From Saliphagus infecundisoli (GTDB taxonomy: Archaea; Halobacteriota; Halobacteria; Halobacteriales; Natrialbaceae), in assembly GCF_020177375.1 (NCBI RefSeq), contig NZ_JAIWHV010000003.1, positions 62,001 through 126,000 of the forward strand: 64,000 nucleotides of DNA, given 5' to 3'. The first letter of the stretch is position 1. Every line of letters starts with the position of its first letter. Under the pieces are notes generated by a model, which was not told the DNA's origin, ran no database searches, and was given only the letters and a program-made list of their open reading frames with translations. Positions 1 through 64,000 of the stretch are shown in pieces. The position numbers and the translations under genes are program-made.

Positions 1-1681
1 TTCGCCCCTCCTCGAGCCAGCCGTCGATCGCGTCGTCGGCGGGACCCTCACCGCCGAGGGCCGTCTGCGAGACGAGACGGAGCCCGAAGGGGTGGTTGTA
101 CCGGAAGAAGCCCACCGGGTGCTGGTAGTCTGCGGCGTAGTGGCTGTAGAGCGTGAGGCCCCAGTCCATGGTCTGGTTCCTGCGCTCGGTCACCTGGGTC
201 TCCTGTTGACCCTCGAAGACGATCGGGAAACCGTACTCTTGGAGCTGTCCGTGGGCGGTCTGTCCGGGGACGTTGAAGAAGTAATCGGTGCCGATCGGCA
301 TCGAGATCGGCTCGAGCTCTTCCCCGTCCGGGTTGTAGACGGTGCCGTCCTCGCGGCTGTAGCCGCCCGCCTCGAGGAACTCGTCGGCGAGTTCGTGGTC
401 CGTGGACTGTGGCGCGTAGTCGATGAAGTTCTCGAGATCGTCGCCGATGTACGTCTCGTTCCACTGCTGTTCGATCCCGGTGTGGACGTCGATCGGGAGG
501 CCGGTTTCGAAATTGGTGACGACCTCCTGGGTGTTGATGACCGCAGCCATGGCCCGTCGCACGGCGAGGTCCTGTAACGCCTCGGTGTGGTTCCAGTTCA
601 TGATCATCGAGTACATGAACTTCGAGGCGTACTTCGCCAGGTCCTGGTAGTGGTCGGGCAACACCTCCCTGTACTTCTGTTCCATCGCGACGGAGGCGAA
701 GTCGACCTCCTGGTTCGAGATCAGTTCGTCTTGGGCGGCACCCTCGGCGACGAGTTCCTCGTACTGTTCGATCTGGACGTCCTCGGACCAGCGGTGGCCG
801 TCCGCGGGCTCGAACGTGACGCCCTGGGTCGACCAGTCGACGAGCTGGAACGATCCCGTTCCGAGCCCCTCGTTCATGTACTGGTCGATGCCGATCTGCA
901 TCTCGAGGATCTCCGTCGAGGCCGCGTCGCGTTCCTCGTCCGAGGTCGCGTCCTGGAGCGCCTCCATGTGGGGCCGCCAGATGTCGGCGTTGAGCGGGCC
1001 GATGTTCCCGTCGGTTCCGCCGAGGTCGGTCGTCTCGATGAGCGCCGGGTTCTTGGGTTGTTTGTACGTGTACTCGATCGTGAGGTCGTCGGCCATCTCG
1101 ATGCTCTCGTACTGGCTCCCGTCGGGAGACATCAGCCGGTTCATCTCGTCCCAGGTGTAGAGATCCTCGGCCGTGTACTGGTCCCCGTTCCAGAAGACGA
1201 GGTCGTCACGGAGCGTCTTCGTCAGGACCAGGTTGTCCGAGTCCCAGTTCCACTCGTCGATCGCGAGGGTTTCGACGTCCCCGTTGTTGTAGACGATCGT
1301 CTGGCGATCGTTGGCGAAGTCGGACATCCGGGAGGGGAACTGCTCCCCGAGAGGGTTCCAGTTGTACTCCTCGGGGAGCGTGCTTCCCGCGATCCGGGTC
1401 AGCGTCCGGTTTCCACCGTCGGATCCCTCCCCGTTGCCGTTACCGCCGTTTCCGCCGTTGCCATCGTCGCCGCCGTTGCCGTTGCCGTTTCCGTTGCCAT
1501 TGCCGTTTCCGCTGTCGTTTCCGTTGCCATTGCCGTTCTCGTTTCCGTTGCCGTTACCACTGTCGTCATTCCCCCCGAGACATCCCGCGAGAGTCGCTGC
1601 ACTACCGATCCCCATCGCCTGGAGCCACCGCCGGCGGGAGAAATCCTTCGCTCGAGTTCGACGCCTGTCTCTGCCTGACAT
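1..1681 (-). CDS. ABC transporter substrate-binding lipoprotein, family 5 (3' end cut by window)
   Basis: Extracellular solute-binding protein of the DppA/OppA type, which captures peptides or oligosaccharides and hands them to an ABC importer. About 560 residues are visible and the C-terminus lies beyond base 1. The N-terminus has a twin-arginine signal (SRRRWLQAMG) and lipobox (LAGC), followed by a Gly/Asn-rich linker, so it should be a Tat-exported lipoprotein on the outer face of the membrane. Middle segments such as VFWNGDQYTAEDLYTWDEMN and the NHTEALQDLAVRRAMA helix are typical of SBP_bac_5. The start was placed at base 1681, not the in-frame ATG at 1693, because the TATA element at 1703-1716 lies 27 nt upstream of 1681. 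It is divergent from a TIM-barrel isomerase. Its permease genes probably lie left of the window. The substrate is not readable from sequence. Confidence 0.9.
   Translation of the reverse strand, partial: MSGRDRRRTRAKDFSRRRWLQAMGIGSAATLAGCLGGNDDSGNGNGNENGNGNGNDSGNGNGNGNGNGNGGDDGNGGNGGNGNGEGSDGGNRTLTRIAGSTLPEEYNWNPLGEQFPSRMSDFANDRQTIVYNNGDVETLAIDEWNWDSDNLVLTKTLRDDLVFWNGDQYTAEDLYTWDEMNRLMSPDGSQYESIEMADDLTIEYTYKQPKNPALIETTDLGGTDGNIGPLNADIWRPHMEALQDATSDEERDAASTEILEMQIGIDQYMNEGLGTGSFQLVDWSTQGVTFEPADGHRWSEDVQIEQYEELVAEGAAQDELISNQEVDFASVAMEQKYREVLPDHYQDLAKYASKFMYSMIMNWNHTEALQDLAVRRAMAAVINTQEVVTNFETGLPIDVHTGIEQQWNETYIGDDLENFIDYAPQSTDHELADEFLEAGGYSREDGTVYNPDGEELEPISMPIGTDYFFNVPGQTAHGQLQEYGFPIVFEGQQETQVTERRNQTMDWGLTLYSHYAADYQHPVGFFRYNHPFGLRLVSQTALGGEGPADDAIDGWLEEGR
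1435..1569 (-). repeat. Low-complexity Gly/Asn linker repeat in the binding-protein gene
   Basis: Short imperfect repeats of the type GGNAAC encode a flexible (Gly-Asn)n linker with a few Glu, Asp and Ser just after the lipobox cysteine. Such spacers between lipid anchor and binding domain are usual in haloarchaeal lipoproteins. This is coding microsatellite, not a CRISPR array or operator. Confidence 0.8.
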
Positions 1682-1702
1682 ACACCGTTTCATTGGTCGT
1701 AC

Positions 1703-1716
1703 GGTATATAAAAATA
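1703..1716 (-). promoter_or_regulatory. TATA box of the substrate-binding protein gene
   Basis: On the minus strand this reads TATTTTTATATACC, the strongest TATA-like element in the gap. Its centre lies about 27 nt upstream of the ATG at 1681, which is the spacing of a leaderless archaeal transcript. It decides between the two candidate starts, 1681 and 1693. Confidence 0.7.
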
Positions 1717-1751
1717 TTGTGTGACGTCCGACAAAACCTCGGCCATCGGAG

Positions 1752-1776
1752 CGATCCGTCGACGATCGTCGGATCG
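1752..1776. promoter_or_regulatory. Inverted repeat between divergent promoters
   Basis: CGATCCG and CGGATCG arms of 7 bp are separated by 11 bp. It sits midway between the TATA boxes of the binding-protein gene (1703-1716) and the isomerase gene (1827-1835), a place where a regulator could control both. No second copy was noticed in the window, so an operator role is inference only. Confidence 0.35.
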
Positions 1777-1826
1777 AATCCGCCGCGAACGTCGAACCGA
1801 ACGAGAACGGGCGGCGTCACGCGAAC

Positions 1827-1835
1827 CTTTATTCG
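1827..1835 (+). promoter_or_regulatory. TATA box of the TIM-barrel gene
   Basis: CTTTATTCG lies about 28 nt before the ATG at 1859, which fits a leaderless transcript. Confidence 0.55.
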
Positions 1836-1858
1836 CCCATCACTGCTTGTCCCAGCTG

Positions 1859-2710
1859 ATGCACACCGCCCTCTTTACGAAGACGTTCGACGACCGATCG
1901 CTCGAGGACGCCATCGCCACGGCCGCCGAAATCGGGTACGACGGCGTCGAGATCATGGCCCGCGAGCCACACTTCCCCGCGGACGTCTCCCTCGAGCGCG
2001 TCGAGGGGCTCCGGGAGCTACTCGACGACCACGACATGGGACTGCCCTGTCTGGCGACCTATACCGGTGGGTATGCCCGAAAAGACGACGCCGAGTGCGA
2101 CGCCGAACTCGAGACCTTCGAGGCGTTCCTCGAGCGCGCGGAGATCCTCGACGTCAATCTGTTGCGCCACGGCGCCGGCCGCCCCTCGATTCGGGAGGCC
2201 ACCGAGGAAGACCTCGAGCGGGCGGCGACCTGGCTCCGACGAGCCGCGGACCTCGCGGCGGAGTACGGCAAGACGGTCGGTCTCGAGATCCACTCCCATC
2301 GGCTGACCGAGACCACGGAGGCGACCATGGATCTGATCGAGCGGATCGACCGCGAGAACGTCGGCGTCATCCACGACGCGGGCAACATGTTCATCGCCGA
2401 CGACCCGTACGGGGCCGAGAGCCTCGAGGCGATCGGCGACCGGCTCGCCCACGTCCACGTCAAGGACCTCTCGCGGATCGACGACCCCGACCGGGCGGAC
2501 GCCTTCGCCCTCGAGACCGGTCGGGGCGAGGAGGTCTTCCGCCGGGAGTTCCTGGGTGAGGGCGACGTCGATCACGCTCCCTTGGTCGAGGCCCTCGCAG
2601 AGCGGGGGTACGACGGCTCCGTGACCGACGAGTCGACGGTCCGGCGGGTCGACCGCGAGACCGTCGCCCGGCGGGAGCTCGAGGCGATGGAACGGCTGAT
2701 CGCGGATTGA
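1859..2710 (+). CDS. Sugar phosphate isomerase/epimerase-type TIM-barrel protein
   Basis: A 283-residue AP-endonuclease-2-like TIM barrel. The family contains sugar and inosose isomerases, epimerases and dehydratases that use a divalent metal. Candidate metal-site residues occur on the expected strands: E143 and H145 (GLEIHSH), D173 (VIHDAGN), and H198/H200 (HVHVKDL). The start was set at the ATG at 1859 because CTTTATTCG at 1827-1835 lies 28 nt upstream; longer upstream reading adds arginine-rich non-conserved sequence. The next gene, a Gfo/Idh/MocA oxidoreductase, begins 44 nt downstream on the same strand with its own TATA. The pairing suggests oxidation of a sugar followed by isomerisation or elimination. 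The substrate is unknown. Confidence 0.85.
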   Translation: MHTALFTKTFDDRSLEDAIATAAEIGYDGVEIMAREPHFPADVSLERVEGLRELLDDHDMGLPCLATYTGGYARKDDAECDAELETFEAFLERAEILDVNLLRHGAGRPSIREATEEDLERAATWLRRAADLAAEYGKTVGLEIHSHRLTETTEATMDLIERIDRENVGVIHDAGNMFIADDPYGAESLEAIGDRLAHVHVKDLSRIDDPDRADAFALETGRGEEVFRREFLGEGDVDHAPLVEALAERGYDGSVTDESTVRRVDRETVARRELEAMERLIAD

Positions 2711-2754
2711 AGCGACCGCCACGTTTATCCCGGGGTTCGGACAACTACGGGCCG

Positions 2755-3789
2755 ATGAGCGCCTACACGATCGGGATCGTCGGGACCGGCCCGGATCCCG
2801 ACCGATCGGACCATGGGGGGTACTCGATGGGGTATCGCCACGCAGAGGCCTACGAGGCCGTCGAGGGCTGTCGGCTCGTCGCCTGTGCGGATGTCGTCGC
2901 CGACCACGCCCGCGACTTCGGCGAGGCGTTCGGGCTCGACGAGGGGGTCTTCACGGACGTCGGCGAGATGCTCGCGACCGCCGAACCGGACGTCGTCAGC
3001 GTCTGTACGCCGCCCGCGACCCACGCCGACCTCGTCGCGCAGTGTGCCGGCCACGACGCCGTCCGGGCGGTCCACTGCGAGAAACCGATGGCTCCGACCT
3101 ACGGCGAGAGCCACCGGATGGTCGAGGTCTGTGACCGTGAGGGCGTCCAGTTCACTGTCAACCTCCAGAACCGATGTGCCGGCGCCACCCGGGAGATCAA
3201 AGAGCGGGTTGCCGAGGGGGCGATCGGGAACCTGCGCCGGATCGAACTCGCGCGCCGGGACCTCCTCCAGACGGGGATCCACCACGTCGACGTCGCGAAC
3301 TGCGTCGCGGGCGACCCCGGCGTCGAGTGGATCATGGGTCAGATCGACTATCCCGAGGAGCACGTCTGGTACACCGACATGCACACCGAGGCCCAGGCCC
3401 TCGGCATGTGGCGCTACGAGTCGGGCGGTCACGCGCTGTGCTCGACGGGCGGCGGGGCGGAGGCGGTCGGAAACCGGACGAACCGTTTCCTGGGGACCGA
3501 CGGCGAGATCGAGTTCCGGCTGGGCGAGGAGTACCGGATCCGGACCGACGGCGCGTGGGAAACCGTCGCGGTCGACGCCCGGCCCGCCCAGGAGGCGACC
3601 ATGGCCGCCGTCGTCGCCGGCCTCGACGGCGAGGAGCCGCCGATCGCCGGCGAGCGCGGGCTCGCGGCCACGGAAATCGTCTTCGGGATCTGGGAGTCCG
3701 CACGCCGGCGCGGGCGCGTCGAACCGCCCCTCGAAATCGAGGACAATCCCCTGGAGGCGATGGTCGATGCCGGCGACCTGCCACCCTAG
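2755..3789 (+). CDS. Gfo/Idh/MocA family oxidoreductase
   Basis: A 344-residue NAD(P)-dependent sugar dehydrogenase. The N-terminal Rossmann fold begins GIVGTGPDP, and the EKP motif with the active-site lysine is HCEKPMAP. It belongs to a subtype with an extra loop after the first glycines (GTGPDPDRSDHGGYSMGYRH); the protein at 51352-52449 has the same loop and the same C-terminal ending (PLE-EAMV-GDL). The start ATG at 2755 follows a TATA-like CGTTTATCC at about 2722-2730. It lies directly after a TIM-barrel isomerase on the same strand and ends convergently with the next gene, sharing 4 nt. A role as partner of the isomerase is inferred from position. Confidence 0.87.
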   Translation: MSAYTIGIVGTGPDPDRSDHGGYSMGYRHAEAYEAVEGCRLVACADVVADHARDFGEAFGLDEGVFTDVGEMLATAEPDVVSVCTPPATHADLVAQCAGHDAVRAVHCEKPMAPTYGESHRMVEVCDREGVQFTVNLQNRCAGATREIKERVAEGAIGNLRRIELARRDLLQTGIHHVDVANCVAGDPGVEWIMGQIDYPEEHVWYTDMHTEAQALGMWRYESGGHALCSTGGGAEAVGNRTNRFLGTDGEIEFRLGEEYRIRTDGAWETVAVDARPAQEATMAAVVAGLDGEEPPIAGERGLAATEIVFGIWESARRRGRVEPPLEIEDNPLEAMVDAGDLPP

Positions 3790-4679
3790 TACAGGGGCTC
3801 GTAGCCCTCGGCGAACGCGGCACCATCGCGGTCGACCGCGGCGAGTTCCGAACTCCCCGGCTCGACGACGACCCCGTTTTCGAGGGCGGTCTGGACGCCG
3901 AGCAGGAGCGTCGCGGCGTCGAACAGCCAGTCGGCGTCGTCGCGCTCGCCGCGGGCGGTCGCGAGAAACGCGTCGATGAAGGGATCGTACATCCGCTCGA
4001 GTTCGGTCTCGTCGCCGTTGATTCGTGCGGTTCGGATCGTCTCGCCGACGTCGAGAAAGCCGAACGCCGAGGGGTTCGTCGGGCCGGCAAAGCGCAGGGT
4101 CGCCGTCGAGCCGTCGGCGAACGAGATCGCGGTCGCCGACCCGTGGGTCGTCGGCTCGATGGCGGTCCAGTCGGCGCCACAGACCCGGCGAGCGGTGTCG
4201 GTGAGGTGGACTCCGTAGTAGAACGGGCCGTTGTAGCCGGCCGCGAACAGATCGTGGCTGCCGCCGTCGTCGCGCATCCCGTCGATCGAGGGATGATGGG
4301 GGACGGCGGAGCCCCCACAGATCGGCGTTCCGGTCCGCTCGGCCGTCGCTCGCAGTTCCTCGACGTCGCCGAGGCGCCCCGCGATCGGTTTGTCGATACA
4401 CGTCGGAACCCCCGCCTCGAGGAAACCCTCGGCGATCGGGCGGTGGCGGTCCCAGTCGGCCGTGAGCACCATCGCGGCGTCGACCTCCCCGACCATCGCC
4501 TCCGGACGGTCGTAGCGGGCGGCACCGTACTTCTCGCGAAACGCCGAGACGTACGACTCCTCGCGGACCTCCCCGTCGTCCCAGACGCCGGCGACGGCCG
4601 CGTCGGGCCGGTTATCGATCGCCGCCGCGAACTTCTCGGCGTGGCTCGTGTCGAGTCCGAGGATCCCGACGTCGATCAT
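3786..4679 (-). CDS. Gfo/Idh/MocA family oxidoreductase, variant nucleotide loop
   Basis: A 297-residue protein with the Gfo/Idh/MocA layout: N-terminal Rossmann domain (IDVGILGLDTSHAEKF), a CIDKPIAG segment in place of the usual EKP, and a C-terminal alpha/beta domain. The loop lacks the classic GxGxxG; a His (TSHAE) takes the place of a glycine, and the active-site motif is DKP. It may use a different cofactor mode or be a non-dehydrogenase member of the family. Its stop overlaps the stop of the convergent gene by four bases (CTAG, 3786-3789). The 541-bp gap upstream carries several inverted repeats. Confidence 0.75.
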   Translation of the reverse strand: MIDVGILGLDTSHAEKFAAAIDNRPDAAVAGVWDDGEVREESYVSAFREKYGAARYDRPEAMVGEVDAAMVLTADWDRHRPIAEGFLEAGVPTCIDKPIAGRLGDVEELRATAERTGTPICGGSAVPHHPSIDGMRDDGGSHDLFAAGYNGPFYYGVHLTDTARRVCGADWTAIEPTTHGSATAISFADGSTATLRFAGPTNPSAFGFLDVGETIRTARINGDETELERMYDPFIDAFLATARGERDDADWLFDAATLLLGVQTALENGVVVEPGSSELAAVDRDGAAFAEGYEPLY

Positions 4680-4876
4680 CCACTGACCCCTCCCGACGAA
4701 CTAGCACGGCACATCTATCCGTTCGTCCGTACCGACCGGCTTAGTCTTAACTGTTGGCATCCCAACGAATGGGTTTCGCCAGGGCAAACGGGCTCGAGCG
4801 GGTCGACGCGGGAACGACCGCGTGATCCCCGGAACGCCCATTCGACGGCCGTGGTACCGTCCCACACCCACACACT

Positions 4877-4893
4877 GTTTTGGACTGTGAAAC
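4877..4893. promoter_or_regulatory. GTTT-N9-AAAC element (weak copy of the IclR-1-linked repeat)
   Basis: GTTTTGGACTGTGAAAC. It has the length (17 bp) and the outer bases of the repeats at 5146-5162 and 32131-32147, but the right half is GTGAAAC. It is a possible second binding site upstream of amidase 1. Confidence 0.35.
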
Positions 4894-5048
4894 GATTTTC
4901 ACCGATCGCAGTCCGCCGGGACCGACGGCGGAACCGGTCGGCGACCGATCGTTCGCCGCCGGTCGGGCCATCGAGCCGACCGCCCCGGTCCGGGCGAGGA
5001 GGGCCCCGATCCGCGCCGGATCCGGACTCCTCCGGCGTTGCCGGCCAA

Positions 5049-5062
5049 TAATACCAGTATTA
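5049..5062. promoter_or_regulatory. AT-rich inverted repeat TAATAC-CA-GTATTA
   Basis: Perfect 6-bp arms with a 2-bp centre, in an otherwise GC-rich region about 160 bp before the amidase start. No other copy was noticed. Operator role is inferred. Confidence 0.35.
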
Positions 5063-5092
5063 ACGCATTGAATGACCGACCGATCCTCCAGG

Positions 5093-5116
5093 GATTACGA
5101 CCGTACGACCGTAATC
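5093..5116. promoter_or_regulatory. 24-bp GATTAC...GTAATC element, copy 1
   Basis: The outer arms GATTACG and CGTAATC are perfect inverse complements, around a CGTACG-containing core; the inner part can also be read as the 8-mer ACGACCGT in tandem. A near-identical copy is at 33024-33047 (23 of 26 bases including flanks) and a diverged copy at 36482-36505. It lies about 70 bp upstream of the amidase TATA. Confidence 0.55.
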
Positions 5117-5145
5117 CTCTTTCTCGGGGTTGGTTCACACAGGTC

Positions 5146-5162
5146 GTTTTGCCCATCAAAAC
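5146..5162. promoter_or_regulatory. GTTTTG-N5-CAAAAC inverted repeat (putative IclR-1 operator)
   Basis: GTTTTGCCCATCAAAAC, a perfect 6-5-6 repeat about 27 bp upstream of the amidase TATA. The IclR gene at 32183 has GTTTTGCCCTACCAAAC directly before its own TATA, sharing 14 of 17 bases. Binding by that IclR protein is inference from location. Confidence 0.5.
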
Positions 5163-5220
5163 ACTCGGTTCTCCGGGGTCACCAGTACGCTTTTGCCCGC
5201 GCGCGCTCTCCGGCGGGACG

Positions 5221-6678
5221 ATGACAACGGAGCTGCGACCCCGCTCGGCCGCGGACCTCGCGGATCTGGTCCGTGCCGGCGAACTCGCCCCGACGGCGGT
5301 CGTCGATGCCCACCTCGAGCGGATCCGGTCGCGAAACGACGAGCTGACGGCGTTCATCACCGTGGCCGGCGACCACGCCTGCGAGCGGGCCCGCGAGATC
5401 GAGTCCACCGTCGAGGCCGGCGAGTCCGTCGGCCCGCTGGCGGGCGTCCCGATCGCGCTCAAAGACCTCACAGGCTTCCGGGAGGGGATCCGCCACACCT
5501 TCGGCTGTCGGGCGTTCTCGGACAACGTCGCGACCCATACGGCGGGATTCGTCGAGCGACTCGAGGAGGCGGGCGCGATCGTCGTCGGCAAGACCAATAC
5601 CCCGGAGTTCGGCCACAAGCCGGTGACCGACAACCTCCTCGTGGGCCCCGCTTCGAACCCGTTCGATCCCACACGGAACGCGGGCGGGTCCTCGGGAGGT
5701 AGCGCCGCGGCGGTCGCCGACGGAATGGTCCCGATCGGCCAGGGCGGCGACGCGGCGGGCTCGGTCCGCATCCCGGCGGCGTTCTGTGGCGTCTACGGGA
5801 TCAAGCCCTCCTTCGGCCGGATCCCCGGCGCCGCCCGGCCCGACGCCTTCCGCCACCACTCGCCGTTCGTCGACAAGGGCGTCCTGACTCGCTCGGTGGG
5901 CGACGCCGCCCTCGCCCTGTCGGTGATGGCCGCTCCCGATCCTCGGGACCCGTTCTCGCTCCCCGACGACGGGGTCGACTATCTCGCCGCGCCCGAGCGC
6001 CCGATCGACGGCTGGTCGATCGCCTACAGCCCCGACCTCGGGATCTTTCCCGTGAGCGAGGCCGTCCGTGAGGAGATCGAGGACGCCCTCTCGGCGTTCG
6101 AGGCGGCGGGCGCGACCGTCGAACCCGTGGAGGTCGATCTCGGTGCTCCCCTCGAGACCCTGCGCGACCGGACCCGGTACGGGCTGATGCAGGCCTTCAG
6201 CGCGAAGATCGCCGACTCGATCGAGCGGGGCCGTGGCGTGGACTTCCTCGGCGACGACGCCGAGGACGTTCCCCGGGAGTTCCGCGAGCGGATCCGGGCG
6301 GGTCGAAACCTGTCGCCGGTCGATCTCGGCCGGATGGACGGGGTTCGAACGGGGATCTACGACGGCGTTCAGGACGTGTTCGCGGAGTACGACCTGCTCG
6401 TGACGCCGACCGTCTCGGTTCCTCCCATCTCAAATGACTCGCTGGACGACGTTCGAGTGGATGGGGAAAAAGTCGATTCCCGCGCGGACTGGCTGCTCAC
6501 GTGGCCGTTCAACATGACGGGCCACCCCGCGGCCTCAGTCCCCGCTGGATCGATCGACGGCCTCCCGGTCGGCATGCAGGTCGTCGGCCCCCGGTTCGGC
6601 GACGGCGACGTGCTCGCCGCGAGCGGGGCCGTCGAGCGCGAGCGCCCCTGGGACGGCGCCTACGATCGGCTTCCCTGA
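5221..6678 (+). CDS. Amidase (amidase signature family), paralogue 1
   Basis: A 485-residue amidase-signature hydrolase that should cleave a carboxylic amide to acid and ammonia or amine. The Ser-cisSer-Lys site is visible: Lys in PIALKDL, the cis-Ser in AGGSSGGSAAA, and the nucleophile Ser in GGDAAGSVRIPAAFCG. That last motif is slightly unusual (AGS for the common GGS). The ATG at 5221 is about 28 nt after a TATA-like CGCTTTTGCC. It is closely related to the amidase at 8239-9684, which lies beyond an enolase-superfamily gene on the opposite strand. A GatA-like role in tRNA amidation is unlikely because no GatB/C neighbours exist. The upstream gap has several repeats, so expression is probably inducible. 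Confidence 0.87.
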   Translation: MTTELRPRSAADLADLVRAGELAPTAVVDAHLERIRSRNDELTAFITVAGDHACERAREIESTVEAGESVGPLAGVPIALKDLTGFREGIRHTFGCRAFSDNVATHTAGFVERLEEAGAIVVGKTNTPEFGHKPVTDNLLVGPASNPFDPTRNAGGSSGGSAAAVADGMVPIGQGGDAAGSVRIPAAFCGVYGIKPSFGRIPGAARPDAFRHHSPFVDKGVLTRSVGDAALALSVMAAPDPRDPFSLPDDGVDYLAAPERPIDGWSIAYSPDLGIFPVSEAVREEIEDALSAFEAAGATVEPVEVDLGAPLETLRDRTRYGLMQAFSAKIADSIERGRGVDFLGDDAEDVPREFRERIRAGRNLSPVDLGRMDGVRTGIYDGVQDVFAEYDLLVTPTVSVPPISNDSLDDVRVDGEKVDSRADWLLTWPFNMTGHPAASVPAGSIDGLPVGMQVVGPRFGDGDVLAASGAVERERPWDGAYDRLP

Positions 6679-6699
6679 CGTTCCCCTCGTGACCGCCCG

Positions 6700-8145
6700 C
6701 TAGTCGTACATCGAATCGGTCGACCACTCCGCGAGCGGGGTAAACCGGGACGGATCGAGGTCGAAGTCGCGGCCGAACGGTGCGTCGACGGCGCTCCCGA
6801 ACGACATCCGGCCGTCGTCGATATCCAGCGTGGCGAACCCCTCCTCGTGGCGACGGTAGAGGTCGCCGTGGGCGTCTCGCAGCGTCTCCTGGAGGTCCTC
6901 GGGGAGGAACGAAAGGCCGCGGTAGTAGTGATGGCCGTTTCGCTCGACGTGGTCCATTCCCAGCGAGCCCATTACCGCGAGATCGTGGAGGAGTTCGACC
7001 GGCCCGATCGTCGTGAGGTCCTCGCCGCTCATGACGTACTCCCGGTCGCCCTCGCGCCGGCGCTTCTCGATCAGGCAGGCGTTGACCACGCCCTTGAACA
7101 CGCCCTTGCAGTTCTTGTGGCTCGTGCCCGCGTAGCCACACTCGAGCGCGCGGCCCGCACTCGTGAGGCGGTCGTCGGACTCGTCGATGATGATCGGCGG
7201 GCGGCCGTCCCAATCGGTCAGGACCTCCCGGGTCCCGTCGGTCAGCGCCTCGCTCCGGGGGAGGGGTTGTTCGACGTAGGCGACGGCGTCCATCACGGGC
7301 GCGAGATCGGGGTCGGAAGCGTGGCGCTCCCACTGCTCTCTGAACGCCTCGACGCTGTCGTAGCCCTCGTTGGCGTCGACCGTACAGAACCACGACTCGA
7401 GCGGGCTTTCCTCCAGTACCTCCTCGATCCGGGCCAGCCGTTCGGCGTCGCGGTCGGGATCGGCCGAGAGCTTGATCTTGAAGTGATCAACGCCGTCCTC
7501 GGCGACGTATGCCTCGAGGGACTGGGGGAGGCCGTCGTCGAGGCGGTCGTCGGATGCGATCTCGCCCTCGCGAAGCGGGTCGCCCAGTCCGACGGTGTGG
7601 CGGACGGCGGCCTCCCTGGTCGATTCGTCGGGCAGGTACTCCGCGACGTCCTCGCCCGCGAGTTCGTCGTAGATCCGGCCCGGTTCGACGCCGAGGGCGT
7701 CCGATCGGAGCCCCTCGGCGAACGTAGTTTCCTCGTGGCGACAGACCGCGTCGACGATCGCCTGCTCGACCATCGATACGCCGTAGTTCCACAGCAAGGG
7801 CGGCTGTTCGTTCCCCTCGGCCCACTCGGCCTGGCGCTCGTAGAGGGAGTGCCAGAGATCGAACGCCGTCGGCTGGGCCTCCACCGCGCGGGCGTGTTCG
7901 CACGCCGCTTCGAAGACCTCGATCAGCAACTCGTTTTGCTCGGGCAGCGAGCGGTCGGGGTCCTTGAGGAACCACAGCGGCGCGATCCCGACCATCGAGA
8001 TCCCATCCGCGCACTCGCCGTCGATCTCGAGTTCGATCTCGAGGAAGTGGTGGGCGCCCTCGCTCGCGACGACGTTCCCGAAGTGGAAGGGCATTCGTTT
8101 CTCGTTGTTCCGAACGTACTGGTCGGTTCGAGTGACCTCGATCAT
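6700..8145 (-). CDS. Enolase-superfamily protein, long variant
   Basis: A 481-residue protein with the metal-site pattern of the enolase superfamily, which abstracts a proton next to a carboxylate. Seen are a KIK motif (K223, K225; DHFKIKL), metal ligand D257 (CTVDANEGYD), E292 (YVEQPL), D321/E322 (IIIDESDD) and a lysine near K344 (SHKNCKG). It is longer than the usual 370-420 residues because of an extended N-terminal part. The start ATG at 8145 is 28 nt from a minus-strand TATA (CACTTATACGG). It is divergent from amidase 2 and convergent with amidase 1, suggesting that the two amidases and this enzyme act on one compound class. Dehydratase, epimerase or racemase cannot be told apart by eye. 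Confidence 0.75.
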   Translation of the reverse strand: MIEVTRTDQYVRNNEKRMPFHFGNVVASEGAHHFLEIELEIDGECADGISMVGIAPLWFLKDPDRSLPEQNELLIEVFEAACEHARAVEAQPTAFDLWHSLYERQAEWAEGNEQPPLLWNYGVSMVEQAIVDAVCRHEETTFAEGLRSDALGVEPGRIYDELAGEDVAEYLPDESTREAAVRHTVGLGDPLREGEIASDDRLDDGLPQSLEAYVAEDGVDHFKIKLSADPDRDAERLARIEEVLEESPLESWFCTVDANEGYDSVEAFREQWERHASDPDLAPVMDAVAYVEQPLPRSEALTDGTREVLTDWDGRPPIIIDESDDRLTSAGRALECGYAGTSHKNCKGVFKGVVNACLIEKRRREGDREYVMSGEDLTTIGPVELLHDLAVMGSLGMDHVERNGHHYYRGLSFLPEDLQETLRDAHGDLYRRHEEGFATLDIDDGRMSFGSAVDAPFGRDFDLDPSRFTPLAEWSTDSMYD

Positions 8146-8238
8146 GTACGATTCGATCGGCGCCGTCCGTATAAGTGTACGTGTCGATCCGGGCGATCCA
8201 CCGAAAGCGACAGGTCGGTCGCTCTCCTCGGCCCGTGC

Positions 8239-9684
8239 ATGGCACACGCCTTCAGCTCGGCGAGCGACCTCGCCGACGGGATCCGCTTGAGGAAGCTCTC
8301 GCCGGTCGACGTCGTCGAGGACCACCTAGAGCGGATCGCGGGCGACGACCACAACGCGTTCGTGACCGTCGATCGCGAGGGCGCCAGGGAGCGCGCTCGC
8401 GAGGCCGAGCGGGCTCTCGAGAACGGTGAGTCCTGGGGGCCGCTCCACGGCGTCCCGGTCGCGATAAAGGACCTCTACGACGTCGCAGGGCTGGCGACGA
8501 CCCAGGGCAGCCCCCTCTTTGCGAGAAACGTCGCCGAATCTGACTCGCTCGTCGTCGCCCGGCTGAAGGAAGCGGGTGCGATCGTCGTCGGGAAAACCAA
8601 CGTCCCCCAGTTCGGCCGCTCGGGCGCGACCCACAACGACCTCGTCGGCGCGACCGCGACCCCGTTCGACCGCGAGCGCACGGCCGGGGGCTCCTCGGGA
8701 GGCTCCGCGGCCGCGGTCGCCGACTTCCAAGTCCCGATCGCCCAGGGATCGGACGCGGGTGGCTCGATCCGTATTCCGGCGGCGTTCTGCGGGATATATG
8801 GCCTCAAACCCTCCTACGGCCGGATCCCGATGGTCAAGCGCCCCGACGGCTTCTCTCATTTCACCCCGATGTGCGACGTCGGCCCCCTCTCCCGGACCGT
8901 CGCCGACGCGGCGCTCTTCCTCGACGCGACCGCCGGCCCCCACCCGGAGGATCCGACCTGTCTACCCCCGCCACGCGGGAGCTACCGCGAGGCTTGCGAG
9001 GAGCCGATCGACGACTGCCGGATCGCCTACAGCCCCGATCTGGGAACCTTTCCCGTAAGCGTGGCGGTCCGTCCGGTCGTCGATCGGGCGGTTTCGGACC
9101 TCGCCGCTGCCACCGACGCGACGATCGACCGGATCGACGTCGATCTCGGTGCGAGCCACGGCGAGATCATAGAGACGATGTACGGAACCTGGTCGCTCGC
9201 GGGCCACGCCGTCGCCAACGAGCGGCTGGCCGACGAGCGCGGCCTCGACCTCTACGCCGATCATCGCGAGCACCTCACCGAGTACGACGTCGAGACGATC
9301 GAGGCCGGGCGCGACCTCCCTGCCGTCGACTACGTCCGGGCGAACGAGTGCAGGACGGCGGTCTTCGACGGCCTCCAGTCGATATTTGGGAAATACGATG
9401 CCCTGCTGTCGGCGACCGTCTCGGTCCCGCCCTTCGGGAAGTGGGCCGATACTCCTAGACAGATCGACGGCGAGAACTGCCACCGGAACGGCTGGCACCT
9501 GACGCTTCCCTACAACTTCACGGGCCACCCCACGGCCTCCGCGCCCGCCGGAACGACCGACGACGGTCTCCCGGTCGGCCTCCAGATCGCGGGGCCGCGC
9601 TTCGGCGACGATACCGTCCTCGCCGTCAGCGCGGCCCTCGAACGGGCTCGGCCCTGGCTCAAGGACCTCCCTGGCGCGCCCTGA
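8239..9684 (+). CDS. Amidase (amidase signature family), paralogue 2
   Basis: A 481-residue amidase with the full signature: Lys in VAIKDLYD, cis-Ser in AGGSSGGSAAA, and nucleophile Ser in GSDAGGSIRIPAAFCG. It resembles the amidase at 5221-6678 along its length (for example IAYSPDLGTFPVS versus IAYSPDLGIFPVS), so the two arose by duplication. It shares a 93-bp gap with the divergent enolase-superfamily gene. It is followed after 80 bp by a ceramidase-like gene with its own TATA. Substrate unknown; an amide of a sugar acid would fit the neighbourhood, but this is inference. Confidence 0.87.
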   Translation: MAHAFSSASDLADGIRLRKLSPVDVVEDHLERIAGDDHNAFVTVDREGARERAREAERALENGESWGPLHGVPVAIKDLYDVAGLATTQGSPLFARNVAESDSLVVARLKEAGAIVVGKTNVPQFGRSGATHNDLVGATATPFDRERTAGGSSGGSAAAVADFQVPIAQGSDAGGSIRIPAAFCGIYGLKPSYGRIPMVKRPDGFSHFTPMCDVGPLSRTVADAALFLDATAGPHPEDPTCLPPPRGSYREACEEPIDDCRIAYSPDLGTFPVSVAVRPVVDRAVSDLAAATDATIDRIDVDLGASHGEIIETMYGTWSLAGHAVANERLADERGLDLYADHREHLTEYDVETIEAGRDLPAVDYVRANECRTAVFDGLQSIFGKYDALLSATVSVPPFGKWADTPRQIDGENCHRNGWHLTLPYNFTGHPTASAPAGTTDDGLPVGLQIAGPRFGDDTVLAVSAALERARPWLKDLPGAP

Positions 9685-9764
9685 TTCGGGAGTGCATCGG
9701 GACGATCGACCTCGCGGACCGCCGCGACCGGACCGTTTTTGTCCCTGCGCGGGGAGGTGGCGCC

Positions 9765-11117
9765 ATGACCGACGTCGAAGACAGCGAGTGGCGCGTGGGG
9801 ACGGCGACCCGGACGATCACCCCCGAGGAACCGATGCGGATGGCGGGCTACGGCGCCCGCGAGGAGCCGGCCGAGGGCACGCTCTCCGATCTCCACGCGC
9901 GGGCGGTCGCGATCGAGGACGACCGGGGCACCCGTTTCGTCGCGGTCGGATGCGAGGTGCTCGCGATCTCGCGGCCGCTCCACGCGGAGGTCACCGCAGC
10001 CTGCGAGGAGGAGTACGATCTCCCCCCCACCCACCTCCTCCTGAACGCCTCCCACACCCATTGCGGGCCGGTCTACCGTCGGCGCAAGACCGAGGTGTTC
10101 TCCCTCGACGAGGAGGAGCGAGCCCAGGCCGAAGAGTACCGCAAGTTCCTGATCGAGCACCTGATCGGCGTCGTCGGCGAGGCCCTCGAGGACCGCGAGC
10201 CGGCGACCCTCGAGTACAGCCACGCCAAGTGCGGGATGGCGATGAACCGCCGGATTCCCTTGGAGGAGGGGATCGGCTTCCAGCCCTACCCCGACGGGCC
10301 GGTCGATCACGACGTGCCGGTGCTGGTCGCCGAGAGCGTCGAGGGGGGCGAAAGCGAGAACGACGATGGAAACGGGGACGGCGACGTCCGGGCGATCCTC
10401 TTCGGCTACGCCTGCCACCCGACCTCGCTCTTTCGCCGGGAGTGGAGCGGCGACTGGGCGGGGTACGCGATGGACGAACTCGAAGAGGAGTATCCCGAAT
10501 CGACCGCCGTCTTCGTTCAAGGAGCCGGCGGCGACCAGAAGGCCTATCCCCAGCGCGAGCTCGAGCTGACGAAACACTACGGCAAGTCGCTGGCGACCGC
10601 GGTCCGGGGTGCCATCATCGCCAAACGCCGGACGGTCAACGGACCGCTTCGGTGTGTCAAGGAGGAAGTCGATCTCGAGTTCGAGCGCCCGCCGAGTCGC
10701 GAGGAACTCGAGTCCCGGGTCGCCGATGACGACCTCGATCGGTACGTCCGCCGGCACGCAGAGCACCTGCTGGGCGAACTCGACGAACAGGGCGAACTCC
10801 CCCGAACGCATCCCTACCCGATCCAGGCGATCGGCTTCGGGGGCGACCTCACGATGGTCGCGCTGACCGGCGAGGTGCTCGTTGGCTACTCGCTTGCACT
10901 CAAGGAACGCCTGCCGGGGCCGCTGTGGGTCGCGGGCTACTCGAATAACTACATGACGTACATCCCGACCGTCGACGACCTCTACGCGGGAGGCTACGAG
11001 GCCGACCGGTTCGTCCACCTCACCGAACTTCCCGCGAAGTTCGATCACAGCGTCGAGGACCGGGTGCTCTCGACGGCGACCGCGCTCGCCCGGCGGGTCG
11101 GGCCGCCCGGCGAGTAG
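9765..11117 (+). CDS. Neutral ceramidase-like hydrolase, paralogue 1
   Basis: A 450-residue protein resembling the N-terminal domain of neutral/alkaline ceramidases, Zn-dependent amidases. Visible blocks are VGTATRTITPEEPMRMAGY at the N-terminus, the NASHTHCGP metal motif, FGYACHPT, and FVQGAGGDQ. No signal peptide is seen, so it should act in the cytoplasm. A CCGTTTTTGTCC element about 28 nt upstream supports the start. It heads a same-strand series with an aminotransferase and two Gfo/Idh/MocA genes. A paralogue at 29453-30802 stands before the same two Gfo types. True ceramide is an unlikely substrate in an archaeon; an N-acyl or amide-linked sugar is a guess. Confidence 0.75.
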   Translation: MTDVEDSEWRVGTATRTITPEEPMRMAGYGAREEPAEGTLSDLHARAVAIEDDRGTRFVAVGCEVLAISRPLHAEVTAACEEEYDLPPTHLLLNASHTHCGPVYRRRKTEVFSLDEEERAQAEEYRKFLIEHLIGVVGEALEDREPATLEYSHAKCGMAMNRRIPLEEGIGFQPYPDGPVDHDVPVLVAESVEGGESENDDGNGDGDVRAILFGYACHPTSLFRREWSGDWAGYAMDELEEEYPESTAVFVQGAGGDQKAYPQRELELTKHYGKSLATAVRGAIIAKRRTVNGPLRCVKEEVDLEFERPPSREELESRVADDDLDRYVRRHAEHLLGELDEQGELPRTHPYPIQAIGFGGDLTMVALTGEVLVGYSLALKERLPGPLWVAGYSNNYMTYIPTVDDLYAGGYEADRFVHLTELPAKFDHSVEDRVLSTATALARRVGPPGE

Positions 11118-11171
11118 TGTGTAGTCACCGGCCCCGGATGATTTAAGCACCGACCGGCCCACCATCCGCCA

Positions 11172-12392
11172 ATGCCGGAGGACCCGCCCGGAGCGATCGA
11201 CCGCCTCTGTACCGACGCCGTCCGCGACTCGCCCGCCTCGCCCTACGACGCCTGGCGCGAGCTCTCTGCTACCCACCCCGAGGCGGTCCAACTCGGCGTC
11301 GGCTTCCCCTTTACCGACGCGTTTCCGACCGAGGAGCTGGCGGCGGCAACCAACGAAATCCTCCGCAAGGAGCCAGAAGCCCTCCAGTACGGCGGGAGCG
11401 AGGCCGCCGACTCGCTCCCAGGAGCGATCGCCGACCATGTCGGCCGGCGGGGGCTCGCGGTCGGGGCAGACGATCTGATCGTCACCGGCGGCGCGAGCCG
11501 CGCGATCGACACGATCGCGGACGTCTTCCTCGAGCCCGGCCGAGTCGTTTTCACCGAGGAGGCGACGTTCCCGAGCGCGGTGACGTACTTTCGCGACCAC
11601 GGCGCCGCGGTCGCCGGCTGTGCGCTCGACCGCGAGGGCCTCGACGTCGCGGCCCTCGGCGACGACCTCGCGCGGCGCGAACGCACGGGAGAGGATCTCC
11701 CGACGCTGCTCTATACGATCCCGACGTTCCAGAACCCGACGGGGACGACCCTCCCCGAGAAACGCCGCGAGGCGCTGCTCGACCTCGCCACGGAGTACGA
11801 CTTCGCGATCCTCGAGGACGACGCCTACGGCGCCCTGCGCTACGACGGCGAGAGCGTTCCCCCGCTGGCGGCGATGGACCGCGAGCGGCCGGGTCCCGAC
11901 CGGGTGATCCACGTCGGAACCGCCGCGAAGACGATCGCGCCGGGGGTGCGGATCGGCTGGGTGATCGCACCCGAGGCAGTGAGCGAGGAGATCGAGCGGA
12001 GACACGCCGGCGCGGCAAACAGCTTCGTCCGGAGCGCCGTCGCGCGGTATCTTGCCGAGGAGTCCTTCGAGGAGCGCGTCGCCAAACTGTGTGAGAGCTA
12101 CCGCTCGCGCCGGGACCACATGCTCGAGGCGCTCGAAGGCGAGATGCCCTCTCACATCGGATGGACCGAGCCCGACGGCGGCTTCTTCGTCTGGGTGACC
12201 CTGCCCGACGGGATAGACGCGGAGGCGATGCTTCCGACGGCGGCCGCGGCAGGCGTGATCTACATGCCCGGATCCGCGTTCTATCCGAACGAGGGCGGCG
12301 AGAACCGGCTCCGGATCTCCTTTAGCACGGGCTCGCCGGCGGAGACCGAGCGGGCGGTCGCGGCTCTGGCCCGGACGATCGAGAGTGCATGA
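11172..12392 (+). CDS. PLP-dependent aminotransferase, class I/II (2-aminoadipate type)
   Basis: A 406-residue fold-type I aminotransferase of the LysN/MocR-domain type. The cofactor region is present: the substrate loop YTIPTFQNPTG, the aspartate in ILEDDAYG and the PLP lysine in VGTAAKTIAPGVRIGW. The TATA-like GATTTAAGC about 28 nt before the ATG supports the start. It stands between the ceramidase-like gene and two Gfo/Idh/MocA genes. The second copy of this cassette (27180-30802) lacks an aminotransferase here. It probably transfers an amino group to or from a 2-oxo acid; the specific substrate is not visible. Confidence 0.87.
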   Translation: MPEDPPGAIDRLCTDAVRDSPASPYDAWRELSATHPEAVQLGVGFPFTDAFPTEELAAATNEILRKEPEALQYGGSEAADSLPGAIADHVGRRGLAVGADDLIVTGGASRAIDTIADVFLEPGRVVFTEEATFPSAVTYFRDHGAAVAGCALDREGLDVAALGDDLARRERTGEDLPTLLYTIPTFQNPTGTTLPEKRREALLDLATEYDFAILEDDAYGALRYDGESVPPLAAMDRERPGPDRVIHVGTAAKTIAPGVRIGWVIAPEAVSEEIERRHAGAANSFVRSAVARYLAEESFEERVAKLCESYRSRRDHMLEALEGEMPSHIGWTEPDGGFFVWVTLPDGIDAEAMLPTAAAAGVIYMPGSAFYPNEGGENRLRISFSTGSPAETERAVAALARTIESA

Positions 12393-12431
12393 AGACAACG
12401 CTTATCGCGCCGCCCTTCGTCGGCCCGGACG

Positions 12432-13418
12432 ATGCTACGGATCGGACTGCTGGGCCGAGGCTTCATGGCGACGGTCCACGCGCTTCGCTACGCCGAGATG
12501 GAGGACGTCGAAGTCGTCGGGGTCGCCTCGCCGAGCGAACCCCGCGAGTTCGCCACCGACTATACCGAGAACGCGGCCGCCTACGACGACGCCCTCGCAC
12601 TCTACGACGCCGAGGATCTCGATGCCATCGACGTCTGTACGCCGACGCACACCCACCGCGATCTGGTGGTCCCCGCGGCAGAGCGCGGGATCGACGTCCT
12701 CTGTGAGAAGCCACTCGAGCGGACGATGGGGGATGCAAGCGAGATGGTCGAGGCCGCCGAGGACGCGGGGGTCACCCTCGTGCCCGGACACACCCTCCGC
12801 TTTTTCCCGGAGTACGCGACGGTCCGCGACCGAGTACGGGAGGGCGATGTCGGCGATCCCGGCAACGCCCGGACGCTCCGGCAGTCGCCATACGAGGAGC
12901 GACCGGCGTGGTTCGACGACGACGAGAAGAGCGGCGGCGCGCTCCTCGATCTCGCGATCCACGACGTCGACTTCCTCCGGTGGACTCTCGGGCCGGTCGA
13001 GCGCGTTTTCGCCCGCCGCAAGCGGTGGGACGGGAACGAGTACGCCCTCGCCACCCTCCGATTCGAGAGCGGCGCCGTCGGCCACGTCGACGCCCGCTGG
13101 CCCAACCGTTCGGACCTCCCGTTCAAAACCGCCTTCGAGATCGCCGGCCCCGAAGGGCTCCTCGAGTTCGACAGCGAGGACGTCGCGCCGATCGAGGTCC
13201 GTTCGACGACCGAGAGCGAGCCCTCCCGGGATCCGATCGACGAGCCACTCGAGAAGGATCCCTACCGGCTCGAACTCGAGGCGTTCGTCGCTTCGGTGCG
13301 AGGCGGGGAGCCCCCGATCACCGCCGACGAGGGGCTGGCCTCGCTCGCGGTCGCGCTCGCGGCCGTCGAGTCCGCAGAGCGCGGAGAGCCGGTCGCGCCC
13401 GCGGAGGTGGGCGCATGA
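12432..13418 (+). CDS. Gfo/Idh/MocA family oxidoreductase, cassette type A (copy 1)
   Basis: A 328-residue NAD(P)-dependent dehydrogenase with a classic GLLGRGFMATVH nucleotide loop, CTPTHTH and the VLCEKPLE lysine motif, and a GGALLDLAIHDVDFLRW active-site helix. A TATA-like CGCTTATCGC sits about 27 nt before the ATG. The 3' end overlaps the next Gfo gene by 4 nt (ATGA), so they are translationally coupled. The closest relative in the window is 28151-29107 (same GFMA loop and IHD-DFLRW/IHDLDYLRW helix), which is coupled in the same way to its own type B partner. Confidence 0.88.
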   Translation: MLRIGLLGRGFMATVHALRYAEMEDVEVVGVASPSEPREFATDYTENAAAYDDALALYDAEDLDAIDVCTPTHTHRDLVVPAAERGIDVLCEKPLERTMGDASEMVEAAEDAGVTLVPGHTLRFFPEYATVRDRVREGDVGDPGNARTLRQSPYEERPAWFDDDEKSGGALLDLAIHDVDFLRWTLGPVERVFARRKRWDGNEYALATLRFESGAVGHVDARWPNRSDLPFKTAFEIAGPEGLLEFDSEDVAPIEVRSTTESEPSRDPIDEPLEKDPYRLELEAFVASVRGGEPPITADEGLASLAVALAAVESAERGEPVAPAEVGA

Positions 13419-14404
13419 CCCTCCGAATGGGGCTGCTCTCGACGGCCCACGTCCACACTGGCGGGTTCGCCTCTCGACTTTCCGCGAGCGACGAGGTGGA
13501 GTTCGTCGGGATGACCGACGACGACGAAGAACGGGGGAGAGAGACCGCCGCCGAGCACGGCGTCGAGTTCTACGAACCCGACGCGCTCTTGGAGCGGATC
13601 GACGCGGCGATCGTCGCCTCGACGAACGTGACCCACCGCCGGTGGGTCGAGCCGGCGGCCGCGGCCGGCGTGGACGTCCTCTGTGAGAAGCCCCTGGCGA
13701 CGACGATGGCCGACGCCCGCGCGATCGTCGCGGCCTGCGAGGAGGCCGGCGTCCGCCTCGGACTCGCGATGCCGCTGGCCCACAGCGTCCCGGCGCGACG
13801 GGCACGGGAAGCGTATGAGAGGGGAGAGATCGGCGAGCTCCAGGCGGCGGTCGGCACCAACCGGGCATGGTTTCGCGACCGCCATCTGACGGGGTGGTCC
13901 GCGGACGAAGAACACGCAGGCGGTGGCGCGGCGATGGACCACACGGTCCACATCGTGAACCTGCTGCGGCGGATCACCGGCGAGGAAGTCACGGAGGTCC
14001 ACGCCGAGTTCGGGACGATGCACGAGGGGATCGCAGTCGAGGACGTCAACGTGCTCTCGATGGAGCTCTCGGGGGGCGGGATCTTCACCCTCGACGGCTC
14101 CTGGGACCGGCCCGACGACTGGGACTACTGGGGCGACGCGGCGCTGACCCTCGTGGGGACGGAGGGAGAGATCGCGGTGGACGTCTTCGACCAGACGATC
14201 AAACGGACCCGCGCTGGCGAGGGAATCGACGGCGTCTACTGGGGCTCGATCCCCGACGACGCCCTGCTCGCCGACTTCGTCGCGGCCTGCGAGGAGGGCC
14301 GGCCGCCGCTGGTCGGTGCCGAAGACGGTCTGCGGGAGACCGCGGTCGTGCTCGCGGCCTACGAGTCCGACGAGCGCGGCGGGCCAGTGGAGGTCGACTA
14401 CTGA
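13415..14404 (+). CDS. Gfo/Idh/MocA family oxidoreductase, cassette type B (copy 1)
   Basis: A 329-residue family member whose nucleotide loop is GLLSTAHVHTGGF, with two His in place of the usual glycines. The lysine motif VLCEKPLA and the GGGAAMDHTVHIVNLL helix are intact. It starts inside the stop of the type A gene (ATGA). It is very similar to 27180-28154 (loop GILSAAHSHTDAY, helix GGGAVMDHSVHIVDLA). Types A and B always travel together here, so they may act in sequence on one sugar or form a complex. Confidence 0.85.
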   Translation: MTLRMGLLSTAHVHTGGFASRLSASDEVEFVGMTDDDEERGRETAAEHGVEFYEPDALLERIDAAIVASTNVTHRRWVEPAAAAGVDVLCEKPLATTMADARAIVAACEEAGVRLGLAMPLAHSVPARRAREAYERGEIGELQAAVGTNRAWFRDRHLTGWSADEEHAGGGAAMDHTVHIVNLLRRITGEEVTEVHAEFGTMHEGIAVEDVNVLSMELSGGGIFTLDGSWDRPDDWDYWGDAALTLVGTEGEIAVDVFDQTIKRTRAGEGIDGVYWGSIPDDALLADFVAACEEGRPPLVGAEDGLRETAVVLAAYESDERGGPVEVDY

Positions 14405-14457
14405 ACCCCCCGAGCGACCGCGTGGCGGCATCGACTTCGTCGGCCGAACCGGTAACT

Positions 14458-14470
14458 GGTGGGGCCCACC
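14458..14470. promoter_or_regulatory. Inverted repeat GGTGGG-G-CCCACC before the DegT gene TATA
   Basis: Perfect 6-bp arms, flanked on both sides by ACCGGTA. It lies immediately upstream of the TATA-like CCTATATCC at 14475-14483 of the next gene. Only one copy was seen, and in GC-rich DNA this can arise by chance. Confidence 0.3.
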
Positions 14471-14524
14471 GGTACCTATATCCGGTTCGAGAGCGGTTGT
14501 CGAGGCAGATCAGCGAACCCAGAC

Positions 14525-15799
14525 ATGACCGATACGCTCGCGATTCACGACGGACCGTCGGCGGTCACCGCGGCCGACGACGGGATATTCGACTGGCCGA
14601 TCATCACCGAGGAAGACGAGGAGACCGCCCTCTCCGTGCTCCGAGAGGGGCGGATGTCGGACACCGACATCACCAAACGATTCGAGGCCGAGTACGCAGA
14701 CTGGCAGGGCACCGAGTACGCGCTGGGCTACAACAACGGGACCGCCTCGCTGCAGGGCGCGATGTACGGCGTCGGCGTCGGCGTCGGCGACGAGGTCGTC
14801 GGCCCCACGATCACCTACTGGGCGGCGATGCTTCCCTGTCTGGAGCTGGGCGCGACGCCCGTCTTCGCCGACGTCGATCCCGAGACGCTCTGTGTCGATC
14901 CCGAGAGCGTCGCCGAGCGAGTCACGGAAAACACCGCGGCGATCGTGGTCGTCCACAACTACGGCCACCCCGCCGACATGGACGCGATCATGGAGATCTC
15001 CCGCGACCACGATATTCCCGTGATCGAGGACGTCTCTCATGCCCACGGCGGCCAGTATAACGGAGAGGCCCTGGGAACGATCGGCGACGTCGGCGCGATG
15101 TCGATGATGGCCCGGAAATCGTTCGCCATCGGCGAGGCGGGGATGCTCGTCACCGACGACCACTCGATATACGAGCGCGCGGTCGCCTACAGCCACTACT
15201 CCAGACACTCCGAGGTTCTGGAGAGCGAGGACCTGGCCAAATACGCGGGGCTTCCCTTCGGCGGGAAGAAACACCGAATGCACCAGATCAGTGCCGCCGT
15301 CGGTCGCGTTCAGTTAGAGTACTACGACGAACGGATGGCCGAGATACAGAAGGCGATGCATCGCTTCTGGGACCGACTCGAGGACGTCCCCGGACTCAGA
15401 CCCCACCGGATCGAGAGCGAGGGGAGCACGATGGGCGGCTGGTACGCCCCGAAGGGGATCTACGTCCCCGAGGAACTCGACGGATTGCCGGTCGAACGGT
15501 TCGCCGAGGCCGTCGTCGCCGAGGGCTCGCAGTGTCGGAAGGGCTGTAACTCGGCGCTCCACGAACACCCACTGCTCGATGACGCCGATATCTACGGCCA
15601 CGGCACCCCGACCCGGATCGCCAACGCCGCCCGCGACGTCCGCGAGACCGACACCGACCTCCCCGCGGCCGAAGGGATCCAGGAGCGGTGTTTCGCCGTT
15701 CCCTGGTTCAAGCAGTACCGTCCCGAGGTCATCGACCAGCACGCCGCGGCGTTTCGCAAGGTCGCCGAGAACCACGAGGCGCTCCTCGAGACGGCCTGA
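14525..15799 (+). CDS. DegT/DnrJ/EryC1/StrS-family aminotransferase
   Basis: A 424-residue PLP aminotransferase of the sugar aminotransferase family, which converts keto-sugars to amino-sugars or the reverse. Seen are VIEDVSHAHGG (Asp contacting the pyridine ring), SMMARKSFAIGEAG (PLP lysine position in the usual S-x4-K-x4-GE context) and the C-terminal EGSQCRKGCN region. The start is the ATG at 14525; the TATA-like CCTATATCC at 14475-14483 is about 46 nt upstream, which implies a leader of roughly 20 nt, unlike most neighbours. Placed between Gfo/Idh/MocA genes that make keto-sugars, it may aminate or deaminate one of them. Confidence 0.85.
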   Translation: MTDTLAIHDGPSAVTAADDGIFDWPIITEEDEETALSVLREGRMSDTDITKRFEAEYADWQGTEYALGYNNGTASLQGAMYGVGVGVGDEVVGPTITYWAAMLPCLELGATPVFADVDPETLCVDPESVAERVTENTAAIVVVHNYGHPADMDAIMEISRDHDIPVIEDVSHAHGGQYNGEALGTIGDVGAMSMMARKSFAIGEAGMLVTDDHSIYERAVAYSHYSRHSEVLESEDLAKYAGLPFGGKKHRMHQISAAVGRVQLEYYDERMAEIQKAMHRFWDRLEDVPGLRPHRIESEGSTMGGWYAPKGIYVPEELDGLPVERFAEAVVAEGSQCRKGCNSALHEHPLLDDADIYGHGTPTRIANAARDVRETDTDLPAAEGIQERCFAVPWFKQYRPEVIDQHAAAFRKVAENHEALLETA

Positions 15800-15894
15800 T
15801 CGGCGCTGGTGCTCGTCGTGGTCGTCGGTTCGATGCGTGCGGACGTCTGCCGTATGGCGCAGGTTTTTATGCCGGCCCCGACATTCGGCGAGCG

Positions 15895-16899
15895 ATGACC
15901 GGAGACACGACGATCGGAATCGTCGGCCTGGGCACGATCGGCCGGATCCACGCCGAGCGCCTGGCCGACCTGGGGGCCGACCTCGCCGGCGCCGACCTCG
16001 ATCCGGAGGCCCGCGAGGCCTTCGCCGCCGAGTTCGAGGCTCCGACATACGAGGACCACGAGGCGCTGCTCGAGGCGGGTGTCGACGCGGTCGTGGTCGG
16101 CGTCCCGAACCGGGTCCACGAGGAGGTCGCCGTCGACGCCCTTGAGGCCGGCGGCGACGTCCTGCTCGAAAAGCCCCTCGCTCACTCCGTCGAGAGCGCC
16201 GAGCGGATCGCGCGGGTCGCCCGCCGCTCCGAGGGGTTTTGTACCGTCGGCTTCACGATGCGGTACTCGGGGTTGACCGAGCGGGTCGTCGACCTCCGCG
16301 AGTCGGGCCGGTTCGGCTCGATCTCACACGTGAGCGTCGACTACCTCCGCCGCGGAGGCATCCCCGGCGGCGGACGGGGCTGGTTTACGAATCCGGATCT
16401 CGCCGGCGGCGGCGTCCTGATGGATCTCGGCGTCCACGTCATCGATCTCGCACTCTTCGTCATGGGCTACCCCGCAGTCGAGGAAGTGAGTGGACGGGTC
16501 CGTTCGGAGTTCGGCGACTACGACGTCGAGGATTCGGCGACGGCCCTGTTGCGCTGTGAGGGGGGTCGGACCGTCTCCGTCGATACCTCCTGGCACGGCA
16601 CGTCGGAACCGTCCCAGGACTGCGTGATCCGGGGGACCGAGGCCGGCACGGCCTTCGCCGTCACCGAGGACGACCTGACGCTCGTCGATGCCGACCCCGA
16701 CGCCGGAAGCGAGACGATCGCCGTCGAGACCGGCGACATGCACCTCGCGGAGGACCAGACCTTCCTCGAGAGCGTCGCGGGCGAACGCGAGCCCGCCGAA
16801 ACCGTCGAGGAGGCCCTGACCGTCCAGCGGGTGATCGAGGCGATCTACGAGTCGAGCGAACGAGGGAACGCGGTCGTCGTCGAGGGGGGAAACCGATGA
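15895..16899 (+). CDS. Gfo/Idh/MocA family oxidoreductase
   Basis: A 334-residue member with a full GIVGLGTIGRIH nucleotide loop, VLLEKPLAHS and the GGGVLMDLGVHVIDLALF helix. The start ATG at 15895 follows GGTTTTTATGCC centred 28 nt upstream, indicating a leaderless transcript. It overlaps the downstream TIM-barrel gene by 4 nt (ATGA), so the two are coupled. The pair is a likely functional unit: sugar oxidation followed by isomerisation or elimination, as in inositol routes that combine an IolG-type dehydrogenase with IolE/IolI-type barrels. Confidence 0.88.
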   Translation: MTGDTTIGIVGLGTIGRIHAERLADLGADLAGADLDPEAREAFAAEFEAPTYEDHEALLEAGVDAVVVGVPNRVHEEVAVDALEAGGDVLLEKPLAHSVESAERIARVARRSEGFCTVGFTMRYSGLTERVVDLRESGRFGSISHVSVDYLRRGGIPGGGRGWFTNPDLAGGGVLMDLGVHVIDLALFVMGYPAVEEVSGRVRSEFGDYDVEDSATALLRCEGGRTVSVDTSWHGTSEPSQDCVIRGTEAGTAFAVTEDDLTLVDADPDAGSETIAVETGDMHLAEDQTFLESVAGEREPAETVEEALTVQRVIEAIYESSERGNAVVVEGGNR

Positions 16900-17660
16900 A
16901 CGTCGGCCTCTGTACGATCTCCGGCAAGGAACGGGGAGTCGAAGAGGTGATCGACCTCGCCGCGGACGTCGGCTACGACGGCGTCGAGATCTGGGGGAAA
17001 GACCACGTCGCCGATACCGACCCCGAACGGATCGCCGAGCGGGCAGCCGACGCCGGTCTCGAGATCCCGACGTACGGCTCCTATCTCCGGTGTGGGAGCG
17101 AGGAATTCGACGACGAACTGAGCGAGAAACTCGCCATTGCCGAGGGGTTGGGTGCCGACATGATCCGGGTCTGGGCGGGCAGCCAGGAGTACGGCGACCA
17201 CGACGAGGGTCATTGGAAGCAGGTCGTCGCCGACCTCGAACGGGTCACCGAGGCTGCATCCGACCGCGGCCTCTCGGTGACCGTCGAGAAACACGCGAAC
17301 ACGGTGACGAACGATTTAGAAGGCGCCCGCCGGCTGATCGAGGCAGTCGACCACGAGTCCTGCGGGCTCAACTATCAACCCGGCTTTTCGATCCCCGCCG
17401 CCGAACTCGAGCGGGAGGCCCGGGCTCTGGAATCGATCTCGAACCAGCTTCACCTCCAGGGAACCTACGAACGAAGCGGAAGCGAGCGGGCGCCCCTCGC
17501 GGAGGTGTACTACGACCTCGAGGCCGTCCTCGATCCCTTCGGCGATTTCGAGGGGTACGCCAACGTCGAGTTCGTGACCCAGGACCGCTCGTACCGGGAG
17601 GCGATCGCCGCCGACCTCGAGACGGTCCGGTCGCTGGTCAGCTACTCGCGTTCGGCCTGA
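16896..17660 (+). CDS. Sugar phosphate isomerase/epimerase-type TIM-barrel protein
   Basis: A 254-residue AP-endonuclease-2-like barrel beginning MNVGLCTISG. Family marks are GYDGVEIWG at the second strand, LSVTVEKHANT with a candidate metal Glu, the LNYQPGF strand, and HLQGTYERSG near the C-terminus. The start overlaps the stop of the preceding Gfo gene (ATGA). The 3' end overlaps the convergent CapA gene by 19 nt. Proposed to act on the keto-sugar made by its partner; no direct evidence of substrate. Confidence 0.82.
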   Translation: MNVGLCTISGKERGVEEVIDLAADVGYDGVEIWGKDHVADTDPERIAERAADAGLEIPTYGSYLRCGSEEFDDELSEKLAIAEGLGADMIRVWAGSQEYGDHDEGHWKQVVADLERVTEAASDRGLSVTVEKHANTVTNDLEGARRLIEAVDHESCGLNYQPGFSIPAAELEREARALESISNQLHLQGTYERSGSERAPLAEVYYDLEAVLDPFGDFEGYANVEFVTQDRSYREAIAADLETVRSLVSYSRSA

Positions 17661-18964
17661 GAGAGCAGTAGCTGGGCTTCCTCGGTGATCTCGGGCGTCC
17701 GGAGGTCCTCCGTCTCGCCGGTCAACACGGCTAGCGCCTCGGTCATCAGCCACCGGTGGGACTCCATCCTGACGACCGTAAGCAGGGTGAGGACCTCCCG
17801 GCGGCGGGCCTCGACGTCCCACAGCGGCCGCTGGGCCGCCGGATCGTGGGGGTTCGCCCGCGCCCGGGGGACGTTCAGCCCACAGCCGGTGTGGAGCCAG
17901 TTCGAGTACCGCTCGTAGAACAGCCGGATCGCGACCTCCTGCCAGTACGGTCTCGGGTTCTCGGCAGCGATTTCGGCGATCCGGCGGAGGTAGGCCAGAC
18001 GGTCGGCCCGGTCGTGGCTCCACTCCCGTCGCTCGGCCTCGCCGAAGGGGTGGACGACTCCCTCGACGGTCTCGATCGGTACCAGATCGATCCCGACCGG
18101 CTCGCTCCCTCGGAACTCGAGTTCGGCCACCAGTCCCCACGCGGTGTTCTCGGCGTCGGCCATGCCGTCGAACAGGAAGTTCCCGAGGCTATAACAGATC
18201 GCGCCTCCGCCATACCGTTCCCACCCCTGCGGGACGTGGGGGTGGTGGCCGATCACCACGTCGGCACCGATATCGACGAACTCCCGGAGGAGGTCCTGCA
18301 GTTCGGGCGCGGGGAAGGGAGCGTACTCGACGCCGGCGTGGACCATCGCGATGACCGACTCGTGCGCTCGATCCGCGTCCCGGATCGCCTCGCGGGCCCG
18401 CCGGTGGGCGAGCCAGGCCGCGCCCGCGCTCGCCTCCCCCGCGACGTTGAACTCCCGCTCGCAGACGTTGACGACGGCGACCGATCCCCCGCCGCGGACG
18501 ACTTCGAGTGGCTCGTACGCACGCTCGAAGTCGGGGCCGACGCCGACCGTCTCCAGGCCCTCGGCCTCGAGCGCTTCGACCGTCGATTCGACCCCCTCGG
18601 GACCGAAGTCGCCGACGTGGTTGTTCGCGAGGGTCGCAGCGTCGAACCCCGCCTCGGCGACCGCGGCGGGCGCTCCCGGCGGGTTCTCCTTCGTTGGGCC
18701 GCTCTTTGGGACCGGCTCTCCGTCCTCGCCGACGACCGGCGCCTCGACGTTGACGATCGAGTACGCTGCCGCACGGATCCGCCCGCGGATCGCGGGCGAG
18801 ATCGTTGTCTCCGCCGTCGGGGGCTTCTCGCGGGCGAGGGCGTAGTCGCCGGCGACGAGCATCGTCCACTCGTCGCTCGCTCCCGGGTCGTCTCCGAGTT
18901 CGCCGTCGGTTCCCAGGTCGATCCGTGGCGGATCCGTCTCCTCGCGACTCCCGTGTCGAGTCAT
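17642..18964 (-). CDS. CapA-family protein (poly-gamma-glutamate capsule synthesis type)
   Basis: A 440-residue protein of the CapA/PgsA metallophosphatase-like fold. It shows VAGDYALAREK, the NVEAPV strand, LANNHVGDFG, MVHAGVEY, the GADVVIGHHPHVPQGWE metal motif and SLGNFLFD, all characteristic of the family. The ATG at 18964 was chosen over an in-frame ATG at 18991 because the TATA element (18989-18997) lies 28 nt upstream of 18964. No signal peptide or membrane anchor is seen, so it is probably cytoplasmic, unlike bacterial CapA. It overlaps the convergent TIM-barrel gene by 19 nt. CapA-like proteins of this sort also occur in catabolic clusters; the function is unknown. Confidence 0.8.
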   Translation of the reverse strand: MTRHGSREETDPPRIDLGTDGELGDDPGASDEWTMLVAGDYALAREKPPTAETTISPAIRGRIRAAAYSIVNVEAPVVGEDGEPVPKSGPTKENPPGAPAAVAEAGFDAATLANNHVGDFGPEGVESTVEALEAEGLETVGVGPDFERAYEPLEVVRGGGSVAVVNVCEREFNVAGEASAGAAWLAHRRAREAIRDADRAHESVIAMVHAGVEYAPFPAPELQDLLREFVDIGADVVIGHHPHVPQGWERYGGGAICYSLGNFLFDGMADAENTAWGLVAELEFRGSEPVGIDLVPIETVEGVVHPFGEAERREWSHDRADRLAYLRRIAEIAAENPRPYWQEVAIRLFYERYSNWLHTGCGLNVPRARANPHDPAAQRPLWDVEARRREVLTLLTVVRMESHRWLMTEALAVLTGETEDLRTPEITEEAQLLLSQAERE

Positions 18965-18988
18965 ACTGCCCGTTCGCTCGGCGCCCGA

Positions 18989-18997
18989 CATATAGCT
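18989..18997 (-). promoter_or_regulatory. TATA box of the CapA-family gene
   Basis: AGCTATATG on the minus strand, centred about 29 nt before the ATG at 18964. It excludes the longer start at 18991, which would lie within the TATA box. Confidence 0.6.
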
Positions 18998-19057
18998 TCG
19001 TGCCCGGATTCGGTCGGGGGACGGTGGATTTAGGAGGGCCGGAACGTAGCATCCGTC

Positions 19058-20650
19058 ATGAGCCTCGATCTCGCAGTCGAGAACGCACGGATCGTCGACG
19101 GTACCGGCGCCCCCTGGTTCCGCGGGGCCGTCGGCGTCGCCGACGGCCGGATCGACCGGATCGTCCGCGAACCCGACCCCGACCTGGAAGCCGGAAACCG
19201 GATCGACGCCGACGGGAGCGTCCTCGCGCCCGGGTTCATCGACGCCCACTCCCACTCGGACCTCGAACTCTTTTCCGATCCGACGCTCGCGCCCAAGACC
19301 CGCCAGGGGATCACGACCGAAATTCTGGGCCAGGACGGATTCTCGATGGCGCCCCTGTATGGCGAAACGGCCCCCTTCCGGGAGTACCTGAGCGGGCTCG
19401 CGGGACGCCTCGACGGCGAGTGGTCCTGGGAGTCGATGGGGGAGTACCTGGAGGCGATCGAAGAGTCGGGGCTCGCGCCCGACGTCGCGACCCTCGTCGG
19501 TCACGGCACCGTCCGCTACGATGTGCTCGGAATGGACGACCGCGCGCCGGACGAGGGCGAACTCGAGGAGATGGCTTCCCTCGTCCGCGAGGGCCTGGAG
19601 GCGGGCGCGGTCGGCTTTTCGACCGGACTCGTCTACACCCCGCAGGTCCACGCCGATACCGAGGAAGTCTCCCGGCTCGCGGGCGAACTCGCACCCTACG
19701 GTCGGCCGTTCGTCGCCCACATCCGCAGTGAAGGGCGGTGGATCTGGGAGGCGATGGACGAGTTCGTCGATATCGGCGCCGACCTCGGCGTTCCCCTCCA
19801 CGTTTCGCATTTCAAACTCACCGGCGCGGCCCAGCAGGGGAAGGCCGACCGGCTGCTCGGCCACGTCGAGAGCGCCCGCGAGCGCGGCGTCGATATCACT
19901 GCCGACCAGTATCCGTATACTGCGGGTTCGAGCATGCTGACCTCGCTGCTCCCGCCGTGGGTTCCCTCGAGCGACTTCGAGGCCCTGCGCGAGACCCTCT
20001 CGGATCCCGACCAACGGGAGGAGATCAGACGGGACATCGAGGAGTGGCGGATCGTCGGCTGGGAGAACGTCGCCGGGAAGACCGGCTGGGACGCGGTCGA
20101 GCTGACGAACCTCGCCTCCGTCGCGTTCGCCGAGGAAGAGGGCCGGTCGATCGAAGCGGTCGCGACCGACCGGGGTGAGCGCCCGGTCGACGTCCTCTGC
20201 GAGGCGATCCTCGCCGAAGAGGGGGAGGCCGCGATGATCGCACACGGGCTGGCCGAGGACGACGTCCGGGAGATCATGGGAAGCGACCGGGTCGCCGTCG
20301 GCACCGACGGCCTCTTCGGCGCCCGCCCGCACCCGCGGGTCTATGGCACTTTCCCCCGCGTGCTCTCGCGGTACGTCCGCGAGGATGACCTGCTGGGGCT
20401 AGAGGAGGCGGTTTTCAAGATGACCGCCCTCCCGGCCCGCGCGATGGGGCTAGAATCGAAGGGCCTGATCCGGCCCGGACTCGATGCCGACCTCGTCGTC
20501 TTCGATCCCGCCGTCGTCGACGACCGGGCGACCTTCGAGGAGCCCGCGACCCATCCCCTCGGAATCGAACACGTCTTCGTGGACGGCGAGGCGGTCGTCC
20601 GCGACGGCGAGGTCACCAGTGCGCTCCCGGGGAGCGCGATCCGTGCGTAA
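19058..20650 (+). CDS. N-acyl-D-amino-acid deacylase/D-aminoacylase-like amidohydrolase
   Basis: A 530-residue amidohydrolase of the D-aminoacylase group, which hydrolyses N-acyl or related amides. Metal and active-site motifs: H64 and H66 (IDAHSHSD), HIRSEG, VPLHVSHFK, and the Asp of VGTDGLFG. At the position of the metal-bridging Cys of classical D-aminoacylases (GNCG) this protein has D93 (GQDGFSMAP). The C-terminal strand LGIEHVFVDGEAVVRDG is typical. A TATA-like GGATTTAGG lies about 28 nt before the ATG at 19058. It is followed by a FAH-family gene and a SelA-like gene on the same strand. The substrate is probably an N-acylated amino acid or amino sugar acid. Confidence 0.82.
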   Translation: MSLDLAVENARIVDGTGAPWFRGAVGVADGRIDRIVREPDPDLEAGNRIDADGSVLAPGFIDAHSHSDLELFSDPTLAPKTRQGITTEILGQDGFSMAPLYGETAPFREYLSGLAGRLDGEWSWESMGEYLEAIEESGLAPDVATLVGHGTVRYDVLGMDDRAPDEGELEEMASLVREGLEAGAVGFSTGLVYTPQVHADTEEVSRLAGELAPYGRPFVAHIRSEGRWIWEAMDEFVDIGADLGVPLHVSHFKLTGAAQQGKADRLLGHVESARERGVDITADQYPYTAGSSMLTSLLPPWVPSSDFEALRETLSDPDQREEIRRDIEEWRIVGWENVAGKTGWDAVELTNLASVAFAEEEGRSIEAVATDRGERPVDVLCEAILAEEGEAAMIAHGLAEDDVREIMGSDRVAVGTDGLFGARPHPRVYGTFPRVLSRYVREDDLLGLEEAVFKMTALPARAMGLESKGLIRPGLDADLVVFDPAVVDDRATFEEPATHPLGIEHVFVDGEAVVRDGEVTSALPGSAIRA

Positions 20651-20712
20651 GACGGGCGAAAGTCGGCCGTCCCGACCGAAAGAACGTTAACGGCCCGCGC
20701 GAATCCTGGCCC

Positions 20713-21447
20713 ATGCGCACGGCCCGATTCACCGATCCGACCGGCTACACCCGATCCGGCATCCTGACCGACGACGGCATCGAGACGACCGGTCGGACCT
20801 ACGACCGCGAGGACGTCGACCTCCTCGCCCCGACCGAGCCCACGAAGATCATCTGCCAGGCCGGGGGCTACATGGACCACCGCGAGGAGTCCGGCTTCGA
20901 GGATCGCCCCGAGAGACCGGAACTGTTCCTGAAGACGCCCAACTGCGTCCTCGGCCCCGGTGACCCGATCGAGTTGCCGCCCGGACGCGACTCCGTGGAG
21001 TTCGAGGCCGAGTTCGGCATCGTCATCGGCGCCCAGTGTCGGGGCGTCAGCGAGGAGGCGGCGATGGACGTGGTCGCGGGCTACACCTGCGTCAACGACG
21101 TCTCGAATCGCGACGACCAGGGCGAGGAGCGAAACTGGGTCCGCGGGAAGGCCTTCGACGCCTCCCTCCCGATGGGGCCGGTCGTCGCGACCCCCGACGA
21201 AGTTCCGGAAGACGCCTCCCTCACACTCCGGCTCAACGGCGAGACCCGCCAGGAGACCACCCGCGAGCACATGATCTTCTCGGTCCCCGAACTCGTCGCC
21301 GATGTCTCCGAGCTGCTCACCCTGGAGCCGGGCGACGTCATCGCGACGGGTACCCCCTACGGACCCGACGAACTCAGCGACGGCGACACGGTGGAAGTCG
21401 AGTTCGAGGGCGTCGGAACCCTGGAGAACCCGGTGATCGAACGATAA
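20713..21447 (+). CDS. Fumarylacetoacetate hydrolase (FAH) family protein
   Basis: A 244-residue FAH-fold enzyme; the family includes diketo-acid hydrolases, decarboxylases and hydratases of sugar and aromatic acids. Metal ligands are visible in VEFEAEFGIVIG (two Glu) and CVNDVSNRDDQ (Asp); the lysine of VRGKAFDASLPMGP and the IATGTPYG strand are conserved. A GTTAAC-containing element about 28 nt upstream supports the start. The next gene begins 2 nt after its stop, so they form an operon. One tempting role is the L-2,4-diketo-3-deoxyrhamnonate hydrolase of the haloarchaeal rhamnose pathway, but the operon partner points to amino-sugar acids, so the role is open. Confidence 0.85.
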   Translation: MRTARFTDPTGYTRSGILTDDGIETTGRTYDREDVDLLAPTEPTKIICQAGGYMDHREESGFEDRPERPELFLKTPNCVLGPGDPIELPPGRDSVEFEAEFGIVIGAQCRGVSEEAAMDVVAGYTCVNDVSNRDDQGEERNWVRGKAFDASLPMGPVVATPDEVPEDASLTLRLNGETRQETTREHMIFSVPELVADVSELLTLEPGDVIATGTPYGPDELSDGDTVEVEFEGVGTLENPVIER

Positions 21448-21449
21448 CC

Positions 21450-22655
21450 ATGTCGGAGACGATCTACGACGAGTGGGGCGTTCCCCCAGTAATCAACGCG
21501 ACCGGGACGAAGACCCGGATCGGCGGGACCCTCATCAGGGAGGAGTCCCTCGAAGCCATGAACCGAGCGGCGGAGGCGTTCGTCCGCATTTCGGACCTTC
21601 AGCAAGCCGCTTCCGAGCGGATCGCCGACGCGACCGGCGCCGAGGCGGGTTACGTCACCGACGGCGCGAGCTCGGCCCTGACGCTCGCCGCCGCGGCCTG
21701 TATCGCGGGCGACGACCTCGGGACGATGGCCCGGCTACCCGACACGGAAGGCGTCGCCGACGAGATCGTGATGCCCCGGAGCCATAGGAATGGTTACGAC
21801 CACGCGCTCCGTCTCGCGGGCGCCGAGATCACCGACGTCGGGGGCAGCGACTACGACCTGGGAACCGGCTCGGAGAACACCGAACTCTGGGAGATCGCAG
21901 ACGCGATCGGCGAGGACACCGTCGCGGTCGCCTACATGGCGAAGCCGTTCACCCGCCCGCCGCTCCCGGAGGTCGTCGATCTGGCCAACGAAGAGGGGGT
22001 CCCGGTGATCGTCGACGCCGCGGCCGAACTGCCCCCCACGAGGAACCTCTCGCGGTTTATCGAGGAGGGCGCCGACCTCGTCGCCTTCAGCGGCGGGAAG
22101 GCGATCCGGGGCCCCCAGTCGTCGGGCATCCTCGCCGGTCGCGGGGATCTGATCCGATCGGTCGCCCGCCAGCACCTCGATATGCATGCCGCGGGCCCGG
22201 CATACGACCCGCCCGAGGAGTTGGTCGGAGCCGACGACCTCCCCGGCGTCCCTCGCCAGGGGATCGGCCGGTCGATGAAGGTCGGCAAGGAAGAGATCGC
22301 CGGCCTGATCGCCGCCCTCGAGGCGTTCCAGGCGGAGGACGACGAGGCGGTCCTCGGTGAATGGCACGACCGCGCCCAACGGGTCGCCGACGGCCTTGCG
22401 GGGATCGCGGGACTCTCGGTCGAACTCGCCGGCGGCGAGAAGACCGAGGCGGTGACGACGGTCGTCGCGACCGTCGAGGAGGGAGCGCCGACCACGGCTG
22501 CCGACGTGGTCGCGGGACTGCGCGGGGAGAACCCCCGGATCTTCGTCGGCGCCGACGATCTCCACGACGGGGGATTCACGGTCAATCCCCGATGTCTCGC
22601 CGACGACGAAGTCGAGACGGTCGTCGACCGGATCGTGGCCCGTCTCGAGGGCTAA
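21450..22655 (+). CDS. SelA-like PLP enzyme (D-glucosaminate-6-phosphate ammonia-lyase type)
   Basis: A 401-residue fold-type I PLP protein of the SelA-related group; characterised relatives include DgaE-type ammonia-lyases of sugar acids rather than true selenocysteine synthases. N-terminal GVPPVINATGTKTRIGG, the PLP lysine K217 (AFSGGKAIRGPQSSGIL) and IVDAAAELPP are clear. It begins 2 nt after the FAH gene, so it is co-transcribed. A deaminating lyase followed or preceded by a FAH-type hydrolase would turn an amino-sugar acid into keto acids. No selenium genes are nearby, which argues against a selenocysteine role. Confidence 0.82.
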   Translation: MSETIYDEWGVPPVINATGTKTRIGGTLIREESLEAMNRAAEAFVRISDLQQAASERIADATGAEAGYVTDGASSALTLAAAACIAGDDLGTMARLPDTEGVADEIVMPRSHRNGYDHALRLAGAEITDVGGSDYDLGTGSENTELWEIADAIGEDTVAVAYMAKPFTRPPLPEVVDLANEEGVPVIVDAAAELPPTRNLSRFIEEGADLVAFSGGKAIRGPQSSGILAGRGDLIRSVARQHLDMHAAGPAYDPPEELVGADDLPGVPRQGIGRSMKVGKEEIAGLIAALEAFQAEDDEAVLGEWHDRAQRVADGLAGIAGLSVELAGGEKTEAVTTVVATVEEGAPTTAADVVAGLRGENPRIFVGADDLHDGGFTVNPRCLADDEVETVVDRIVARLEG

Positions 22656-22693
22656 CGGTCTCTCGGTCGTCGACCCGACGGACGCTGCCGGGG

Positions 22694-22801
22694 CTACATC
22701 GGCTCCCGACAGATGAGACAGACGTCCGGCTCTTCGTCAGTTACGTGTGTGTATTCGCAGTTAAAGCACCTCCAGACCGTGCGATCGTCAGAATCTGGCA
22801 T
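22694..22801 (-). CDS. 35-residue rubredoxin-like zinc/iron knuckle protein
   Basis: A very small protein with two CxxC knuckles (CFNCEYTH and CLIC, 14 residues between), the pattern of rubrerythrin/rubredoxin C-terminal domains that bind Zn or Fe. Such free-standing rubrerythrin-like mini-proteins are common in haloarchaea. The start at 22801 was chosen because the sequence upstream is not protein-like. A TATA-like GCAATAATCC at about 22846-22856 on this strand would leave a leader of some 20 nt. The 257-bp gap upstream holds no other gene that I can see. Function unknown; redox or nucleic-acid contacts are possible. Confidence 0.6.
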   Translation of the reverse strand: MPDSDDRTVWRCFNCEYTHVTDEEPDVCLICREPM

Positions 22802-23058
22802 GATATGGCGTACACTGGTCGTCCTGAAGACGGTGTGGGAGCCGGGGATTATTGCTGGTCCTTGGCCCCGCGACGGTACGGCCGACAGGTTCCCGGTCAC
22901 GGCAGGTGGTGGTCGTCACACGATACGGTCCCCAGTGTACGGCTCCCCAGCCGCGGTACGTATCCTGAGGACGGCGGAGCCTACGAGGAACCGAATAATA
23001 GCTCTCCCCTTACCGGGGCATGTTGCCACATCTCTCGATCCAGATTCGACCCGAGTCG

Positions 23059-23889
23059 TCAGCCGTCGCGATCGGTTCCCGGACGGGCGTTCGCGCCGTC
23101 GAACAGGTCCCCAGCGAGGTCGTCGTCGAGGGCGCCGCCGTACTCCGAGACCTCGAAGGCCTCGGCGTACTCGACCTCCCCGGAGAGCAGGTCCCCGAAG
23201 CGATCGGCCGCCTCCCGCATCTCCGCGAGCGAGGCGAGGGGATCGGTCTCGAGCCACGCGCGCCGGCGGTCGGGGTCGTCGGGGACCTCGCCGAGTCGAC
23301 CCGTGTTGTAGGGGAGCCACTCGTACACCTGGGACTCGTGGCAGTCGAGCATCGCGTACTTCCGGTCGACCATCTCGGAGGGGATCCGAACTGCGACGTC
23401 CGGGTCGAAGGGATAGGGTCGCTCGAAGGTGTCGAGCAGGTACGCGAACACCGGATTGGTGTCGAGGGCGGGCGTCCCCGGACAGACGTTCGGGACGGTG
23501 ACCATGTAGGCGGCGTCCCGGACGAGCTGTGAGGTGTAGCGGTGGTCGGGGTGGTAGTCGTTGGGCCGGTGTGTCAGAACGAGGTCGGGCGACAGCCGGC
23601 GGATCAGCCGGATCAGCCGCTCGCGGCGCTCGAGGGTCGGCCGGAGCCGACCGTCGGGCGCGTCGAGCACCTGATAGTCGATGCCGGCGATCTCGGCCGC
23701 CGCGGCAGCCTCGGCTTTCCGGCGTTCGACGAGTTCGATCCCGCCCTGTTCGTGGTGGCCCGCGCGCCCGTCGGTCGTCGAGACGAAGGTGACGTCGTGG
23801 CCCGCCGCCGCCGAGCGACAGGCGAAGCCGCCGGCGCGGATGTCGGCGTCGTCGGGATGGGCTCCGATAACGAGTACCGTCCTCTTCAT
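23059..23889 (-). CDS. PIG-L family LmbE-like deacetylase
   Basis: A 276-residue Zn-dependent deacetylase of the LmbE/PIG-L family, which removes acetyl groups from N-acetylated sugars or conjugates. The metal site is explicit: GAHPDDADI near residue 10 and the HPDHRYTSQ motif near residue 115, with TTDGRAG and THRPNDYHPDH flanking. Start 23889 has a TATA-like element about 28 nt upstream (GGTTTTCGG). It is the last gene of a minus-strand series with a TIM-barrel isomerase (gap 38 nt), the double hydrolase and two Gfo genes. This supports acylated amino sugars as the substrate class of the cluster. Confidence 0.87.
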   Translation of the reverse strand: MKRTVLVIGAHPDDADIRAGGFACRSAAAGHDVTFVSTTDGRAGHHEQGGIELVERRKAEAAAAAEIAGIDYQVLDAPDGRLRPTLERRERLIRLIRRLSPDLVLTHRPNDYHPDHRYTSQLVRDAAYMVTVPNVCPGTPALDTNPVFAYLLDTFERPYPFDPDVAVRIPSEMVDRKYAMLDCHESQVYEWLPYNTGRLGEVPDDPDRRRAWLETDPLASLAEMREAADRFGDLLSGEVEYAEAFEVSEYGGALDDDLAGDLFDGANARPGTDRDG

Positions 23890-23927
23890 GCCCGAACGGT
23901 GGCGGGACCCGACCGAAAACCTTGCGG

Positions 23928-24650
23928 TTAGACCAGCACCTCGGCGAACCGATCGACGGTCGCCGGCGGGTCCGCGCTGGTGCCGTGTTCGGCGACGACC
24001 CACTCCGCACCCGCTTCACGGCCCGCCTCGAGGCAGGCGTCGAGATCGACCTCTCCGGTGCCGTACTCGACGTGGTGGGTGTCGGGCGAGCCCGCGCGGG
24101 TGTCGGTGAGGTGAAGGAGCGAGAGGCGGTCGGCGTACCGTTCGATCAGGGAGAGGGGATCGACGCCCGCGTGGGCCGCGAGCCCGGTGTCGATCTCGAG
24201 ACCGACCCGGTCGTCGGTCGCCTCCGCGAGCAGGTCGAACGCGCTCTTCCCCTCGAGACGGTCGAACTCGAAGGTGTGGTTGTGGTAGTGGACCGTCGCG
24301 CCCTCGCTCTCGAGGCGGTCGGCGAGCGCTGAGAGGCGATTCGCGACCTCCTCGACGCCCTCGCGGCTCTCGAAGGCCTCCGGGTCGTGGGAGGGAACGA
24401 CGAAGCGGTCACAGCCGAGGTCGCCGTAGCTCTCGAGGACGCCCTCGGGATCGGACTCGAGGTCGTCGATGGAGACGTGGGCGCCGGCGACCGCGAGGTC
24501 GTGGAGGTCGAGCAGTTTCGCGACCTCGGCCGGCGCGTGACCATCGAGTCCCGCGAACTCGACGCCGTCGAAGCCGGCCCCGCCGACCCGGGAGATGGCG
24601 GGCTCGAGCCCCTCCCCGCGCAGCGTGTACAGTTGGACTGCCGTGTGCAT
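23928..24650 (-). CDS. Sugar phosphate isomerase/epimerase-type TIM-barrel protein
   Basis: A 240-residue AP-endonuclease-2-like barrel. It shows GFDGVEFAGL, VHYHNHTFEF with metal-type His and Glu, VGLEIDTGLA with Asp, LLHLTDTR and AEHGTSAD near the end, a complete set of the family's metal ligands. A TATA-like CGCTTTAGAC lies 27 nt before the ATG at 24650. It stands between the double hydrolase gene (upstream) and the PIG-L deacetylase. Likely isomerises a sugar or keto-sugar in the same pathway. Confidence 0.85.
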   Translation of the reverse strand: MHTAVQLYTLRGEGLEPAISRVGGAGFDGVEFAGLDGHAPAEVAKLLDLHDLAVAGAHVSIDDLESDPEGVLESYGDLGCDRFVVPSHDPEAFESREGVEEVANRLSALADRLESEGATVHYHNHTFEFDRLEGKSAFDLLAEATDDRVGLEIDTGLAAHAGVDPLSLIERYADRLSLLHLTDTRAGSPDTHHVEYGTGEVDLDACLEAGREAGAEWVVAEHGTSADPPATVDRFAEVLV

Positions 24651-24709
24651 GACGGAGCCGACGGGAGGAACCGTCTAAAGCGTTCACCCGATCCGCCACC
24701 GAGTCGCGA

Positions 24710-27133
24710 TCACCCGTTTCGGGCGAGCCAGTCGAACACCCGGGCCCGTCGCTGGGGTTCGATCGCGGCGTGTTCGGGGATAGTCTCGTTGTGGAGGCGT
24801 GCCTCGTGGTAGTCGAACGAGAGGAGGTCCTCGGGCGCCCACACGTCGAAATTCCCCCCGGCGTCGTAGAGGTCGTACACCTCCCGTGCGGCTTCGGTAC
24901 ACCGGAGGACGTCCGCTTGAGGGTGGGTCCAGTCCATCGAGGGCGCGACCGCGAGCGCGGGACGGGGTGCGATCGAACCCAGGACCTCATCGAAGTCGAT
25001 CGGGGTTCTTCGGGGGGCGTCCCGGAAGTGGCCGAGGCGGGGCTGGAGCCCGTGGAGGTGCGAGAACCTCCCGATGACCGCGTTCTCGCGTTCGGTCTCG
25101 GCGTCGCTCCCCCGGAAGTGGGGGAGCCCACAGACCGAGGCGACGCTCCGGATCCGGTCGTCGAGGGCGGCGGCGTAGAGGGAGACCGTCCCGCCGAGCG
25201 AGTAACCCAGAAGCGAGATCCGTTCGGCGTCGACGAACTCGAGGGCGGCGAGGCTCTCGACGGCCGCGAGCGCGTCCTCGACGAACGCACCCATCTTCGA
25301 CCAGTCGGGGTGGCGCTCGTAGAACCCCTCGGCCTCCGTGATCCGGGTGCCGAATCCCGGCAGGTCGAAACAGCACAGGGCGAACCCGCGATCGATCGCC
25401 TCCTCGATCGGGACCTGTCCCCGCCCCGCGGCGCCGTAGCCGACGTTGTACGAGTAGGGATGGAGCCAGACGACGACCGGGTGGGGGCCGCTCTCCGCGG
25501 GGCCCTCGTCGCCTCCGTCTCGAGGGTAGTAGAGATCGGCCGAGAACCGTTCCCCAAAAGTATGGGACGGCGACAGCCAGCACTTGCCGATCTCGTCCGT
25601 GGATTCCGGTCGACCGATCACGTCGTGGCGATAGTCGGGACTCCCCCACCCCCGAAGGACGGTTCCGGTGTCGTCTTCGGGCACCATCGGCGCCCGCGGC
25701 GGTGCCTCGCCGAGGCTCCACTGGAGGCGCTCGCGGACCGCCGCTTCTTTTCGCTCCCACCCCGCGACGCTCTCGATGGGGCCGTCGTCTCCACCCTCGT
25801 CCGATCCAGCGAGAAGGAGGTCCTCGGGTCCGCGTTCGGGGAACTCGCTGGTGTCAAGGGGATGGGAGTCGGCCCACTCCTCGAAGGAGAACTCGTGATA
25901 GAGCCGCGTCGGGTCGTCGTACTCGCCGCGGTCGAACGCGCGATCGAAGAAGTCGAGGATCGCCTGGACGTCGCGGGTCGTTCTCGCATGTCTGCCCTCC
26001 CGGTACTGAAGCGCGAGGCCGTCGCCGGCCCCGAAAAGGTCGTACGCCGTCTTCGCAGACTCGTAGACCTTCTCGACGGCCCACCCGCTCGTCGTCCGCT
26101 CGTTTTTCGCGGTCTGGAGCAGGCACGCTCTGGGAGCGACGAGCGAGACCAGGGAGTTGGCGTCCACGAGTAATCGGTTCTCCCGGCCGACGAAGAAGCG
26201 CCACCGGGGATGAAACCAGCTTCGCCGAAGGCGGGCGTGAAGCGCCATGTCGCCCGCGTAGAAGTCGTCCCGGTCGAAGCGGGCGGGGACGGTCGCGCCG
26301 CTGCCGGCCGAACAGGGCGCGACCGCATCGATCCGCTCGTCGAAGGCGGCGGCGAGCAGCGACTGCTTGCCGTTTCGGGACGCTCCGGTGAGCGCGATCC
26401 GGTCGTCGTCCGCGTCGGGAAGGTCCTCGAGATAGTCCACCGCGCGGCTCGCGGCCCACGCGCGGCGGGCGAGCAGTTGGAAGTCGTATTCCTCGTACTG
26501 CTCGCCGTAGTCGGCGGCGTCGTCGCGGCCGTCGGCCGCGGCGTAGACGACGGCGAGAAACCCCCTGCGGACGGCCATCGCGGCCCAGTCGCGGTGGGTC
26601 CACTGCGTCATGAAGACGGGAAACGGGCCCTCGCCGTCGGGCACCAGGAGCCGGAGGTCGAGCGTGAGTTCCTCCCCATCGGGACCAAAGGAGAGACGGA
26701 CGTCCCGGACGGTTGCGCTTTCCGCCCTCCGGCGGTCGAGTTCGGTCGCCTCGACCTCGCCGGGAGCGGGGGGCATCCGTCCGTAGAGCCAGTGCTGGAG
26801 CTGGTGGCCGATCCGTTCGCGCTGATCGGCCCACTCTTCCCGGGAGGTGATCCGCGAGCCGTCGGCGAGGTTCTCGAGGGGGTCGGGAAGCGCGGCCGTA
26901 GCGGGCAGGGCCTCGAAATCGGGCGGCAGCTCTCCGGTACGCGCCTGCCATTCCTGCCAACTCGCGTCCCGATGGGAAACCCGGGGATCCGATCCGTGTT
27001 CGTCGGCCTCAAGCGCGAGCAACGGGCGGAGCTCCTCGAGATACGCCTCCCGGCGGGCGCGTTCGTCGGGCGAATCGGGCTCGCCAGCGACCCGATCGGG
27101 GTGCAGCGGGTAGTCCTCGGGGGTCGGATACAT
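24710..27133 (-). CDS. Tandem alpha/beta-hydrolase protein (CE15-like plus second hydrolase)
   Basis: An 807-residue protein with two hydrolase halves. The N-terminal half resembles glucuronoyl esterases (CE15): nucleophile S252 in the GxSRxGK motif (TGASRNGKQS) and a candidate His near 382 (EGRHARTT). The C-terminal half has a second nucleophile S645 in GYSLGGT, with LHPYSYNVGYG before it and a His in the last 30 residues. Both halves therefore look catalytically competent. No signal peptide is seen. The start at 27133 has a TATA-like CGACTTTACTCC 27 nt upstream. It lies 46 bp downstream of a type B Gfo gene. A role in cleaving two ester bonds of an acylated sugar or uronate is inferred. Confidence 0.78.
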   Translation of the reverse strand: MYPTPEDYPLHPDRVAGEPDSPDERARREAYLEELRPLLALEADEHGSDPRVSHRDASWQEWQARTGELPPDFEALPATAALPDPLENLADGSRITSREEWADQRERIGHQLQHWLYGRMPPAPGEVEATELDRRRAESATVRDVRLSFGPDGEELTLDLRLLVPDGEGPFPVFMTQWTHRDWAAMAVRRGFLAVVYAAADGRDDAADYGEQYEEYDFQLLARRAWAASRAVDYLEDLPDADDDRIALTGASRNGKQSLLAAAFDERIDAVAPCSAGSGATVPARFDRDDFYAGDMALHARLRRSWFHPRWRFFVGRENRLLVDANSLVSLVAPRACLLQTAKNERTTSGWAVEKVYESAKTAYDLFGAGDGLALQYREGRHARTTRDVQAILDFFDRAFDRGEYDDPTRLYHEFSFEEWADSHPLDTSEFPERGPEDLLLAGSDEGGDDGPIESVAGWERKEAAVRERLQWSLGEAPPRAPMVPEDDTGTVLRGWGSPDYRHDVIGRPESTDEIGKCWLSPSHTFGERFSADLYYPRDGGDEGPAESGPHPVVVWLHPYSYNVGYGAAGRGQVPIEEAIDRGFALCCFDLPGFGTRITEAEGFYERHPDWSKMGAFVEDALAAVESLAALEFVDAERISLLGYSLGGTVSLYAAALDDRIRSVASVCGLPHFRGSDAETERENAVIGRFSHLHGLQPRLGHFRDAPRRTPIDFDEVLGSIAPRPALAVAPSMDWTHPQADVLRCTEAAREVYDLYDAGGNFDVWAPEDLLSFDYHEARLHNETIPEHAAIEPQRRARVFDWLARNG

Positions 27134-27179
27134 ACGGGGAGGCTCGGGGGCAGGAGTAAAGTCGTTTCGCCGGTCGCCG

Positions 27180-28154
27180 TCAGCGCTCGGCGACGGCGAC
27201 GGCCTCTCCGGTCTCGGCGGACTCGTAGGCGGCTTCGACGACCGCGACCGCGGCGAGGCCCTCGTCGGGCGTGATCTCGGGGTCGCGGCCCTCACGAACG
27301 CTCTCGACGAAGTCGGCGATCAGGCCGGCGTCGGCGTCGGGGCCGTAGAACGCCGTTCCGACGCCCGACTCGGTGGTATGGACGACCGACTGGTCGGTGT
27401 AGTCGATGGCGACCGTCCCCTCCTCGCCGACGAGTTCGAGGGTCGCGTCGCCCCAGGTGTGCCAGGCGTCGGGCTTGCTCCAGGAGCCGTCCAGGAGGAA
27501 GGGAGTGCCGTCTGCGAGTTCCATCGAGAGCACGTTGACGTCGTCGACCGCGATGTCGTGGAATCGGGTATCGACCTCGGCGTAGACCTCCGCGACCCGC
27601 CGGCCGGTGAGGTGGGTCGCCAGATCGACGATGTGGACCGAGTGGTCCATCACGGCGCCCCCGCCCGCGCGGTCGGGGTCGGCGAACCAGCCGCCGGGCA
27701 TCTTCCCCCGGTTGGTCCCCGACAGCGCCCGAAGCGACCCGATCGGGTCCTCGGCAAGGCGTTCGCGGGCGCGTACGGCAGGGCCACAGAACCGCAGGGG
27801 CATCGCCACGCCCGCGACGATCTCCGTCTCCTCCCAACAGTCGACGATGGCGCGGGCCTCGGCAACGGTGGGCGCCAGCGGCTTCTCACAGAGGACGTCC
27901 ACGCCCGCCATCGCGGCCCGCTCGAACCACTCGAGGTGGGAGGCGTTTGCCGCACAGATCACGCCCGCGTCGATCGACTTGAGGAGCCGGTCCGCGGGGA
28001 GATAGTCGGTCCCGTAACGGTCGGCGGCCTCTCGACCTCGCTCCTCGTCGCGGTCGGCGACGCCCACGAGTCCGCAGTCCTCGCGGCCGGCGAGCAGGCC
28101 GGCGTAGGCGTCGGTGTGGGAGTGCGCCGCCGAGAGGATCCCGACGCGGATCAC
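27180..28154 (-). CDS. Gfo/Idh/MocA family oxidoreductase, cassette type B (copy 2)
   Basis: A 324-residue member with the His-containing nucleotide loop GILSAAHSHTDAY, the VLCEKPLAPT lysine motif and the GGGAVMDHSVHIVDLA helix. It starts with GTG at 28154, overlapping the stop of the type A gene by four bases (GTGA); no ATG gives the conserved N-terminus. It matches the gene at 13415-14404 in loop, helix and the DVNVLSMEL strand, and is coupled to a type A partner in the same way. Confidence 0.84.
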   Translation of the reverse strand: MIRVGILSAAHSHTDAYAGLLAGREDCGLVGVADRDEERGREAADRYGTDYLPADRLLKSIDAGVICAANASHLEWFERAAMAGVDVLCEKPLAPTVAEARAIVDCWEETEIVAGVAMPLRFCGPAVRARERLAEDPIGSLRALSGTNRGKMPGGWFADPDRAGGGAVMDHSVHIVDLATHLTGRRVAEVYAEVDTRFHDIAVDDVNVLSMELADGTPFLLDGSWSKPDAWHTWGDATLELVGEEGTVAIDYTDQSVVHTTESGVGTAFYGPDADAGLIADFVESVREGRDPEITPDEGLAAVAVVEAAYESAETGEAVAVAER

Positions 28155-29107
28155 GCGACCACCTCCTCGGGCGCGACGGGTTCTCCGAGGTCGGCCGAGC
28201 GCTCGGCGGCCAGCGCCAGTCGGAGCGCCTCGATCGCCTCGTCGGGGCCGACAGGAGGTTCTTCGCCCGCCCGGAGCGTATCCGCGAACGCCTCGAGTTC
28301 TCGCCGGTAGCCGTCCCGCTCGAAGGCCCGATCGACGGTCTCGCCGTCGGCGGTCCACTCGCAGTACGGCGACTCCTCGTCGCTCGCGAACTCGACCATC
28401 CCGTCCGAACCGGCGAGCTCGAGTTCCGTCGTGAGGGTCCGGCTCTCGGGCTGGGCCCACGACCCTTCGACGTAGCCGACCGCGCCGTTCGCAAAACGGA
28501 GGGTCACGAACCCGTGTTCGGCGTGCTCCGCTCGCGTCCGGCGGGCGAAGACCCGCTCGACCTCGCCCCACACCCACCGGAGGTAGTCCAGGTCGTGGAT
28601 CGCCAGATCGACGAACAGCCCGCCGCTCTTCTCCCGGTCTCCGAACCACTCGCCCCAGTCGGGAAACGGCGAGAGCCGCCGCGCGCGGGCGACCCCCGGC
28701 TCTCCGATCTCGAGTCCGGCCGCTTTCCGGTATGCGGGCAGAAAGCGGACGACGTGGCCGACGCCGAGAGCCACCCCCGCGGCCTCGGCGACCGCCCGGA
28801 TCTCCTGGGCCTCCTCGATCGAGCCCGCGATCGGCTTCTCGAGGAAGATGTCGAGCCCGCGGTCGGCCGCGGTTCGAACGATCTCGAGATGGGTGTGGGT
28901 CGGGGTGCAGATATCGAGGTAGTCGATCTCCTCCCGATCGCAGAGGGCCTCGACGCCGGTGTAGGCCGCGCTCTCGAGGCCCAGGTCGTCGAGAAAACCC
29001 TCGAAACCGCTCGGCGAGGCGACCCCAGCGATCTCACAGTCCATCCCGTCGTACGCCTCCGCGTGGGTGCGGGCCATGAATCCGGCGCCCGCGATACCGA
29101 CTCGCAT
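28151..29107 (-). CDS. Gfo/Idh/MocA family oxidoreductase, cassette type A (copy 2)
   Basis: A 318-residue dehydrogenase with GIAGAGFMARTH, CTPTHTH, FLEKPIAG and GGLFVDLAIHDLDYLRW. Start 29107 is 26-27 nt from a minus-strand TATA-like TTCATAACCC. Closest relative in the window is 12432-13418. It is coupled to the type B gene through a GTGA overlap. The ceramidase-like paralogue lies upstream on the same strand (29453-30802), with a short fragment on the opposite strand between them where copy 1 has an aminotransferase gene. Confidence 0.87.
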   Translation of the reverse strand: MRVGIAGAGFMARTHAEAYDGMDCEIAGVASPSGFEGFLDDLGLESAAYTGVEALCDREEIDYLDICTPTHTHLEIVRTAADRGLDIFLEKPIAGSIEEAQEIRAVAEAAGVALGVGHVVRFLPAYRKAAGLEIGEPGVARARRLSPFPDWGEWFGDREKSGGLFVDLAIHDLDYLRWVWGEVERVFARRTRAEHAEHGFVTLRFANGAVGYVEGSWAQPESRTLTTELELAGSDGMVEFASDEESPYCEWTADGETVDRAFERDGYRRELEAFADTLRAGEEPPVGPDEAIEALRLALAAERSADLGEPVAPEEVVA

Positions 29108-29189
29108 ACCGGACCCACAGCCGGCGGGGTTATGAACGGTTCGGTGGCCGGCGAGCCTGCGGTGACGCTCGCCCGAGTACGACCGGTTC

Positions 29190-29456
29190 ATGTTCTACGC
29201 CGACGACGACCCCGCCGTTCGCGAACTCGTCGAGGCCGTCTCCGGGGCCGACGACCGGGGAGACGGCGGGCTCGTCGGCACCGACTGTGTCGGCGGCTCC
29301 GGCTCCGACCGGAAGACCTCGACGCGGTGGGCCCGCGAGACCCTGGGCGCGACCGGGCTCACCGTCGAGGCGACGCCCCACGGCTCGCCGCCGATGGAAC
29401 GCTACCGCCGAGCGGGCGCGAGCTTCGTCGAGGGGCTCGCCGCGGTCTTGGATTAG
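29190..29456 (+). pseudogene. Short fragment, possibly the tail of an M14-type carboxypeptidase
   Basis: An 88-codon frame opened by ATG at 29190, with an in-frame stop at 29163-29165 just upstream. The last 40 residues (RWARETLGATGLTVEATPHG then a helix ending FVEGLAAVLD) look like the C-terminus of a zinc carboxypeptidase or similar hydrolase, but no catalytic motif is present. No TATA is seen at the right distance. It ends sharing 4 nt with the convergent ceramidase-like gene (TTAG), which suggests an originally real gene end. Most likely a decayed remnant in the gap of the duplicated cassette; a genuine small protein cannot be excluded. Confidence 0.35.
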
Positions 29457-30802
29457 TACTCCCGGCGGTCGCACCGAACCCGGTCGGCGACCGCCGTCGC
29501 TCCACCCAGCACTCGCTCCTCGACGTCGGGCCGGAGCGGGCCCGGGAAGGCCGTTCGCCGAACGACCTCGCCGCCCTCGTACCCCCCTTCGTGGATCGCC
29601 TGTGCGGTCGGCACGTAGGTGAATTCCGCGTTCGTGTAGCCCGCGACCCAGACCGGCCCCGGAAGCCGCTCTTTGAGCTTCAGGGAATAGCCGACGAGGA
29701 CCTCGCCGCCCAGTCCCAGGAGCGTGAGGTCGTCGTCGAAGCCGAGCCCCTGGATCGGGTAGGGGTGTTCGGTTCGGATCTCGCCGTGCTCGTCGAGTTC
29801 GGCGAGCAGCGCCTCCGCGCGCACCCGGAGGTATCGTCGGTCGCTCTCGGCCATCTCCTCGAGTTCGGCCCTCTCGGGAGGGTCCTCGAAGGCGATCGGC
29901 CGTTCGACCAGCAGCGCCTGCAGGGGTCCCCGGACGGGCTTCCGACGGGACTCGACGGCGGCCCGGACCGCGGTCGCCGCCGTCTCGCCGTGACGTCTCG
30001 CGAGGGCGAGTTCCCGGCGCGGGTAGGGGTTCTGGTCGCCGGCAGCACCTTGGAGGAAGAGGGCGGTCGCCTCCGGATACTCGGATTCGATCTCCCGGCG
30101 GGCGAAGCCGGCCCAGTCGCCACAGTAGCGCTCGATCATGACCGTGGTGGTGTGACAGGCGTAGCCAAAGAGGATCGCCCGGATCCTCGTCTCCTCCTCG
30201 CTTCCTTCGTTTTCGTCTCTCTCCTCGCTCTCGGCGACCAGCACCGGCACCTCCGTATCGACCGGTCCGTCGGGGTTCGGGACGTGGGCAACTCCCTCGG
30301 GGACGGGCAGTCGCCTGTTCGTCCCGAACCCACACCGAGCGTGGCTGTAGGAGAGCGTCGCCGGTTCCCGGTCGTCGAGGGCCTCGCCGACGACTCCCAC
30401 GAGGTCGTCGATCAGCCGTTCGCGATAGTCGGCCGCGCGCTCGTGGTAGGGTCCCTCGTCGGCGTACATGTCGAGTTTGAACTCGCGGAACTCGGGCCCG
30501 CAGTGGGTGTGGGTCGCCGCGAGCAGTAAGGCGTCAGGCTCGAGGCCGTACGCCTCCGTACACCTCCGAGCGACCCGTTCACGGATCTCCCGGGTGACGA
30601 AGAGGAGTTCGACGCTGGCGACCACCGCGACCCGCTCGCCGTCGTCGATCGCCACGGCCCGCGCAGAGAGGTCGTGGACCTGCCCGTCCGCTGGCTCGTC
30701 GCGTTTGGCGAAGCCCGCCATCCACATCGGCTCTTCGGGGGTGATCGTCCGGGTCGCGGTTCCCACGTGCCACTTCTCGCCACCGTTCGCTGCCCGTGTC
30801 AT
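29453..30802 (-). CDS. Neutral ceramidase-like hydrolase, paralogue 2
   Basis: A 449-residue paralogue of the protein at 9765-11117. Shared blocks are VGTATRTITPEEPM, the AATHTHCGP metal motif, the NRRLPVPEG region, FGYACHTT, and LQGAAGDQNPYPRRE. No signal peptide is visible. A TATA-like AGACTTATCGG 27 nt upstream supports the start at 30802. It is the first gene of the minus-strand cassette (ceramidase-like, Gfo A, Gfo B, double hydrolase, TIM barrel, PIG-L). Between the two paralogues the His-rich metal site is conserved, so both are probably active Zn enzymes on related but different amides. Confidence 0.75.
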   Translation of the reverse strand: MTRAANGGEKWHVGTATRTITPEEPMWMAGFAKRDEPADGQVHDLSARAVAIDDGERVAVVASVELLFVTREIRERVARRCTEAYGLEPDALLLAATHTHCGPEFREFKLDMYADEGPYHERAADYRERLIDDLVGVVGEALDDREPATLSYSHARCGFGTNRRLPVPEGVAHVPNPDGPVDTEVPVLVAESEERDENEGSEEETRIRAILFGYACHTTTVMIERYCGDWAGFARREIESEYPEATALFLQGAAGDQNPYPRRELALARRHGETAATAVRAAVESRRKPVRGPLQALLVERPIAFEDPPERAELEEMAESDRRYLRVRAEALLAELDEHGEIRTEHPYPIQGLGFDDDLTLLGLGGEVLVGYSLKLKERLPGPVWVAGYTNAEFTYVPTAQAIHEGGYEGGEVVRRTAFPGPLRPDVEERVLGGATAVADRVRCDRREY

Positions 30803-30849
30803 GGTTTTCCACGGGTTCGGCGCCGATCCCGATAAGTCTGTCCCGCCCG

Positions 30850-32064
30850 CTAATTGATCTGGGTCACTTCGTACCCCTGGGCCTCGACGTCGGCGACGAT
30901 CCGGGCGGCGTGGCCCTCGCCGCTGGTCTCGACCAGGAAGATCAGGAACGCCTCGCCCACCGAGAGTTCGCCGTCGGCCCGGTAGTGATGGACCGTCCGG
31001 ATGTTCGCGCCCAGGTCGGCGATCCGTTCGGATATCTCAGCCATCTTCCCGGGCCCGTCGTCGATCCGGACCTGGAGGCGGATCAGCTGTCGGCGCGCGG
31101 TCAGCTCGTGGGTCAACATCGTCTGGAGCATCGACATGTCCATGTTACCTCCCGAGAGCACCGGGACGACCGTCTCGCCGGCCACGTCGAGTCGATCCGA
31201 GAGCAGGGCGGCGACCGGCGCCGCGCCCGCGCCCTCGACCAACTGTTTCGCCCGCTCGAGGAGGACGACGATTCCGGTCGCGAGTTCGCCCTCCGAGACC
31301 GTCACGACGGAGTCGACGTGTTCCTCAATCAGCGAGAAGGTGAGTTCGGAGATGGCGCCCGTGGCGATCCCGTCGGCGATCGTTCCCACGTCGTCGGTCG
31401 GCACCGGCCCGCCCTTCGCCAGACTCTCGGGGACCGTCGCGGCCGCTTCGGCCTGGACGCCGACGGTCCGAACGTCCCGATCGGCGAGGGCGGCCCCGAT
31501 CCCGCCGATCAGTCCGCCGCCGCCGATCGGGACGACGACGGTATCGACGTCGGGAACGTTCTCGAGAAGCTCGAGCCCCAGCGTGCCCTGACCGGCGACG
31601 ATCGCGGGGTCGTCGAAGGCGTGGACGAACTCGGTTCCTGGCCGGTCGGCGAGCGTCCGTGCGTGATCCATGGCGGCCCCGAAGTTCACGCCCTCGAGGA
31701 CGACCTCCGCGCCGTAGGAGCGGGTCGCGTCGATCTTGCTCTGGGGGGCGGTCGTCGGCATCACGATGGTCGAGGGAACGCCGGTTTCGGTCGCCGCCAG
31801 CGCCACTCCTTGTGCGTGGTTGCCCGCACTGGCGGCGACGACCTGCTCGACTCCCTCGCGGTCGGCGACGTCGGCGAGTTTGGTGTAGGCCCCGCGGGTC
31901 TTGAACGAGCCCGTCCGCTGGAGGTGTTCCATCTTGAGGTGGACCTCGGCGCCGGTCATCGTCGAGAGCGATCGGCTGTACTCGATCGGGGTCGGCTGGA
32001 CGACGTCGGTGTCCGCGAACCGTTCGCGCGCGGCGGCGACGTCCCTGCCACTGATCGCCGGCAT
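30850..32064 (-). CDS. ilvA: Threonine ammonia-lyase (threonine dehydratase) with ACT domain
   Basis: A 404-residue fold-type II PLP enzyme converting threonine (or serine) to a 2-oxo acid and ammonia. PLP lysine K55 is in the TGSFKTRGA motif, the phosphate loop is PIGGGGLIGG, and SGGN follows near residue 307. A C-terminal ACT-type domain occupies roughly residues 325-404. Its length matches the short biodegradative type rather than the 500-residue biosynthetic form. The start at 32064 has a TATA-like TACTAAGTC 26 nt upstream; longer starts are Pro/Ser-rich. It is divergent from the IclR regulator and shares a 118-bp gap with it, so it may be under IclR control. Confidence 0.88.
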   Translation of the reverse strand: MPAISGRDVAAARERFADTDVVQPTPIEYSRSLSTMTGAEVHLKMEHLQRTGSFKTRGAYTKLADVADREGVEQVVAASAGNHAQGVALAATETGVPSTIVMPTTAPQSKIDATRSYGAEVVLEGVNFGAAMDHARTLADRPGTEFVHAFDDPAIVAGQGTLGLELLENVPDVDTVVVPIGGGGLIGGIGAALADRDVRTVGVQAEAAATVPESLAKGGPVPTDDVGTIADGIATGAISELTFSLIEEHVDSVVTVSEGELATGIVVLLERAKQLVEGAGAAPVAALLSDRLDVAGETVVPVLSGGNMDMSMLQTMLTHELTARRQLIRLQVRIDDGPGKMAEISERIADLGANIRTVHHYRADGELSVGEAFLIFLVETSGEGHAARIVADVEAQGYEVTQIN

Positions 32065-32130
32065 ACCATCCGAGTGGGGCGGAACCGACTTAGTAGTATC
32101 CGTCGACTCCGGAGCCGGAACCCCACGATC

Positions 32131-32147
32131 GTTTTGCCCTACCAAAC
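32131..32147. promoter_or_regulatory. GTTTTG-N5-CAAAAC-type repeat in the IclR-1 promoter
   Basis: GTTTTGCCCTACCAAAC, sharing 14 of 17 bases with the perfect repeat at 5146-5162. It abuts the TATA CATTTATCC (32147-32155) of the IclR gene and lies about 40 bp upstream of the divergent threonine dehydratase TATA. This is a likely autoregulatory operator; IclR proteins bind palindromes of this size. Confidence 0.55.
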
Positions 32148-32155
32148 ATTTATCC
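32147..32155 (+). promoter_or_regulatory. TATA box of the IclR-1 gene
   Basis: CATTTATCC, centred 32 nt before the ATG at 32183, which would leave a leader of only a few nucleotides. Confidence 0.55.
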
Positions 32156-32182
32156 GGGTCGTGGTCCCATACTCCGGTAAGG

Positions 32183-32944
32183 ATGACCGAAGCAAAGAAT
32201 CCGGTTCAGGCGGTCCAGCGGACCCTCGACGTCCTCGACGTGTTGCGGGCGACGGGCGGCGCCCGCGTCACCGAGGTCGCGAGGGAGGTCGGCGTCTCGA
32301 AGGGGACGGTCCACTGTCACCTGGCGACCTTAGAGGAGAACGGCTACGTGATCAAGGAGGGCAACGAGTACAAGCTCGGCCTACGCTTTATCGACCTCGC
32401 ACACCACGCGAAGGATCGGATCGGGATCTTCGACGTCACGACCTCGGAGGTCGATACCCTCGCCGAGGAGTCGGGCGAGCTGGCGCTTTTCACCGTCGAG
32501 GAGGAAGGCGAGGGGATCTGTCTCTACACCGCCGAGGGCGAGAACGCGGTCCGGACGGAGATCTACGTCGGCTACCGCAACAACCTCTATCACACCGCCG
32601 TCGGGAAGGCGATGCTCGCCCACATGGCCGAGGAGAAACGCGACCGGCTCATCGCCCACATGGAGTTCGAGCAACTCACCCCGCGGACGATCACCGACGA
32701 GTACGTCCTCCGCGAGGAACTCGAGGCGATCCGCGAGGAGGGGATCGCCTACAACCACGGCGAGACGATCCAGGGACTGGTCGGCGCCGGCGCGCCGATC
32801 CGCGACCAGGACGGCACGGTCTACGGCGCCGTCAGCATCATCGGCCCCGTCAGGCGGATGGGCGAGGAGCGCCTTGAGGGCGAGATCCCCGAGATGATCC
32901 GGCGGGCGGTCAACATCATCGAGATCAACATTACCTCGCTGTGA
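32183..32944 (+). CDS. IclR-family transcriptional regulator (IclR-1)
   Basis: A 253-residue IclR protein: N-terminal winged helix-turn-helix (about 1-75, VTEVAREVGVSKGTVHCHLATL) and C-terminal effector domain (about 80-250, with YHTAVGKAMLAHM and the GAGAPIRDQDG strand). IclR proteins regulate sugar and sugar-acid catabolism in haloarchaea. The start at 32183 follows the TATA at 32147-32155. A 17-bp repeat overlaps the upstream edge of its promoter and recurs before amidase 1, so it may control both itself and distant genes. The effector is unknown. Confidence 0.9.
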   Translation: MTEAKNPVQAVQRTLDVLDVLRATGGARVTEVAREVGVSKGTVHCHLATLEENGYVIKEGNEYKLGLRFIDLAHHAKDRIGIFDVTTSEVDTLAEESGELALFTVEEEGEGICLYTAEGENAVRTEIYVGYRNNLYHTAVGKAMLAHMAEEKRDRLIAHMEFEQLTPRTITDEYVLREELEAIREEGIAYNHGETIQGLVGAGAPIRDQDGTVYGAVSIIGPVRRMGEERLEGEIPEMIRRAVNIIEINITSL

Positions 32945-33023
32945 CCGCGGCCGGCTTCCTGTTTGGAAACGGGAAACACGGGCTCGCCCGGCCCGGCCAC
33001 GAACGGGGGAAATCGAGCGTTCG

Positions 33024-33047
33024 GATTACGAGCGTACGACTGTAATC
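33024..33047. promoter_or_regulatory. 24-bp GATTAC...GTAATC element, copy 2
   Basis: Differs from the copy at 5093-5116 at two positions within the 24-mer. Arms GATTAC and GTAATC are perfect, the core contains CGTACG. It lies in a convergent gap, where no start codon is near, so it is not an ordinary upstream operator here. Confidence 0.5.
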
Positions 33048-33120
33048 GACTTCGTCTCGAGACGCCAGCTCCGGTCGAAACGGCCGCCCACGCGGGCACG
33101 GCGACGGTACCCTGCGGCTC

Positions 33121-33137
33121 GTTTGAAGCAACGAAAC
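33121..33137. promoter_or_regulatory. GTTT-N9-AAAC element, weak
   Basis: GTTTGAAGCAACGAAAC keeps only the outer four bases on each side of the IclR-1-linked repeat. Recorded because it lies near another copy of the 24-mer, as at 5093-5162. Confidence 0.2.
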
Positions 33138-33197
33138 ATTCGACGGTCGGCCCGCCGACCTCCGACCCGGACCCGACGCGGTTCCGGCGAGGACTGA

Positions 33198-33962
33198 TCA
33201 CTCGGCGAGGCGGCGTCGGGCGTACGCACACCGCTCGCAGTCGGGCAGGTCACAGAGCAGAAGTCCGGGATCGGCCTCGAGGAGATCGGCGACGAGCGAG
33301 AGCAGTGCCGGGCCGTCGACGAGGCGAACCGTCCCCGCGCCGACCCTGCCGACCGACTCGAGGCCGAGGCGGGAGGCGACCGCGCCGGCGCTCTCGAACC
33401 CCCGCGAGCAGTGGACCCGGTTGACCTCGACGGTCTCCGTCGCGCCGTCCGTTCGGTGGGTCGTCTCCGCGGTCTGGTCCCGGTAGGGCAGCCCCGCGAG
33501 CCGTTCGGCGACGTGGAGCGTCGAGTTCGCGGTGTGATCGACGCCACAGAGGAGGATCGAAGCGCCGTCGGCGACGACGCGGTGGATCGGGCTCCCCGGA
33601 CCCAGCGAGTTGCCGGGCTCGTGGCCGGCGACGTAACGATCGGCCTCCGGTCCCCGCACGGCGACCGACTTCGTCGGGTGGGAACTCCGGACGACGTCGG
33701 GACGGGTCCGGAACGCCTCGGTGATCGCCCCGACGGTCGAGGGCGAGCCCTCGTGGTCGTAGGGCTCGTCGTACCGGGTGAACGTCGGCATCGCGACCGT
33801 TCCCCGCTCGCCAACGGCATCGAACAGCGCGTCGACCACTGCTTCCGCGCCGTCCTCGACGCGCCCGAGGCTCGACAGCGAGCCGTGGACGACGAGAGCG
33901 TCGCCGTCCTCGATGCCGAGTCCCCTGAATCCGCCCCTGATCTCCGCGCGCGAAAGCGCCAT
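33198..33962 (-). CDS. AAC(3)-family N-acetyltransferase
   Basis: A 254-residue member of the aminoglycoside 3-N-acetyltransferase family (antibiotic acetyltransferase fold), which moves an acetyl group from acetyl-CoA to an amino group of an amino sugar. Seen are LVVHGSLSSLGRV, the SHPTKSVAVRGP region with the conserved His, GPGSPIHRV, and GVDHTANSTLHVAE. The C-terminus has a CDLPDCERCAYAR segment with paired Cys. The TATA-like CCTATTCT 27 nt upstream supports the start. In this setting acetylation of an amino sugar of the catabolic route is more likely than drug resistance. Confidence 0.83.
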   Translation of the reverse strand: MALSRAEIRGGFRGLGIEDGDALVVHGSLSSLGRVEDGAEAVVDALFDAVGERGTVAMPTFTRYDEPYDHEGSPSTVGAITEAFRTRPDVVRSSHPTKSVAVRGPEADRYVAGHEPGNSLGPGSPIHRVVADGASILLCGVDHTANSTLHVAERLAGLPYRDQTAETTHRTDGATETVEVNRVHCSRGFESAGAVASRLGLESVGRVGAGTVRLVDGPALLSLVADLLEADPGLLLCDLPDCERCAYARRRLAE

Positions 33963-34042
33963 GGCGGCGTTCGGTCGCGCCCGAGAATAGGTCTTGGGGT
34001 GACCAGCACACCTATTACTCCGCCCGCAAAACCGCCACGTCG

Positions 34043-34891
34043 ATGCTCGAACTCCGTTCGCTTCGCCCCGCGGACGTCGACGACGCGATGGCGCTCTCGA
34101 CGCAGGCCGGCTGGAACCAGGTTCCCGCAGACTGGGAGCGCCTGCTCTCGCTCGCTCCCGAGGGCTGTTTCGCGGGGACAGTCGAGGGAGAACTCGTCGC
34201 GACCGCGACGGTCGTCACCTACGGCGACGTGGCCTGGATCGGGATGGTCCTCGTCGACGAGGACCACCGCAGCCGGGGCTACGGGAGCCGGATCTTCGAA
34301 CGCGGGCTCGAGTACGCCCGCGAGGCGGGCGACCGGATCATCGGCCTCGACGCGACCCATCTCGGCGAACCGATCTACGGGAAATACGGCTTCGAGACTG
34401 TCGCGACCGTCTTCCGGTGGCAGGGAGAGCTCGCTTCCGGCGGAACGGGAGTCGACCCGGATCGGGTCCGGCAACTCTCCTCTACGGACGCCGACGACCT
34501 CGCGACCTTCGACCGGCACCGGGTCGGAGTCGACCGGAGCGAGTTGCTCCGCGAACTCCTCGGCGAGGAGGGCGTTCGGGGGTATGGCCTGGACGGGCCC
34601 GACGGGGCCCTCGCGGGCTACGCGGTCGTTCGCCCAGGGCGAACGAGCCGCCAGATCGGGCCGCTCGTCGCCGACCGCGAGGGGATCGCACCGCTCCTCT
34701 CGGCGGTCGGGGTCGACGTGGGGAGCCAACAGGTCATAGTCGATGCGCCCGCGGACGACCCCGTCGCCGGCCATCTCGCGGCGACGGGACTCGAGCGCGA
34801 CCGCGAACTCGTCCGGATGACCCATCCCGAGGCGGAACCCGCCCTGCTTGGCGGGTCGGTTCGGGCGTTTACGTGCTTCGCGTTCGGCTAA
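34043..34891 (+). CDS. GNAT-family acetyltransferase with YitH/HsnT-like C-terminal domain
   Basis: A 282-residue N-acetyltransferase. The N-terminal GNAT domain (1-130) has the acetyl-CoA loop VDEDHRSRGYGSRIF and the YGKYGFETV strand. The C-terminal part (about 180-282), with YAVVRPGR and IGPLVADREG, resembles the extra domain of YitH-type GNATs. A TATA-like CCTATTACTCC lies about 28 nt upstream. Its stop shares 4 nt with the convergent RidA gene. Substrate unknown. Confidence 0.83.
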   Translation: MLELRSLRPADVDDAMALSTQAGWNQVPADWERLLSLAPEGCFAGTVEGELVATATVVTYGDVAWIGMVLVDEDHRSRGYGSRIFERGLEYAREAGDRIIGLDATHLGEPIYGKYGFETVATVFRWQGELASGGTGVDPDRVRQLSSTDADDLATFDRHRVGVDRSELLRELLGEEGVRGYGLDGPDGALAGYAVVRPGRTSRQIGPLVADREGIAPLLSAVGVDVGSQQVIVDAPADDPVAGHLAATGLERDRELVRMTHPEAEPALLGGSVRAFTCFAFG

Positions 34892-35262
34892 ACTGCCGCG
34901 ACGACCTCGATCTCGACGCCGATGTCGATCGGAAGTTCGGAGACCTCGACGGCACACCGCGCGGGGAACGGCTCGGACATGTACTCGGCGTACACCTCGT
35001 TGACGGCCTCGTAGTCGTCCATGTCCGTGACGTAGACGTTCGCCTTGAGCACGTTTTCGAGAGAGCTGTCGGCGGCCTCGAGGATCGCCGCGACGTTCTC
35101 CAGGGTCCGGGCGGTCTGCTCTCTGATGTCGTCGGTCTCGACCTCGCGGGTCTCGGGGTTCGCCGGTCCCTGCCCGGAGACGTGGATCGTCTCGCCGTGG
35201 CGGATCGCCTGGGAGTAGGGGCCGATGCTCTCGGGAGCCTCGTCGGTGCTGATCTCTTCCAT
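34888..35262 (-). CDS. RidA family deaminase
   Basis: A 124-residue YjgF/YER057c/UK114 protein that hydrolyses reactive enamine/imine intermediates released by PLP dehydratases such as threonine dehydratase. Conserved GPYSQAIRHGETIHVSGQGP, the VLKANVYVTDM strand and the catalytic Arg in EPFPARCAVEV are present. Start 35262 is 26-28 nt from a TATA-like GGTTTTATG. The presence of IlvA at 30850-32064 and two other PLP enzymes in the window gives a clear role: protection against 2-aminoacrylate-type intermediates. Confidence 0.9.
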   Translation of the reverse strand: MEEISTDEAPESIGPYSQAIRHGETIHVSGQGPANPETREVETDDIREQTARTLENVAAILEAADSSLENVLKANVYVTDMDDYEAVNEVYAEYMSEPFPARCAVEVSELPIDIGVEIEVVAAV

Positions 35263-35383
35263 GCGAGCGGGTCGACGACCCGGAACATAAAACCATCCGC
35301 TTTCGCGCTCGGTCGGATCCGACGCTCGACCGAACCGGGTCGACCCGCCGAAAGGAAGTCGGTGGGCCACAACTTCTCGCCGT

Positions 35384-36151
35384 CTACGCGGCGTCGCTGT
35401 CGTTTTCCTCGGTCCCGTTTGCCGTCTCGTTTTCGGTCCCCGTGCTCTCGTTGGCCGTCTCGTTGTCGGCGCCCTCGGTGTCGTTTGCCGTCGCGTTCCC
35501 GGTTTCGTTACCGCCGTCGCCCTCCGCTTCGGTTTCGTTCCCGGACTCCTCGCCTTCGGCGGTCGCCCCCTCGAGGGTCAGCGTGACCTCGGTCATCTCC
35601 CCCTCCTCGACGGTTACTTCCTCCTCGACGGTCTCGAAGGCGTCGCCCTCGGCGGTGATGTTGTAATCGCCGGTCTCAGTAAGCGGCAGTTCGTACTCGC
35701 CGCCCTCGAGGGCCTCCTCGCTCTCGACGGTGTATCGCCTCGCACCGTTTTCGCTCTCCTCGACCGGAACGATCGTGATGCTCACCCCCTGGGCGACCGG
35801 ATCGCCGTTCTCGTTCTCGACGATCAGCCTGATCCCGGTAGTTCCCGACTCCCCCGGCGTGCCCTCGCTCTCGTTTGCGGTTTCGTTTTCCTCGCCGTCG
35901 GTTTGGTTCCCGCTTTCGTTGCCAGCCTCGGTGGTTTCGTTTTCCGCCTCGGTATCGTTTTCCGCTTCAGTATCGGTACTTTCCGTGTCGTTGGTCCCGT
36001 TTTCCGCTTCAGTGTCGTTTTCGTCGTCGGCCCCGTCATCGCCGTTTCCGTCGCCGTCGTCGCCCATACACCCCGCGATCCCGAGAGCCGTCGCCGTACC
36101 GGCGATCCCGAGAAATTGCCGTCGGTCGAACCGCTTCGTGTGTCGTGTCAT
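35384..36151 (-). CDS. Small Tat lipoprotein with acidic Asn/Thr/Glu repeats
   Basis: A 255-residue exported lipoprotein: twin-arginine signal FDRRQFLGIAG and lipobox AGCMG at about residues 9-29. Two low-complexity acidic stretches of NxT/E-rich repeats (about 35-105 and 200-255) enclose a central beta-sandwich-like domain (about 107-195; GIRLIVENENGDPVAQGVSI), similar to carboxypeptidase regulatory-like domains. The many NxT/NxS sequons suggest N-glycosylation outside the cell. A TATA-like TGTTTAAGAG about 35 nt upstream implies a short leader. Function unknown; cell-surface matrix or binding role possible. Confidence 0.75.
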   Translation of the reverse strand: MTRHTKRFDRRQFLGIAGTATALGIAGCMGDDGDGNGDDGADDENDTEAENGTNDTESTDTEAENDTEAENETTEAGNESGNQTDGEENETANESEGTPGESGTTGIRLIVENENGDPVAQGVSITIVPVEESENGARRYTVESEEALEGGEYELPLTETGDYNITAEGDAFETVEEEVTVEEGEMTEVTLTLEGATAEGEESGNETEAEGDGGNETGNATANDTEGADNETANESTGTENETANGTEENDSDAA

Positions 36152-36481
36152 GGTCTCCAGTTCGGCCCTCGCCTCCCGCCTCTCTTAAACACACCGATGA
36201 CATCTGGAAAATAAAACGAAAAACGATCGTGTTTTCCGGATGTTCGGGAATAATCACCCCATCTCCTATCACGAGAGAAAACGATATAGTTACTAGTCTA
36301 TTTTGGTATCTTTCAACTAATTCTATAATACTCTCGGAGATCTAAGACGAGGTAACGGTTTATAGTGGGACGGATTCGAACGGTTGTGATGAACGTGGCC
36401 TACGATGGTCAAATAATACTAATCAGGGAAGATGAACTGAAAATATATGTATTTCCGTCGAACAAGGAAGTTCGGCGGCTG

Positions 36482-36505
36482 GATTACACGGATACGCCTG
36501 TAACG
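36482..36505. promoter_or_regulatory. 24-bp GATTAC element, diverged copy 3
   Basis: GATTACACGGATACGCCTGTAACG keeps GATTAC, TACG in the core and GTAA at the same spacing as copies 1 and 2. It ends about 25 bp before the TATA of the nucleoside hydrolase, a normal position for an activator site. Confidence 0.35.
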
Positions 36506-36530
36506 CCGTTCGGATCGCGCCCGGACTCCG

Positions 36531-36541
36531 TGTTTTTATCC
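36531..36541 (+). promoter_or_regulatory. TATA box of the nucleoside hydrolase gene
   Basis: TGTTTTTATCC centred about 28 nt before the ATG at 36564, indicating a leaderless transcript. Confidence 0.6.
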
Positions 36542-36563
36542 CTCCCGGCGTCGATAGCCGGGC

Positions 36564-37496
36564 ATGACCCGCCCGCTACTGATCGATACGGACCCCGGCT
36601 GCGACGACGCGCTCGCGCTCGCGCTGGCTCTCGAGGACCCGACCCTGGAGGTCGTCGGGCTGACGACGGTCCACGGCAACACGACCGTCGAGGCGACGAC
36701 CCACAACGCTCGCGCGCTCCTCGAGGTGCTCGGGCGGACCGACGTCCCGATCGCGGCGGGTGCCGACCGGCCGCTGCTCGCCGACCTCGAGACCGCAGAA
36801 CACATCCACGGCGAGGGCGGCATCCGGGGCGAGTTGCCGGAGCCGACGTCCGAAACCGAACTCGAGGGAGTCCACGCCGCCCGGCGGATCGTCGAGGCCG
36901 CACGGCGCCACGAGGGAGAGCTCGCGCTCGCCGCGATCGGGCCGCTGACGAACGTCGCGCTCGCGCTCGCGTTGGAGCCCCGCCTCCCCGAACTGCTCGA
37001 CGACCTGCTGGTCATGGGCGGGGCGGCGTTCGTCCCCGGAAACGTCACCCCGCTCGCGGAAGCGAACTTCCATTCGGATCCCGAAGCCGCCCGACGGGTC
37101 GTCCGGGACGCGGAGCCGACGGTGGTCGGTCTCGACGTCACCCGTCGGGCGACGTTGCCCGCCGACTGGATCAACTCGCTTTCCCGGGAGATCCCGCTGG
37201 CTCGGTCGCTTCGGGCATGGCTGACCTACTACGACGAGGACGTCCTCGAGCGGTATGGAATGGAGACCGCCGCGATCCACGACGCGCTCGTGATCGCCGG
37301 CCTCGTCGATGGGAGGGTGCTTGAGACCGAGCCCCACCACATGGAGGTCGGAACCGACTCCGAACTCGACCGGGGCGCACTCGTCTGTGATCCCTACGGC
37401 GTCACCGGCGGGGGACCGAATGGCCGCGTCGCCGTCGACGCCGATATCGACCGCTACCGCGAACTGATGACGGAGACCGTCGACGGGCTAATCTAA
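36564..37496 (+). CDS. Nucleoside hydrolase (IunH/RihABC family)
   Basis: A 310-residue Ca2+-dependent N-ribohydrolase that splits nucleosides into base and ribose. The N-terminal calcium motif DTDPGCDDALAL is perfect, with GLTTVHGNTT and IGPLTNVALAL following, the NFHSDPEAA substrate helix, and the IHDALVIA motif with the catalytic His/Asp. A leaderless promoter lies just upstream. The stop overlaps the convergent SDR gene by 4 nt. Gives ribose and bases for salvage or catabolism; it could also act on other N-glycosides. Confidence 0.92.
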   Translation: MTRPLLIDTDPGCDDALALALALEDPTLEVVGLTTVHGNTTVEATTHNARALLEVLGRTDVPIAAGADRPLLADLETAEHIHGEGGIRGELPEPTSETELEGVHAARRIVEAARRHEGELALAAIGPLTNVALALALEPRLPELLDDLLVMGGAAFVPGNVTPLAEANFHSDPEAARRVVRDAEPTVVGLDVTRRATLPADWINSLSREIPLARSLRAWLTYYDEDVLERYGMETAAIHDALVIAGLVDGRVLETEPHHMEVGTDSELDRGALVCDPYGVTGGGPNGRVAVDADIDRYRELMTETVDGLI

Positions 37497-38269
37497 CAGA
37501 TCTGCCAGCCGCCGTCGACGTGGATCAGGTCCCCCGTGATGTACCGTGCGTCGTCGCTCGCGAGAAAGAGGTAGGCGCCGGCGACGTCCTCGGGCGTTCC
37601 CGCCCGCCCCAGAGGTACCGGCTTGAGTAGCTCGTCGCTCGCGACGCGCTCGCGGGCCTGCTCGCTCCAGCCCTCGGTGAACTCGGTCGCGATCTGGCCG
37701 GGTGCGATCCCGTTGACTCGGATCCCCTCCTCGGCGAGCTCGAGGGCCGCCCCGCGGGTGATCATCCGGACCGCGCCCTTCGTCGAGTCATAGCCGACCT
37801 GGCCGTGCTGGGCCAGGGTCGAACTGATCGAGGCCGTGTTGACGATCGCGCCGGGTTCGCCCCGCTCGAGCATGTCGGCGGCCGCGACCTTGGTCCCGAA
37901 GAAGACCCCCCGGGCGTTGACCGCGTGGATCCGGTCGAACTCCTCGGGGGTCGTCTCGAGCATCGGCTTCGGGATCTGGAGGCCCGCGTTGTTGACCATG
38001 ACGTCGACGCCGCCGTACTCGTGGGCGCTCTCGACGAGGGTCGCGAGGTCGTCGGCGTCGGCGACGTCGGTCTCGACGTATTCGGCCTCGCCGCCCTCCT
38101 CGCGGATCAGTGCGTCGGTCGGAACGTCGCCGTCTTTGGGCTCGCGATCGATGTCGCCGTTGATCACCGTCGCGCCCGCCTCGCCGAACCGGCGGGCGAC
38201 CGCCCGCCCGATCCCCGAGGAGGCCCCGGTCACGATCGCCGTCGCGCCGTCGTAGTCGTACGCTGGCAT
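37493..38269 (-). CDS. SDR-family sugar/polyol dehydrogenase
   Basis: A 258-residue classical short-chain dehydrogenase: TGASSGIGRA cofactor motif (about 13-22), NNAG at about 94, Ser in ASISS, and the YDSTKG catalytic Tyr/Lys. The acidic NGDID after the second strand indicates NAD preference. The TATA-like CTGATTTGGTT 28 nt upstream overlaps an inverted repeat CCGAAC-N7-GTTCGG. It ends convergently with the nucleoside hydrolase. Given the rhamnose genes that follow, oxidation of rhamnose or of 2-keto-3-deoxyrhamnonate is a reasonable guess, because the known haloarchaeal rhamnose enzymes for both steps are SDRs. Confidence 0.85.
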   Translation of the reverse strand: MPAYDYDGATAIVTGASSGIGRAVARRFGEAGATVINGDIDREPKDGDVPTDALIREEGGEAEYVETDVADADDLATLVESAHEYGGVDVMVNNAGLQIPKPMLETTPEEFDRIHAVNARGVFFGTKVAAADMLERGEPGAIVNTASISSTLAQHGQVGYDSTKGAVRMITRGAALELAEEGIRVNGIAPGQIATEFTEGWSEQARERVASDELLKPVPLGRAGTPEDVAGAYLFLASDDARYITGDLIHVDGGWQIC

Positions 38270-38297
38270 ACTCCGTAGTTAGCCGGCCCGAACCAAA

Positions 38298-39659
38298 TCA
38301 GTTCGGCTCCACCACGACCACCCGCAGGTCGTTGACGTTCGTCCCCGTCGGTCCCGTCCGGATCACTGCGCCGGCCTCCGCGAGAAGTGTCTGGACGTCG
38401 TTTCGCTCGAGGGCCTCCCGCGCCCGCTCGCGGTCGGTGACCGTCTCCCCGTCCACGATCGCGCCCGCGGCGTCGGTCGCGCCGTCGATCCCGTCGGTAT
38501 CGACGCTCCCGACGACCACCCCCTCCCTGCCGGCGAGGTCGATCGCCGCCGCGAGCGCGAACTCTCCGTTCGGTCCCCCGATCCCGGCTTCGCCCGCGAC
38601 GGTGACGGTCGTCTCCCCGGCGGAGAGAAAGACCGCGGGCGTCGGGACGGGGTCGCCCGATTCCCGGCTCTCCTCTGCGATCGCGGCGTGGAAGCGTCCG
38701 GCCTCGCTCGCCTCCCCCCGAACGCGCGAGGAGAGTACCAGAGGTTCGTATCCTCGCTTTCCGGCCGCCGAGCGGGCGGCGTCGAGAGCGGTCCGCGAAC
38801 TCGCGATCAGACACATGTCGGTCCGCTCAACGTCGGCGCCGGCTCCCCCAGGGTCCCCCCGTTTCTCGATCAAGTGCTCCCGGACGGCCGGCGCCTCGAT
38901 ACCGTACCGATCGAGGACTCCCAAAGCCTCGTCATCGGATATCTCGTCCGGCGACACCGGACCGCTCGCGATGGTGCCCGGATCGTCGCCGACGACGTCG
39001 CTCATCACGACTCCGAGGACCCGGGCAGGTGCCGCGGCCGCCGCGAGTCCCCCGCCTTTGACCGCCGAACACCGCTTCCGGACGGCGTTTATCTCGTCGA
39101 TCGCCGCGCCGCTTTCGAGCAGCTTTTCGGTGAGTTCCTGGAGGTCCGCGACCGTAAGGGCGCCCGCGGGCGCGACGAGCAGTGCGCTCCCGCCGCCGGT
39201 GATCGGCGCGATCACAAGGTCCTCGGGGCCCGCGCGCTCGGCGACCTCGAGCACCCGTCGGGTGCTTTCGACGCCGCGCTCGCTGGGATAGGGATGATCC
39301 CCCGGCAGGACCTCGATCGGACCCGCGTCCGTGGGATCGTCGGTGACGACCGCGCCCCCCGCGATCCGGTCGCCCAGCAGGTCCGAGAGCGCGCCCGCGA
39401 GGTGACCCGCAGCGTTGCCGCCGCCGGCGACGACGACCCGCTCGAACCCCGAAAGGTCGTACGCAGTCGTCTCGCCACCGACGTCGGTGACCCACAACTC
39501 GGTTCCCGAAAGCGAGAGCGCGTCGCCGACGATCCTCCTCGGATGGGCGGCGTCGATACCGGCCGCGAGGCAGTCGAGGGCAACCTCGTGTGCGGGCGTT
39601 CGCTCGAGACGCTCCCGGTTCTCGATTTCGACGTGCGATACCCGGTCGGGCGCCGTCAT
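38298..39659 (-). CDS. Glycerate 2-kinase, MOFRL family
   Basis: A 453-residue GckA-type kinase that phosphorylates glycerate (or a related hydroxy acid) to the 2-phosphate. N-terminal domain: VVVAGGGNAAGHLA; ITGGGSALL; then NAVRKRCSAVKGGGLA; the MOFRL C-terminal domain ends GTNVNDLRVVVV. The loop that in many family members carries an active-site Lys (GKA) has Asn here (GGGNAA). The two next genes upstream (gap and mutarotase) and the repeat at 39756-39772 suggest co-regulation with rhamnose/uronate genes. Glycerate could arise from uronate or glucarate breakdown. Confidence 0.87.
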   Translation of the reverse strand: MTAPDRVSHVEIENRERLERTPAHEVALDCLAAGIDAAHPRRIVGDALSLSGTELWVTDVGGETTAYDLSGFERVVVAGGGNAAGHLAGALSDLLGDRIAGGAVVTDDPTDAGPIEVLPGDHPYPSERGVESTRRVLEVAERAGPEDLVIAPITGGGSALLVAPAGALTVADLQELTEKLLESGAAIDEINAVRKRCSAVKGGGLAAAAAPARVLGVVMSDVVGDDPGTIASGPVSPDEISDDEALGVLDRYGIEAPAVREHLIEKRGDPGGAGADVERTDMCLIASSRTALDAARSAAGKRGYEPLVLSSRVRGEASEAGRFHAAIAEESRESGDPVPTPAVFLSAGETTVTVAGEAGIGGPNGEFALAAAIDLAGREGVVVGSVDTDGIDGATDAAGAIVDGETVTDRERAREALERNDVQTLLAEAGAVIRTGPTGTNVNDLRVVVVEPN

Positions 39660-39966
39660 GCCGTTTCCCCTCCGCTCCCGTGGTTCGACCGATCCGTCAT
39701 GGAGGAACTCACGGCGTCGATGGCTTCAATGGTATCGGTGGAATCGGCGGATTTCATCCGGTAATTCCGGACAACTGCCACCAATCGGACCGACCGGCGC
39801 GTGGATTCGACCGATGCGGCCCGCGACCGACCGACGAGCCGACCGACCCCGGAGACCCGTACGACATCATCGGACGCCGGGCCGGCCTCCCGTCTGTACG
39901 CGGGCCGAGCCCGCCGGGATCCTCGCCGCCCGAAGCGTTATGCCCTCCCGGACGTAGCGCATCGCC
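39660..39966. other. 307-bp divergent gap between glycerate kinase and rhamnose mutarotase
   Basis: No gene is seen. It contains the repeat ATCCGG-TAATT-CCGGAC (39756-39772) and the TATA-like GCGTTATGCC (39935-39944) of the mutarotase gene. The minus-strand TATA for glycerate kinase is not clear; ATGAAATCC on that strand near 39747-39758 is a weak candidate and would give a leader of about 70 nt. Confidence 0.5.
39756..39772. promoter_or_regulatory. TCCGG-N5-CCGGAC repeat (putative IclR-2 operator)
   Basis: ATCCGGTAATTCCGGAC has the same 6-5-6 layout as GTCCGGCATACCCGGAC at 54071-54087 in the promoter of the second IclR gene; 11 of the 12 arm bases are identical. It lies in the divergent gap of glycerate kinase and rhamnose mutarotase genes. 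Confidence 0.5.
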
Positions 39967-40272
39967 ATGGCACGGATCGCCTTCCACCGACGGGTCGAGG
40001 ACGGAGAACGCGACGCCTACCGCGAGGAACACGAGGACGTTCCCGACGCTCTGGAGGAGGCGTACCTCGAATCGGGTGCCGGCCTCGAGACCTACTCGGT
40101 GTTCGAGGCCGACGGCCACGTCTTCGGGTTCATGGAGGTCGAGGACGAAGAGCGGATCCGGGAGGTCATGGCCGAAAGCGACGCCCAGGCGGAGTGGGAG
40201 GTCGTGATGGACGGAATTCTGGAGGCCGACGACGGCGACTCCTGGATGGACGAGGTCTACCGGATGTGCTGA
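39967..40272 (+). CDS. rhaM: L-rhamnose mutarotase family protein
   Basis: A 101-residue alpha/beta-barrel dimer protein of the RhaM family, which interconverts anomers of L-rhamnose so that dehydrogenases or isomerases can use it. It has the family's IAFHRRV start, an EEHEDVPDALEE helix with the conserved His, LETYSVFEADGHVFGFMEV, and the C-terminal WMDEVYRM. The TATA-like GCGTTATGCC 28 nt upstream supports the start. The GH78 rhamnosidase at 45187-48414 would supply its substrate. Confidence 0.85.
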   Translation: MARIAFHRRVEDGERDAYREEHEDVPDALEEAYLESGAGLETYSVFEADGHVFGFMEVEDEERIREVMAESDAQAEWEVVMDGILEADDGDSWMDEVYRMC

Positions 40273-40279
40273 GGCGGGT

Positions 40280-42544
40280 CTAGGAGCCGTCGTCGCCGCC
40301 GGCCGGCCGTCCGGGTGCGAGCAGTTCGATCGGGTGGACCGGCTCGTCGCCCAGCGAGCCGAGCTGTTCGGTACAAGAGGTGCCGCTGGTGAGAACCCGA
40401 CCGCTCCCCTCGAGTTGGCCCGATAGCTCCTCGCCGATATCGACCGCGAGCTCGTAGTACTGGGACTTGTAGCCGAACGAACCGGCCATCCCACAGCACT
40501 CGGCCTCGCTGGTCGTCACGTCGTAGCCCGCGCGATCGAGGACGGCGACGGTGTGAGCCTCCAGGCCCATCGTCCGCTGCTGGCAGTGGCTGTGGTAGGC
40601 GACGTCTCCATCGCCTCGCGGCCCCGAAAGAACCCCCGCGTCGACTCCCTCCTCGAGCAGTCCGTAGACGTACTCGAGGAGTTCGTAGCTCCCGGCCGAG
40701 ATCGCGTCGGCGGTCCGCTCGGGAAGCAGCTTCTCGTACTCCCCGCGGAACATCGCGAGGTCGCTGGGCTCGATGATGACGACGTCGCGCTCCTCGATCA
40801 GGTGGGGCGCGAGCGCGTCGGCGACCGCCTCCGCTTTCTCTCGAGCGGTGGCGATCATCCCCTGGGAGAGCGGTGCTCGCCCGGACGACGGGATTTCGGG
40901 GATTCGGACCGGAACGCCGAGGGCCTCCAGCGTCCGAACGGCGGCCTTCCCCCGATCGACGAGCACGTGGTTCGTGTAGAGGTCGGGGTAGAGGACGACC
41001 TCTCTGGTGGACTCCACCTCGCCGGATTTTCCTCGTTGCGCTCGTTTTTCCGAGGTGGCCACGCCACCTCGCTTCTCGAACCAGTCCACGAGCGTCTCCC
41101 GCCGGAACGCCGGCAGCTCCCGGCGGCTATCGACGCCGAAGAGCCGCTCCATCGCCTCTCGAGTCGGGCCGAGACCGGCGAGCCAGTTCGAGACCGGCGC
41201 GGTGGCGCTCCCGAGCCTCGCGAGGGTCTCGAAGTTTCCGAACAGGCGTTTCTGGAGGGACACCCCTCCGGGGTCGGCGTCGGGAGTCAGCCCCTCGACA
41301 AGCCAGTCGAACTCGCCGTCGTCGCCCCGGTTGATCCGATCGCGGACGACCGTATTGATCCACGGGATGTCGATCTTCACGGGGCAGGCCTCGACGCAGC
41401 GCGAGCAGCCCGTACAGAGGTCGTTGAACTCCGCGGCGGACTCCTGGCCGTGGACGCCGGCCTCCCAGCCAGTGGCGATCCCGCCGGTGTAGGTCTCGCC
41501 GCCGAAGGCGTGGCCCCCGACGTGCTGGAAGTTCGCACACGTGTTCGCACACGCCGAACACCGGATGCAGTACAGCGTCTCCTTCAGTTCGGGGTCCTCC
41601 CGCATCGCCATCCGCCCGTTGTCGATGAGCACGAGGTGGAACTCGCGGTCGTCGGCACTCTCCGAGTCGATCGGCTCTTCGGGCGAGGCGTGATCGACCA
41701 CCGGCGACTCGACGGGCGGCGTCAGCAGGGAGACGTAGCTCGTGAGGTCCTGACCGGTGCCCGACCGGCCGATGAGTTCGACGAACGGCTGGAGGTCCTC
41801 GACGGAGGGAACGATCTTCTCGACGCCCGCGACGGCGACGTGCGTATCGGTGGCGGCGACGCACTTCCGGGCGTTGCCCTCGCTCGTCACCAAGGCGAGG
41901 GTTCCCGAGTCCGCGGTGATGAAGTTCGCGCCGGTCATTCCCACGTCCGCGTCGGCGATCTCCTCGCCCAGGCGATCGCGGGCGAACGCGGTGAGCTCCT
42001 GGGCCGTCTCAAGTGACTCGTCGGGATCGAAAACGCCGTTGAAGAGCTCGGCGATCCCCTCCTTCGACTTGTGGAGTGCGGGCGCGACGAGGTGGGACGG
42101 GGCTTCATCCGCAACTTGTAGAACCCACTCCCCGAGGTCGGTCTCGACCGCGTTCACTCCCTGCTCGGCGAGGTGGTCGTTGACGTCGATCTCCTCGGTC
42201 GTCATCGATTTGGATTTGACGACCGTCTCGGTCTCCTGCTCCGCACAGAGCTCGGCGATGTAGCGGTTCGCGTCGGCGGCGTCCTCCGCGATGTAGACCG
42301 TCCCGCCGCGGGCCTCGATGGTCTCCCGAACCGCGTCGATCAGCTCGGGAAGGCGCTCGATGGCCTCTTCCTTGATCGCCCGCGCCTCGTCTTTCAGCCC
42401 CTCGTAGTCCTCCAGACGGGCGACGGACTCGTAGCGCCCCTGATTGAACCCCTCGGTGTTCGCCCGGACGGCGTCGCCCTCGGATTCCATCAGCGCGCGG
42501 ATCTTCGCCGCCTTGACCCGTCGGGACTCGCTCCTGGAACTCAT
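40280..42544 (-). CDS. Fused LutB/LutA-type lactate-utilisation iron-sulfur protein
   Basis: A 754-residue protein joining a LUD domain (about 60-290), a twin 4Fe-4S ferredoxin domain (C326, C329, C332, C336 and C377, C380, C383, C387) and a C-terminal CCG-type domain (HSHCQQRTMG, ECCGMAGSFG) as in LutA/GlcF. Bacteria usually encode LutA and LutB separately. LutABC oxidises L-lactate to pyruvate with electrons passing to the respiratory chain. It overlaps the upstream LutC-like gene by 4 nt (ATGA), so they are coupled. Proximity to the rhamnose genes fits the haloarchaeal rhamnose route, which yields lactate and pyruvate. Confidence 0.87.
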   Translation of the reverse strand: MSSRSESRRVKAAKIRALMESEGDAVRANTEGFNQGRYESVARLEDYEGLKDEARAIKEEAIERLPELIDAVRETIEARGGTVYIAEDAADANRYIAELCAEQETETVVKSKSMTTEEIDVNDHLAEQGVNAVETDLGEWVLQVADEAPSHLVAPALHKSKEGIAELFNGVFDPDESLETAQELTAFARDRLGEEIADADVGMTGANFITADSGTLALVTSEGNARKCVAATDTHVAVAGVEKIVPSVEDLQPFVELIGRSGTGQDLTSYVSLLTPPVESPVVDHASPEEPIDSESADDREFHLVLIDNGRMAMREDPELKETLYCIRCSACANTCANFQHVGGHAFGGETYTGGIATGWEAGVHGQESAAEFNDLCTGCSRCVEACPVKIDIPWINTVVRDRINRGDDGEFDWLVEGLTPDADPGGVSLQKRLFGNFETLARLGSATAPVSNWLAGLGPTREAMERLFGVDSRRELPAFRRETLVDWFEKRGGVATSEKRAQRGKSGEVESTREVVLYPDLYTNHVLVDRGKAAVRTLEALGVPVRIPEIPSSGRAPLSQGMIATAREKAEAVADALAPHLIEERDVVIIEPSDLAMFRGEYEKLLPERTADAISAGSYELLEYVYGLLEEGVDAGVLSGPRGDGDVAYHSHCQQRTMGLEAHTVAVLDRAGYDVTTSEAECCGMAGSFGYKSQYYELAVDIGEELSGQLEGSGRVLTSGTSCTEQLGSLGDEPVHPIELLAPGRPAGGDDGS

Positions 42545-43113
42545 TCGTCGCTACCTCCGTCGATCGTCTCTCCGACGTCCGCGTCGTCGTCGATCAGGAC
42601 CACGTCGACCCCGCGCGGGCCGTGGGCGCCGACCACGAGTTCGCCCATGTCGGCGGTCGCGCTCGGTCCCGTCGCGACGACGATGCTCGCGCTCTCCTCG
42701 CGGAACGCGTCGCCGTGGTCGGCAAGGGCTGTTCCCATGTCGGGAACAACGTCGGCGGCGTCGAGGACCGCGATATGGCGATCGACGAAGAGGCTCGTCG
42801 GCTCGCTGCCCGCTCGATCCGAGCGCAGGAGGACGCTCCCGTAGTCGGCGACGGCGCCGACCGCGGGGGTGACGCCGGTCGTCGCCCGCTCGAGGTCGTC
42901 GGGCGTCGGCTCGGTCGTCGCGTCCTCGGGAGAGTCGATTCCCTCCCAGGGCAGCGGTGTCGCGACGACCGGCGGATCGGCGAGCTCCCCGATGACGTCC
43001 GTCGCCTCCTCGCGGGAAACGCGCGCGACGGGGACGCCGACCTCGCGGCTCCGCTCGCAGAACCGTTCGATCGCCGACCCGCCCTCGGCTTCGGCTGTCT
43101 GGTCCGCGTGCAT
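42541..43113 (-). CDS. LutC-like LUD-domain protein
   Basis: A 190-residue LUD-domain protein, the third component of LutABC lactate oxidation. It shows GVTPAVGAVADYGSVLL, the SLFVDRHIAVL strand, VVATGPSATADM and VVGAHGPRGVDVVLI, as in the family. A TATA-like CGCCTAATCC lies 27 nt upstream on the minus strand. It is the first gene of the two-gene operon with the fused LutB/A protein, and divergent from the GH42 gene at 43199. Confidence 0.87.
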   Translation of the reverse strand: MHADQTAEAEGGSAIERFCERSREVGVPVARVSREEATDVIGELADPPVVATPLPWEGIDSPEDATTEPTPDDLERATTGVTPAVGAVADYGSVLLRSDRAGSEPTSLFVDRHIAVLDAADVVPDMGTALADHGDAFREESASIVVATGPSATADMGELVVGAHGPRGVDVVLIDDDADVGETIDGGSDE

Positions 43114-43198
43114 CTATCCCAAGATTTGCCCCCAGCGGATTAGGCGTTGCGCTCTCCGGGATGGCAACGTTTACGGCTCCGTCGAGCGACGTCGATCC

Positions 43199-45190
43199 AT
43201 GCCGATCGGCGTCTGTTACTTCCCCGAACACTGGCCCGACGAGGACTGGGAGCGCGACGTGGTGGCGATGGCCGACGCCGGTCTCGACTACGTCCGAATG
43301 GCCGAGTTCTCGTGGGGCGTCCTCGAACCCGAACGCGGCAGCTTCGAGTTCGAGTGGCTCGACCGCGCCCTCGACCTGATCGACGATCGGGGCATGCAGG
43401 CGGTGCTCTGTACCCCGACGGCCGCGCCGCCGCGGTGGCTCGTCGACGAACGCCCCGAGATCCTCCAGCAAGAGCGCGACGGCACCGTCCGCGAGGCCGG
43501 CAGCCGCCGCCACTACTGTTTCAGCTCGCCGGCCTACCGCGAGGAGACCGAGCGGGTCGTCCGAAAGCTGGCCGAACGGTACGCCGACGATTCGCGAGTA
43601 GCGGGCTGGCAGACGGACAACGAGTACGGCTGCCACGGCACCGCCTACTGCTACTGCGACGACTGCGCCGACGCCTTCGGCGAGTGGGTTTCGGATCGCT
43701 TCGAGGACGCGGCGGACCTCAACGAGGCCTGGGGAACGACCTTCTGGAGCCAGCAATACGATTCGCTGTCGGACGTGGACGTCCCCCGACCCACGCCCGC
43801 CCAGGACCACCCCGCGCTCACGCTCGCGTTCGCCCGGTTCACGAGCGACGCCATCCTCGACTACAACCGGCTCCAGACCGAGATCCTCCGGGAACACGGC
43901 GCCCCGTTCGTCACCCACAACTTCATGCACCTCTATCCCGCCATCGACCTCCACGAGGCGAGTGCGGACCTCGACTTCCTCTCGTGGGACTCGTATCCGA
44001 CGGGCCACGTCCAGGAGGGCGAAGGAGAGGCGAGCGCCGACGAACTCCGTGCCGGTGATCCCGACCTCCTCTCGCTCAACCACGACCTCTACCGGAGCGT
44101 TGGCGGTGCGCCCTTCTGGGTAATGGAACAACAGCCGGGCGACGTCAACTGGCCGCCCCACTCGCCCCAGCCCGGGGAGGGCGCCATGCGGCTGTGGGCC
44201 CACCAGGCCGTCGCCCACGGCGCCGACAGCGTCGTCTACTTCCGGTGGCGCCGGTGTCTCGAAGGGCAAGAACAGTACCACGCCGGCCTCCGGAAGGCCG
44301 ACGGGTCGCCCGACCGGGGCTACGACGACGCTACGGAGGCGGCCGAGGAGTTCGAGACTCTCCCCGATCTCGACCTTCCCGAGGCCCCCGTCGCGATCGT
44401 CCACGACTACGAGACCCTCTGGGCGCTCGACGGCCGTGAACACGCCCCCGACTTCGACTACTGGACCCTTCTGGGGGCGTTCTACGACGCCCTGCGGGCC
44501 CGCGGGGTCGCCGTCGACGTCGTCTCCCCCGAGGACGACCTCGCGTACGACGCCGTGATCGCGCCCGCGCTGTACACCGCGAGCGAGGAGACTGCCGATC
44601 GGCTGGAGGAGTTCGTGAGGGAGGGCGGCCAGCTACTCCTTGGCCCCCGATCGGGAGTCGCCGACGAGTACAACAAGCTCCGCAGCGCCCAGCCCGGTCC
44701 CCTCGCCGACCTCGTCGGCGCGACCGTCGAGGGCTTCGAGACGGTTCCCCCGGAACTCCCGCGGTCGGTCGAGTCCGAAGACGGCGACCGCTACCCCATT
44801 CGGATCTGGGCCGAGTGGCTCGCACGCGATGAGGCGGCGGCCGAATATATCTACACGGGAGAGGACGTCACCGGCGGCCGGCCTGCGGTCGTCTCGAATC
44901 CCGTCGGTGATGGCCAGGCGACCTACGCGGGCCTCTGGCCGGAGCCTGATCTGGCCGACGAACTCGTCGGATCGATGCTCGAGCGCGCGGGAATCGACCA
45001 CACGGAACGGTTCCCCGACGGGGTTCGGGTCTCGGTCCGCGACGGCCACGTCTGGCTCTGTAACTTCACGAGCGAGCCGGTCGACGTCGTTCTGGACGAC
45101 GGCGAGTGGGTGCTGGGCGAACCTCGAGTAGAGCCGTTCGACGTCGCGGTCGCGGAAACCAACCGGCTCTCCGGTCTCTCGCTGGATTAG
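43199..45190 (+). CDS. GH42 beta-galactosidase
   Basis: A 663-residue family 42 glycoside hydrolase that releases galactose from beta-galactosides, for example pectin side chains. Three domains are visible: TIM barrel with acid/base E142 (QTDNEYGCHG) and nucleophile E310 (FWVMEQQPG), a Zn cysteine cluster (C107, C151, C153, C156), a trimerisation/flavodoxin-like domain (about 390-590, VAIVHDYETLWAL) and a small C-terminal beta domain. No signal peptide, so it should act on imported oligosaccharides. The ATG at 43199 has a TATA-like CGTTTACGG 27 nt upstream. Its stop shares 4 nt with the convergent GH78 gene. Confidence 0.92.
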   Translation: MPIGVCYFPEHWPDEDWERDVVAMADAGLDYVRMAEFSWGVLEPERGSFEFEWLDRALDLIDDRGMQAVLCTPTAAPPRWLVDERPEILQQERDGTVREAGSRRHYCFSSPAYREETERVVRKLAERYADDSRVAGWQTDNEYGCHGTAYCYCDDCADAFGEWVSDRFEDAADLNEAWGTTFWSQQYDSLSDVDVPRPTPAQDHPALTLAFARFTSDAILDYNRLQTEILREHGAPFVTHNFMHLYPAIDLHEASADLDFLSWDSYPTGHVQEGEGEASADELRAGDPDLLSLNHDLYRSVGGAPFWVMEQQPGDVNWPPHSPQPGEGAMRLWAHQAVAHGADSVVYFRWRRCLEGQEQYHAGLRKADGSPDRGYDDATEAAEEFETLPDLDLPEAPVAIVHDYETLWALDGREHAPDFDYWTLLGAFYDALRARGVAVDVVSPEDDLAYDAVIAPALYTASEETADRLEEFVREGGQLLLGPRSGVADEYNKLRSAQPGPLADLVGATVEGFETVPPELPRSVESEDGDRYPIRIWAEWLARDEAAAEYIYTGEDVTGGRPAVVSNPVGDGQATYAGLWPEPDLADELVGSMLERAGIDHTERFPDGVRVSVRDGHVWLCNFTSEPVDVVLDDGEWVLGEPRVEPFDVAVAETNRLSGLSLD

Positions 45191-48100
45191 CGGATCTCTA
45201 AGCGGTACGTTCCGGCGCTCGCGACCAGGGCGAGTCCAGTGTTTCGATTTTGCCCGCCCTCGCTTTCCTCGGCCGGCTCGAGCCCGTCGGGAAGCGAGTC
45301 GGTCCACTGCCCGTTCTCGCGGAGCGTCTCGCCGCCACCGGCTCCGTCGCCCGTTTCGCTGACGGCCGCCTCCGTTTTGCAGGGCAATCGAACCGTTGCC
45401 TCCGTGTTCCAGGGGATCTCGACCGCGAGGTCGATTCCTCCCTCGACTTTCTCCCATCGGGAGCCAAAGCGGCCGTCGGGCGTTTCGATCTCGCCGTCGG
45501 CCCACTCGAGCCCCTCAGGGATCGCGGGGTCGATTGCGAGCCGCCGGGGCGCACCCTCGAATCGAAGGCCCGCCAGCGACTCGTAGAACCACTCGGAGAC
45601 GAAGTTGAAGGGGGAGTGGTTGAAGGAGTTCATCCCGTCGCCGATCCGGTCGTCGGAATCCCAGCGCTCCCACATCGTCGTCGCGCCCTGGCGGATCATG
45701 TACACCCAGCCCGGACGCTCGGGCTGGCTCGCGACCTCGTAGGCGAAATCCGGGTAGCCGTGATCGACCAGCGCGCCCAGGAGGGGGCGCGTCCCCAGGA
45801 ATCCGGTTCGGAGTTTTCCGTCGTCCTCCCGAACCTTCTCGGCGAGGCCAGCGGCGACGCTCTCCTCGTGCTCGTCGGGAACCAGCCCGAAATACAGCGG
45901 AACGGCGTACGACGACTGGGTTCCGGGGCCGTAGGTCCCCGTGTCGGGGTCGAAGAACTCGTCGGTGAACGCGCGGGCGACGTCGTCGGCACGCTCGCGG
46001 TAGCGGTCGGCGTCGGCGTCGCTGCCGACGACGCCAGCGATCTTCGCGAAGAGATCGGTCGTGTGGTACTGGAAGGCGGTGTTGAACAGGTCGAAGGGGA
46101 GTCCGCGCCGGCCGTCAGCGTTCTCGAAGGCCAGCCAGTCGCCGTAGTTGCCGTACTCGCCCGGGACGATCCCCTCCTCGCTCACCGAGTGCCAGTAGTC
46201 CACGTACCGGCGCATCCCCTCGTAGTGGTCCCGGAGAACCCCCCGGTCGCCGTACAGACAGTAGAGGTGCCAGGGGACGGTTACCTGGGTCACTCCCCAC
46301 GTCGGGTCCTCCGGGATCGAGCCGTAGCCGTAGGGGATCGTGTCGGCAACGTAGCCGTGTTCCGAACGTGCGTCGGCGTGATCGCGCATCCACTTTTCGT
46401 AGAAGCCCCGCGAGTCGAAGTTGTAACACAGCGCACGGGAGGCGATCTGGTTGTCGCCGGTCCAGCCGAAGCGCTCGTCGCGCTGGGGGCAGTCCGTGAG
46501 CACGCCATGGAGGTTCCCGCGCAGGCCCCACCGGGCGTTTTCCTGGACCTGCGCGAGGTCCTCGTTCGAGCAGTCGAAGCTCCCCACGGAATCGACGTCG
46601 GTGTGGACGACCTTCGCCCGGATATCCTCCGGATCAACCTCACAGCCGACCACCTGGGCGTACCGGAAGCCGTGGTAGGTGAATCGGGGCTCGTAGGTCG
46701 CGGGCTTCCCATTGGAGACGTAGCGGTCGGTCGCTTCCGCGCTCCGGAGGTCCTCGCGTGCGAGCTCGCCGGAGGGGAGGAGGGTCTCGGCATGGCGGAT
46801 CTCGACTTCCTCGCCCCGGCAGGGTCCCTTGATGGCGAGTTCGACCCATCCAACGAGGTTCTGACCGAAGTCGATTATCGGACCGTCGTCTCCCTCCCGG
46901 ACGTCGGTCGGAGCCAGAGTCTCGGTGACCCGGATCGGCGGCGTCCGCTGGGGCCGGAGGTCGCCCCCCGGTCCCTCGACCAGCCGGGCGTCGTCCCAGT
47001 CGCCGTCGTCGAACCCCGGCTCGTCCCATCCCGATCTCGCCCGGCGCGCGTCGTAGGCCTCGCCGTCGTAGATATCGTTTTCGACGATCGGACCCCGGGT
47101 TGCGCGCCAGGAGCCGTCCGTCGAGAGCGTTCGGCTGCGCCCGTCCTCGTACTCGATCTCCACCTGGCAGATCGCCCGCGGCGAGCCGAATCCGGGCCAG
47201 TCCTGGGCCCGCTTGCCGAACCAGCCCCGTCCGACCTGAATCCCGAGAATGTTCTCGCCCTCGTGGAGGGCGTCGGTCACGTCGTACGTGCTGTAGAGCG
47301 CCCGCTCGTCGTACTGTGTCCAGGCGGGATCGAGCACCCGATCGCCGACGCGCTCGCCGTTGATCGAGAGTTCGCCGTAGCCGAGCCCGCAGACGTGGGC
47401 CCGCGCCCGAGCGATCTCGCCCGAAAGGGAGAGGTCGGCCCGCAACAGCGCCGATCCCGGCCCCGTCGTCGATCGGTAGCTCCCATCGGTCAGAGACTCC
47501 TGACTCCAGCTCTCGGATTCGACGCTCGAGGAGGCAGTGATCGGACGGCCGACCGCGAGGTCCCGGCCTTCGCCGTCGCGGACCGCGATCGCCGCGAGCG
47601 CGAGGACGCCCCAGACCGCACGCTCCTCGCGGACGAACTCCGGTTTCGAGCCGTCCGCGCCGGGCTCGACCGTATCGAGGGCGGTCGCGACGACTCTGAC
47701 CTGGCGAGCCTCCCGTCCCACGTCGATGGTCACGGCGCCGTCGTCGTCCTCGCCGTCTCCGACCTCCCAGTCGACAACCGTCTCCCACTCTCCTGCCTCG
47801 CCGGCGACCTCGAGCCGGACCCCTTCGGGAAACCCGAACCCCGTCTCGGGTGCGATCGTCGCCCCGTCGGGCGTCTCGACGGCGCCGATAGGGGTCGCGG
47901 GATGGAGTTCGACCCGCTCGACTCCGTGGACGTCTCCCAGATCAATTTCGATCCGCTCGGTCGACTCCTCTTCGGGTCGTCGCCACCGGCTCCGGTAGCC
48001 GTTGCTGTCGCCGCCCTCCGGCCGGTAGCCGATCCACTCGCCGTCGAACTCGCCGGCCTCGAGGGCGGTCGAAAAGCGGGCGACGTCGGCCCACGCGGAG

Positions 48101-48414
48101 GGCTCACCTTCCTCGTCCCAGAGCCGTACCGACCAGTAGTAGTCGGTGCCGGACTCGAGGGGCAGGCCGTCGTAGAAGACGTCGGTCGAGTCCGGGGTCG
48201 AGCGCTTTCCGGAGTCCCACAGTTCGCCGCGCCTGTCCTCGATGGCCGCCGCCGAACGGGCGACGAGAACTCGATACGCGGTCTGGCCCGCACCCCGTCC
48301 CCCTTCCTCGCCGCGCCACGAAAAGCGCGGCTCGTCGGGTGGGACGTCGATCGGTTCGGCCTCGTGTTCGACGCGGAGGTCAGTGGCCGCGACTCCGCTG
48401 TCGGCTTGCTCCAT
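45187..48414 (-). CDS. GH78 alpha-L-rhamnosidase
   Basis: A 1075-residue family 78 glycosidase that removes terminal L-rhamnose from polysaccharides or glycosides. N-terminal Fn3-like and sugar-binding beta domains (about 1-430, including LGYGELSINGERVGDRVLDP) precede the (alpha/alpha)6 catalytic domain with the DCPQRDERFGWTGDNQIA acidic motif, a candidate Glu in TTMWERWDS, and a C-terminal beta sandwich. No signal peptide; probably cytoplasmic. Insertion of a discoidin-like segment (about 145-345, PITASSSVESESWSQESLTDG) makes it longer than many homologues. Start 48414 has a GCATATAGG-type TATA about 27 nt upstream inside the 53-bp gap. It lies downstream of the enolase-superfamily gene. Confidence 0.9.
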   Translation of the reverse strand: MEQADSGVAATDLRVEHEAEPIDVPPDEPRFSWRGEEGGRGAGQTAYRVLVARSAAAIEDRRGELWDSGKRSTPDSTDVFYDGLPLESGTDYYWSVRLWDEEGEPSAWADVARFSTALEAGEFDGEWIGYRPEGGDSNGYRSRWRRPEEESTERIEIDLGDVHGVERVELHPATPIGAVETPDGATIAPETGFGFPEGVRLEVAGEAGEWETVVDWEVGDGEDDDGAVTIDVGREARQVRVVATALDTVEPGADGSKPEFVREERAVWGVLALAAIAVRDGEGRDLAVGRPITASSSVESESWSQESLTDGSYRSTTGPGSALLRADLSLSGEIARARAHVCGLGYGELSINGERVGDRVLDPAWTQYDERALYSTYDVTDALHEGENILGIQVGRGWFGKRAQDWPGFGSPRAICQVEIEYEDGRSRTLSTDGSWRATRGPIVENDIYDGEAYDARRARSGWDEPGFDDGDWDDARLVEGPGGDLRPQRTPPIRVTETLAPTDVREGDDGPIIDFGQNLVGWVELAIKGPCRGEEVEIRHAETLLPSGELAREDLRSAEATDRYVSNGKPATYEPRFTYHGFRYAQVVGCEVDPEDIRAKVVHTDVDSVGSFDCSNEDLAQVQENARWGLRGNLHGVLTDCPQRDERFGWTGDNQIASRALCYNFDSRGFYEKWMRDHADARSEHGYVADTIPYGYGSIPEDPTWGVTQVTVPWHLYCLYGDRGVLRDHYEGMRRYVDYWHSVSEEGIVPGEYGNYGDWLAFENADGRRGLPFDLFNTAFQYHTTDLFAKIAGVVGSDADADRYRERADDVARAFTDEFFDPDTGTYGPGTQSSYAVPLYFGLVPDEHEESVAAGLAEKVREDDGKLRTGFLGTRPLLGALVDHGYPDFAYEVASQPERPGWVYMIRQGATTMWERWDSDDRIGDGMNSFNHSPFNFVSEWFYESLAGLRFEGAPRRLAIDPAIPEGLEWADGEIETPDGRFGSRWEKVEGGIDLAVEIPWNTEATVRLPCKTEAAVSETGDGAGGGETLRENGQWTDSLPDGLEPAEESEGGQNRNTGLALVASAGTYRLEIR

Positions 48415-48467
48415 GCCCGGGCGGTTCCCGGCGGGGTCGCATATAGGTTCGGCCCGGAGAAGGTGGG

Positions 48468-49712
48468 CTACTCGTCGTACTCGAACTCCGTCCAGGCGCC
48501 CTCGCGGAACGGATACTCCTCGACGACGTCGAGATCGACCTCGATCCCCAGTCCGGGGTCGTTGGGAAGTTCCAGGCGGCCGTTTGCGACCGGCGGCTCG
48601 CCCTCCACGAGGTCGAACGCGAGGTCGAAGGGATACATCCCGGGGTCGCCCGAGGCCTCCACGAGCGGGTCGTCCTCGAAGACGGGGTACTCGACGAGAC
48701 CCACCTCCGGAGCGGCGGCGACGAGGTGGGCGTTGGCCATCAGGCCGAGCCAGGTCCCGAAGTTGTGGGGGACGAACTCGATGTCGGTCCCGCGACAGTG
48801 CTCGATCGCGCGCCGACAGCCCGTAAAGCCGCGGTGGTGGCGGACGTCGCCCTGGAGGTAGGCGATGGCGCCCGTTTCCGCCAACTCGATCAGGCCCTCG
48901 GGGGATTCCTCGCTCTCGCCGCCCGCGAGGTCGGCGCCGGTTTCCGCGAGTCGCTGATACCCCTCGCGGTCGTCGGGCGCGACGGGTTCCTCGACCCAGT
49001 AGGCGCCCATCTCGTCGGCGTAGGAAACGATCTCGCGGACCGTCTCCTCGCCGTAGGGCTCCTCGAGTTTCCACCAGGTGTGAGAATCCAGCATCATCTC
49101 GGCCTCGTCGAGTGCGTCGCTCACCAGCTCGATCGTCCGTCGGTCGCCCTCCGGGCCGATCCCGGGCCGGTACTTGTAGCCCATGAACCCGGCCTCCTCG
49201 ATCAGGGCGGCCTGGTCGGCGAACGCCTCGGGCTCCATGTACATCCCCGCGCTCGCATAGAGGGGGAGGTCCGTAGTGGGGTCAGGGGCATCGTCGTACT
49301 CCTCGGCGAGCAGTTCGTACACCGGCGCGCCCAGTTCCTTCCCCAGGACGTCGTAGCAGGCGACGTCGAGCGCCGAGATCGCCTGGGTCTCGAGTCGGTC
49401 GGGGAGGTCGGCGCCCGCGACGAGGTCGTGGACTTCTCGGGGTTCCTCGAGCCGTTTTCCTTCGACCGCGTCCGCGACCGCGCCGTCGATCACGTCCGCG
49501 AAGGTGCCCTGGGAGTCGCCCTCGAAGTACTCCCGCATCGCCGAACTCGTCGCGCCCGCGGTCGCCGCCCCGCGGAGGCCGTCCGCGGTCTCGACGACGA
49601 CGAGTACGACGTCGCGCTTGTGCAGCGTCCGCGTGCCGCCGTGGAACGCCCGTTCCTGCGGGGGATCGATCGGCGAGGAGAGCGCGTAGCCGGTGACGTC
49701 GGTGAGTCGCAT
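48468..49712 (-). CDS. Enolase-superfamily sugar-acid dehydratase or cycloisomerase
   Basis: A 414-residue member of the mandelate racemase/glucarate dehydratase group. Visible are GYKYRPGIG (KxR catalytic pair), LDSHTWWKLEE and YWVEEPV metal ligands, LAGGESEES, QGDVRHHRGFTG and VPHNFGTWLG with the C-terminal His. Enzymes of this group dehydrate sugar acids (rhamnonate, galactonate, glucarate) or open galactarolactone. The TATA-like CCTATGTGT lies 27 nt before the ATG at 49712. Upstream and on the same strand as GH78, so rhamnonate is an obvious candidate substrate; but the motifs differ from bacterial rhamnonate dehydratases, so galactarolactone cycloisomerase is an alternative. Confidence 0.82.
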   Translation of the reverse strand: MRLTDVTGYALSSPIDPPQERAFHGGTRTLHKRDVVLVVVETADGLRGAATAGATSSAMREYFEGDSQGTFADVIDGAVADAVEGKRLEEPREVHDLVAGADLPDRLETQAISALDVACYDVLGKELGAPVYELLAEEYDDAPDPTTDLPLYASAGMYMEPEAFADQAALIEEAGFMGYKYRPGIGPEGDRRTIELVSDALDEAEMMLDSHTWWKLEEPYGEETVREIVSYADEMGAYWVEEPVAPDDREGYQRLAETGADLAGGESEESPEGLIELAETGAIAYLQGDVRHHRGFTGCRRAIEHCRGTDIEFVPHNFGTWLGLMANAHLVAAAPEVGLVEYPVFEDDPLVEASGDPGMYPFDLAFDLVEGEPPVANGRLELPNDPGLGIEVDLDVVEEYPFREGAWTEFEYDE

Positions 49713-49779
49713 ACCGGTCGTCGAGTCCGAAGGGACACATAGGGCGCGGGTTCCGGCGAGTCGCGCCCCCTTCGACAGC

Positions 49780-49788
49780 CCTTTTTCC
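49780..49788 (+). promoter_or_regulatory. TATA box of the GH4 gene
   Basis: CCTTTTTCC, centred 26-28 nt before the ATG at 49809. It rules out the upstream in-frame GTG at 49791. Confidence 0.55.
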
Positions 49789-49808
49789 CGGTGCGGGTTG
49801 CTGTCCGT

Positions 49809-51233
49809 ATGCATACCCTGGGCGAGCGGGCGGAAGCGACTGCTACGGGCGTGAAGATCGGCTACGTCGGCGGCGGCAGCGACGGCTGGGCCCACACCCT
49901 CATCAACGACCTGCTCCAGTGTGCGGAGGTCTCGGGCCGGGTCGCACTGTACGATATAGACTACGAGGGGGCGGCGAAAAACGCGAAACTGGGCAACGAA
50001 CTCCGCACCCGCAAGGAGGCCGTCGGCGACTGGACGTTCGAGGCTCACCGCGAGATAGAGGACGCGCTCGCGGACGCGGACTTCGTGATCTGTTCGATCC
50101 AGGATCCGCCCGAGGAGACGTTCGTCCACGACATCGACCTCCCGAAGGAGTACGGTATCTACCAGCCCGTCGCCGACACCGTCGGGCCGGGCGGCACCGT
50201 CCGCGCGCTGCGGGCCGTGCCCCAGTACCGCGAGATCGCACGCACCGTACGGGAGGAGTGTCCCGACGCCTGGGTCATCAACTACACCAATCCGATGACG
50301 GTCTGTACTCGCGCGCTGTACGCCGAGTATCCCGAAATCAACGCCGTCGGGCTCTGCCACGAGGTGTTTCACGTTCAGGAGTTCCTCGCGGAGGTCGCCG
50401 AGGACCACGTCGAGGGCGCCGAGGACGTTTCGGGAAGCGAGATCGATATCACCGTCACGGGGATCAACCACTTCACCTGGATCGACGAGGCCCACTGGCG
50501 CGACCACGACGTCTTCCAGTATCTGGACGCGGAAGTCGAGGCCCGCCGGCCGCTCGCGGGTTTCGAGGCCGGCGAGTTCTCCGACGCGGGCTACTGGATC
50601 AACAACCACCGGATCGCACTGGACCTCTACGACCGCTTCGGGCTGCTCGCCGCGGCGGGCGACCGCCACCTCGCGGAGTTCGTCCCCTGGTATCTCGCGG
50701 TCGAAGAGCCCGAAGAGTTCCACCGGTGGGGCGTCCGGCTGACGCCGAGTTCGGCCCGCGTCGACGCCGACGAGGGCCCCGCGAAGATGGAGCGCTACCT
50801 CTCGGGCGACGACGAGTTCGAGTTCACCCGGTCGGGCGAGGAAGCAGTGGACATCATGCGTGCGCTGCTCGGGCTCGAGCCCGTCAAGACGAACGTCAAC
50901 CACCCCAACGTCGGCCAGTGTCCAGACCTTCCGGAGGACGCGGTCGTCGAAACCAACGTGATGATCACCGGGAGCGGCGTCTCGCCGATCACCGCCGGCC
51001 AGCTCCCGCCCCAGATCCGGAGCATGGTACAGCGCCACGTCACGAACCAGGAGACGATCGTCGAGGCGGGAATGGAGGGGGATCTCGATCTCGCGTTCCG
51101 AGCGTTTCTCAACGACGCGCTCGTGACGATCGAACGCGACGAGGCCCGAGAGCTGTTCGCCCGGCTGATCGAGACCGAACGTGAGTACTTCGCCGACTAC
51201 GACCTGGAGGGGGCGAGCGTCCTCGCCGAGTGA
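49809..51233 (+). CDS. GH4 family glycosidase (alpha-galacturonidase-like)
   Basis: A 474-residue NAD- and Mn-dependent family 4 glycosidase, which cleaves by an oxidation-elimination-reduction mechanism rather than plain hydrolysis. The N-terminal Rossmann motif is IGYVGGGSDGWAH, followed by INYTNPM, the metal Cys/His in GLCHEVFH and GINHFTW. Family 4 includes alpha-galactosidases, alpha-glucosidases and alpha-galacturonidases (LplD type); the long GINHF form and the neighbouring rhamnosidase suggest galacturonides from rhamnogalacturonan. It is divergent from the enolase-superfamily gene and precedes a Gfo/TIM-barrel pair. Confidence 0.87.
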   Translation: MHTLGERAEATATGVKIGYVGGGSDGWAHTLINDLLQCAEVSGRVALYDIDYEGAAKNAKLGNELRTRKEAVGDWTFEAHREIEDALADADFVICSIQDPPEETFVHDIDLPKEYGIYQPVADTVGPGGTVRALRAVPQYREIARTVREECPDAWVINYTNPMTVCTRALYAEYPEINAVGLCHEVFHVQEFLAEVAEDHVEGAEDVSGSEIDITVTGINHFTWIDEAHWRDHDVFQYLDAEVEARRPLAGFEAGEFSDAGYWINNHRIALDLYDRFGLLAAAGDRHLAEFVPWYLAVEEPEEFHRWGVRLTPSSARVDADEGPAKMERYLSGDDEFEFTRSGEEAVDIMRALLGLEPVKTNVNHPNVGQCPDLPEDAVVETNVMITGSGVSPITAGQLPPQIRSMVQRHVTNQETIVEAGMEGDLDLAFRAFLNDALVTIERDEARELFARLIETEREYFADYDLEGASVLAE

Positions 51234-51351
51234 GAGCCAGTGGTGGCGGGTCGGCCCACGGCGTGGTGCCACCGGACCGCGCTGGACCCGATACCGGTGG
51301 TTCGGGGAAGGATTGACAACTATTATAGTCCCTTCCTCGGAAGGCGTTCTC

Positions 51352-52449
51352 ATGGCATATACGGTCGCCGTGATCGGGACAGGAGCCGAACCCGAAAACC
51401 CCGGCAGGGACGGCTACGCGATGGCCTACCACCACGCCGCGGGCTACGAGAACCACGAGGAGTGCGAACTCGTCGCGTGTGCGGACATCGTCCGGGAGAA
51501 CGCCGAGGCGTTCGCCGACGAGTTCGAGATACGCGAGGAGGGAATCTACGAGGACTACGGCGAGATGTTGAGCGAGGCCGAACCCGATATCGTCTCGGTC
51601 TGTGTCCCGCCGGCGATCCACGACCGGATCGTCCTCGACTGCGTTCGATCGCCGTCGGTCGAGGGAATCCACTGCGAGAAGCCGATGGACGACACCTACG
51701 GCGGCGCCCGGATGATGACCCAGGAGGCCGCCCGTCACGACGTCCAGCTCACCTTCAACCACCAGCGCCGATTCAGCGACGCGGTCCGGACCGCGAAAGA
51801 ACTTCTCGACGCCGGCGAGATCGGCGAGTTAGAGCGGATCGAGTTCTCCGCGCCCGTCGGCATCTTCGACTACGGCAGCCACTCGTTCGACCTCTGTAAC
51901 TACTTCAACGACGAGGTCGGCGGCGAGTGGGTCATGGCCCAGATGGACTACCGCGAGGAAAACGTCCTCTTTGGCACCCACAACGAGAACCAGGCGGTCG
52001 TCCTCTGGGAGTACGAGAACGGCGTCCACGGCCTCGGAACCAGCGACAGCACGGGCGAGGGCGGCCCCAACGCCGCCGTCGAGTGCCACAACCGTCTGAT
52101 CGGAACCCGGGGAACGATCGAGGTCGGCCCCGAGGACGGCGAGAGCGCCCTCCGGATCCGCCGGGCCGGCGACGCCGAGTGGGAAGCGGTGGAAACGGAA
52201 GACGGGATGCACGGCTGGGAGTTCGTCGACCGCTCGATCGCCGAGAACGTCCGCTGTCTCGAGACGGGAGAGGAGCCCGAACTCGGCGCCGAAAACGCCC
52301 TGAACGCGACCGAGCTCATCTTCGGGGCCTACGAGTCCGCGCGACAGCGCGGCCGGGTCGATCTTCCGCTCGACATCGACGACCATCCCCTCGAGGCGAT
52401 GGTCGAGTCCGGCGACCTCACCCCCGCGCCGATGGCGGAGGACGAGTAA
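51352..52449 (+). CDS. Gfo/Idh/MocA family oxidoreductase
   Basis: A 365-residue member with VIGTGAEPENPGRDGYAMAYHH, a nucleotide loop with the same insertion as the protein at 2755-3789, and the HCEKPMDD motif. Both also share the PLEAMVESGDL-like end. The start ATG at 51352 has CTATTATAGTCC about 26-28 nt upstream. The stop overlaps the TIM-barrel start by 1 nt (TAATG), so the two are coupled. This is the third Gfo/TIM-barrel couple in the window, here next to GH4. It could oxidise a galacturonide or its product. Confidence 0.88.
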   Translation: MAYTVAVIGTGAEPENPGRDGYAMAYHHAAGYENHEECELVACADIVRENAEAFADEFEIREEGIYEDYGEMLSEAEPDIVSVCVPPAIHDRIVLDCVRSPSVEGIHCEKPMDDTYGGARMMTQEAARHDVQLTFNHQRRFSDAVRTAKELLDAGEIGELERIEFSAPVGIFDYGSHSFDLCNYFNDEVGGEWVMAQMDYREENVLFGTHNENQAVVLWEYENGVHGLGTSDSTGEGGPNAAVECHNRLIGTRGTIEVGPEDGESALRIRRAGDAEWEAVETEDGMHGWEFVDRSIAENVRCLETGEEPELGAENALNATELIFGAYESARQRGRVDLPLDIDDHPLEAMVESGDLTPAPMAEDE

Positions 52450-53201
52450 TGGTCTCGCTGTCGGTCTGCGTCGAGATGGTGTACGACGACGAGCCATTCG
52501 AAGCACGGATCGGTCGGGCCGCCGAGGCCGGCGCCGACGCCGTCGAGTTCTGGGACTGGCGCGAGAAGGACCTCGAAGCGATCCAGAAAGCAGCGGAGGA
52601 GGCGGGCCTCCCCATCGTCGGCTGTACCGCCGGTGGCTCCCTGACCGATCCCGACGAGGCCGACGAGGCGGTCGAGACGATCCGAGAGTCGATCGGGACT
52701 GCCGAGGAGTGCGGGATCCCCTCGCTGATCGTGACGACGGGACAGGACCAGGAGGGTCTCGATCGCGAGACCCAACACGACACCATCATGGAAGTGCTCT
52801 CGCGGGTCGCGGGCGACGCCGAGGAGGCGGGCGTGACGCTCGTCGTCGAACCGCTGAACACCGCCGTCGATCACCCCGGCTACTTTCTCGTGAGCTCCGA
52901 GGAGGGCTTCGAGATCGTCGAGGAGGTCGGAAGCGACGCCGTGAAACTGCTGTACGACGTCTATCACCAGCAGGTCACGGAGGGGAACATCATCGAGACG
53001 ATCACGGAGAACGCCGATTCGATCGGCCACGTCCACGTCGCGGACGTCCCCGGGCGCCACGAACCCGGTACCGGGGAACTGAACTACGCGAACGTCTTCG
53101 ACGCGATCGACGACGCCGGCTACGACGGCTACGTCGGCTGTGAGTTCTCGCCGACGGGCGATCCCGACGAGGCGATGGCCGGCGTCCTCGATCTGGACTG
53201 A
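52449..53201 (+). CDS. Hydroxypyruvate-isomerase-like TIM-barrel protein
   Basis: A 250-residue AP-endonuclease-2-like barrel with the metal ligands of the Hyi/OtnI group: Glu in TLVVEPLNT, Asp and His in LLYDVYHQQ, His in GHVHVADVPGRHEPG and Glu in GCEFSPTGD. This last pair of motifs is typical of hydroxypyruvate isomerase and 2-oxo-tetronate isomerase. It starts within the stop of the Gfo gene (TAATG). Its job is probably to isomerise the keto acid made by the Gfo partner. Confidence 0.85.
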   Translation: MVSLSVCVEMVYDDEPFEARIGRAAEAGADAVEFWDWREKDLEAIQKAAEEAGLPIVGCTAGGSLTDPDEADEAVETIRESIGTAEECGIPSLIVTTGQDQEGLDRETQHDTIMEVLSRVAGDAEEAGVTLVVEPLNTAVDHPGYFLVSSEEGFEIVEEVGSDAVKLLYDVYHQQVTEGNIIETITENADSIGHVHVADVPGRHEPGTGELNYANVFDAIDDAGYDGYVGCEFSPTGDPDEAMAGVLDLD

Positions 53202-53261
53202 CCGGACGACCGTTCGCCAGAACGGGATTTTCCCGGATCGGGTCCGGTCTCGCCGACCGTA

Positions 53262-54032
53262 TCAGGCGTAAGTCATGTTGACCTCGACGACGTTCGCCGA
53301 CGAGAGCACGGTTTTGGGGATTTCCTCGACGAAGACGTCGTCGTCGAACCGGCTCATCGGGCCCGAGACCGACAGCGCGCCCAGCGGGTCGCCGTTCGGT
53401 CCGCGAAGCGGTGCCGCGACGCATCGCATCCCCTCGACGCGCTCCTGGTCGTCGATCGCGTACCCGCGCTCGCGGATCTCCGCGAGGTCCTCGAAGAGGG
53501 TCTCTCGGTCGGTGATCGTGCGCTCGGTGACCCCGGGGAGGCCGTGGGAAGCGATGATCTCCTCGACGCGTTCCTCGGGGAGGTGGGCGAGGATCGCCTT
53601 CCCCGTCGCCGTCGTGTGGAGGGGGACGCGCATCCCGACGTGGGTATCGAGCTGGACCGCGTCTTTGCCCTTGACCTTGTGGAGGAAGATCCCCATCCCG
53701 TGTTCCTCGACGACCAGGTTCGCGTGCTCGCCGGTCTCCTCGGCCAGCTTCTTGACCTCCGGCGCGGCGACGCGATGGAGCTTCATCCCGTTTCTGACGT
53801 AGCCCCCGAGTTCGAGGAATCGGACGCCGACGTGGTACTCGCCGTCGCGCTGAACGAGGTACTCGATGTCGGTCAGCGTCCGGAGGTGGTCGTGGACCGT
53901 GCTCTTTGGCATCCCGAGGTAGTCGGCGAGTTCGGCGACGCCCGCGCCGTCGAGCTCCCGGAGCGACTCGATGATCCGGAAACTCGTCGCGGCCGCCTTC
54001 ACCGGGTGGTCGGTCTCGAGTTCGGTTGCCAT
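53262..54032 (-). CDS. IclR-family transcriptional regulator (IclR-2)
   Basis: A 256-residue IclR protein with an N-terminal winged helix (about 10-75; VAELADYLGMPKSTVHDHLRTL) and an effector domain (about 85-250) with PLHTTATGKAILAHLP and APLRGPNGDPLGALSVSGP. The ATG at 54032 was chosen because of the TATA CGTTAAGTAC (54057-54066). A perfect 6-5-6 palindrome (54071-54087) lies just upstream of that TATA and between it and the divergent uronate-dehydrogenase-like gene. It is probably an autoregulated local regulator of uronate/rhamnose genes. Confidence 0.9.
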   Translation of the reverse strand: MATELETDHPVKAAATSFRIIESLRELDGAGVAELADYLGMPKSTVHDHLRTLTDIEYLVQRDGEYHVGVRFLELGGYVRNGMKLHRVAAPEVKKLAEETGEHANLVVEEHGMGIFLHKVKGKDAVQLDTHVGMRVPLHTTATGKAILAHLPEERVEEIIASHGLPGVTERTITDRETLFEDLAEIRERGYAIDDQERVEGMRCVAAPLRGPNGDPLGALSVSGPMSRFDDDVFVEEIPKTVLSSANVVEVNMTYA

Positions 54033-54056
54033 GGTTTGAGGAACGATGGAACCGGG

Positions 54057-54066
54057 AGTACTTAAC
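54057..54066 (-). promoter_or_regulatory. TATA box of the IclR-2 gene
   Basis: CGTTAAGTAC on the minus strand, about 30 nt before the ATG at 54032. Confidence 0.5.
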
Positions 54067-54070
54067 GATT

Positions 54071-54087
54071 GTCCGGCATACCCGGAC
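54071..54087. promoter_or_regulatory. GTCCGG-N5-CCGGAC palindrome (putative IclR-2 operator)
   Basis: Perfect 6-bp arms around CATAC. It sits 4 bp upstream of the IclR-2 TATA and about 30 bp upstream of the TATA (AGCGTTTAAGC, about 54116-54126) of the divergent epimerase/dehydrogenase gene. A second copy with 11 of 12 arm bases the same is at 39756-39772. Confidence 0.6.
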
Positions 54088-54148
54088 CCCGATCGGCGAG
54101 CGTCACCCCCTTCCAAGCGTTTAAGCGGCGGGCTCGGATTGCTCCCGT

Positions 54149-54988
54149 ATGGACGTCCTCGTCACCGGCAGCTACGGCCGCTGTGGGACCGCGATCATCG
54201 ACCATCTCGACGACCGCGAGGAGTACGATTTCACCTATCTGAACCGCTCGGACCGCGACGACGACCACCCCTACGGCGGCTACGATACCGTCGTCGCGAA
54301 CGTCACCGACTACGAGGCGATGCGGCCCGCCTTCGAGGGCAAGGACGCGGTGATCCACCTCGCGGCCTACCCCCACACCGACGGCGAGTGGGGCGACGTT
54401 CGGGAGCCGAACGTAGACGGCATGTACAACGCCCTGGAGGCCGCCCGCGAGGCCGACGTCGAGAGGTTCGTCTTCGGCTCGACCAACCACGTGATGGGGG
54501 GCTACGAAGAGGAACACGCCCCCGACCTCTACGACCCCGGCTACGGCCTCGTCCTCGACCACACCGATGCTGTCCGCCCCGACTCGTACTACGGCTCGAC
54601 GAAGGCCTTCGGCGAGGACCTCGGGCGCCAGTACGTCGAGAACTTCGAGTACCCTCAACGGTTCTACGCGCTCCGGATCTGTACCGTCAACGGCGCCGAC
54701 TACGACCACCCCTACGGCGACGCCGAGCAGGGGGTCGAAGACGGCAAGTTCGAGCGCGGAAGCGAGGAATACCGACGAACGGTTGCCCGGATGAAGGCAA
54801 CGTGGCAGTCCCGGCGCGATTTCGCCCACGAGATCGAGTGCTGTCTCGAGGACGAAAGCGTCGAGTTCGGGATCTTCAGCGGCGTCAGCGACAACGACCG
54901 GCGCTGGTTCTCGCTCGAACACGCCCGATCGACGCTGGGCTACACACCCCGGGACAACGGCGAGGAGTGGGACGAGCCGCCCGCGTGA
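54149..54988 (+). CDS. NAD-dependent epimerase/dehydratase-family protein, uronate dehydrogenase-like
   Basis: A 279-residue extended SDR. The cofactor loop is TGSYGRCG, a variant of GxxGxxG; IHLAAYPH, FGSTNHVMG and SYYGSTKAFGEDLGR (catalytic Tyr and Lys) follow. Size, the short C-terminal part and the GSTNHVMGGYEE region resemble NAD-dependent uronate dehydrogenases, which oxidise galacturonate or glucuronate to an aldarolactone; NDP-sugar epimerases are usually longer. It is divergent from IclR-2 and followed by a convergent aldehyde dehydrogenase. With the enolase-superfamily enzyme and the aldehyde dehydrogenase it could form the oxidative uronate route to 2-oxoglutarate. Confidence 0.78.
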   Translation: MDVLVTGSYGRCGTAIIDHLDDREEYDFTYLNRSDRDDDHPYGGYDTVVANVTDYEAMRPAFEGKDAVIHLAAYPHTDGEWGDVREPNVDGMYNALEAAREADVERFVFGSTNHVMGGYEEEHAPDLYDPGYGLVLDHTDAVRPDSYYGSTKAFGEDLGRQYVENFEYPQRFYALRICTVNGADYDHPYGDAEQGVEDGKFERGSEEYRRTVARMKATWQSRRDFAHEIECCLEDESVEFGIFSGVSDNDRRWFSLEHARSTLGYTPRDNGEEWDEPPA

Positions 54989-55009
54989 GGAGTGGGGAAC
55001 TGACCGGTC

Positions 55010-56452
55010 TCAGAAGTTGTCGTAGACGGTCTTGTCGATCGTGTAGAACTCCAGCCCCGCGTCGCCCTGCTCGCGCCAGGTCTCCGAAGAGGACTCCTTG
55101 AACCCGCCGAAGGGCACGTGGAGCTCCAGTCCGGTCGTCTTCGCGTTGACCTTCGCGACCCCGGCCTCGATCTCGTCGACGAACCGCTCGGCTTCGGTAT
55201 GGTCCTCCGTCACGATGGAGGCCGAGAGCCCGTACGGAATGTCGTTCGCGACCTCGAGACCTTCCTCGAAGTCATCGACCTCGATTACGCTGAGGACGGG
55301 CCCGAACACTTCTTCCTGGGCGATCCGGTAGTCGTTCTCGACGTCGGCGAAGACGGTGGGCTCGACGTAGTAGCCCTCGCCGAAGCGGTCGCCTTCGAGA
55401 CGCTCTCCTCCTGCAACCAGCCGGGCGCCCTCCTTTTCGGCGACGTCGATGTACTCGAGCGTGCCCTCGAGTTCGCCCTCGCCGACCTGCGGGCCCATGT
55501 CGTACTCGTCGCCGGGGCCGACCTCGATGGATTCGGCCTCCTCGACGATGGCCTCGACGAACTCCTCGTAGATATCGGTGTGGACGATCGCTCTGGAGCA
55601 GGCGGTACACGCCTGGCCGGTGACGCCGAAGCGGCCGTTGGCGACGATCTCCGCTGCTTCTTCGACGTCCGCACTCGAGGAGACCACCGTGGGGTTTTTG
55701 CCGCCCATCTCGGTCTGGGCGCGCTTGCCCGCCTGGGTCGCCGCGTCATACACCATCTGGCCCACTTCACCGGAGCCCGTAAAGGAGACCGCGTCGACCT
55801 CGTCGTGGGTCGAGATCGTGTCCCCGACGCTGCTGCCCGGTCCCGTCACGAGGTTCGCGACACCCTCGGGAAGGCCGGCCTCGTCGAGTGCCTCGAAGAT
55901 CGAGACCACGGGCGCGGGTGCCAGCGACGCGGGCTTGATGACGAGCGTGTTGCCCGCCGCGAGCGCGGGTGCGATCTTCCAGGCCGGGATCGCGATGGGG
56001 TAGTTCCACGGCGTGATCAGACCCGCGACGCCGACCGGCTCCGCTACTGTGTAGAGGTTCGTCTGGGGCGCGCTCGCCGATTTGACCTTGCCGCCGAGGT
56101 CGCGGGTCTTCTCGGCGTAGTAGTAGAAGATGTCGATCGTCCGCTGGACCTCCCCGCCTGCTTCGGCGTGGGTCTTCCCCTCCTCGCGGGTCAGCTCCTC
56201 AGTGAGTTCCTGTTTCCGGTCGGCGAGGATCCCCGCGGCCTCGCGCAGGATCGCACCCCGCTGGGGCGCGGGCGTGTTCGCCCACTCGTCTTCGGCCGCC
56301 GCCGCGGCCTCCACTGCCTCCGCGGCGTCATCTTCGTCTGATTGCTGGTACTCTGCAACCGTCTCGGAGGGGTCCGCGGGGTTGACCGTCTCGAAGGTCT
56401 CGCCCGTTCCTGCCTCCGTCCACTCGCCGCCCACGTAGTTTCGCTGTGCCAT
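55010..56452 (-). CDS. NAD(P)-dependent aldehyde dehydrogenase (2-oxoglutarate semialdehyde type)
   Basis: A 480-residue aldehyde dehydrogenase with TPWNYPIAIPAWKIAPALAAGNT, FTGSGEVGQMV cofactor loop, EMGGKNPTVV (general base Glu) and catalytic Cys in FGVTGQACTACSR. Haloarchaeal relatives of this length act on 2,5-dioxopentanoate (2-oxoglutarate semialdehyde), the last step of oxidative pentose and uronate routes. The promoter region has the direct repeat TACGGAT-A-TACGGAT over the TATA (about 56475-56490). Other aldehyde substrates, such as lactaldehyde from rhamnose, are possible. Confidence 0.85.
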   Translation of the reverse strand: MAQRNYVGGEWTEAGTGETFETVNPADPSETVAEYQQSDEDDAAEAVEAAAAAEDEWANTPAPQRGAILREAAGILADRKQELTEELTREEGKTHAEAGGEVQRTIDIFYYYAEKTRDLGGKVKSASAPQTNLYTVAEPVGVAGLITPWNYPIAIPAWKIAPALAAGNTLVIKPASLAPAPVVSIFEALDEAGLPEGVANLVTGPGSSVGDTISTHDEVDAVSFTGSGEVGQMVYDAATQAGKRAQTEMGGKNPTVVSSSADVEEAAEIVANGRFGVTGQACTACSRAIVHTDIYEEFVEAIVEEAESIEVGPGDEYDMGPQVGEGELEGTLEYIDVAEKEGARLVAGGERLEGDRFGEGYYVEPTVFADVENDYRIAQEEVFGPVLSVIEVDDFEEGLEVANDIPYGLSASIVTEDHTEAERFVDEIEAGVAKVNAKTTGLELHVPFGGFKESSSETWREQGDAGLEFYTIDKTVYDNF

Positions 56453-56611
56453 GGGCGACTCCTCGTGATACGGATATACGGATCTTGTGGTTGCGTCGCG
56501 TCGGCTAGTTCGAATCCGCCGTGGCTCCCCTCGGCGAGACTGGCGTGTGTGGACGTACCACCGCCGCTGGCGAAGGAAACCCGTTTATTCCCGAGAGACC
56601 CAGTCGGGGTA

Positions 56612-57817
56612 ATGAACGCGGATCGGAGTTACCGGATCGGGCTCGTCGGCAAACCCTCGGTCGGCAAGTCCTCCTTTTTCAACGCGGCGACGATGAACGA
56701 CGTGCCGGAGGGAGCCTACCCCTTTACGACGATCGACCCGACCGTTGGCGAGGCCTACGTCCGCGTCGACTGTGCCGCCCCGGAGTTCGACGAGGAGTGT
56801 ACACCCTCCGTCGGCTACTGCGAGGGCGGGACCAGATTCGTCCCGACCAAGCTGGTCGACGTCGCGGGGCTGATCCCCGGCGCCCACGAGGGCAAGGGCC
56901 TGGGCAACCAGTTTCTCTCGGACCTGAACGAGACCGACGTCCTCGTCCACGTCGTCGACTTCTCGGGTGAAACCGACATAGAAGGCGAGCCCACCGAGGG
57001 CCACGACCCCCGCGATGACATCGACTTCCTGGAGGCGGAGCTCGACCAGTGGTATCTCGGCGTGCTCGAGAAGGGGATCACCCGCTACGAGACGGGGTAC
57101 GTCACGGAAGACGACGACATCGAGGAGGACCTGGCCGAGCAGATGAGCGCGTTCGGGATCACCGAGGACGGGATCAAGCGCCTCGTTCGCCGGCTGGGGA
57201 TCGGCTTCGATCCCGACGAGTGGGACGACGCGGACCGACTCGCGCTGGCCCGCGAGATCAGGACGGAGACGAAGCCGATGGTGATCGCGGCGAACAAGAT
57301 GGACACCCCCGAGGCCCAGGCGAACTACGAGGAGATCACCGCTGACTCCGACTACGACCACCTCTCGATCGTCCCCTGTAGCGCCCACGCCGAGCGCGCG
57401 CTGAAGTCGGCCGCCGAGGGGGGCGCGATCGACTACCGCCCCGGCGACGGAGAGTTCGAGATCACCGGTGACCTCGCACCCGATCAGGAGGCGGGGCTCG
57501 AGCGGATCCGGGACTTCATCGAGGCGTACGGCTCGACGGGCGTCCAAGACGCCATCGAACGCGCGCTGTTAGACGTCCTCGGGGTCGTCCCCGTCTTCCC
57601 CGGCGGCGCCAACGGCCTGGGTAACGAACGCGGCGAGGTCCTCCCCGACTGTTATCTGCTCCCGCCGGAGTCGACCGCAGAAGAGTTCGCCTACGGCCTC
57701 CACTCCGACATCGGCGAGGGCTTCCTCCACGCGATCGACTGCCGCTCGAACCGCCAGCTCGGCAAGGCCTACGCCGTCGAGTCCCGCGACGTCCTCGAGG
57801 TCGTCACGACGAACTAA
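56612..57817 (+). CDS. OBG/YchF-type translation-associated GTPase
   Basis: A 401-residue P-loop NTPase. Motifs: G1 VGKPSVGKSS, G3 DVAGLIPGAHEGKGLG, G4 NKMD, and a C-terminal TGS-type region near ALLDVLGVVPVFPGG. These mark the archaeal branch of the OBG/YchF family, ribosome-associated NTPases. A CGTTTATTCC element lies about 27 nt upstream. This is the first housekeeping gene to the right of the catabolic genes, and it marks the end of the accessory-looking region. Confidence 0.9.
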   Translation: MNADRSYRIGLVGKPSVGKSSFFNAATMNDVPEGAYPFTTIDPTVGEAYVRVDCAAPEFDEECTPSVGYCEGGTRFVPTKLVDVAGLIPGAHEGKGLGNQFLSDLNETDVLVHVVDFSGETDIEGEPTEGHDPRDDIDFLEAELDQWYLGVLEKGITRYETGYVTEDDDIEEDLAEQMSAFGITEDGIKRLVRRLGIGFDPDEWDDADRLALAREIRTETKPMVIAANKMDTPEAQANYEEITADSDYDHLSIVPCSAHAERALKSAAEGGAIDYRPGDGEFEITGDLAPDQEAGLERIRDFIEAYGSTGVQDAIERALLDVLGVVPVFPGGANGLGNERGEVLPDCYLLPPESTAEEFAYGLHSDIGEGFLHAIDCRSNRQLGKAYAVESRDVLEVVTTN

Positions 57818-57823
57818 CGACCC

Positions 57824-58576
57824 CTACTCGCCGCTCCTCGCCGCCCGGAGGTTCTCGACGGCCTCCGCGAGGGCCTCCTCGGCCCGGTCGTCGGGCAGTT
57901 CGTACTCGATCACGAGTGGCGCGTCGGGCGCGTGGTCGGCGAGCAGGCCGAGTATCGAGGGGAGGTCGAGCTCCCCCGCGCCGGGGACGTCCTCGAGTTC
58001 GGCCTCGGAGACGTCCTTGAGGTGGGTCGCGACGATCCGGTCGCCGAACTCCGGGATCGCCTCCCCTGGGGTTTCGTCCATCACAAGGAAGTGGCCGGTG
58101 TCGATGCAGACGCCCAGCCGCGGGTGGTCGTACCGGGAGAGGACCGCCCGGACGTCCCCGATCGAGACGAACACCGCAGAGAGGTCGTCGTGGTGGACCG
58201 TCGAGTAGTTGTGGATCGCGACGTCGATCCCGTACTCCTCGCCGCGGGCGATCAGCTCCTCGGTGAGTTCGTCCTGGTCGGGCGGATAGTTGACGGTGAG
58301 GTAGTCGGCGCCGAGCCGGTCTGCGAACGCGACGTGTTCCTCGACGTCCGCGGGCTCGGAGAGGTCGACGACGCCGTGGCCCCGAACGGTCGCGTCGGCG
58401 TCCTCGATCGCCGCGAGCCCGTCCGCGATCCGCGCTTCGGTATCGTCGGGCGAGAGGTGTCGCCCCCAGAGCTCGAGGGAATCGACGCCGACGCGCTCGA
58501 CGGCCGCGAGGACCTCCTCGAGGCTCCGCTCTGCGAAGACGACGCTCTGGACGCTGACGTCGTTGCTGTGAGTCAC
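57824..58576 (-). CDS. Sugar phosphate isomerase/epimerase-type TIM-barrel protein
   Basis: A 250-residue AP-endonuclease-2-like barrel with GVDSLELWGRHL, AIHNYSTVHH with metal-type His, LGVCIDTGHFLVM (Asp and His), ATHLKDVSE and LVIEYELPDD. All metal ligands of the family are present. It has its own promoter (TATA-like GGTAGCGTTTTCG) and no oxidoreductase partner, unlike three of the other barrels. Convergent with the GTPase gene, gap 6 nt. Substrate unknown. Confidence 0.82.
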   Translation of the reverse strand: MTHSNDVSVQSVVFAERSLEEVLAAVERVGVDSLELWGRHLSPDDTEARIADGLAAIEDADATVRGHGVVDLSEPADVEEHVAFADRLGADYLTVNYPPDQDELTEELIARGEEYGIDVAIHNYSTVHHDDLSAVFVSIGDVRAVLSRYDHPRLGVCIDTGHFLVMDETPGEAIPEFGDRIVATHLKDVSEAELEDVPGAGELDLPSILGLLADHAPDAPLVIEYELPDDRAEEALAEAVENLRAARSGE

Positions 58577-58614
58577 GGGCTGGTCGTCGTCGTGGGAGCC
58601 GAAAACGCTACCGA

Positions 58615-58989
58615 TCAGTCCTGGCAGCAGCCGCCGGCCTCCTCGCCGAAGTCCAGCGCGAGGGGAGCCGAGATCGCCTCGTTTACGCCTTCGAGGCGCT
58701 CGCCGAGGGCGGCCTTGGCCTCGAGATACTCGGCCATGACGGGCATCGAGTGGAGTTCCTCCTGGGTCGCCTGCAGTTCTTGAAGGTCCTCCTGGCTTGC
58801 GCTGCCGCTCTGGCGGGCGAGCATGAACTCCTCGCGGGTCCGCTCGAACTCGTCGATCTTCGCCTGGGCCTCCGGGGATTCCTCGACCTCCGCCCTCGCG
58901 GCCTCGAAGGTCTCGTACTCGGGAAGCTCCGTGATCGCCTCGCCGAGGTCCGTCGCGAGGTCGTCGACCCGGCTCGTCTGGATGCTCAT
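58615..58989 (-). CDS. YlbF/YmcA family protein
   Basis: A 124-residue all-alpha protein of the YlbF type, with long amphipathic helices (EYETFEAARAEVEESPEAQ and a second helix around DEFERTREEFMLARQSG). In Bacillus, YlbF-type proteins help control RNase Y and competence; in haloarchaea the role is unknown. The C-terminus ends with a Cys pair (GGCCQD), which could bind metal or an iron-sulfur cluster, as in the Fe-S-carrying Bacillus complex. The start at 58989 was chosen over the longer reading because the extension is polar and unconserved-looking. Confidence 0.75.
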   Translation of the reverse strand: MSIQTSRVDDLATDLGEAITELPEYETFEAARAEVEESPEAQAKIDEFERTREEFMLARQSGSASQEDLQELQATQEELHSMPVMAEYLEAKAALGERLEGVNEAISAPLALDFGEEAGGCCQD

Positions 58990-59088
58990 ACCCTCGCTTG
59001 GGACGAGTCGGGTTTCAACCTGACGGTCGGATCGATTTCCATCGCTTGTAGCCAAAGGTATAAGTCCAACGGGCCCCGACCCGCGGGT

Positions 59089-59649
59089 ATGGCCGTCGAC
59101 GACTGTACCGGTGATTCGATCGAGCCCGTCCCGACCGACGACGCGCGCCGAGAGCCCGCGTCCGAACGGGCGATCCTGGTCGTCACCGACGCCGACGGGG
59201 TTGAGCGCTGGGTCGGCGACGGCGCCTACAGCGACGTCGCCGTGGTCGGCCCCGATCGCGGAACCGAGTTCGGCCTCGAACCCGACGGAGGGGCGGTCGT
59301 CGCGTCGGTCGATCCGACCGACGGGACGGCCGACGTCGCCCGGTCGACCCGGCTCAGCCCGCCCATCGAGCGGGGGGAGCTTCTCGAGACGATCGACCGC
59401 CTCGACAGGCGGGCCCGGTACGACGGTCTGCTCGCGGAGTACGCCCGGCTCGCCGCCCGGCGCGGGGAGATGGAGACCGTCGGCGAGGAGACGGACCTCG
59501 CCGCCGACCGGGAGTACCGGGGGCTCCGGCGGCGCCTGGCCGACGTCGAGGCCGACCTCGACGATGTGACCCGGACGTTCGACGGCGAGGACTTCCGGGC
59601 GGCCTTCGAGACCGGCGGCTTCGGCGGGGCCTGCGAGCGCGCCGACTGA
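59089..59649 (+). CDS. HalX-domain protein with degenerate receiver-like domain
   Basis: A 186-residue protein with the HalX domain at about 105-175 (ETIDRLDRRARYDGLLAEYARLAARRGEME), a helical module found at the end of haloarchaeal response regulators. The N-terminal half (ILVVTDADGVERWVGDG) resembles a receiver fold but the strand that should carry the phospho-acceptor Asp reads VAVVGPDRGTEF, and no lysine is at the KP position. It may sense something other than phosphorylation or act by dimerising with a true response regulator. The TATA-like GGTATAAGTCC 27 nt upstream fits a leaderless message. Confidence 0.78.
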   Translation: MAVDDCTGDSIEPVPTDDARREPASERAILVVTDADGVERWVGDGAYSDVAVVGPDRGTEFGLEPDGGAVVASVDPTDGTADVARSTRLSPPIERGELLETIDRLDRRARYDGLLAEYARLAARRGEMETVGEETDLAADREYRGLRRRLADVEADLDDVTRTFDGEDFRAAFETGGFGGACERAD

Positions 59650-59712
59650 GACTCGCCGCCACAGTGCCCGAGAAGCGCCGCCGTTTTACGTTCCAGGGTT
59701 CAACGGTAGCTA

Positions 59713-60762
59713 ATGAGCAACGAGTCGGCGTACAGCGAGGGAGACCTCAGGAACACGGGGATGGCCCTCAAACACGACCGGGAGTGGGACTACGAACTCG
59801 AGCGGATCGTCGACGCGATCGAGGAACGCGACGCCGAGACGGTCGGCCTCCAGTTCCCCGAGGGGCTGAAACGCCGCGGGCCGAAGGTCGCCGACGACCT
59901 CCGGGAGCTGACGGACGAGGGGACCACGATTATGCTCTCGGGCCAGCCGTGTTACGGCGCCTGTGACCTGGACACCTACCTGATGAAGCGGACGGACGTC
60001 TTCGTCCACTTCGGGCACTCGCCGATGAAGAACACGGACAAGGTGATCTACGTCCCGCTGTTCTCGAACGTCGAGATCCGGCCGATCATGGAGGAGTCCC
60101 TCGATACGCTCGCACCGCCCGAGGAAACTCCAGGAGTCGGTCTCGTCACCACCGCCCAGCACATGAACCGATTCGACGAGATGCGGGAGTTCCTCGAGGG
60201 CGAGGGTTACGAGGTCCACACCCGCCGGGGCGACGATCGGCTGACCCACGAGGGCCAGGTGCTTGGCTGTAACTACGCGAGCGCGGACGTCGAGGCCGAC
60301 CAGATCCTCTACGTCGGCGGCGGCAAGTTCCATCCCCTCGGACTGGCGATGGAACACCCCGAGAAGACGGTCGTGATCGCCGACCCCGTCAACAACGTCG
60401 TGACGGTCGCGGATACCGAGAAATTCATGAAGCAACGCTACGGCGCAGTCCACCGCGCGATGGACGCCGAAAAGTGGGGCGTCATCTTCTGTACGAAGAT
60501 CGGCCAGGGCCGCTGGGAGACCGCCCAGGAGATCATCGCGGACAACGACGACGCCTACCTGATCACGATGGACGAAGTGACGCCCGACCGATTGCAGAAC
60601 TTCGACATGGACGCCTTCGTCAACACCGGCTGTCCCCGGATCACGACCGACGACGGTCCCCGGTTCCACAAGCCGATGCTCACCCCCGGCGAGTACGAGA
60701 TCGCCGTCGGGAACGAACCCCTCGACTCCCTGGAGTTCGACACGTTCCACGGCACCTGGTAG
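59713..60762 (+). CDS. dph2: 2-(3-amino-3-carboxypropyl)histidine synthase (diphthamide synthesis)
   Basis: A 349-residue radical-SAM-like [4Fe-4S] enzyme that makes the first step of diphthamide on elongation factor 2 in archaea. The three cluster cysteines lie in the expected three domains: C80 (GQPCYGACD), C186 (LGCNYAS) and C307 (NTGCPRI). LQFPEGLKRRGPKVADDL and ILYVGGGKFHPLGLA are strongly conserved. A CGTTTTACG element about 27 nt before the ATG supports the start. Core archaeal gene; a T-tract follows the stop. Confidence 0.93.
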   Translation: MSNESAYSEGDLRNTGMALKHDREWDYELERIVDAIEERDAETVGLQFPEGLKRRGPKVADDLRELTDEGTTIMLSGQPCYGACDLDTYLMKRTDVFVHFGHSPMKNTDKVIYVPLFSNVEIRPIMEESLDTLAPPEETPGVGLVTTAQHMNRFDEMREFLEGEGYEVHTRRGDDRLTHEGQVLGCNYASADVEADQILYVGGGKFHPLGLAMEHPEKTVVIADPVNNVVTVADTEKFMKQRYGAVHRAMDAEKWGVIFCTKIGQGRWETAQEIIADNDDAYLITMDEVTPDRLQNFDMDAFVNTGCPRITTDDGPRFHKPMLTPGEYEIAVGNEPLDSLEFDTFHGTW

Positions 60763-60771
60763 CGGGAACGT

Positions 60772-60783
60772 CTCGGTTTTTGA
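60772..60783 (+). terminator. T-tract terminator after dph2
   Basis: CTCGGTTTTTGA, five T in a row 14-18 nt after the dph2 stop, in GC-rich DNA. Archaeal RNA polymerase stops at such tracts without needing a hairpin. The gap to the next gene (60763-61025) shows no other gene. Confidence 0.4.
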
Positions 60784-61025
60784 TCCGTGATTAGATGAGA
60801 TCGTCAATCGATCAGTGTCGGAACCGGCCCCGACCGGCCCGAACTGGCAGATTGCGCCGTCGAGGCGCCGTTTTTGCTCTTTTCCGAGCGACGCGGCTCG
60901 ACCCCGATTCTGTATAGCGATCACGAGTTTATGTGGCGGCTGTCGGTCGAACGATCGGACGTGTAACGGGGCCGGCCACCGCTCGAACGGCAACACTTAC
61001 CCACCAGTCACCCGGAGGGTGGTGC

Positions 61026-61850
61026 ATGGTCGAAAGCGACTGGGGCGACTGGCTCCCGCGTGCGATCGAGGACGCCGATCCCGACGGGGTCGCGATCTGG
61101 TATCTGGGCTGTAACGGGTTCGTACTGAAGGGAAGCGGGGGGACGACCCTCTTCATCGATCCCTACCTGGAAAGCGGGAACCCCCCGCGGACGATCCGGA
61201 TGATTCCCGTGCCGTTCGATCCCGAGGAGATCGCCGAGGCCGACGCGATCCTGGGCACCCACGAACACACCGACCACATCGACGGCCCCTCCCAGGCGCC
61301 GATCCTCGCCGGGACCGGGGCGACGATGTACGCGCCCGACGACAGCCTCGGAGTCGTCGAAGACGAAGGATGGACCGACGAGTGGGCGATAGAGGAGAGC
61401 CAGCTCGAGGAAGTCGAGGAGGGCGAGGAGTTCGAAGTCGGCGAGTTCACGATCCACGTCGAGCACTCGAACGATCCCGACGCGACCCACCCCGTTAGCT
61501 ACGTGATCGAACACGATGCGGGAACCGTCTTCCACGCCGGCGACTCGAAACCCTCCGAGGAGTTCGCCGACATCGGCCGGGAGTACGACATCGACCTCGG
61601 CATCCTCGCCTTCGGAACCGTCGGCATGGTCGGCGAGGGCGACGAGGCGAGCCGGACGCGGTGGTACAGCGACGAAAACGAGGTCATCGAGGCCGCGAAC
61701 GACCTCCGAATCGACCGGCTCCTGCCGAGTCACTGGGACATGTGGAAAGGCCTGACCGCCGACCCGAAGGTGCTCCACCACCACGCGCGAAGCTTCGACT
61801 ACCCCCGACGGCTCGAGATAAGCGAGATCGGCGACCGAGTCGACCTGTAA
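61026..61850 (+). CDS. Metallo-beta-lactamase-fold hydrolase (UlaG-like)
   Basis: A 274-residue protein with the binuclear metal motif GTHEHTDHID (HxHxDH), GDSKPSEEF (bridging Asp) and the final LPSHWDMW His. The pattern and the insertion between them resemble the UlaG (L-ascorbate-6-phosphate lactonase) branch of the fold. A CACTTACCC element is about 28 nt upstream of the ATG at 61026. A sugar lactonase activity would match the lactone intermediates expected from the uronate and rhamnose genes, but the gene lies in the housekeeping part, so this is speculative. Confidence 0.83.
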   Translation: MVESDWGDWLPRAIEDADPDGVAIWYLGCNGFVLKGSGGTTLFIDPYLESGNPPRTIRMIPVPFDPEEIAEADAILGTHEHTDHIDGPSQAPILAGTGATMYAPDDSLGVVEDEGWTDEWAIEESQLEEVEEGEEFEVGEFTIHVEHSNDPDATHPVSYVIEHDAGTVFHAGDSKPSEEFADIGREYDIDLGILAFGTVGMVGEGDEASRTRWYSDENEVIEAANDLRIDRLLPSHWDMWKGLTADPKVLHHHARSFDYPRRLEISEIGDRVDL

Positions 61851-61889
61851 ACGCAACGCGTTTAGCCTCCGCGAGCCCACACGGAGACG

Positions 61890-62789
61890 ATGGGTGAGAC
61901 GATCCCGATCGCGGTACCGAGGAAGGGCCGGCCCCTCGAGGCAGTCTTGGACCGGCTGGCCGGGCTGGCCGGAGCCGAGGAGTTAGCCGACGGCGTGATC
62001 TCGACGCTGCGCCACGAGAAGGCGATCACGAAGGGTGATCTGGAACCCGAAACGGACGTCTACCGTCGTCTCGCCGACTACAGTTCTTCATCTGAGGGTC
62101 CCGACTACACTCTGCTCCGGGACGACCGAGAGGGGTTCCCCCGGCGGATCGTCTTCGACAGCGCCGAGATCCCCCTCGAAGGGGAGCGGCGGATCCGACT
62201 GATTGGCCGCGAGGAACCGTTCCGGGCGCTTCGGACCCACGAGTTCGCGCTGGGGTTCGACAGTGCCGACCTCGTCTTGGAGGAGGTCGTCGAACTCGGC
62301 GCCGGACCCGTCGAGCGGATCGCGGATCTGAACGCCCGGATCGACCCCACGGAGACCGACGTCAGGGTCGCCGGCGGCCTCGGCGACACCGTCTACCACA
62401 CGCTGATGGTGACCCCCGAAACTGCTCCCGAAGCGGCACCGATCGATCGGGCGTTCCTCGCGAGCTACGAGGGACCGCTCTGTATCGTCCCCCGCTACGA
62501 GCGACTGGTCCGGGCGGTTCTCGGCAAGCGGGTCCTGGATGGGATCTCGTTTCGGTATCCGGAACACGGTCGCGAGGAGGAGGCCGCCATCGCGGCCCAC
62601 GGCGCCGGCGTCTACCTGACGGTGACCGGCTCGACCGCCCGCGACCACGGGCTCGTCCTCGGCGAGGAGCTCTTTCCCAGCGAGACCGTCCTGCTCGAAA
62701 ACGCCGCCGAGCGCCGAAGTTCGCCCGCGGTCGAGGCCGTCAGGAACCTGATCGCGCCCGCGCCGGCCGAGACCGAACTCGTCGTCTGA
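61890..62789 (+). CDS. HisG-like periplasmic-binding-fold protein, function unknown
   Basis: A 299-residue protein beginning ETIPIAVPRKGRPLEAVLD, like the N-terminus of ATP phosphoribosyltransferase (HisG), with a later FALGFDSADLVLEEVVELG strand-helix that matches the second HisG lobe. It has no readable PRPP motif, no His genes near it, and a C-terminal half (about 200-299) that looks different from the HisG regulatory domain. It may be a divergent paralogue with another substrate. GCGTTTAGCC about 28 nt upstream indicates the leaderless start. Confidence 0.55.
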   Translation: MGETIPIAVPRKGRPLEAVLDRLAGLAGAEELADGVISTLRHEKAITKGDLEPETDVYRRLADYSSSSEGPDYTLLRDDREGFPRRIVFDSAEIPLEGERRIRLIGREEPFRALRTHEFALGFDSADLVLEEVVELGAGPVERIADLNARIDPTETDVRVAGGLGDTVYHTLMVTPETAPEAAPIDRAFLASYEGPLCIVPRYERLVRAVLGKRVLDGISFRYPEHGREEEAAIAAHGAGVYLTVTGSTARDHGLVLGEELFPSETVLLENAAERRSSPAVEAVRNLIAPAPAETELVV

Positions 62790-62794
62790 ACGGG

Positions 62795-63499
62795 TCAGGG
62801 ATCGAGCGCCGCGAGATACCGGCCGACGCGTTCGGCCCGCTCGGCCTCGACGCCCCCAACGATCTCCCCGAACGTTCGTTCCGTAGCGCCCCAGAGTCCG
62901 GGATGGACGAGCAACTGGAAGCGATCGGGACGGCCGTCGGGAAACGGCGGCTCCCGGCGCCACTTCTGGCTCGAGTCCGAGCAGTAGCCGACCTCGGTGA
63001 AGTAACGGGGATCGTAGGCGTTCTCGAACCCCGCGAAGGGCTCGCCTAACACCCACTCGGGCGGCCGGTGAAAGGAGACGACCCCGCTCTCCTCGATCAG
63101 GCGGTCGAGGACCTCCCGTTCGGCGCGGACCCGCCGCTCGAACTCCGCGGATGGCGGCCGTTCGTCCCAGTAGTGGTGGGTGTTGAAGTGGAGCGCGACG
63201 TCGTGGCCGAGCGCCTCGATCTCCCGAAGGGCCTCGTGTTCCGCGACCGCGAGGAGGTTGTAGACCGGCGTCGTCAACAGGACACAGTACGTCGATTCGA
63301 TATCCAGTCGGGACTCGATTCGGGCCATCTCGAGGGCGGTTTCGGGCGAGAGATCGACGTCGTGGCGGAGGGTGATCTCGCCGTCGGCAAGCGGCGAGAA
63401 GTCGGTAAACGAGTAGCCCTCGGCGAGCAGCGACTCGAGCAGTTCCTCGTACTCCCTTAGGGTATAGGAGAGGCGCTGGCCGCCGGCGAGTTCAGGCAT
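62795..63499 (-). CDS. Polysaccharide-deacetylase-like (NodB-fold) protein
   Basis: A 234-residue protein with the metal motif LRHDVDLSPETA, HDVALHFNTHHY (His pair) and GVVSFHRPPEW, as in NodB-like carbohydrate deacetylases. It lacks a signal peptide. The start at 63499 lies within the 3' end of the upstream gene (8-nt overlap), so the two are translationally coupled. Together with the formyltransferase-like gene it suggests modification of an amino sugar in cell-surface glycan synthesis. Convergent with the HisG-like gene, gap 5 nt. Confidence 0.75.
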   Translation of the reverse strand: MPELAGGQRLSYTLREYEELLESLLAEGYSFTDFSPLADGEITLRHDVDLSPETALEMARIESRLDIESTYCVLLTTPVYNLLAVAEHEALREIEALGHDVALHFNTHHYWDERPPSAEFERRVRAEREVLDRLIEESGVVSFHRPPEWVLGEPFAGFENAYDPRYFTEVGYCSDSSQKWRREPPFPDGRPDRFQLLVHPGLWGATERTFGEIVGGVEAERAERVGRYLAALDP

Positions 63500-64000
63500 C
63501 GATCCCCGACTCGGCGGCTTCCGTGTCGTCGGTGCTACTGGTGAGGTTGTGTCGGTGCTCGGGGCCGTCAACCCGGTCGTGATCGCCCCGGGACTCGAGG
63601 CGCTCGTCGACCGCCGGCTCCCACTCGCCCTCGACGGGTTCGTAGTCGGTCACGAGTAGCGTGCCGTCGGCCGTCGCGACGACGAAGTCGCCGGTCCAGA
63701 AGACCTCGACGATCGTTCCTGCCCGGGCCTCGGAGGCGAGATCCGTCGAGAACGGCCGAGCGTCCCAGATCATCACCCGATCGCCGTCGGCGAAGGTGAA
63801 CGCACCCGGGTAGGGGTCGGCGACGGCCCGGACGAGATTGTAGACCTCCCTGGTTCCCTCACCCCAGTGGATCTCGCCGTCCGCGGGATTGCGCTTGGGG
63901 TAGTACGTCGCCTCGCCGGTCTGGGACTCCCCGACCGACTCTCCCCGGAGGAGCGGGCCGAGGACCTCCGCGAGCATCTCCTTCATGCAGATCGTGACCT
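63492..64000 (-). CDS. Formyltransferase-like protein, C-terminal part (5' end cut by window)
   Basis: At least 169 residues of a longer reading frame that continues past base 64000 (VTIC precedes the internal Met at 63986). The region PADGEIHWGEGTREVYNLVRA and DPYPGAFTF matches the C-terminal domain of methionyl-tRNA formyltransferase and of sugar N-formyltransferases such as ArnA. The tail (about the last 45 residues) is hydrophilic and unlike tRNA formyltransferases. Archaea do not use formyl-methionine, so a sugar N-formyltransferase is favoured. Confidence 0.75.
   Translation of the reverse strand, partial: VTICMKEMLAEVLGPLLRGESVGESQTGEATYYPKRNPADGEIHWGEGTREVYNLVRAVADPYPGAFTFADGDRVMIWDARPFSTDLASEARAGTIVEVFWTGDFVVATADGTLLVTDYEPVEGEWEPAVDERLESRGDHDRVDGPEHRHNLTSSTDDTEAAESGIDA

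Follow-up and report, generated by a model that had tools for sequence, protein, structure and literature searches.

Related Pathways

The Ong pathway of Pseudoalteromonas is a route for oxidised chitin sugars running through OngB, OngC, OngD and KdgK (PMC9537276, PMC12017989). It has in common with the gene island of Saliphagus infecundisoli analysed here the predicted direct deacylation and PLP-dependent deamination of an unphosphorylated amino sugar, a member of the D-aminoacylase superfamily and a RidA protein, which was present when the island was tested as an Ong-like cluster. Meanwhile, the PLP lyase of the island is of the DgaE (SelA-like) or IlvA type and not a fold-type III OngC, and a pair of Gfo/Idh/MocA dehydrogenases and a ceramidase-fold protein are found in addition. 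The superfamily matches of the island amidohydrolase include PpOngB, but it lacks the Cys/His/His set of the OngB-type subtype V, and this D-aminoacylase-like protein bears an Asp at the aligned Cys metal-ligand position of AfDam.

A GlcNAc route with CE14, DGA, RutC and IclR has been predicted for the chitin clusters of Natrarchaeobius (PMC12343721). In both cases PIG-L/CE14, a DgaE-type lyase, RidA and IclR are clustered in haloarchaea; however, the island is without a chitinase (GH18) and has an added ceramidase-like gene, its dehydrogenase candidate is the GfoA-GfoB pair, and GH20, heparinase-like and sulfatase genes lie on its contig. The levoglucosan and 3-keto-glycoside pathways also combine Gfo dehydrogenases with TIM-barrel partners but, unlike the island, have no amine-handling enzymes and amidases; to our knowledge, an overlapping A/B Gfo pair has not been described for them. 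Haloarchaea also use amino-sugar/uronate polymers through glycosaminoglycan degradation at PL8-GH88 loci (PMC13260240), with PL8 lyases where the island has heparinase-II/III-like genes, and the words ceramidase, oxidoreductase and GH20 are absent from the text of that paper. Nothing relevant was returned by a literature search for a link between ceramidases and Gfo proteins.

Organization of the Two Cassettes

The window, the whole stretch of 64,000 nt that was analysed, comprises positions 62,001-126,000 of the forward strand of contig NZ_JAIWHV010000003.1 (assembly GCF_020177375.1), in a genome with 45 Gfo genes (Table 1). As claimed by the initial annotation, three gene families, ceramidase-like (CER), GfoA and GfoB, occur in both copies on opposite strands, with similarities far above chance: 54% identity over 438 aa between CER1 and CER2, 46% between GfoA1 and GfoA2 and 50% between GfoB1 and GfoB2, with 32% between GfoA and GfoB. 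The 4-nt A/B overlap in both copies and the His-containing loop of type B were likewise borne out, the latter reading LST-AHVHT in GfoB1 and LSA-AHSHT in GfoB2, where GfoA has a G.GFMA loop. The cassette had been called four-part; three parts are common to both copies, but copy 2 lacks an equivalent of the aminotransferase at 11172-12392. The copy-2 fragment was rejected as an aminotransferase remnant, since blastx matched only the open reading frame itself; the interval between CER2 and GfoA2 holds just one 88-aa ORF, unrelated to the copy-1 aminotransferase.

Table 1. Features of the window, with positions counted from its first nucleotide.
Feature	Position	Strand	Remarks
Amidase-signature enzyme, PF01425	5221..6678	+	Kept near CER1 in G195, G216, G175 and Halovivax L061
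Enolase-superfamily C-terminal domain protein (MR_MLE_C), possible sugar-acid dehydratase	6700..8145	-	Neighbour in G195, L061, L062
Second amidase	8239..9684	+	ATG at 8239, open frame; 62% identity to G175 amidase; directly upstream of CER1, same strand
CER1, neutral-ceramidase-fold protein, probable zinc amidase, type I (HTHCGP)	9765..11117	+	
Class I/II PLP aminotransferase	11172..12392	+	Absent from copy 2; in Halovivax L061, a 49% homologue stands immediately ahead of GfoA1
GfoA1, Gfo/Idh/MocA dehydrogenase, G.G loop	12432..13418	+	
GfoB1, Gfo/Idh/MocA dehydrogenase, AHVH loop	13415..14404	+	4-nt overlap with GfoA1
DegT/DnrJ/EryC1 aminotransferase	14525..15799	+	
GfoC, third Gfo dehydrogenase	15895..16899	+	Kept after GfoB1 in G195, G216, L062
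TIM1, AP_endonuc_2/xylose-isomerase-like TIM barrel	16896..17660	+	
CapA/PGA_cap-like protein (cluster c57)	17642..18964	-	Frame without stop; Pfam of cluster member
D-aminoacylase/OngB-superfamily amidohydrolase	19058..20650	+	
FAH-family hydrolase, 2,4-didehydro-3-deoxy-L-rhamnonate-hydrolase-like	20713..21447	+	Score below cut-off
DgaE-type PLP ammonia-lyase	21450..22655	+	
PIG-L/CE14-type deacetylase (BshB1-like)	23059..23889	-	
TIM2, IolE-like TIM barrel	23928..24650	-	
Two-domain alpha/beta hydrolase (glucuronoyl-esterase-like + AXE1/S15-like)	24710..27133	-	Partner of CER2-type genes in G278, G251, G175
GfoB2, AHSH loop	27180..28154	-	4-nt overlap with GfoA2
GfoA2	28151..29107	-	
CER2, neutral-ceramidase-fold protein	29453..30802	-	Type-I clade different from that of CER1; compared with G047/G264/G298, an insertion between GfoA2 and the IlvA-like gene
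Threonine-ammonia-lyase-like PLP enzyme, IlvA type	30850..32064	-	Upstream of CER2
IclR-type regulator	32183..32944	+	Conserved cluster, 10 genomes; homologous loci annotated IclR
RidA enamine/imine deaminase	34888..35262	-	TIGR00004 above cut-off

Ceramidase-Like Proteins

The CER proteins resemble the neutral ceramidases (PF04734; P. aeruginosa 2zws, human 4wgk) in how the catalytic domain is folded, and share with them four zinc ligands and the HTHxGP motif. PF04734 matches CER1 with 46.9 bits and CER2 with 32.3 bits (curated cut-off 32.1), and the structure model of CER1 (pLDDT 90) aligns with the neutral ceramidase 2zws over 390 residues (Z 39.3, rmsd 3.4). The predicted zinc ligands H97, H218, E370 and Y399 of CER1 are invariant among 34 sequences and align to H97, H204, E411 and Y448, the zinc ligands of the PaCD structure. 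Besides these similarities, the CER proteins have 450 aa and about 21% identity in the structural alignment, and they end at aligned PaCD residue 491 of 630, without the C-terminal domain. In the alignment to PaCD, the serine motif of neutral ceramidase (GNLSPN type) is absent and GDQK/GDQN stands in its place. Against the neutral ceramidase equivalog NF041649, CER2 reaches 32.1 bits with a cut-off of 1200 and CER1 is unmatched, and the gene context of CER is that of glycans, not lipids. Judging from its sequence and modelled fold, the ceramidase-like protein is a probable zinc amidase.

Bacterial genome collections were covered by one scan with the CER profile. Among the bacterial loci, a fixed CER partner was sought, but none of the families made up more than 6 of the 84 neighbours, a lack that counts against the catabolic model proposed below; a 3-keto-disaccharide hydrolase adjoins two bacterial CER genes.

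The GfoA-GfoB Pair

Both dehydrogenases possess Rossmann and C-terminal domains with Pfam matches above the cut-off, and the EKP lysine and the D...H catalytic pair are present (K92, D175 and H179 of GfoB1, invariant in A2). The GxGxx nucleotide loop is kept in GfoA and replaced by (S/T)A-AHxH in GfoB, which despite this alteration still has the Gfo/Idh/MocA fold and exceeds the Pfam cut-offs of the family. GfoA1 scores 92.7 bits against the levoglucosan dehydrogenase equivalog NF052479 (cut-off 650), and GfoA also resembles the archaeal UDP-GlcNAc 3-dehydrogenase model, with a score below cut-off.

The 33 haloarchaeal genomes with GfoB hold 39 such genes; for 34 of them GfoA is the gene immediately upstream, with the 4-nt overlap in 31 of those 34 pairs, and the two genes are probably translationally coupled. 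Their trees are congruent (mirror r=0.88, with 0 of 2000 permutations as high). The GfoB search outside the haloarchaea covered plasmids, and in Deinococcus the pair is located within sugar-ABC operons, overlapping by 1-4 nt. GfoA and GfoB are thus a co-evolving pair and an ancient, persisting unit, of which pair 1 and pair 2 are old paralogues.

Origin of the Second Copy

It was initially suggested that the cassette had been duplicated as a unit and then diverged, so that the trees of the three families should match, and that unrelated nearest relatives of the two copies would speak against it. GfoA and GfoB agree in this respect, their trees being congruent with each other, but the ceramidase gene does not: CER1 and CER2 fall into different clades (support 100/100 and 100/98) with genes of other genomes between them. 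The nearest CER2 relatives (G278, G251 and G175b) adjoin the hydrolase gene and have their nearest GfoB 226-330 kb away. In addition, the operon PIG-L-GfoB2-GfoA2-IlvA-IclR-GNAT-RidA of Natrononativus amylolyticus (G047) has no ceramidase gene, and two further genomes (G264 and G298) keep GfoB2-GfoA2-IlvA in operons equally free of it. A duplication of the whole cassette, although the gene order and overlaps of both copies are identical, is therefore highly improbable, and for the ceramidase gene it is refuted. The sequences indicate that CER1 descends with pair 1 and that CER2 belongs to another clade, the ceramidase gene having apparently joined the GfoA-GfoB pair separately each time. Copy 2 would have arisen from a ceramidase-type gene joining a pre-existing pair-2/IlvA operon rather than by copying of copy 1, and CER2 probably arrived together with its hydrolase partner.

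Co-Occurrence and Gene Neighbourhoods

All 17 haloarchaeal genomes with CER carry GfoB, compared to 33 of 391 overall (Fisher 5e-21; genus level 1e-8), a strong functional linkage. However, CER is inessential to the GfoA-GfoB pair, because 16 of the 33 GfoB genomes are without it. The DgaE-type ammonia-lyase is present in all 17 CER genomes and in 31 of 33 GfoB genomes (Fisher 4e-20). In 21 of 33 genomes PIG-L is found no more than 12 kb from GfoB, where about 0.3 would be expected, most such genomes having one or two PIG-L copies; RidA and an ammonia-lyase are each found within the same distance in 16 of 33, and TIM2-type genes occur near GfoB in 14 of 33.

In the CER genomes, these genes are usually clustered with PIG-L deacetylase, RidA, FAH and IclR genes, and for type-I CER also with GH20, heparinase-like genes and sulfatases. 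A PLP enzyme is a recurrent neighbour of CER, being DegT for type I, a class III aminotransferase for 7 of 9 of type II and IlvA for three of type III, and such a neighbour is also seen at several bacterial loci. GH20 and heparinase-II/III-like genes are located about 50 kb or less from CER in 7 of 9 type-I CER genomes; in S. infecundisoli they are 41-48 kb from CER1, beyond the window. The annotated islands of Halomontanus, Natronococcus and Natronosalvus hold subsets of GH20, heparinase, sulfatases, PIG-L, DgaE, D-aminoacylase, CER and Gfo pairs. The proposed metabolic unit holds insofar as the three families are functionally grouped, but the suggested scheme, in which an amide is cleaved and two coupled sugar oxidoreductases then act, is plausible and yet incomplete, as PLP ammonia-lyases or aminotransferases, RidA, PIG-L deacetylase and FAH hydrolase also recur.

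Proposed Pathway and Alternatives

With modest confidence, we favour the reading that both cassettes belong to one haloarchaeal island for the non-phosphorylative catabolism of N-acylated amino sugars, whose probable source is a sulfated polysaccharide akin to glycosaminoglycans, and that the ceramidase-like protein acts as a zinc amidase. What was computed here are the homologies, the fold, the conservation of the zinc ligands, the gene pairing, the co-occurrence and the clustering, while substrates, reaction order and the assignment of enzymes to positions are what we infer. The sugars would enter by an ABC importer and lose their amide-bound acyl groups to metal-dependent amidases, namely PIG-L/CE14, the D-aminoacylase-like protein and the ceramidase-fold protein, the last of which may serve an acyl group or position unserved by the others. 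The exposed amine would then be removed by the DgaE or IlvA-type ammonia-lyase aided by RidA, or by a DegT, class I or class III aminotransferase. GfoA and GfoB, presumably NAD(P)-dependent, would oxidise and reduce sugar intermediates, most simply with one step that oxidises C1 to give the aldonate and another that reduces or oxidises a keto form, and a 2-keto-3-deoxy acid could finally be cleaved through the FAH-type hydrolase. Chitin itself is unlikely as the direct substrate, since the GH18 chitinases of the genome (on contigs C66 and C11 only) and their PIG-L genes sit on other contigs. Weighing against the amino-sugar model are also the Asp in the D-aminoacylase-like protein, the GfoB genomes without CER and the distance of the GH20 and heparinase-like genes from CER1; in addition, several TIM-barrel proteins fit an oxidation-elimination scheme equally well.

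In such a scheme, a glycoside or anhydro-sugar would pass through oxidation, beta-elimination, hydration and reduction by the action of GfoA, a TIM-barrel protein and GfoB, following the pattern of the levoglucosan and 3-keto-glycoside pathways, with the ceramidase-like protein as an accessory amidase. For levoglucosan, a pathway of four steps has been established (PMC7676230), and the clusters join two Gfo genes with IolE/xylose-isomerase-like TIM barrels; the sub-threshold levoglucosan dehydrogenase match of GfoA and the 3-keto-disaccharide hydrolase beside two bacterial CER genes point the same way. We nevertheless consider it rather unlikely, as TIM2-type genes are near GfoB in fewer than half of the genomes and the PLP ammonia-lyases, RidA, PIG-L and the adjacency of CER to PLP enzymes are left unexplained. 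That the genes instead supply a surface glycan with an amino sugar, made through Gfo oxidation, DegT amination and acyl transfer, is improbable: the likeness of GfoA to the UDP-GlcNAc 3-dehydrogenase, the DegT and AAC(3)/GNAT acyltransferases nearby and a flippase adjoining GfoA in Natronosalvus agree with it, but importers, sulfatases, GH20, heparinase-like genes, FAH hydrolase, ammonia-lyases and IclR regulators indicate catabolism, and no glycosyltransferases were recognised within the cassette.

True ceramidases or lipid amidases scavenging sphingolipid-like or N-acyl lipids would explain the fold and zinc ligands, yet we give this little credence given the GDQ-K/N replacement, the missing C-terminal domain, the low equivalog score and the glycan and amino-sugar genes around CER, where no lipid genes were recognised. 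Equally improbable as biosynthesis is mere co-location of unrelated sugar genes in a large catabolic island, despite a Gfo-rich genome and islands reshuffled between genomes, in view of the GfoA-GfoB pairing and of the CER-GfoB association, significant at genus level. Returning to amino-sugar catabolism, a wider but less probable reading takes the ceramidase-fold proteins shared by haloarchaea, Planctomycetota, Verrucomicrobiota and Acidobacteriota to be carbohydrate de-N-acylases of a new class, so that much of PF04734 would act mainly on the amides of glycans and not of lipids. In this reading, GfoA-GfoB would be an amino-sugar dehydrogenase that always requires both enzymes, perhaps as a heteromer, and that has been kept in two domains of life.

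The island provides a testable answer to the role of 'ceramidases' in organisms without known ceramide, as well as a named candidate, GfoA-GfoB, for the step that the 2025 prediction of haloarchaeal amino-sugar breakdown assigned to a glucose dehydrogenase of broad specificity. Moreover, it indicates sulfated amino-sugar polymers as a food of haloarchaea, besides the PL8 loci reported in 2026.

Ceramidase-fold proteins and paired dehydrogenases

The window (bases 62001-126000 of contig NZ_JAIWHV010000003.1, C33) belongs to a haloarchaeal genome of 4.53 Mb with 45 genes for Gfo/Idh/MocA dehydrogenases (Gfo). Both ceramidase-fold proteins, CER1 and CER2, match PF04734 and are 54% identical, and identity between copies is 46% for GfoA and 50% for GfoB, compared to only 32% between GfoA and GfoB. 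The initial annotation, which placed these families in both copies of a cassette, is borne out, as are the 4-nt overlap at both GfoA/GfoB junctions and the unusual histidine-containing loop of GfoB, an AHxH motif replacing the glycine-rich loop. The proposed fourth shared part is not: the aminotransferase is confined to copy 1, and no relative of the copy-2 "fragment" was found.

Features of the window
Feature	Position	Strand
Amidase gene beside CER1	5221-6678	
Complete amidase gene, between enolase-like gene and CER1	8239-9684	+
CER1	9765-11117	+
GfoA1-GfoB1 (pair 1)	12432-14404	+
CapA/PGA_cap-like gene	17642-18964	-
Two-domain hydrolase	24710-27133	-
GfoB2-GfoA2 (pair 2)	27180-29107	-
CER2	29453-30802	-
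GH42-like, GH78-like and GH4-like genes beside a rhamnose-mutarotase-like gene (named from sequence impression only); looks like a separate rhamnoside/galactoside locus	40280-51233	

The structure model of CER1 (pLDDT 90, pTM 0.91) best matches neutral ceramidases (Z 39.3; next unrelated matches about 5). In a profile alignment, H97, H218, E370 and Y399 stand opposite the four zinc ligands of Pseudomonas neutral ceramidase, and they are invariant in 34 sequences, Planctomycetota and Verrucomicrobiota included. As this fold and its ligands are kept, CER1 probably acts as a zinc amidase of the neutral-ceramidase fold, but with another sequence at the serine motif and no C-terminal domain it should not be named a neutral ceramidase. 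Haloarchaeal CER proteins form three subfamilies, HTHCGP (type I), HTHYGP and HTHAGP (loci L001-L029 and L061-L140); in one tree, type I genes are interleaved with those of Planctomycetota, hinting at inter-domain gene transfer.

Distribution and history of the genes

Among 391 Halobacteria genomes, a CER1 relative (E<=1e-20) occurs in 17 and GfoB (E<=1e-45) in 33, presence or absence depending on the chosen thresholds. All 17 CER genomes carry GfoB (Fisher 5e-21, counted per genome), and the 10 CER genera all fall within the 18 GfoB genera of 87 (1e-8), kinship being handled by this genus count only. In the 20-kb loci read, where genes were called with a home-made codon model, GfoA immediately precedes 34 of 39 GfoB genes, 31 with the 4-nt overlap. 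The GfoA and GfoB trees agree (distance matrices, r=0.88; permutations never above 0.21), copy 1 clustering with the haloarchaeal genomes G175, G195 and G216, and copy 2 with some dozen genomes that form another set. Both pairs occur together in G175, G195 and G216, so the pair was duplicated long ago; G356 has relatives of both, one pair being interrupted. In Deinococcus plasmids, a GfoA-GfoB pair that overlaps by 4 nt or 1 nt and likewise carries the AHVHA motif follows sugar ABC transporter genes, and in a Mesobacillus foraminis plasmid (L202 5666-10249) a GfoB relative precedes ManNAc-6-P epimerase and ROK-family genes, a bacterial amino-sugar context. A third GfoB-like paralogue, with a STAHVN loop, is divergent beside GfoA-GfoB in eight genomes (L193-L197, L173-L175), accompanied by DgaE, RidA and PIG-L.

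The ceramidase gene, unlike GfoA and GfoB with their matching trees, has a history of its own. The CER1 clade (100/100) holds G175a (one of two CER genes of G175), G195, G216, Halovivax, YIM A00010 and Halomontanus, with genes adjoining or near pair 1, and the separate CER2 clade (100/98) holds G278, G251 and G175b, all adjoining a two-domain hydrolase gene. These three CER genes lie 269 kb, 226 kb and about 330 kb, respectively, from the nearest GfoB of their genomes. Natrononativus amylolyticus (G047) has PIG-L, GfoB2, GfoA2, IlvA, IclR, GNAT and RidA as at the right of the window, with no CER between GfoA2 and IlvA, and G264 and G298 likewise keep GfoB2-GfoA2-IlvA. Duplication of the cassette as one unit is rejected on these grounds, and CER2 was most likely inserted into the window locus. 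As G195 and G216 keep a long order with a single CER (CER1, GfoA1, GfoB1, GfoC, TIM1, D-aminoacylase, FAH, DgaE, PIG-L, GfoB2, GfoA2), the window layout reads as an older island with a later CER2/hydrolase acquisition. The CapA/PGA_cap-like gene recurs too: in G278, G251 and G175 it adjoins the hydrolase partner of CER2-type genes, and in G047 it is close to pair 2.

Gene neighbourhoods and proposed pathway

Within 12 kb of GfoB, a PIG-L deacetylase is found in 21/33 genomes (about 0.3 expected by chance; mostly 1-2 PIG-L copies per genome), RidA and a DgaE- or IlvA-type ammonia-lyase in 16 each, the TIM barrel TIM2 in 14, CER in 13, IclR in 9 and FAH in 8. DgaE occurs in 31/33 GfoB genomes against 58/358 others (4e-20, counted per genome). 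GH20 and heparinase-II/III-like genes lie 10-48 kb from CER in 7/9 genomes with type I CER, and annotated records of Halomontanus rarus, Natronococcus sp. CG52 and Natronosalvus amylolyticus contain islands with varying subsets of GH20, heparinase, sulfatase, PIG-L, Gfo pairs, DgaE, D-aminoacylase, CER and RidA. Elsewhere in the Saliphagus genome, a second GH20, heparinase-II/III-like, sulfatase and PIG-L set (C4:41253-60424) resembles that on C33:23035-34184, and GH18 chitinase genes (C11:790357-791872 and C66:151803-161937), which have separate PIG-L genes nearby, stand apart from the window island.

The PLP enzyme adjoining CER varies: DegT in G298, G264, G047 and several bacterial loci, a class III aminotransferase in 7/9 type II, IlvA in G046, G254, G345 and at window CER2, and a class I aminotransferase at window CER1. 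That differing classes adjoin the same amidase suggests an amine product, which a PLP enzyme would then remove. In the best model, one or more amidase steps on N-acylated amino sugars, the candidate substrates, would be followed by deamination by a PLP enzyme assisted by RidA, two redox steps by the Gfo pair and cleavage by a FAH-type enzyme, the positions attacked being likewise candidates. The main rival assigns the Gfo pair and the TIM barrels to oxidation, elimination, hydration and reduction, as in levoglucosan use (PMC7676230). Less likely are true ceramidase activity of the CER proteins, a role of these genes in glycan biosynthesis, and their pure co-location. The amidase-to-FAH model parallels the route predicted for Natrarchaeobius, for which CE14, DGA, RutC and IclR are named and no Gfo enzyme (PMC12343721), and it also parallels the Ong pathway (PMC9537276, PMC12017989).
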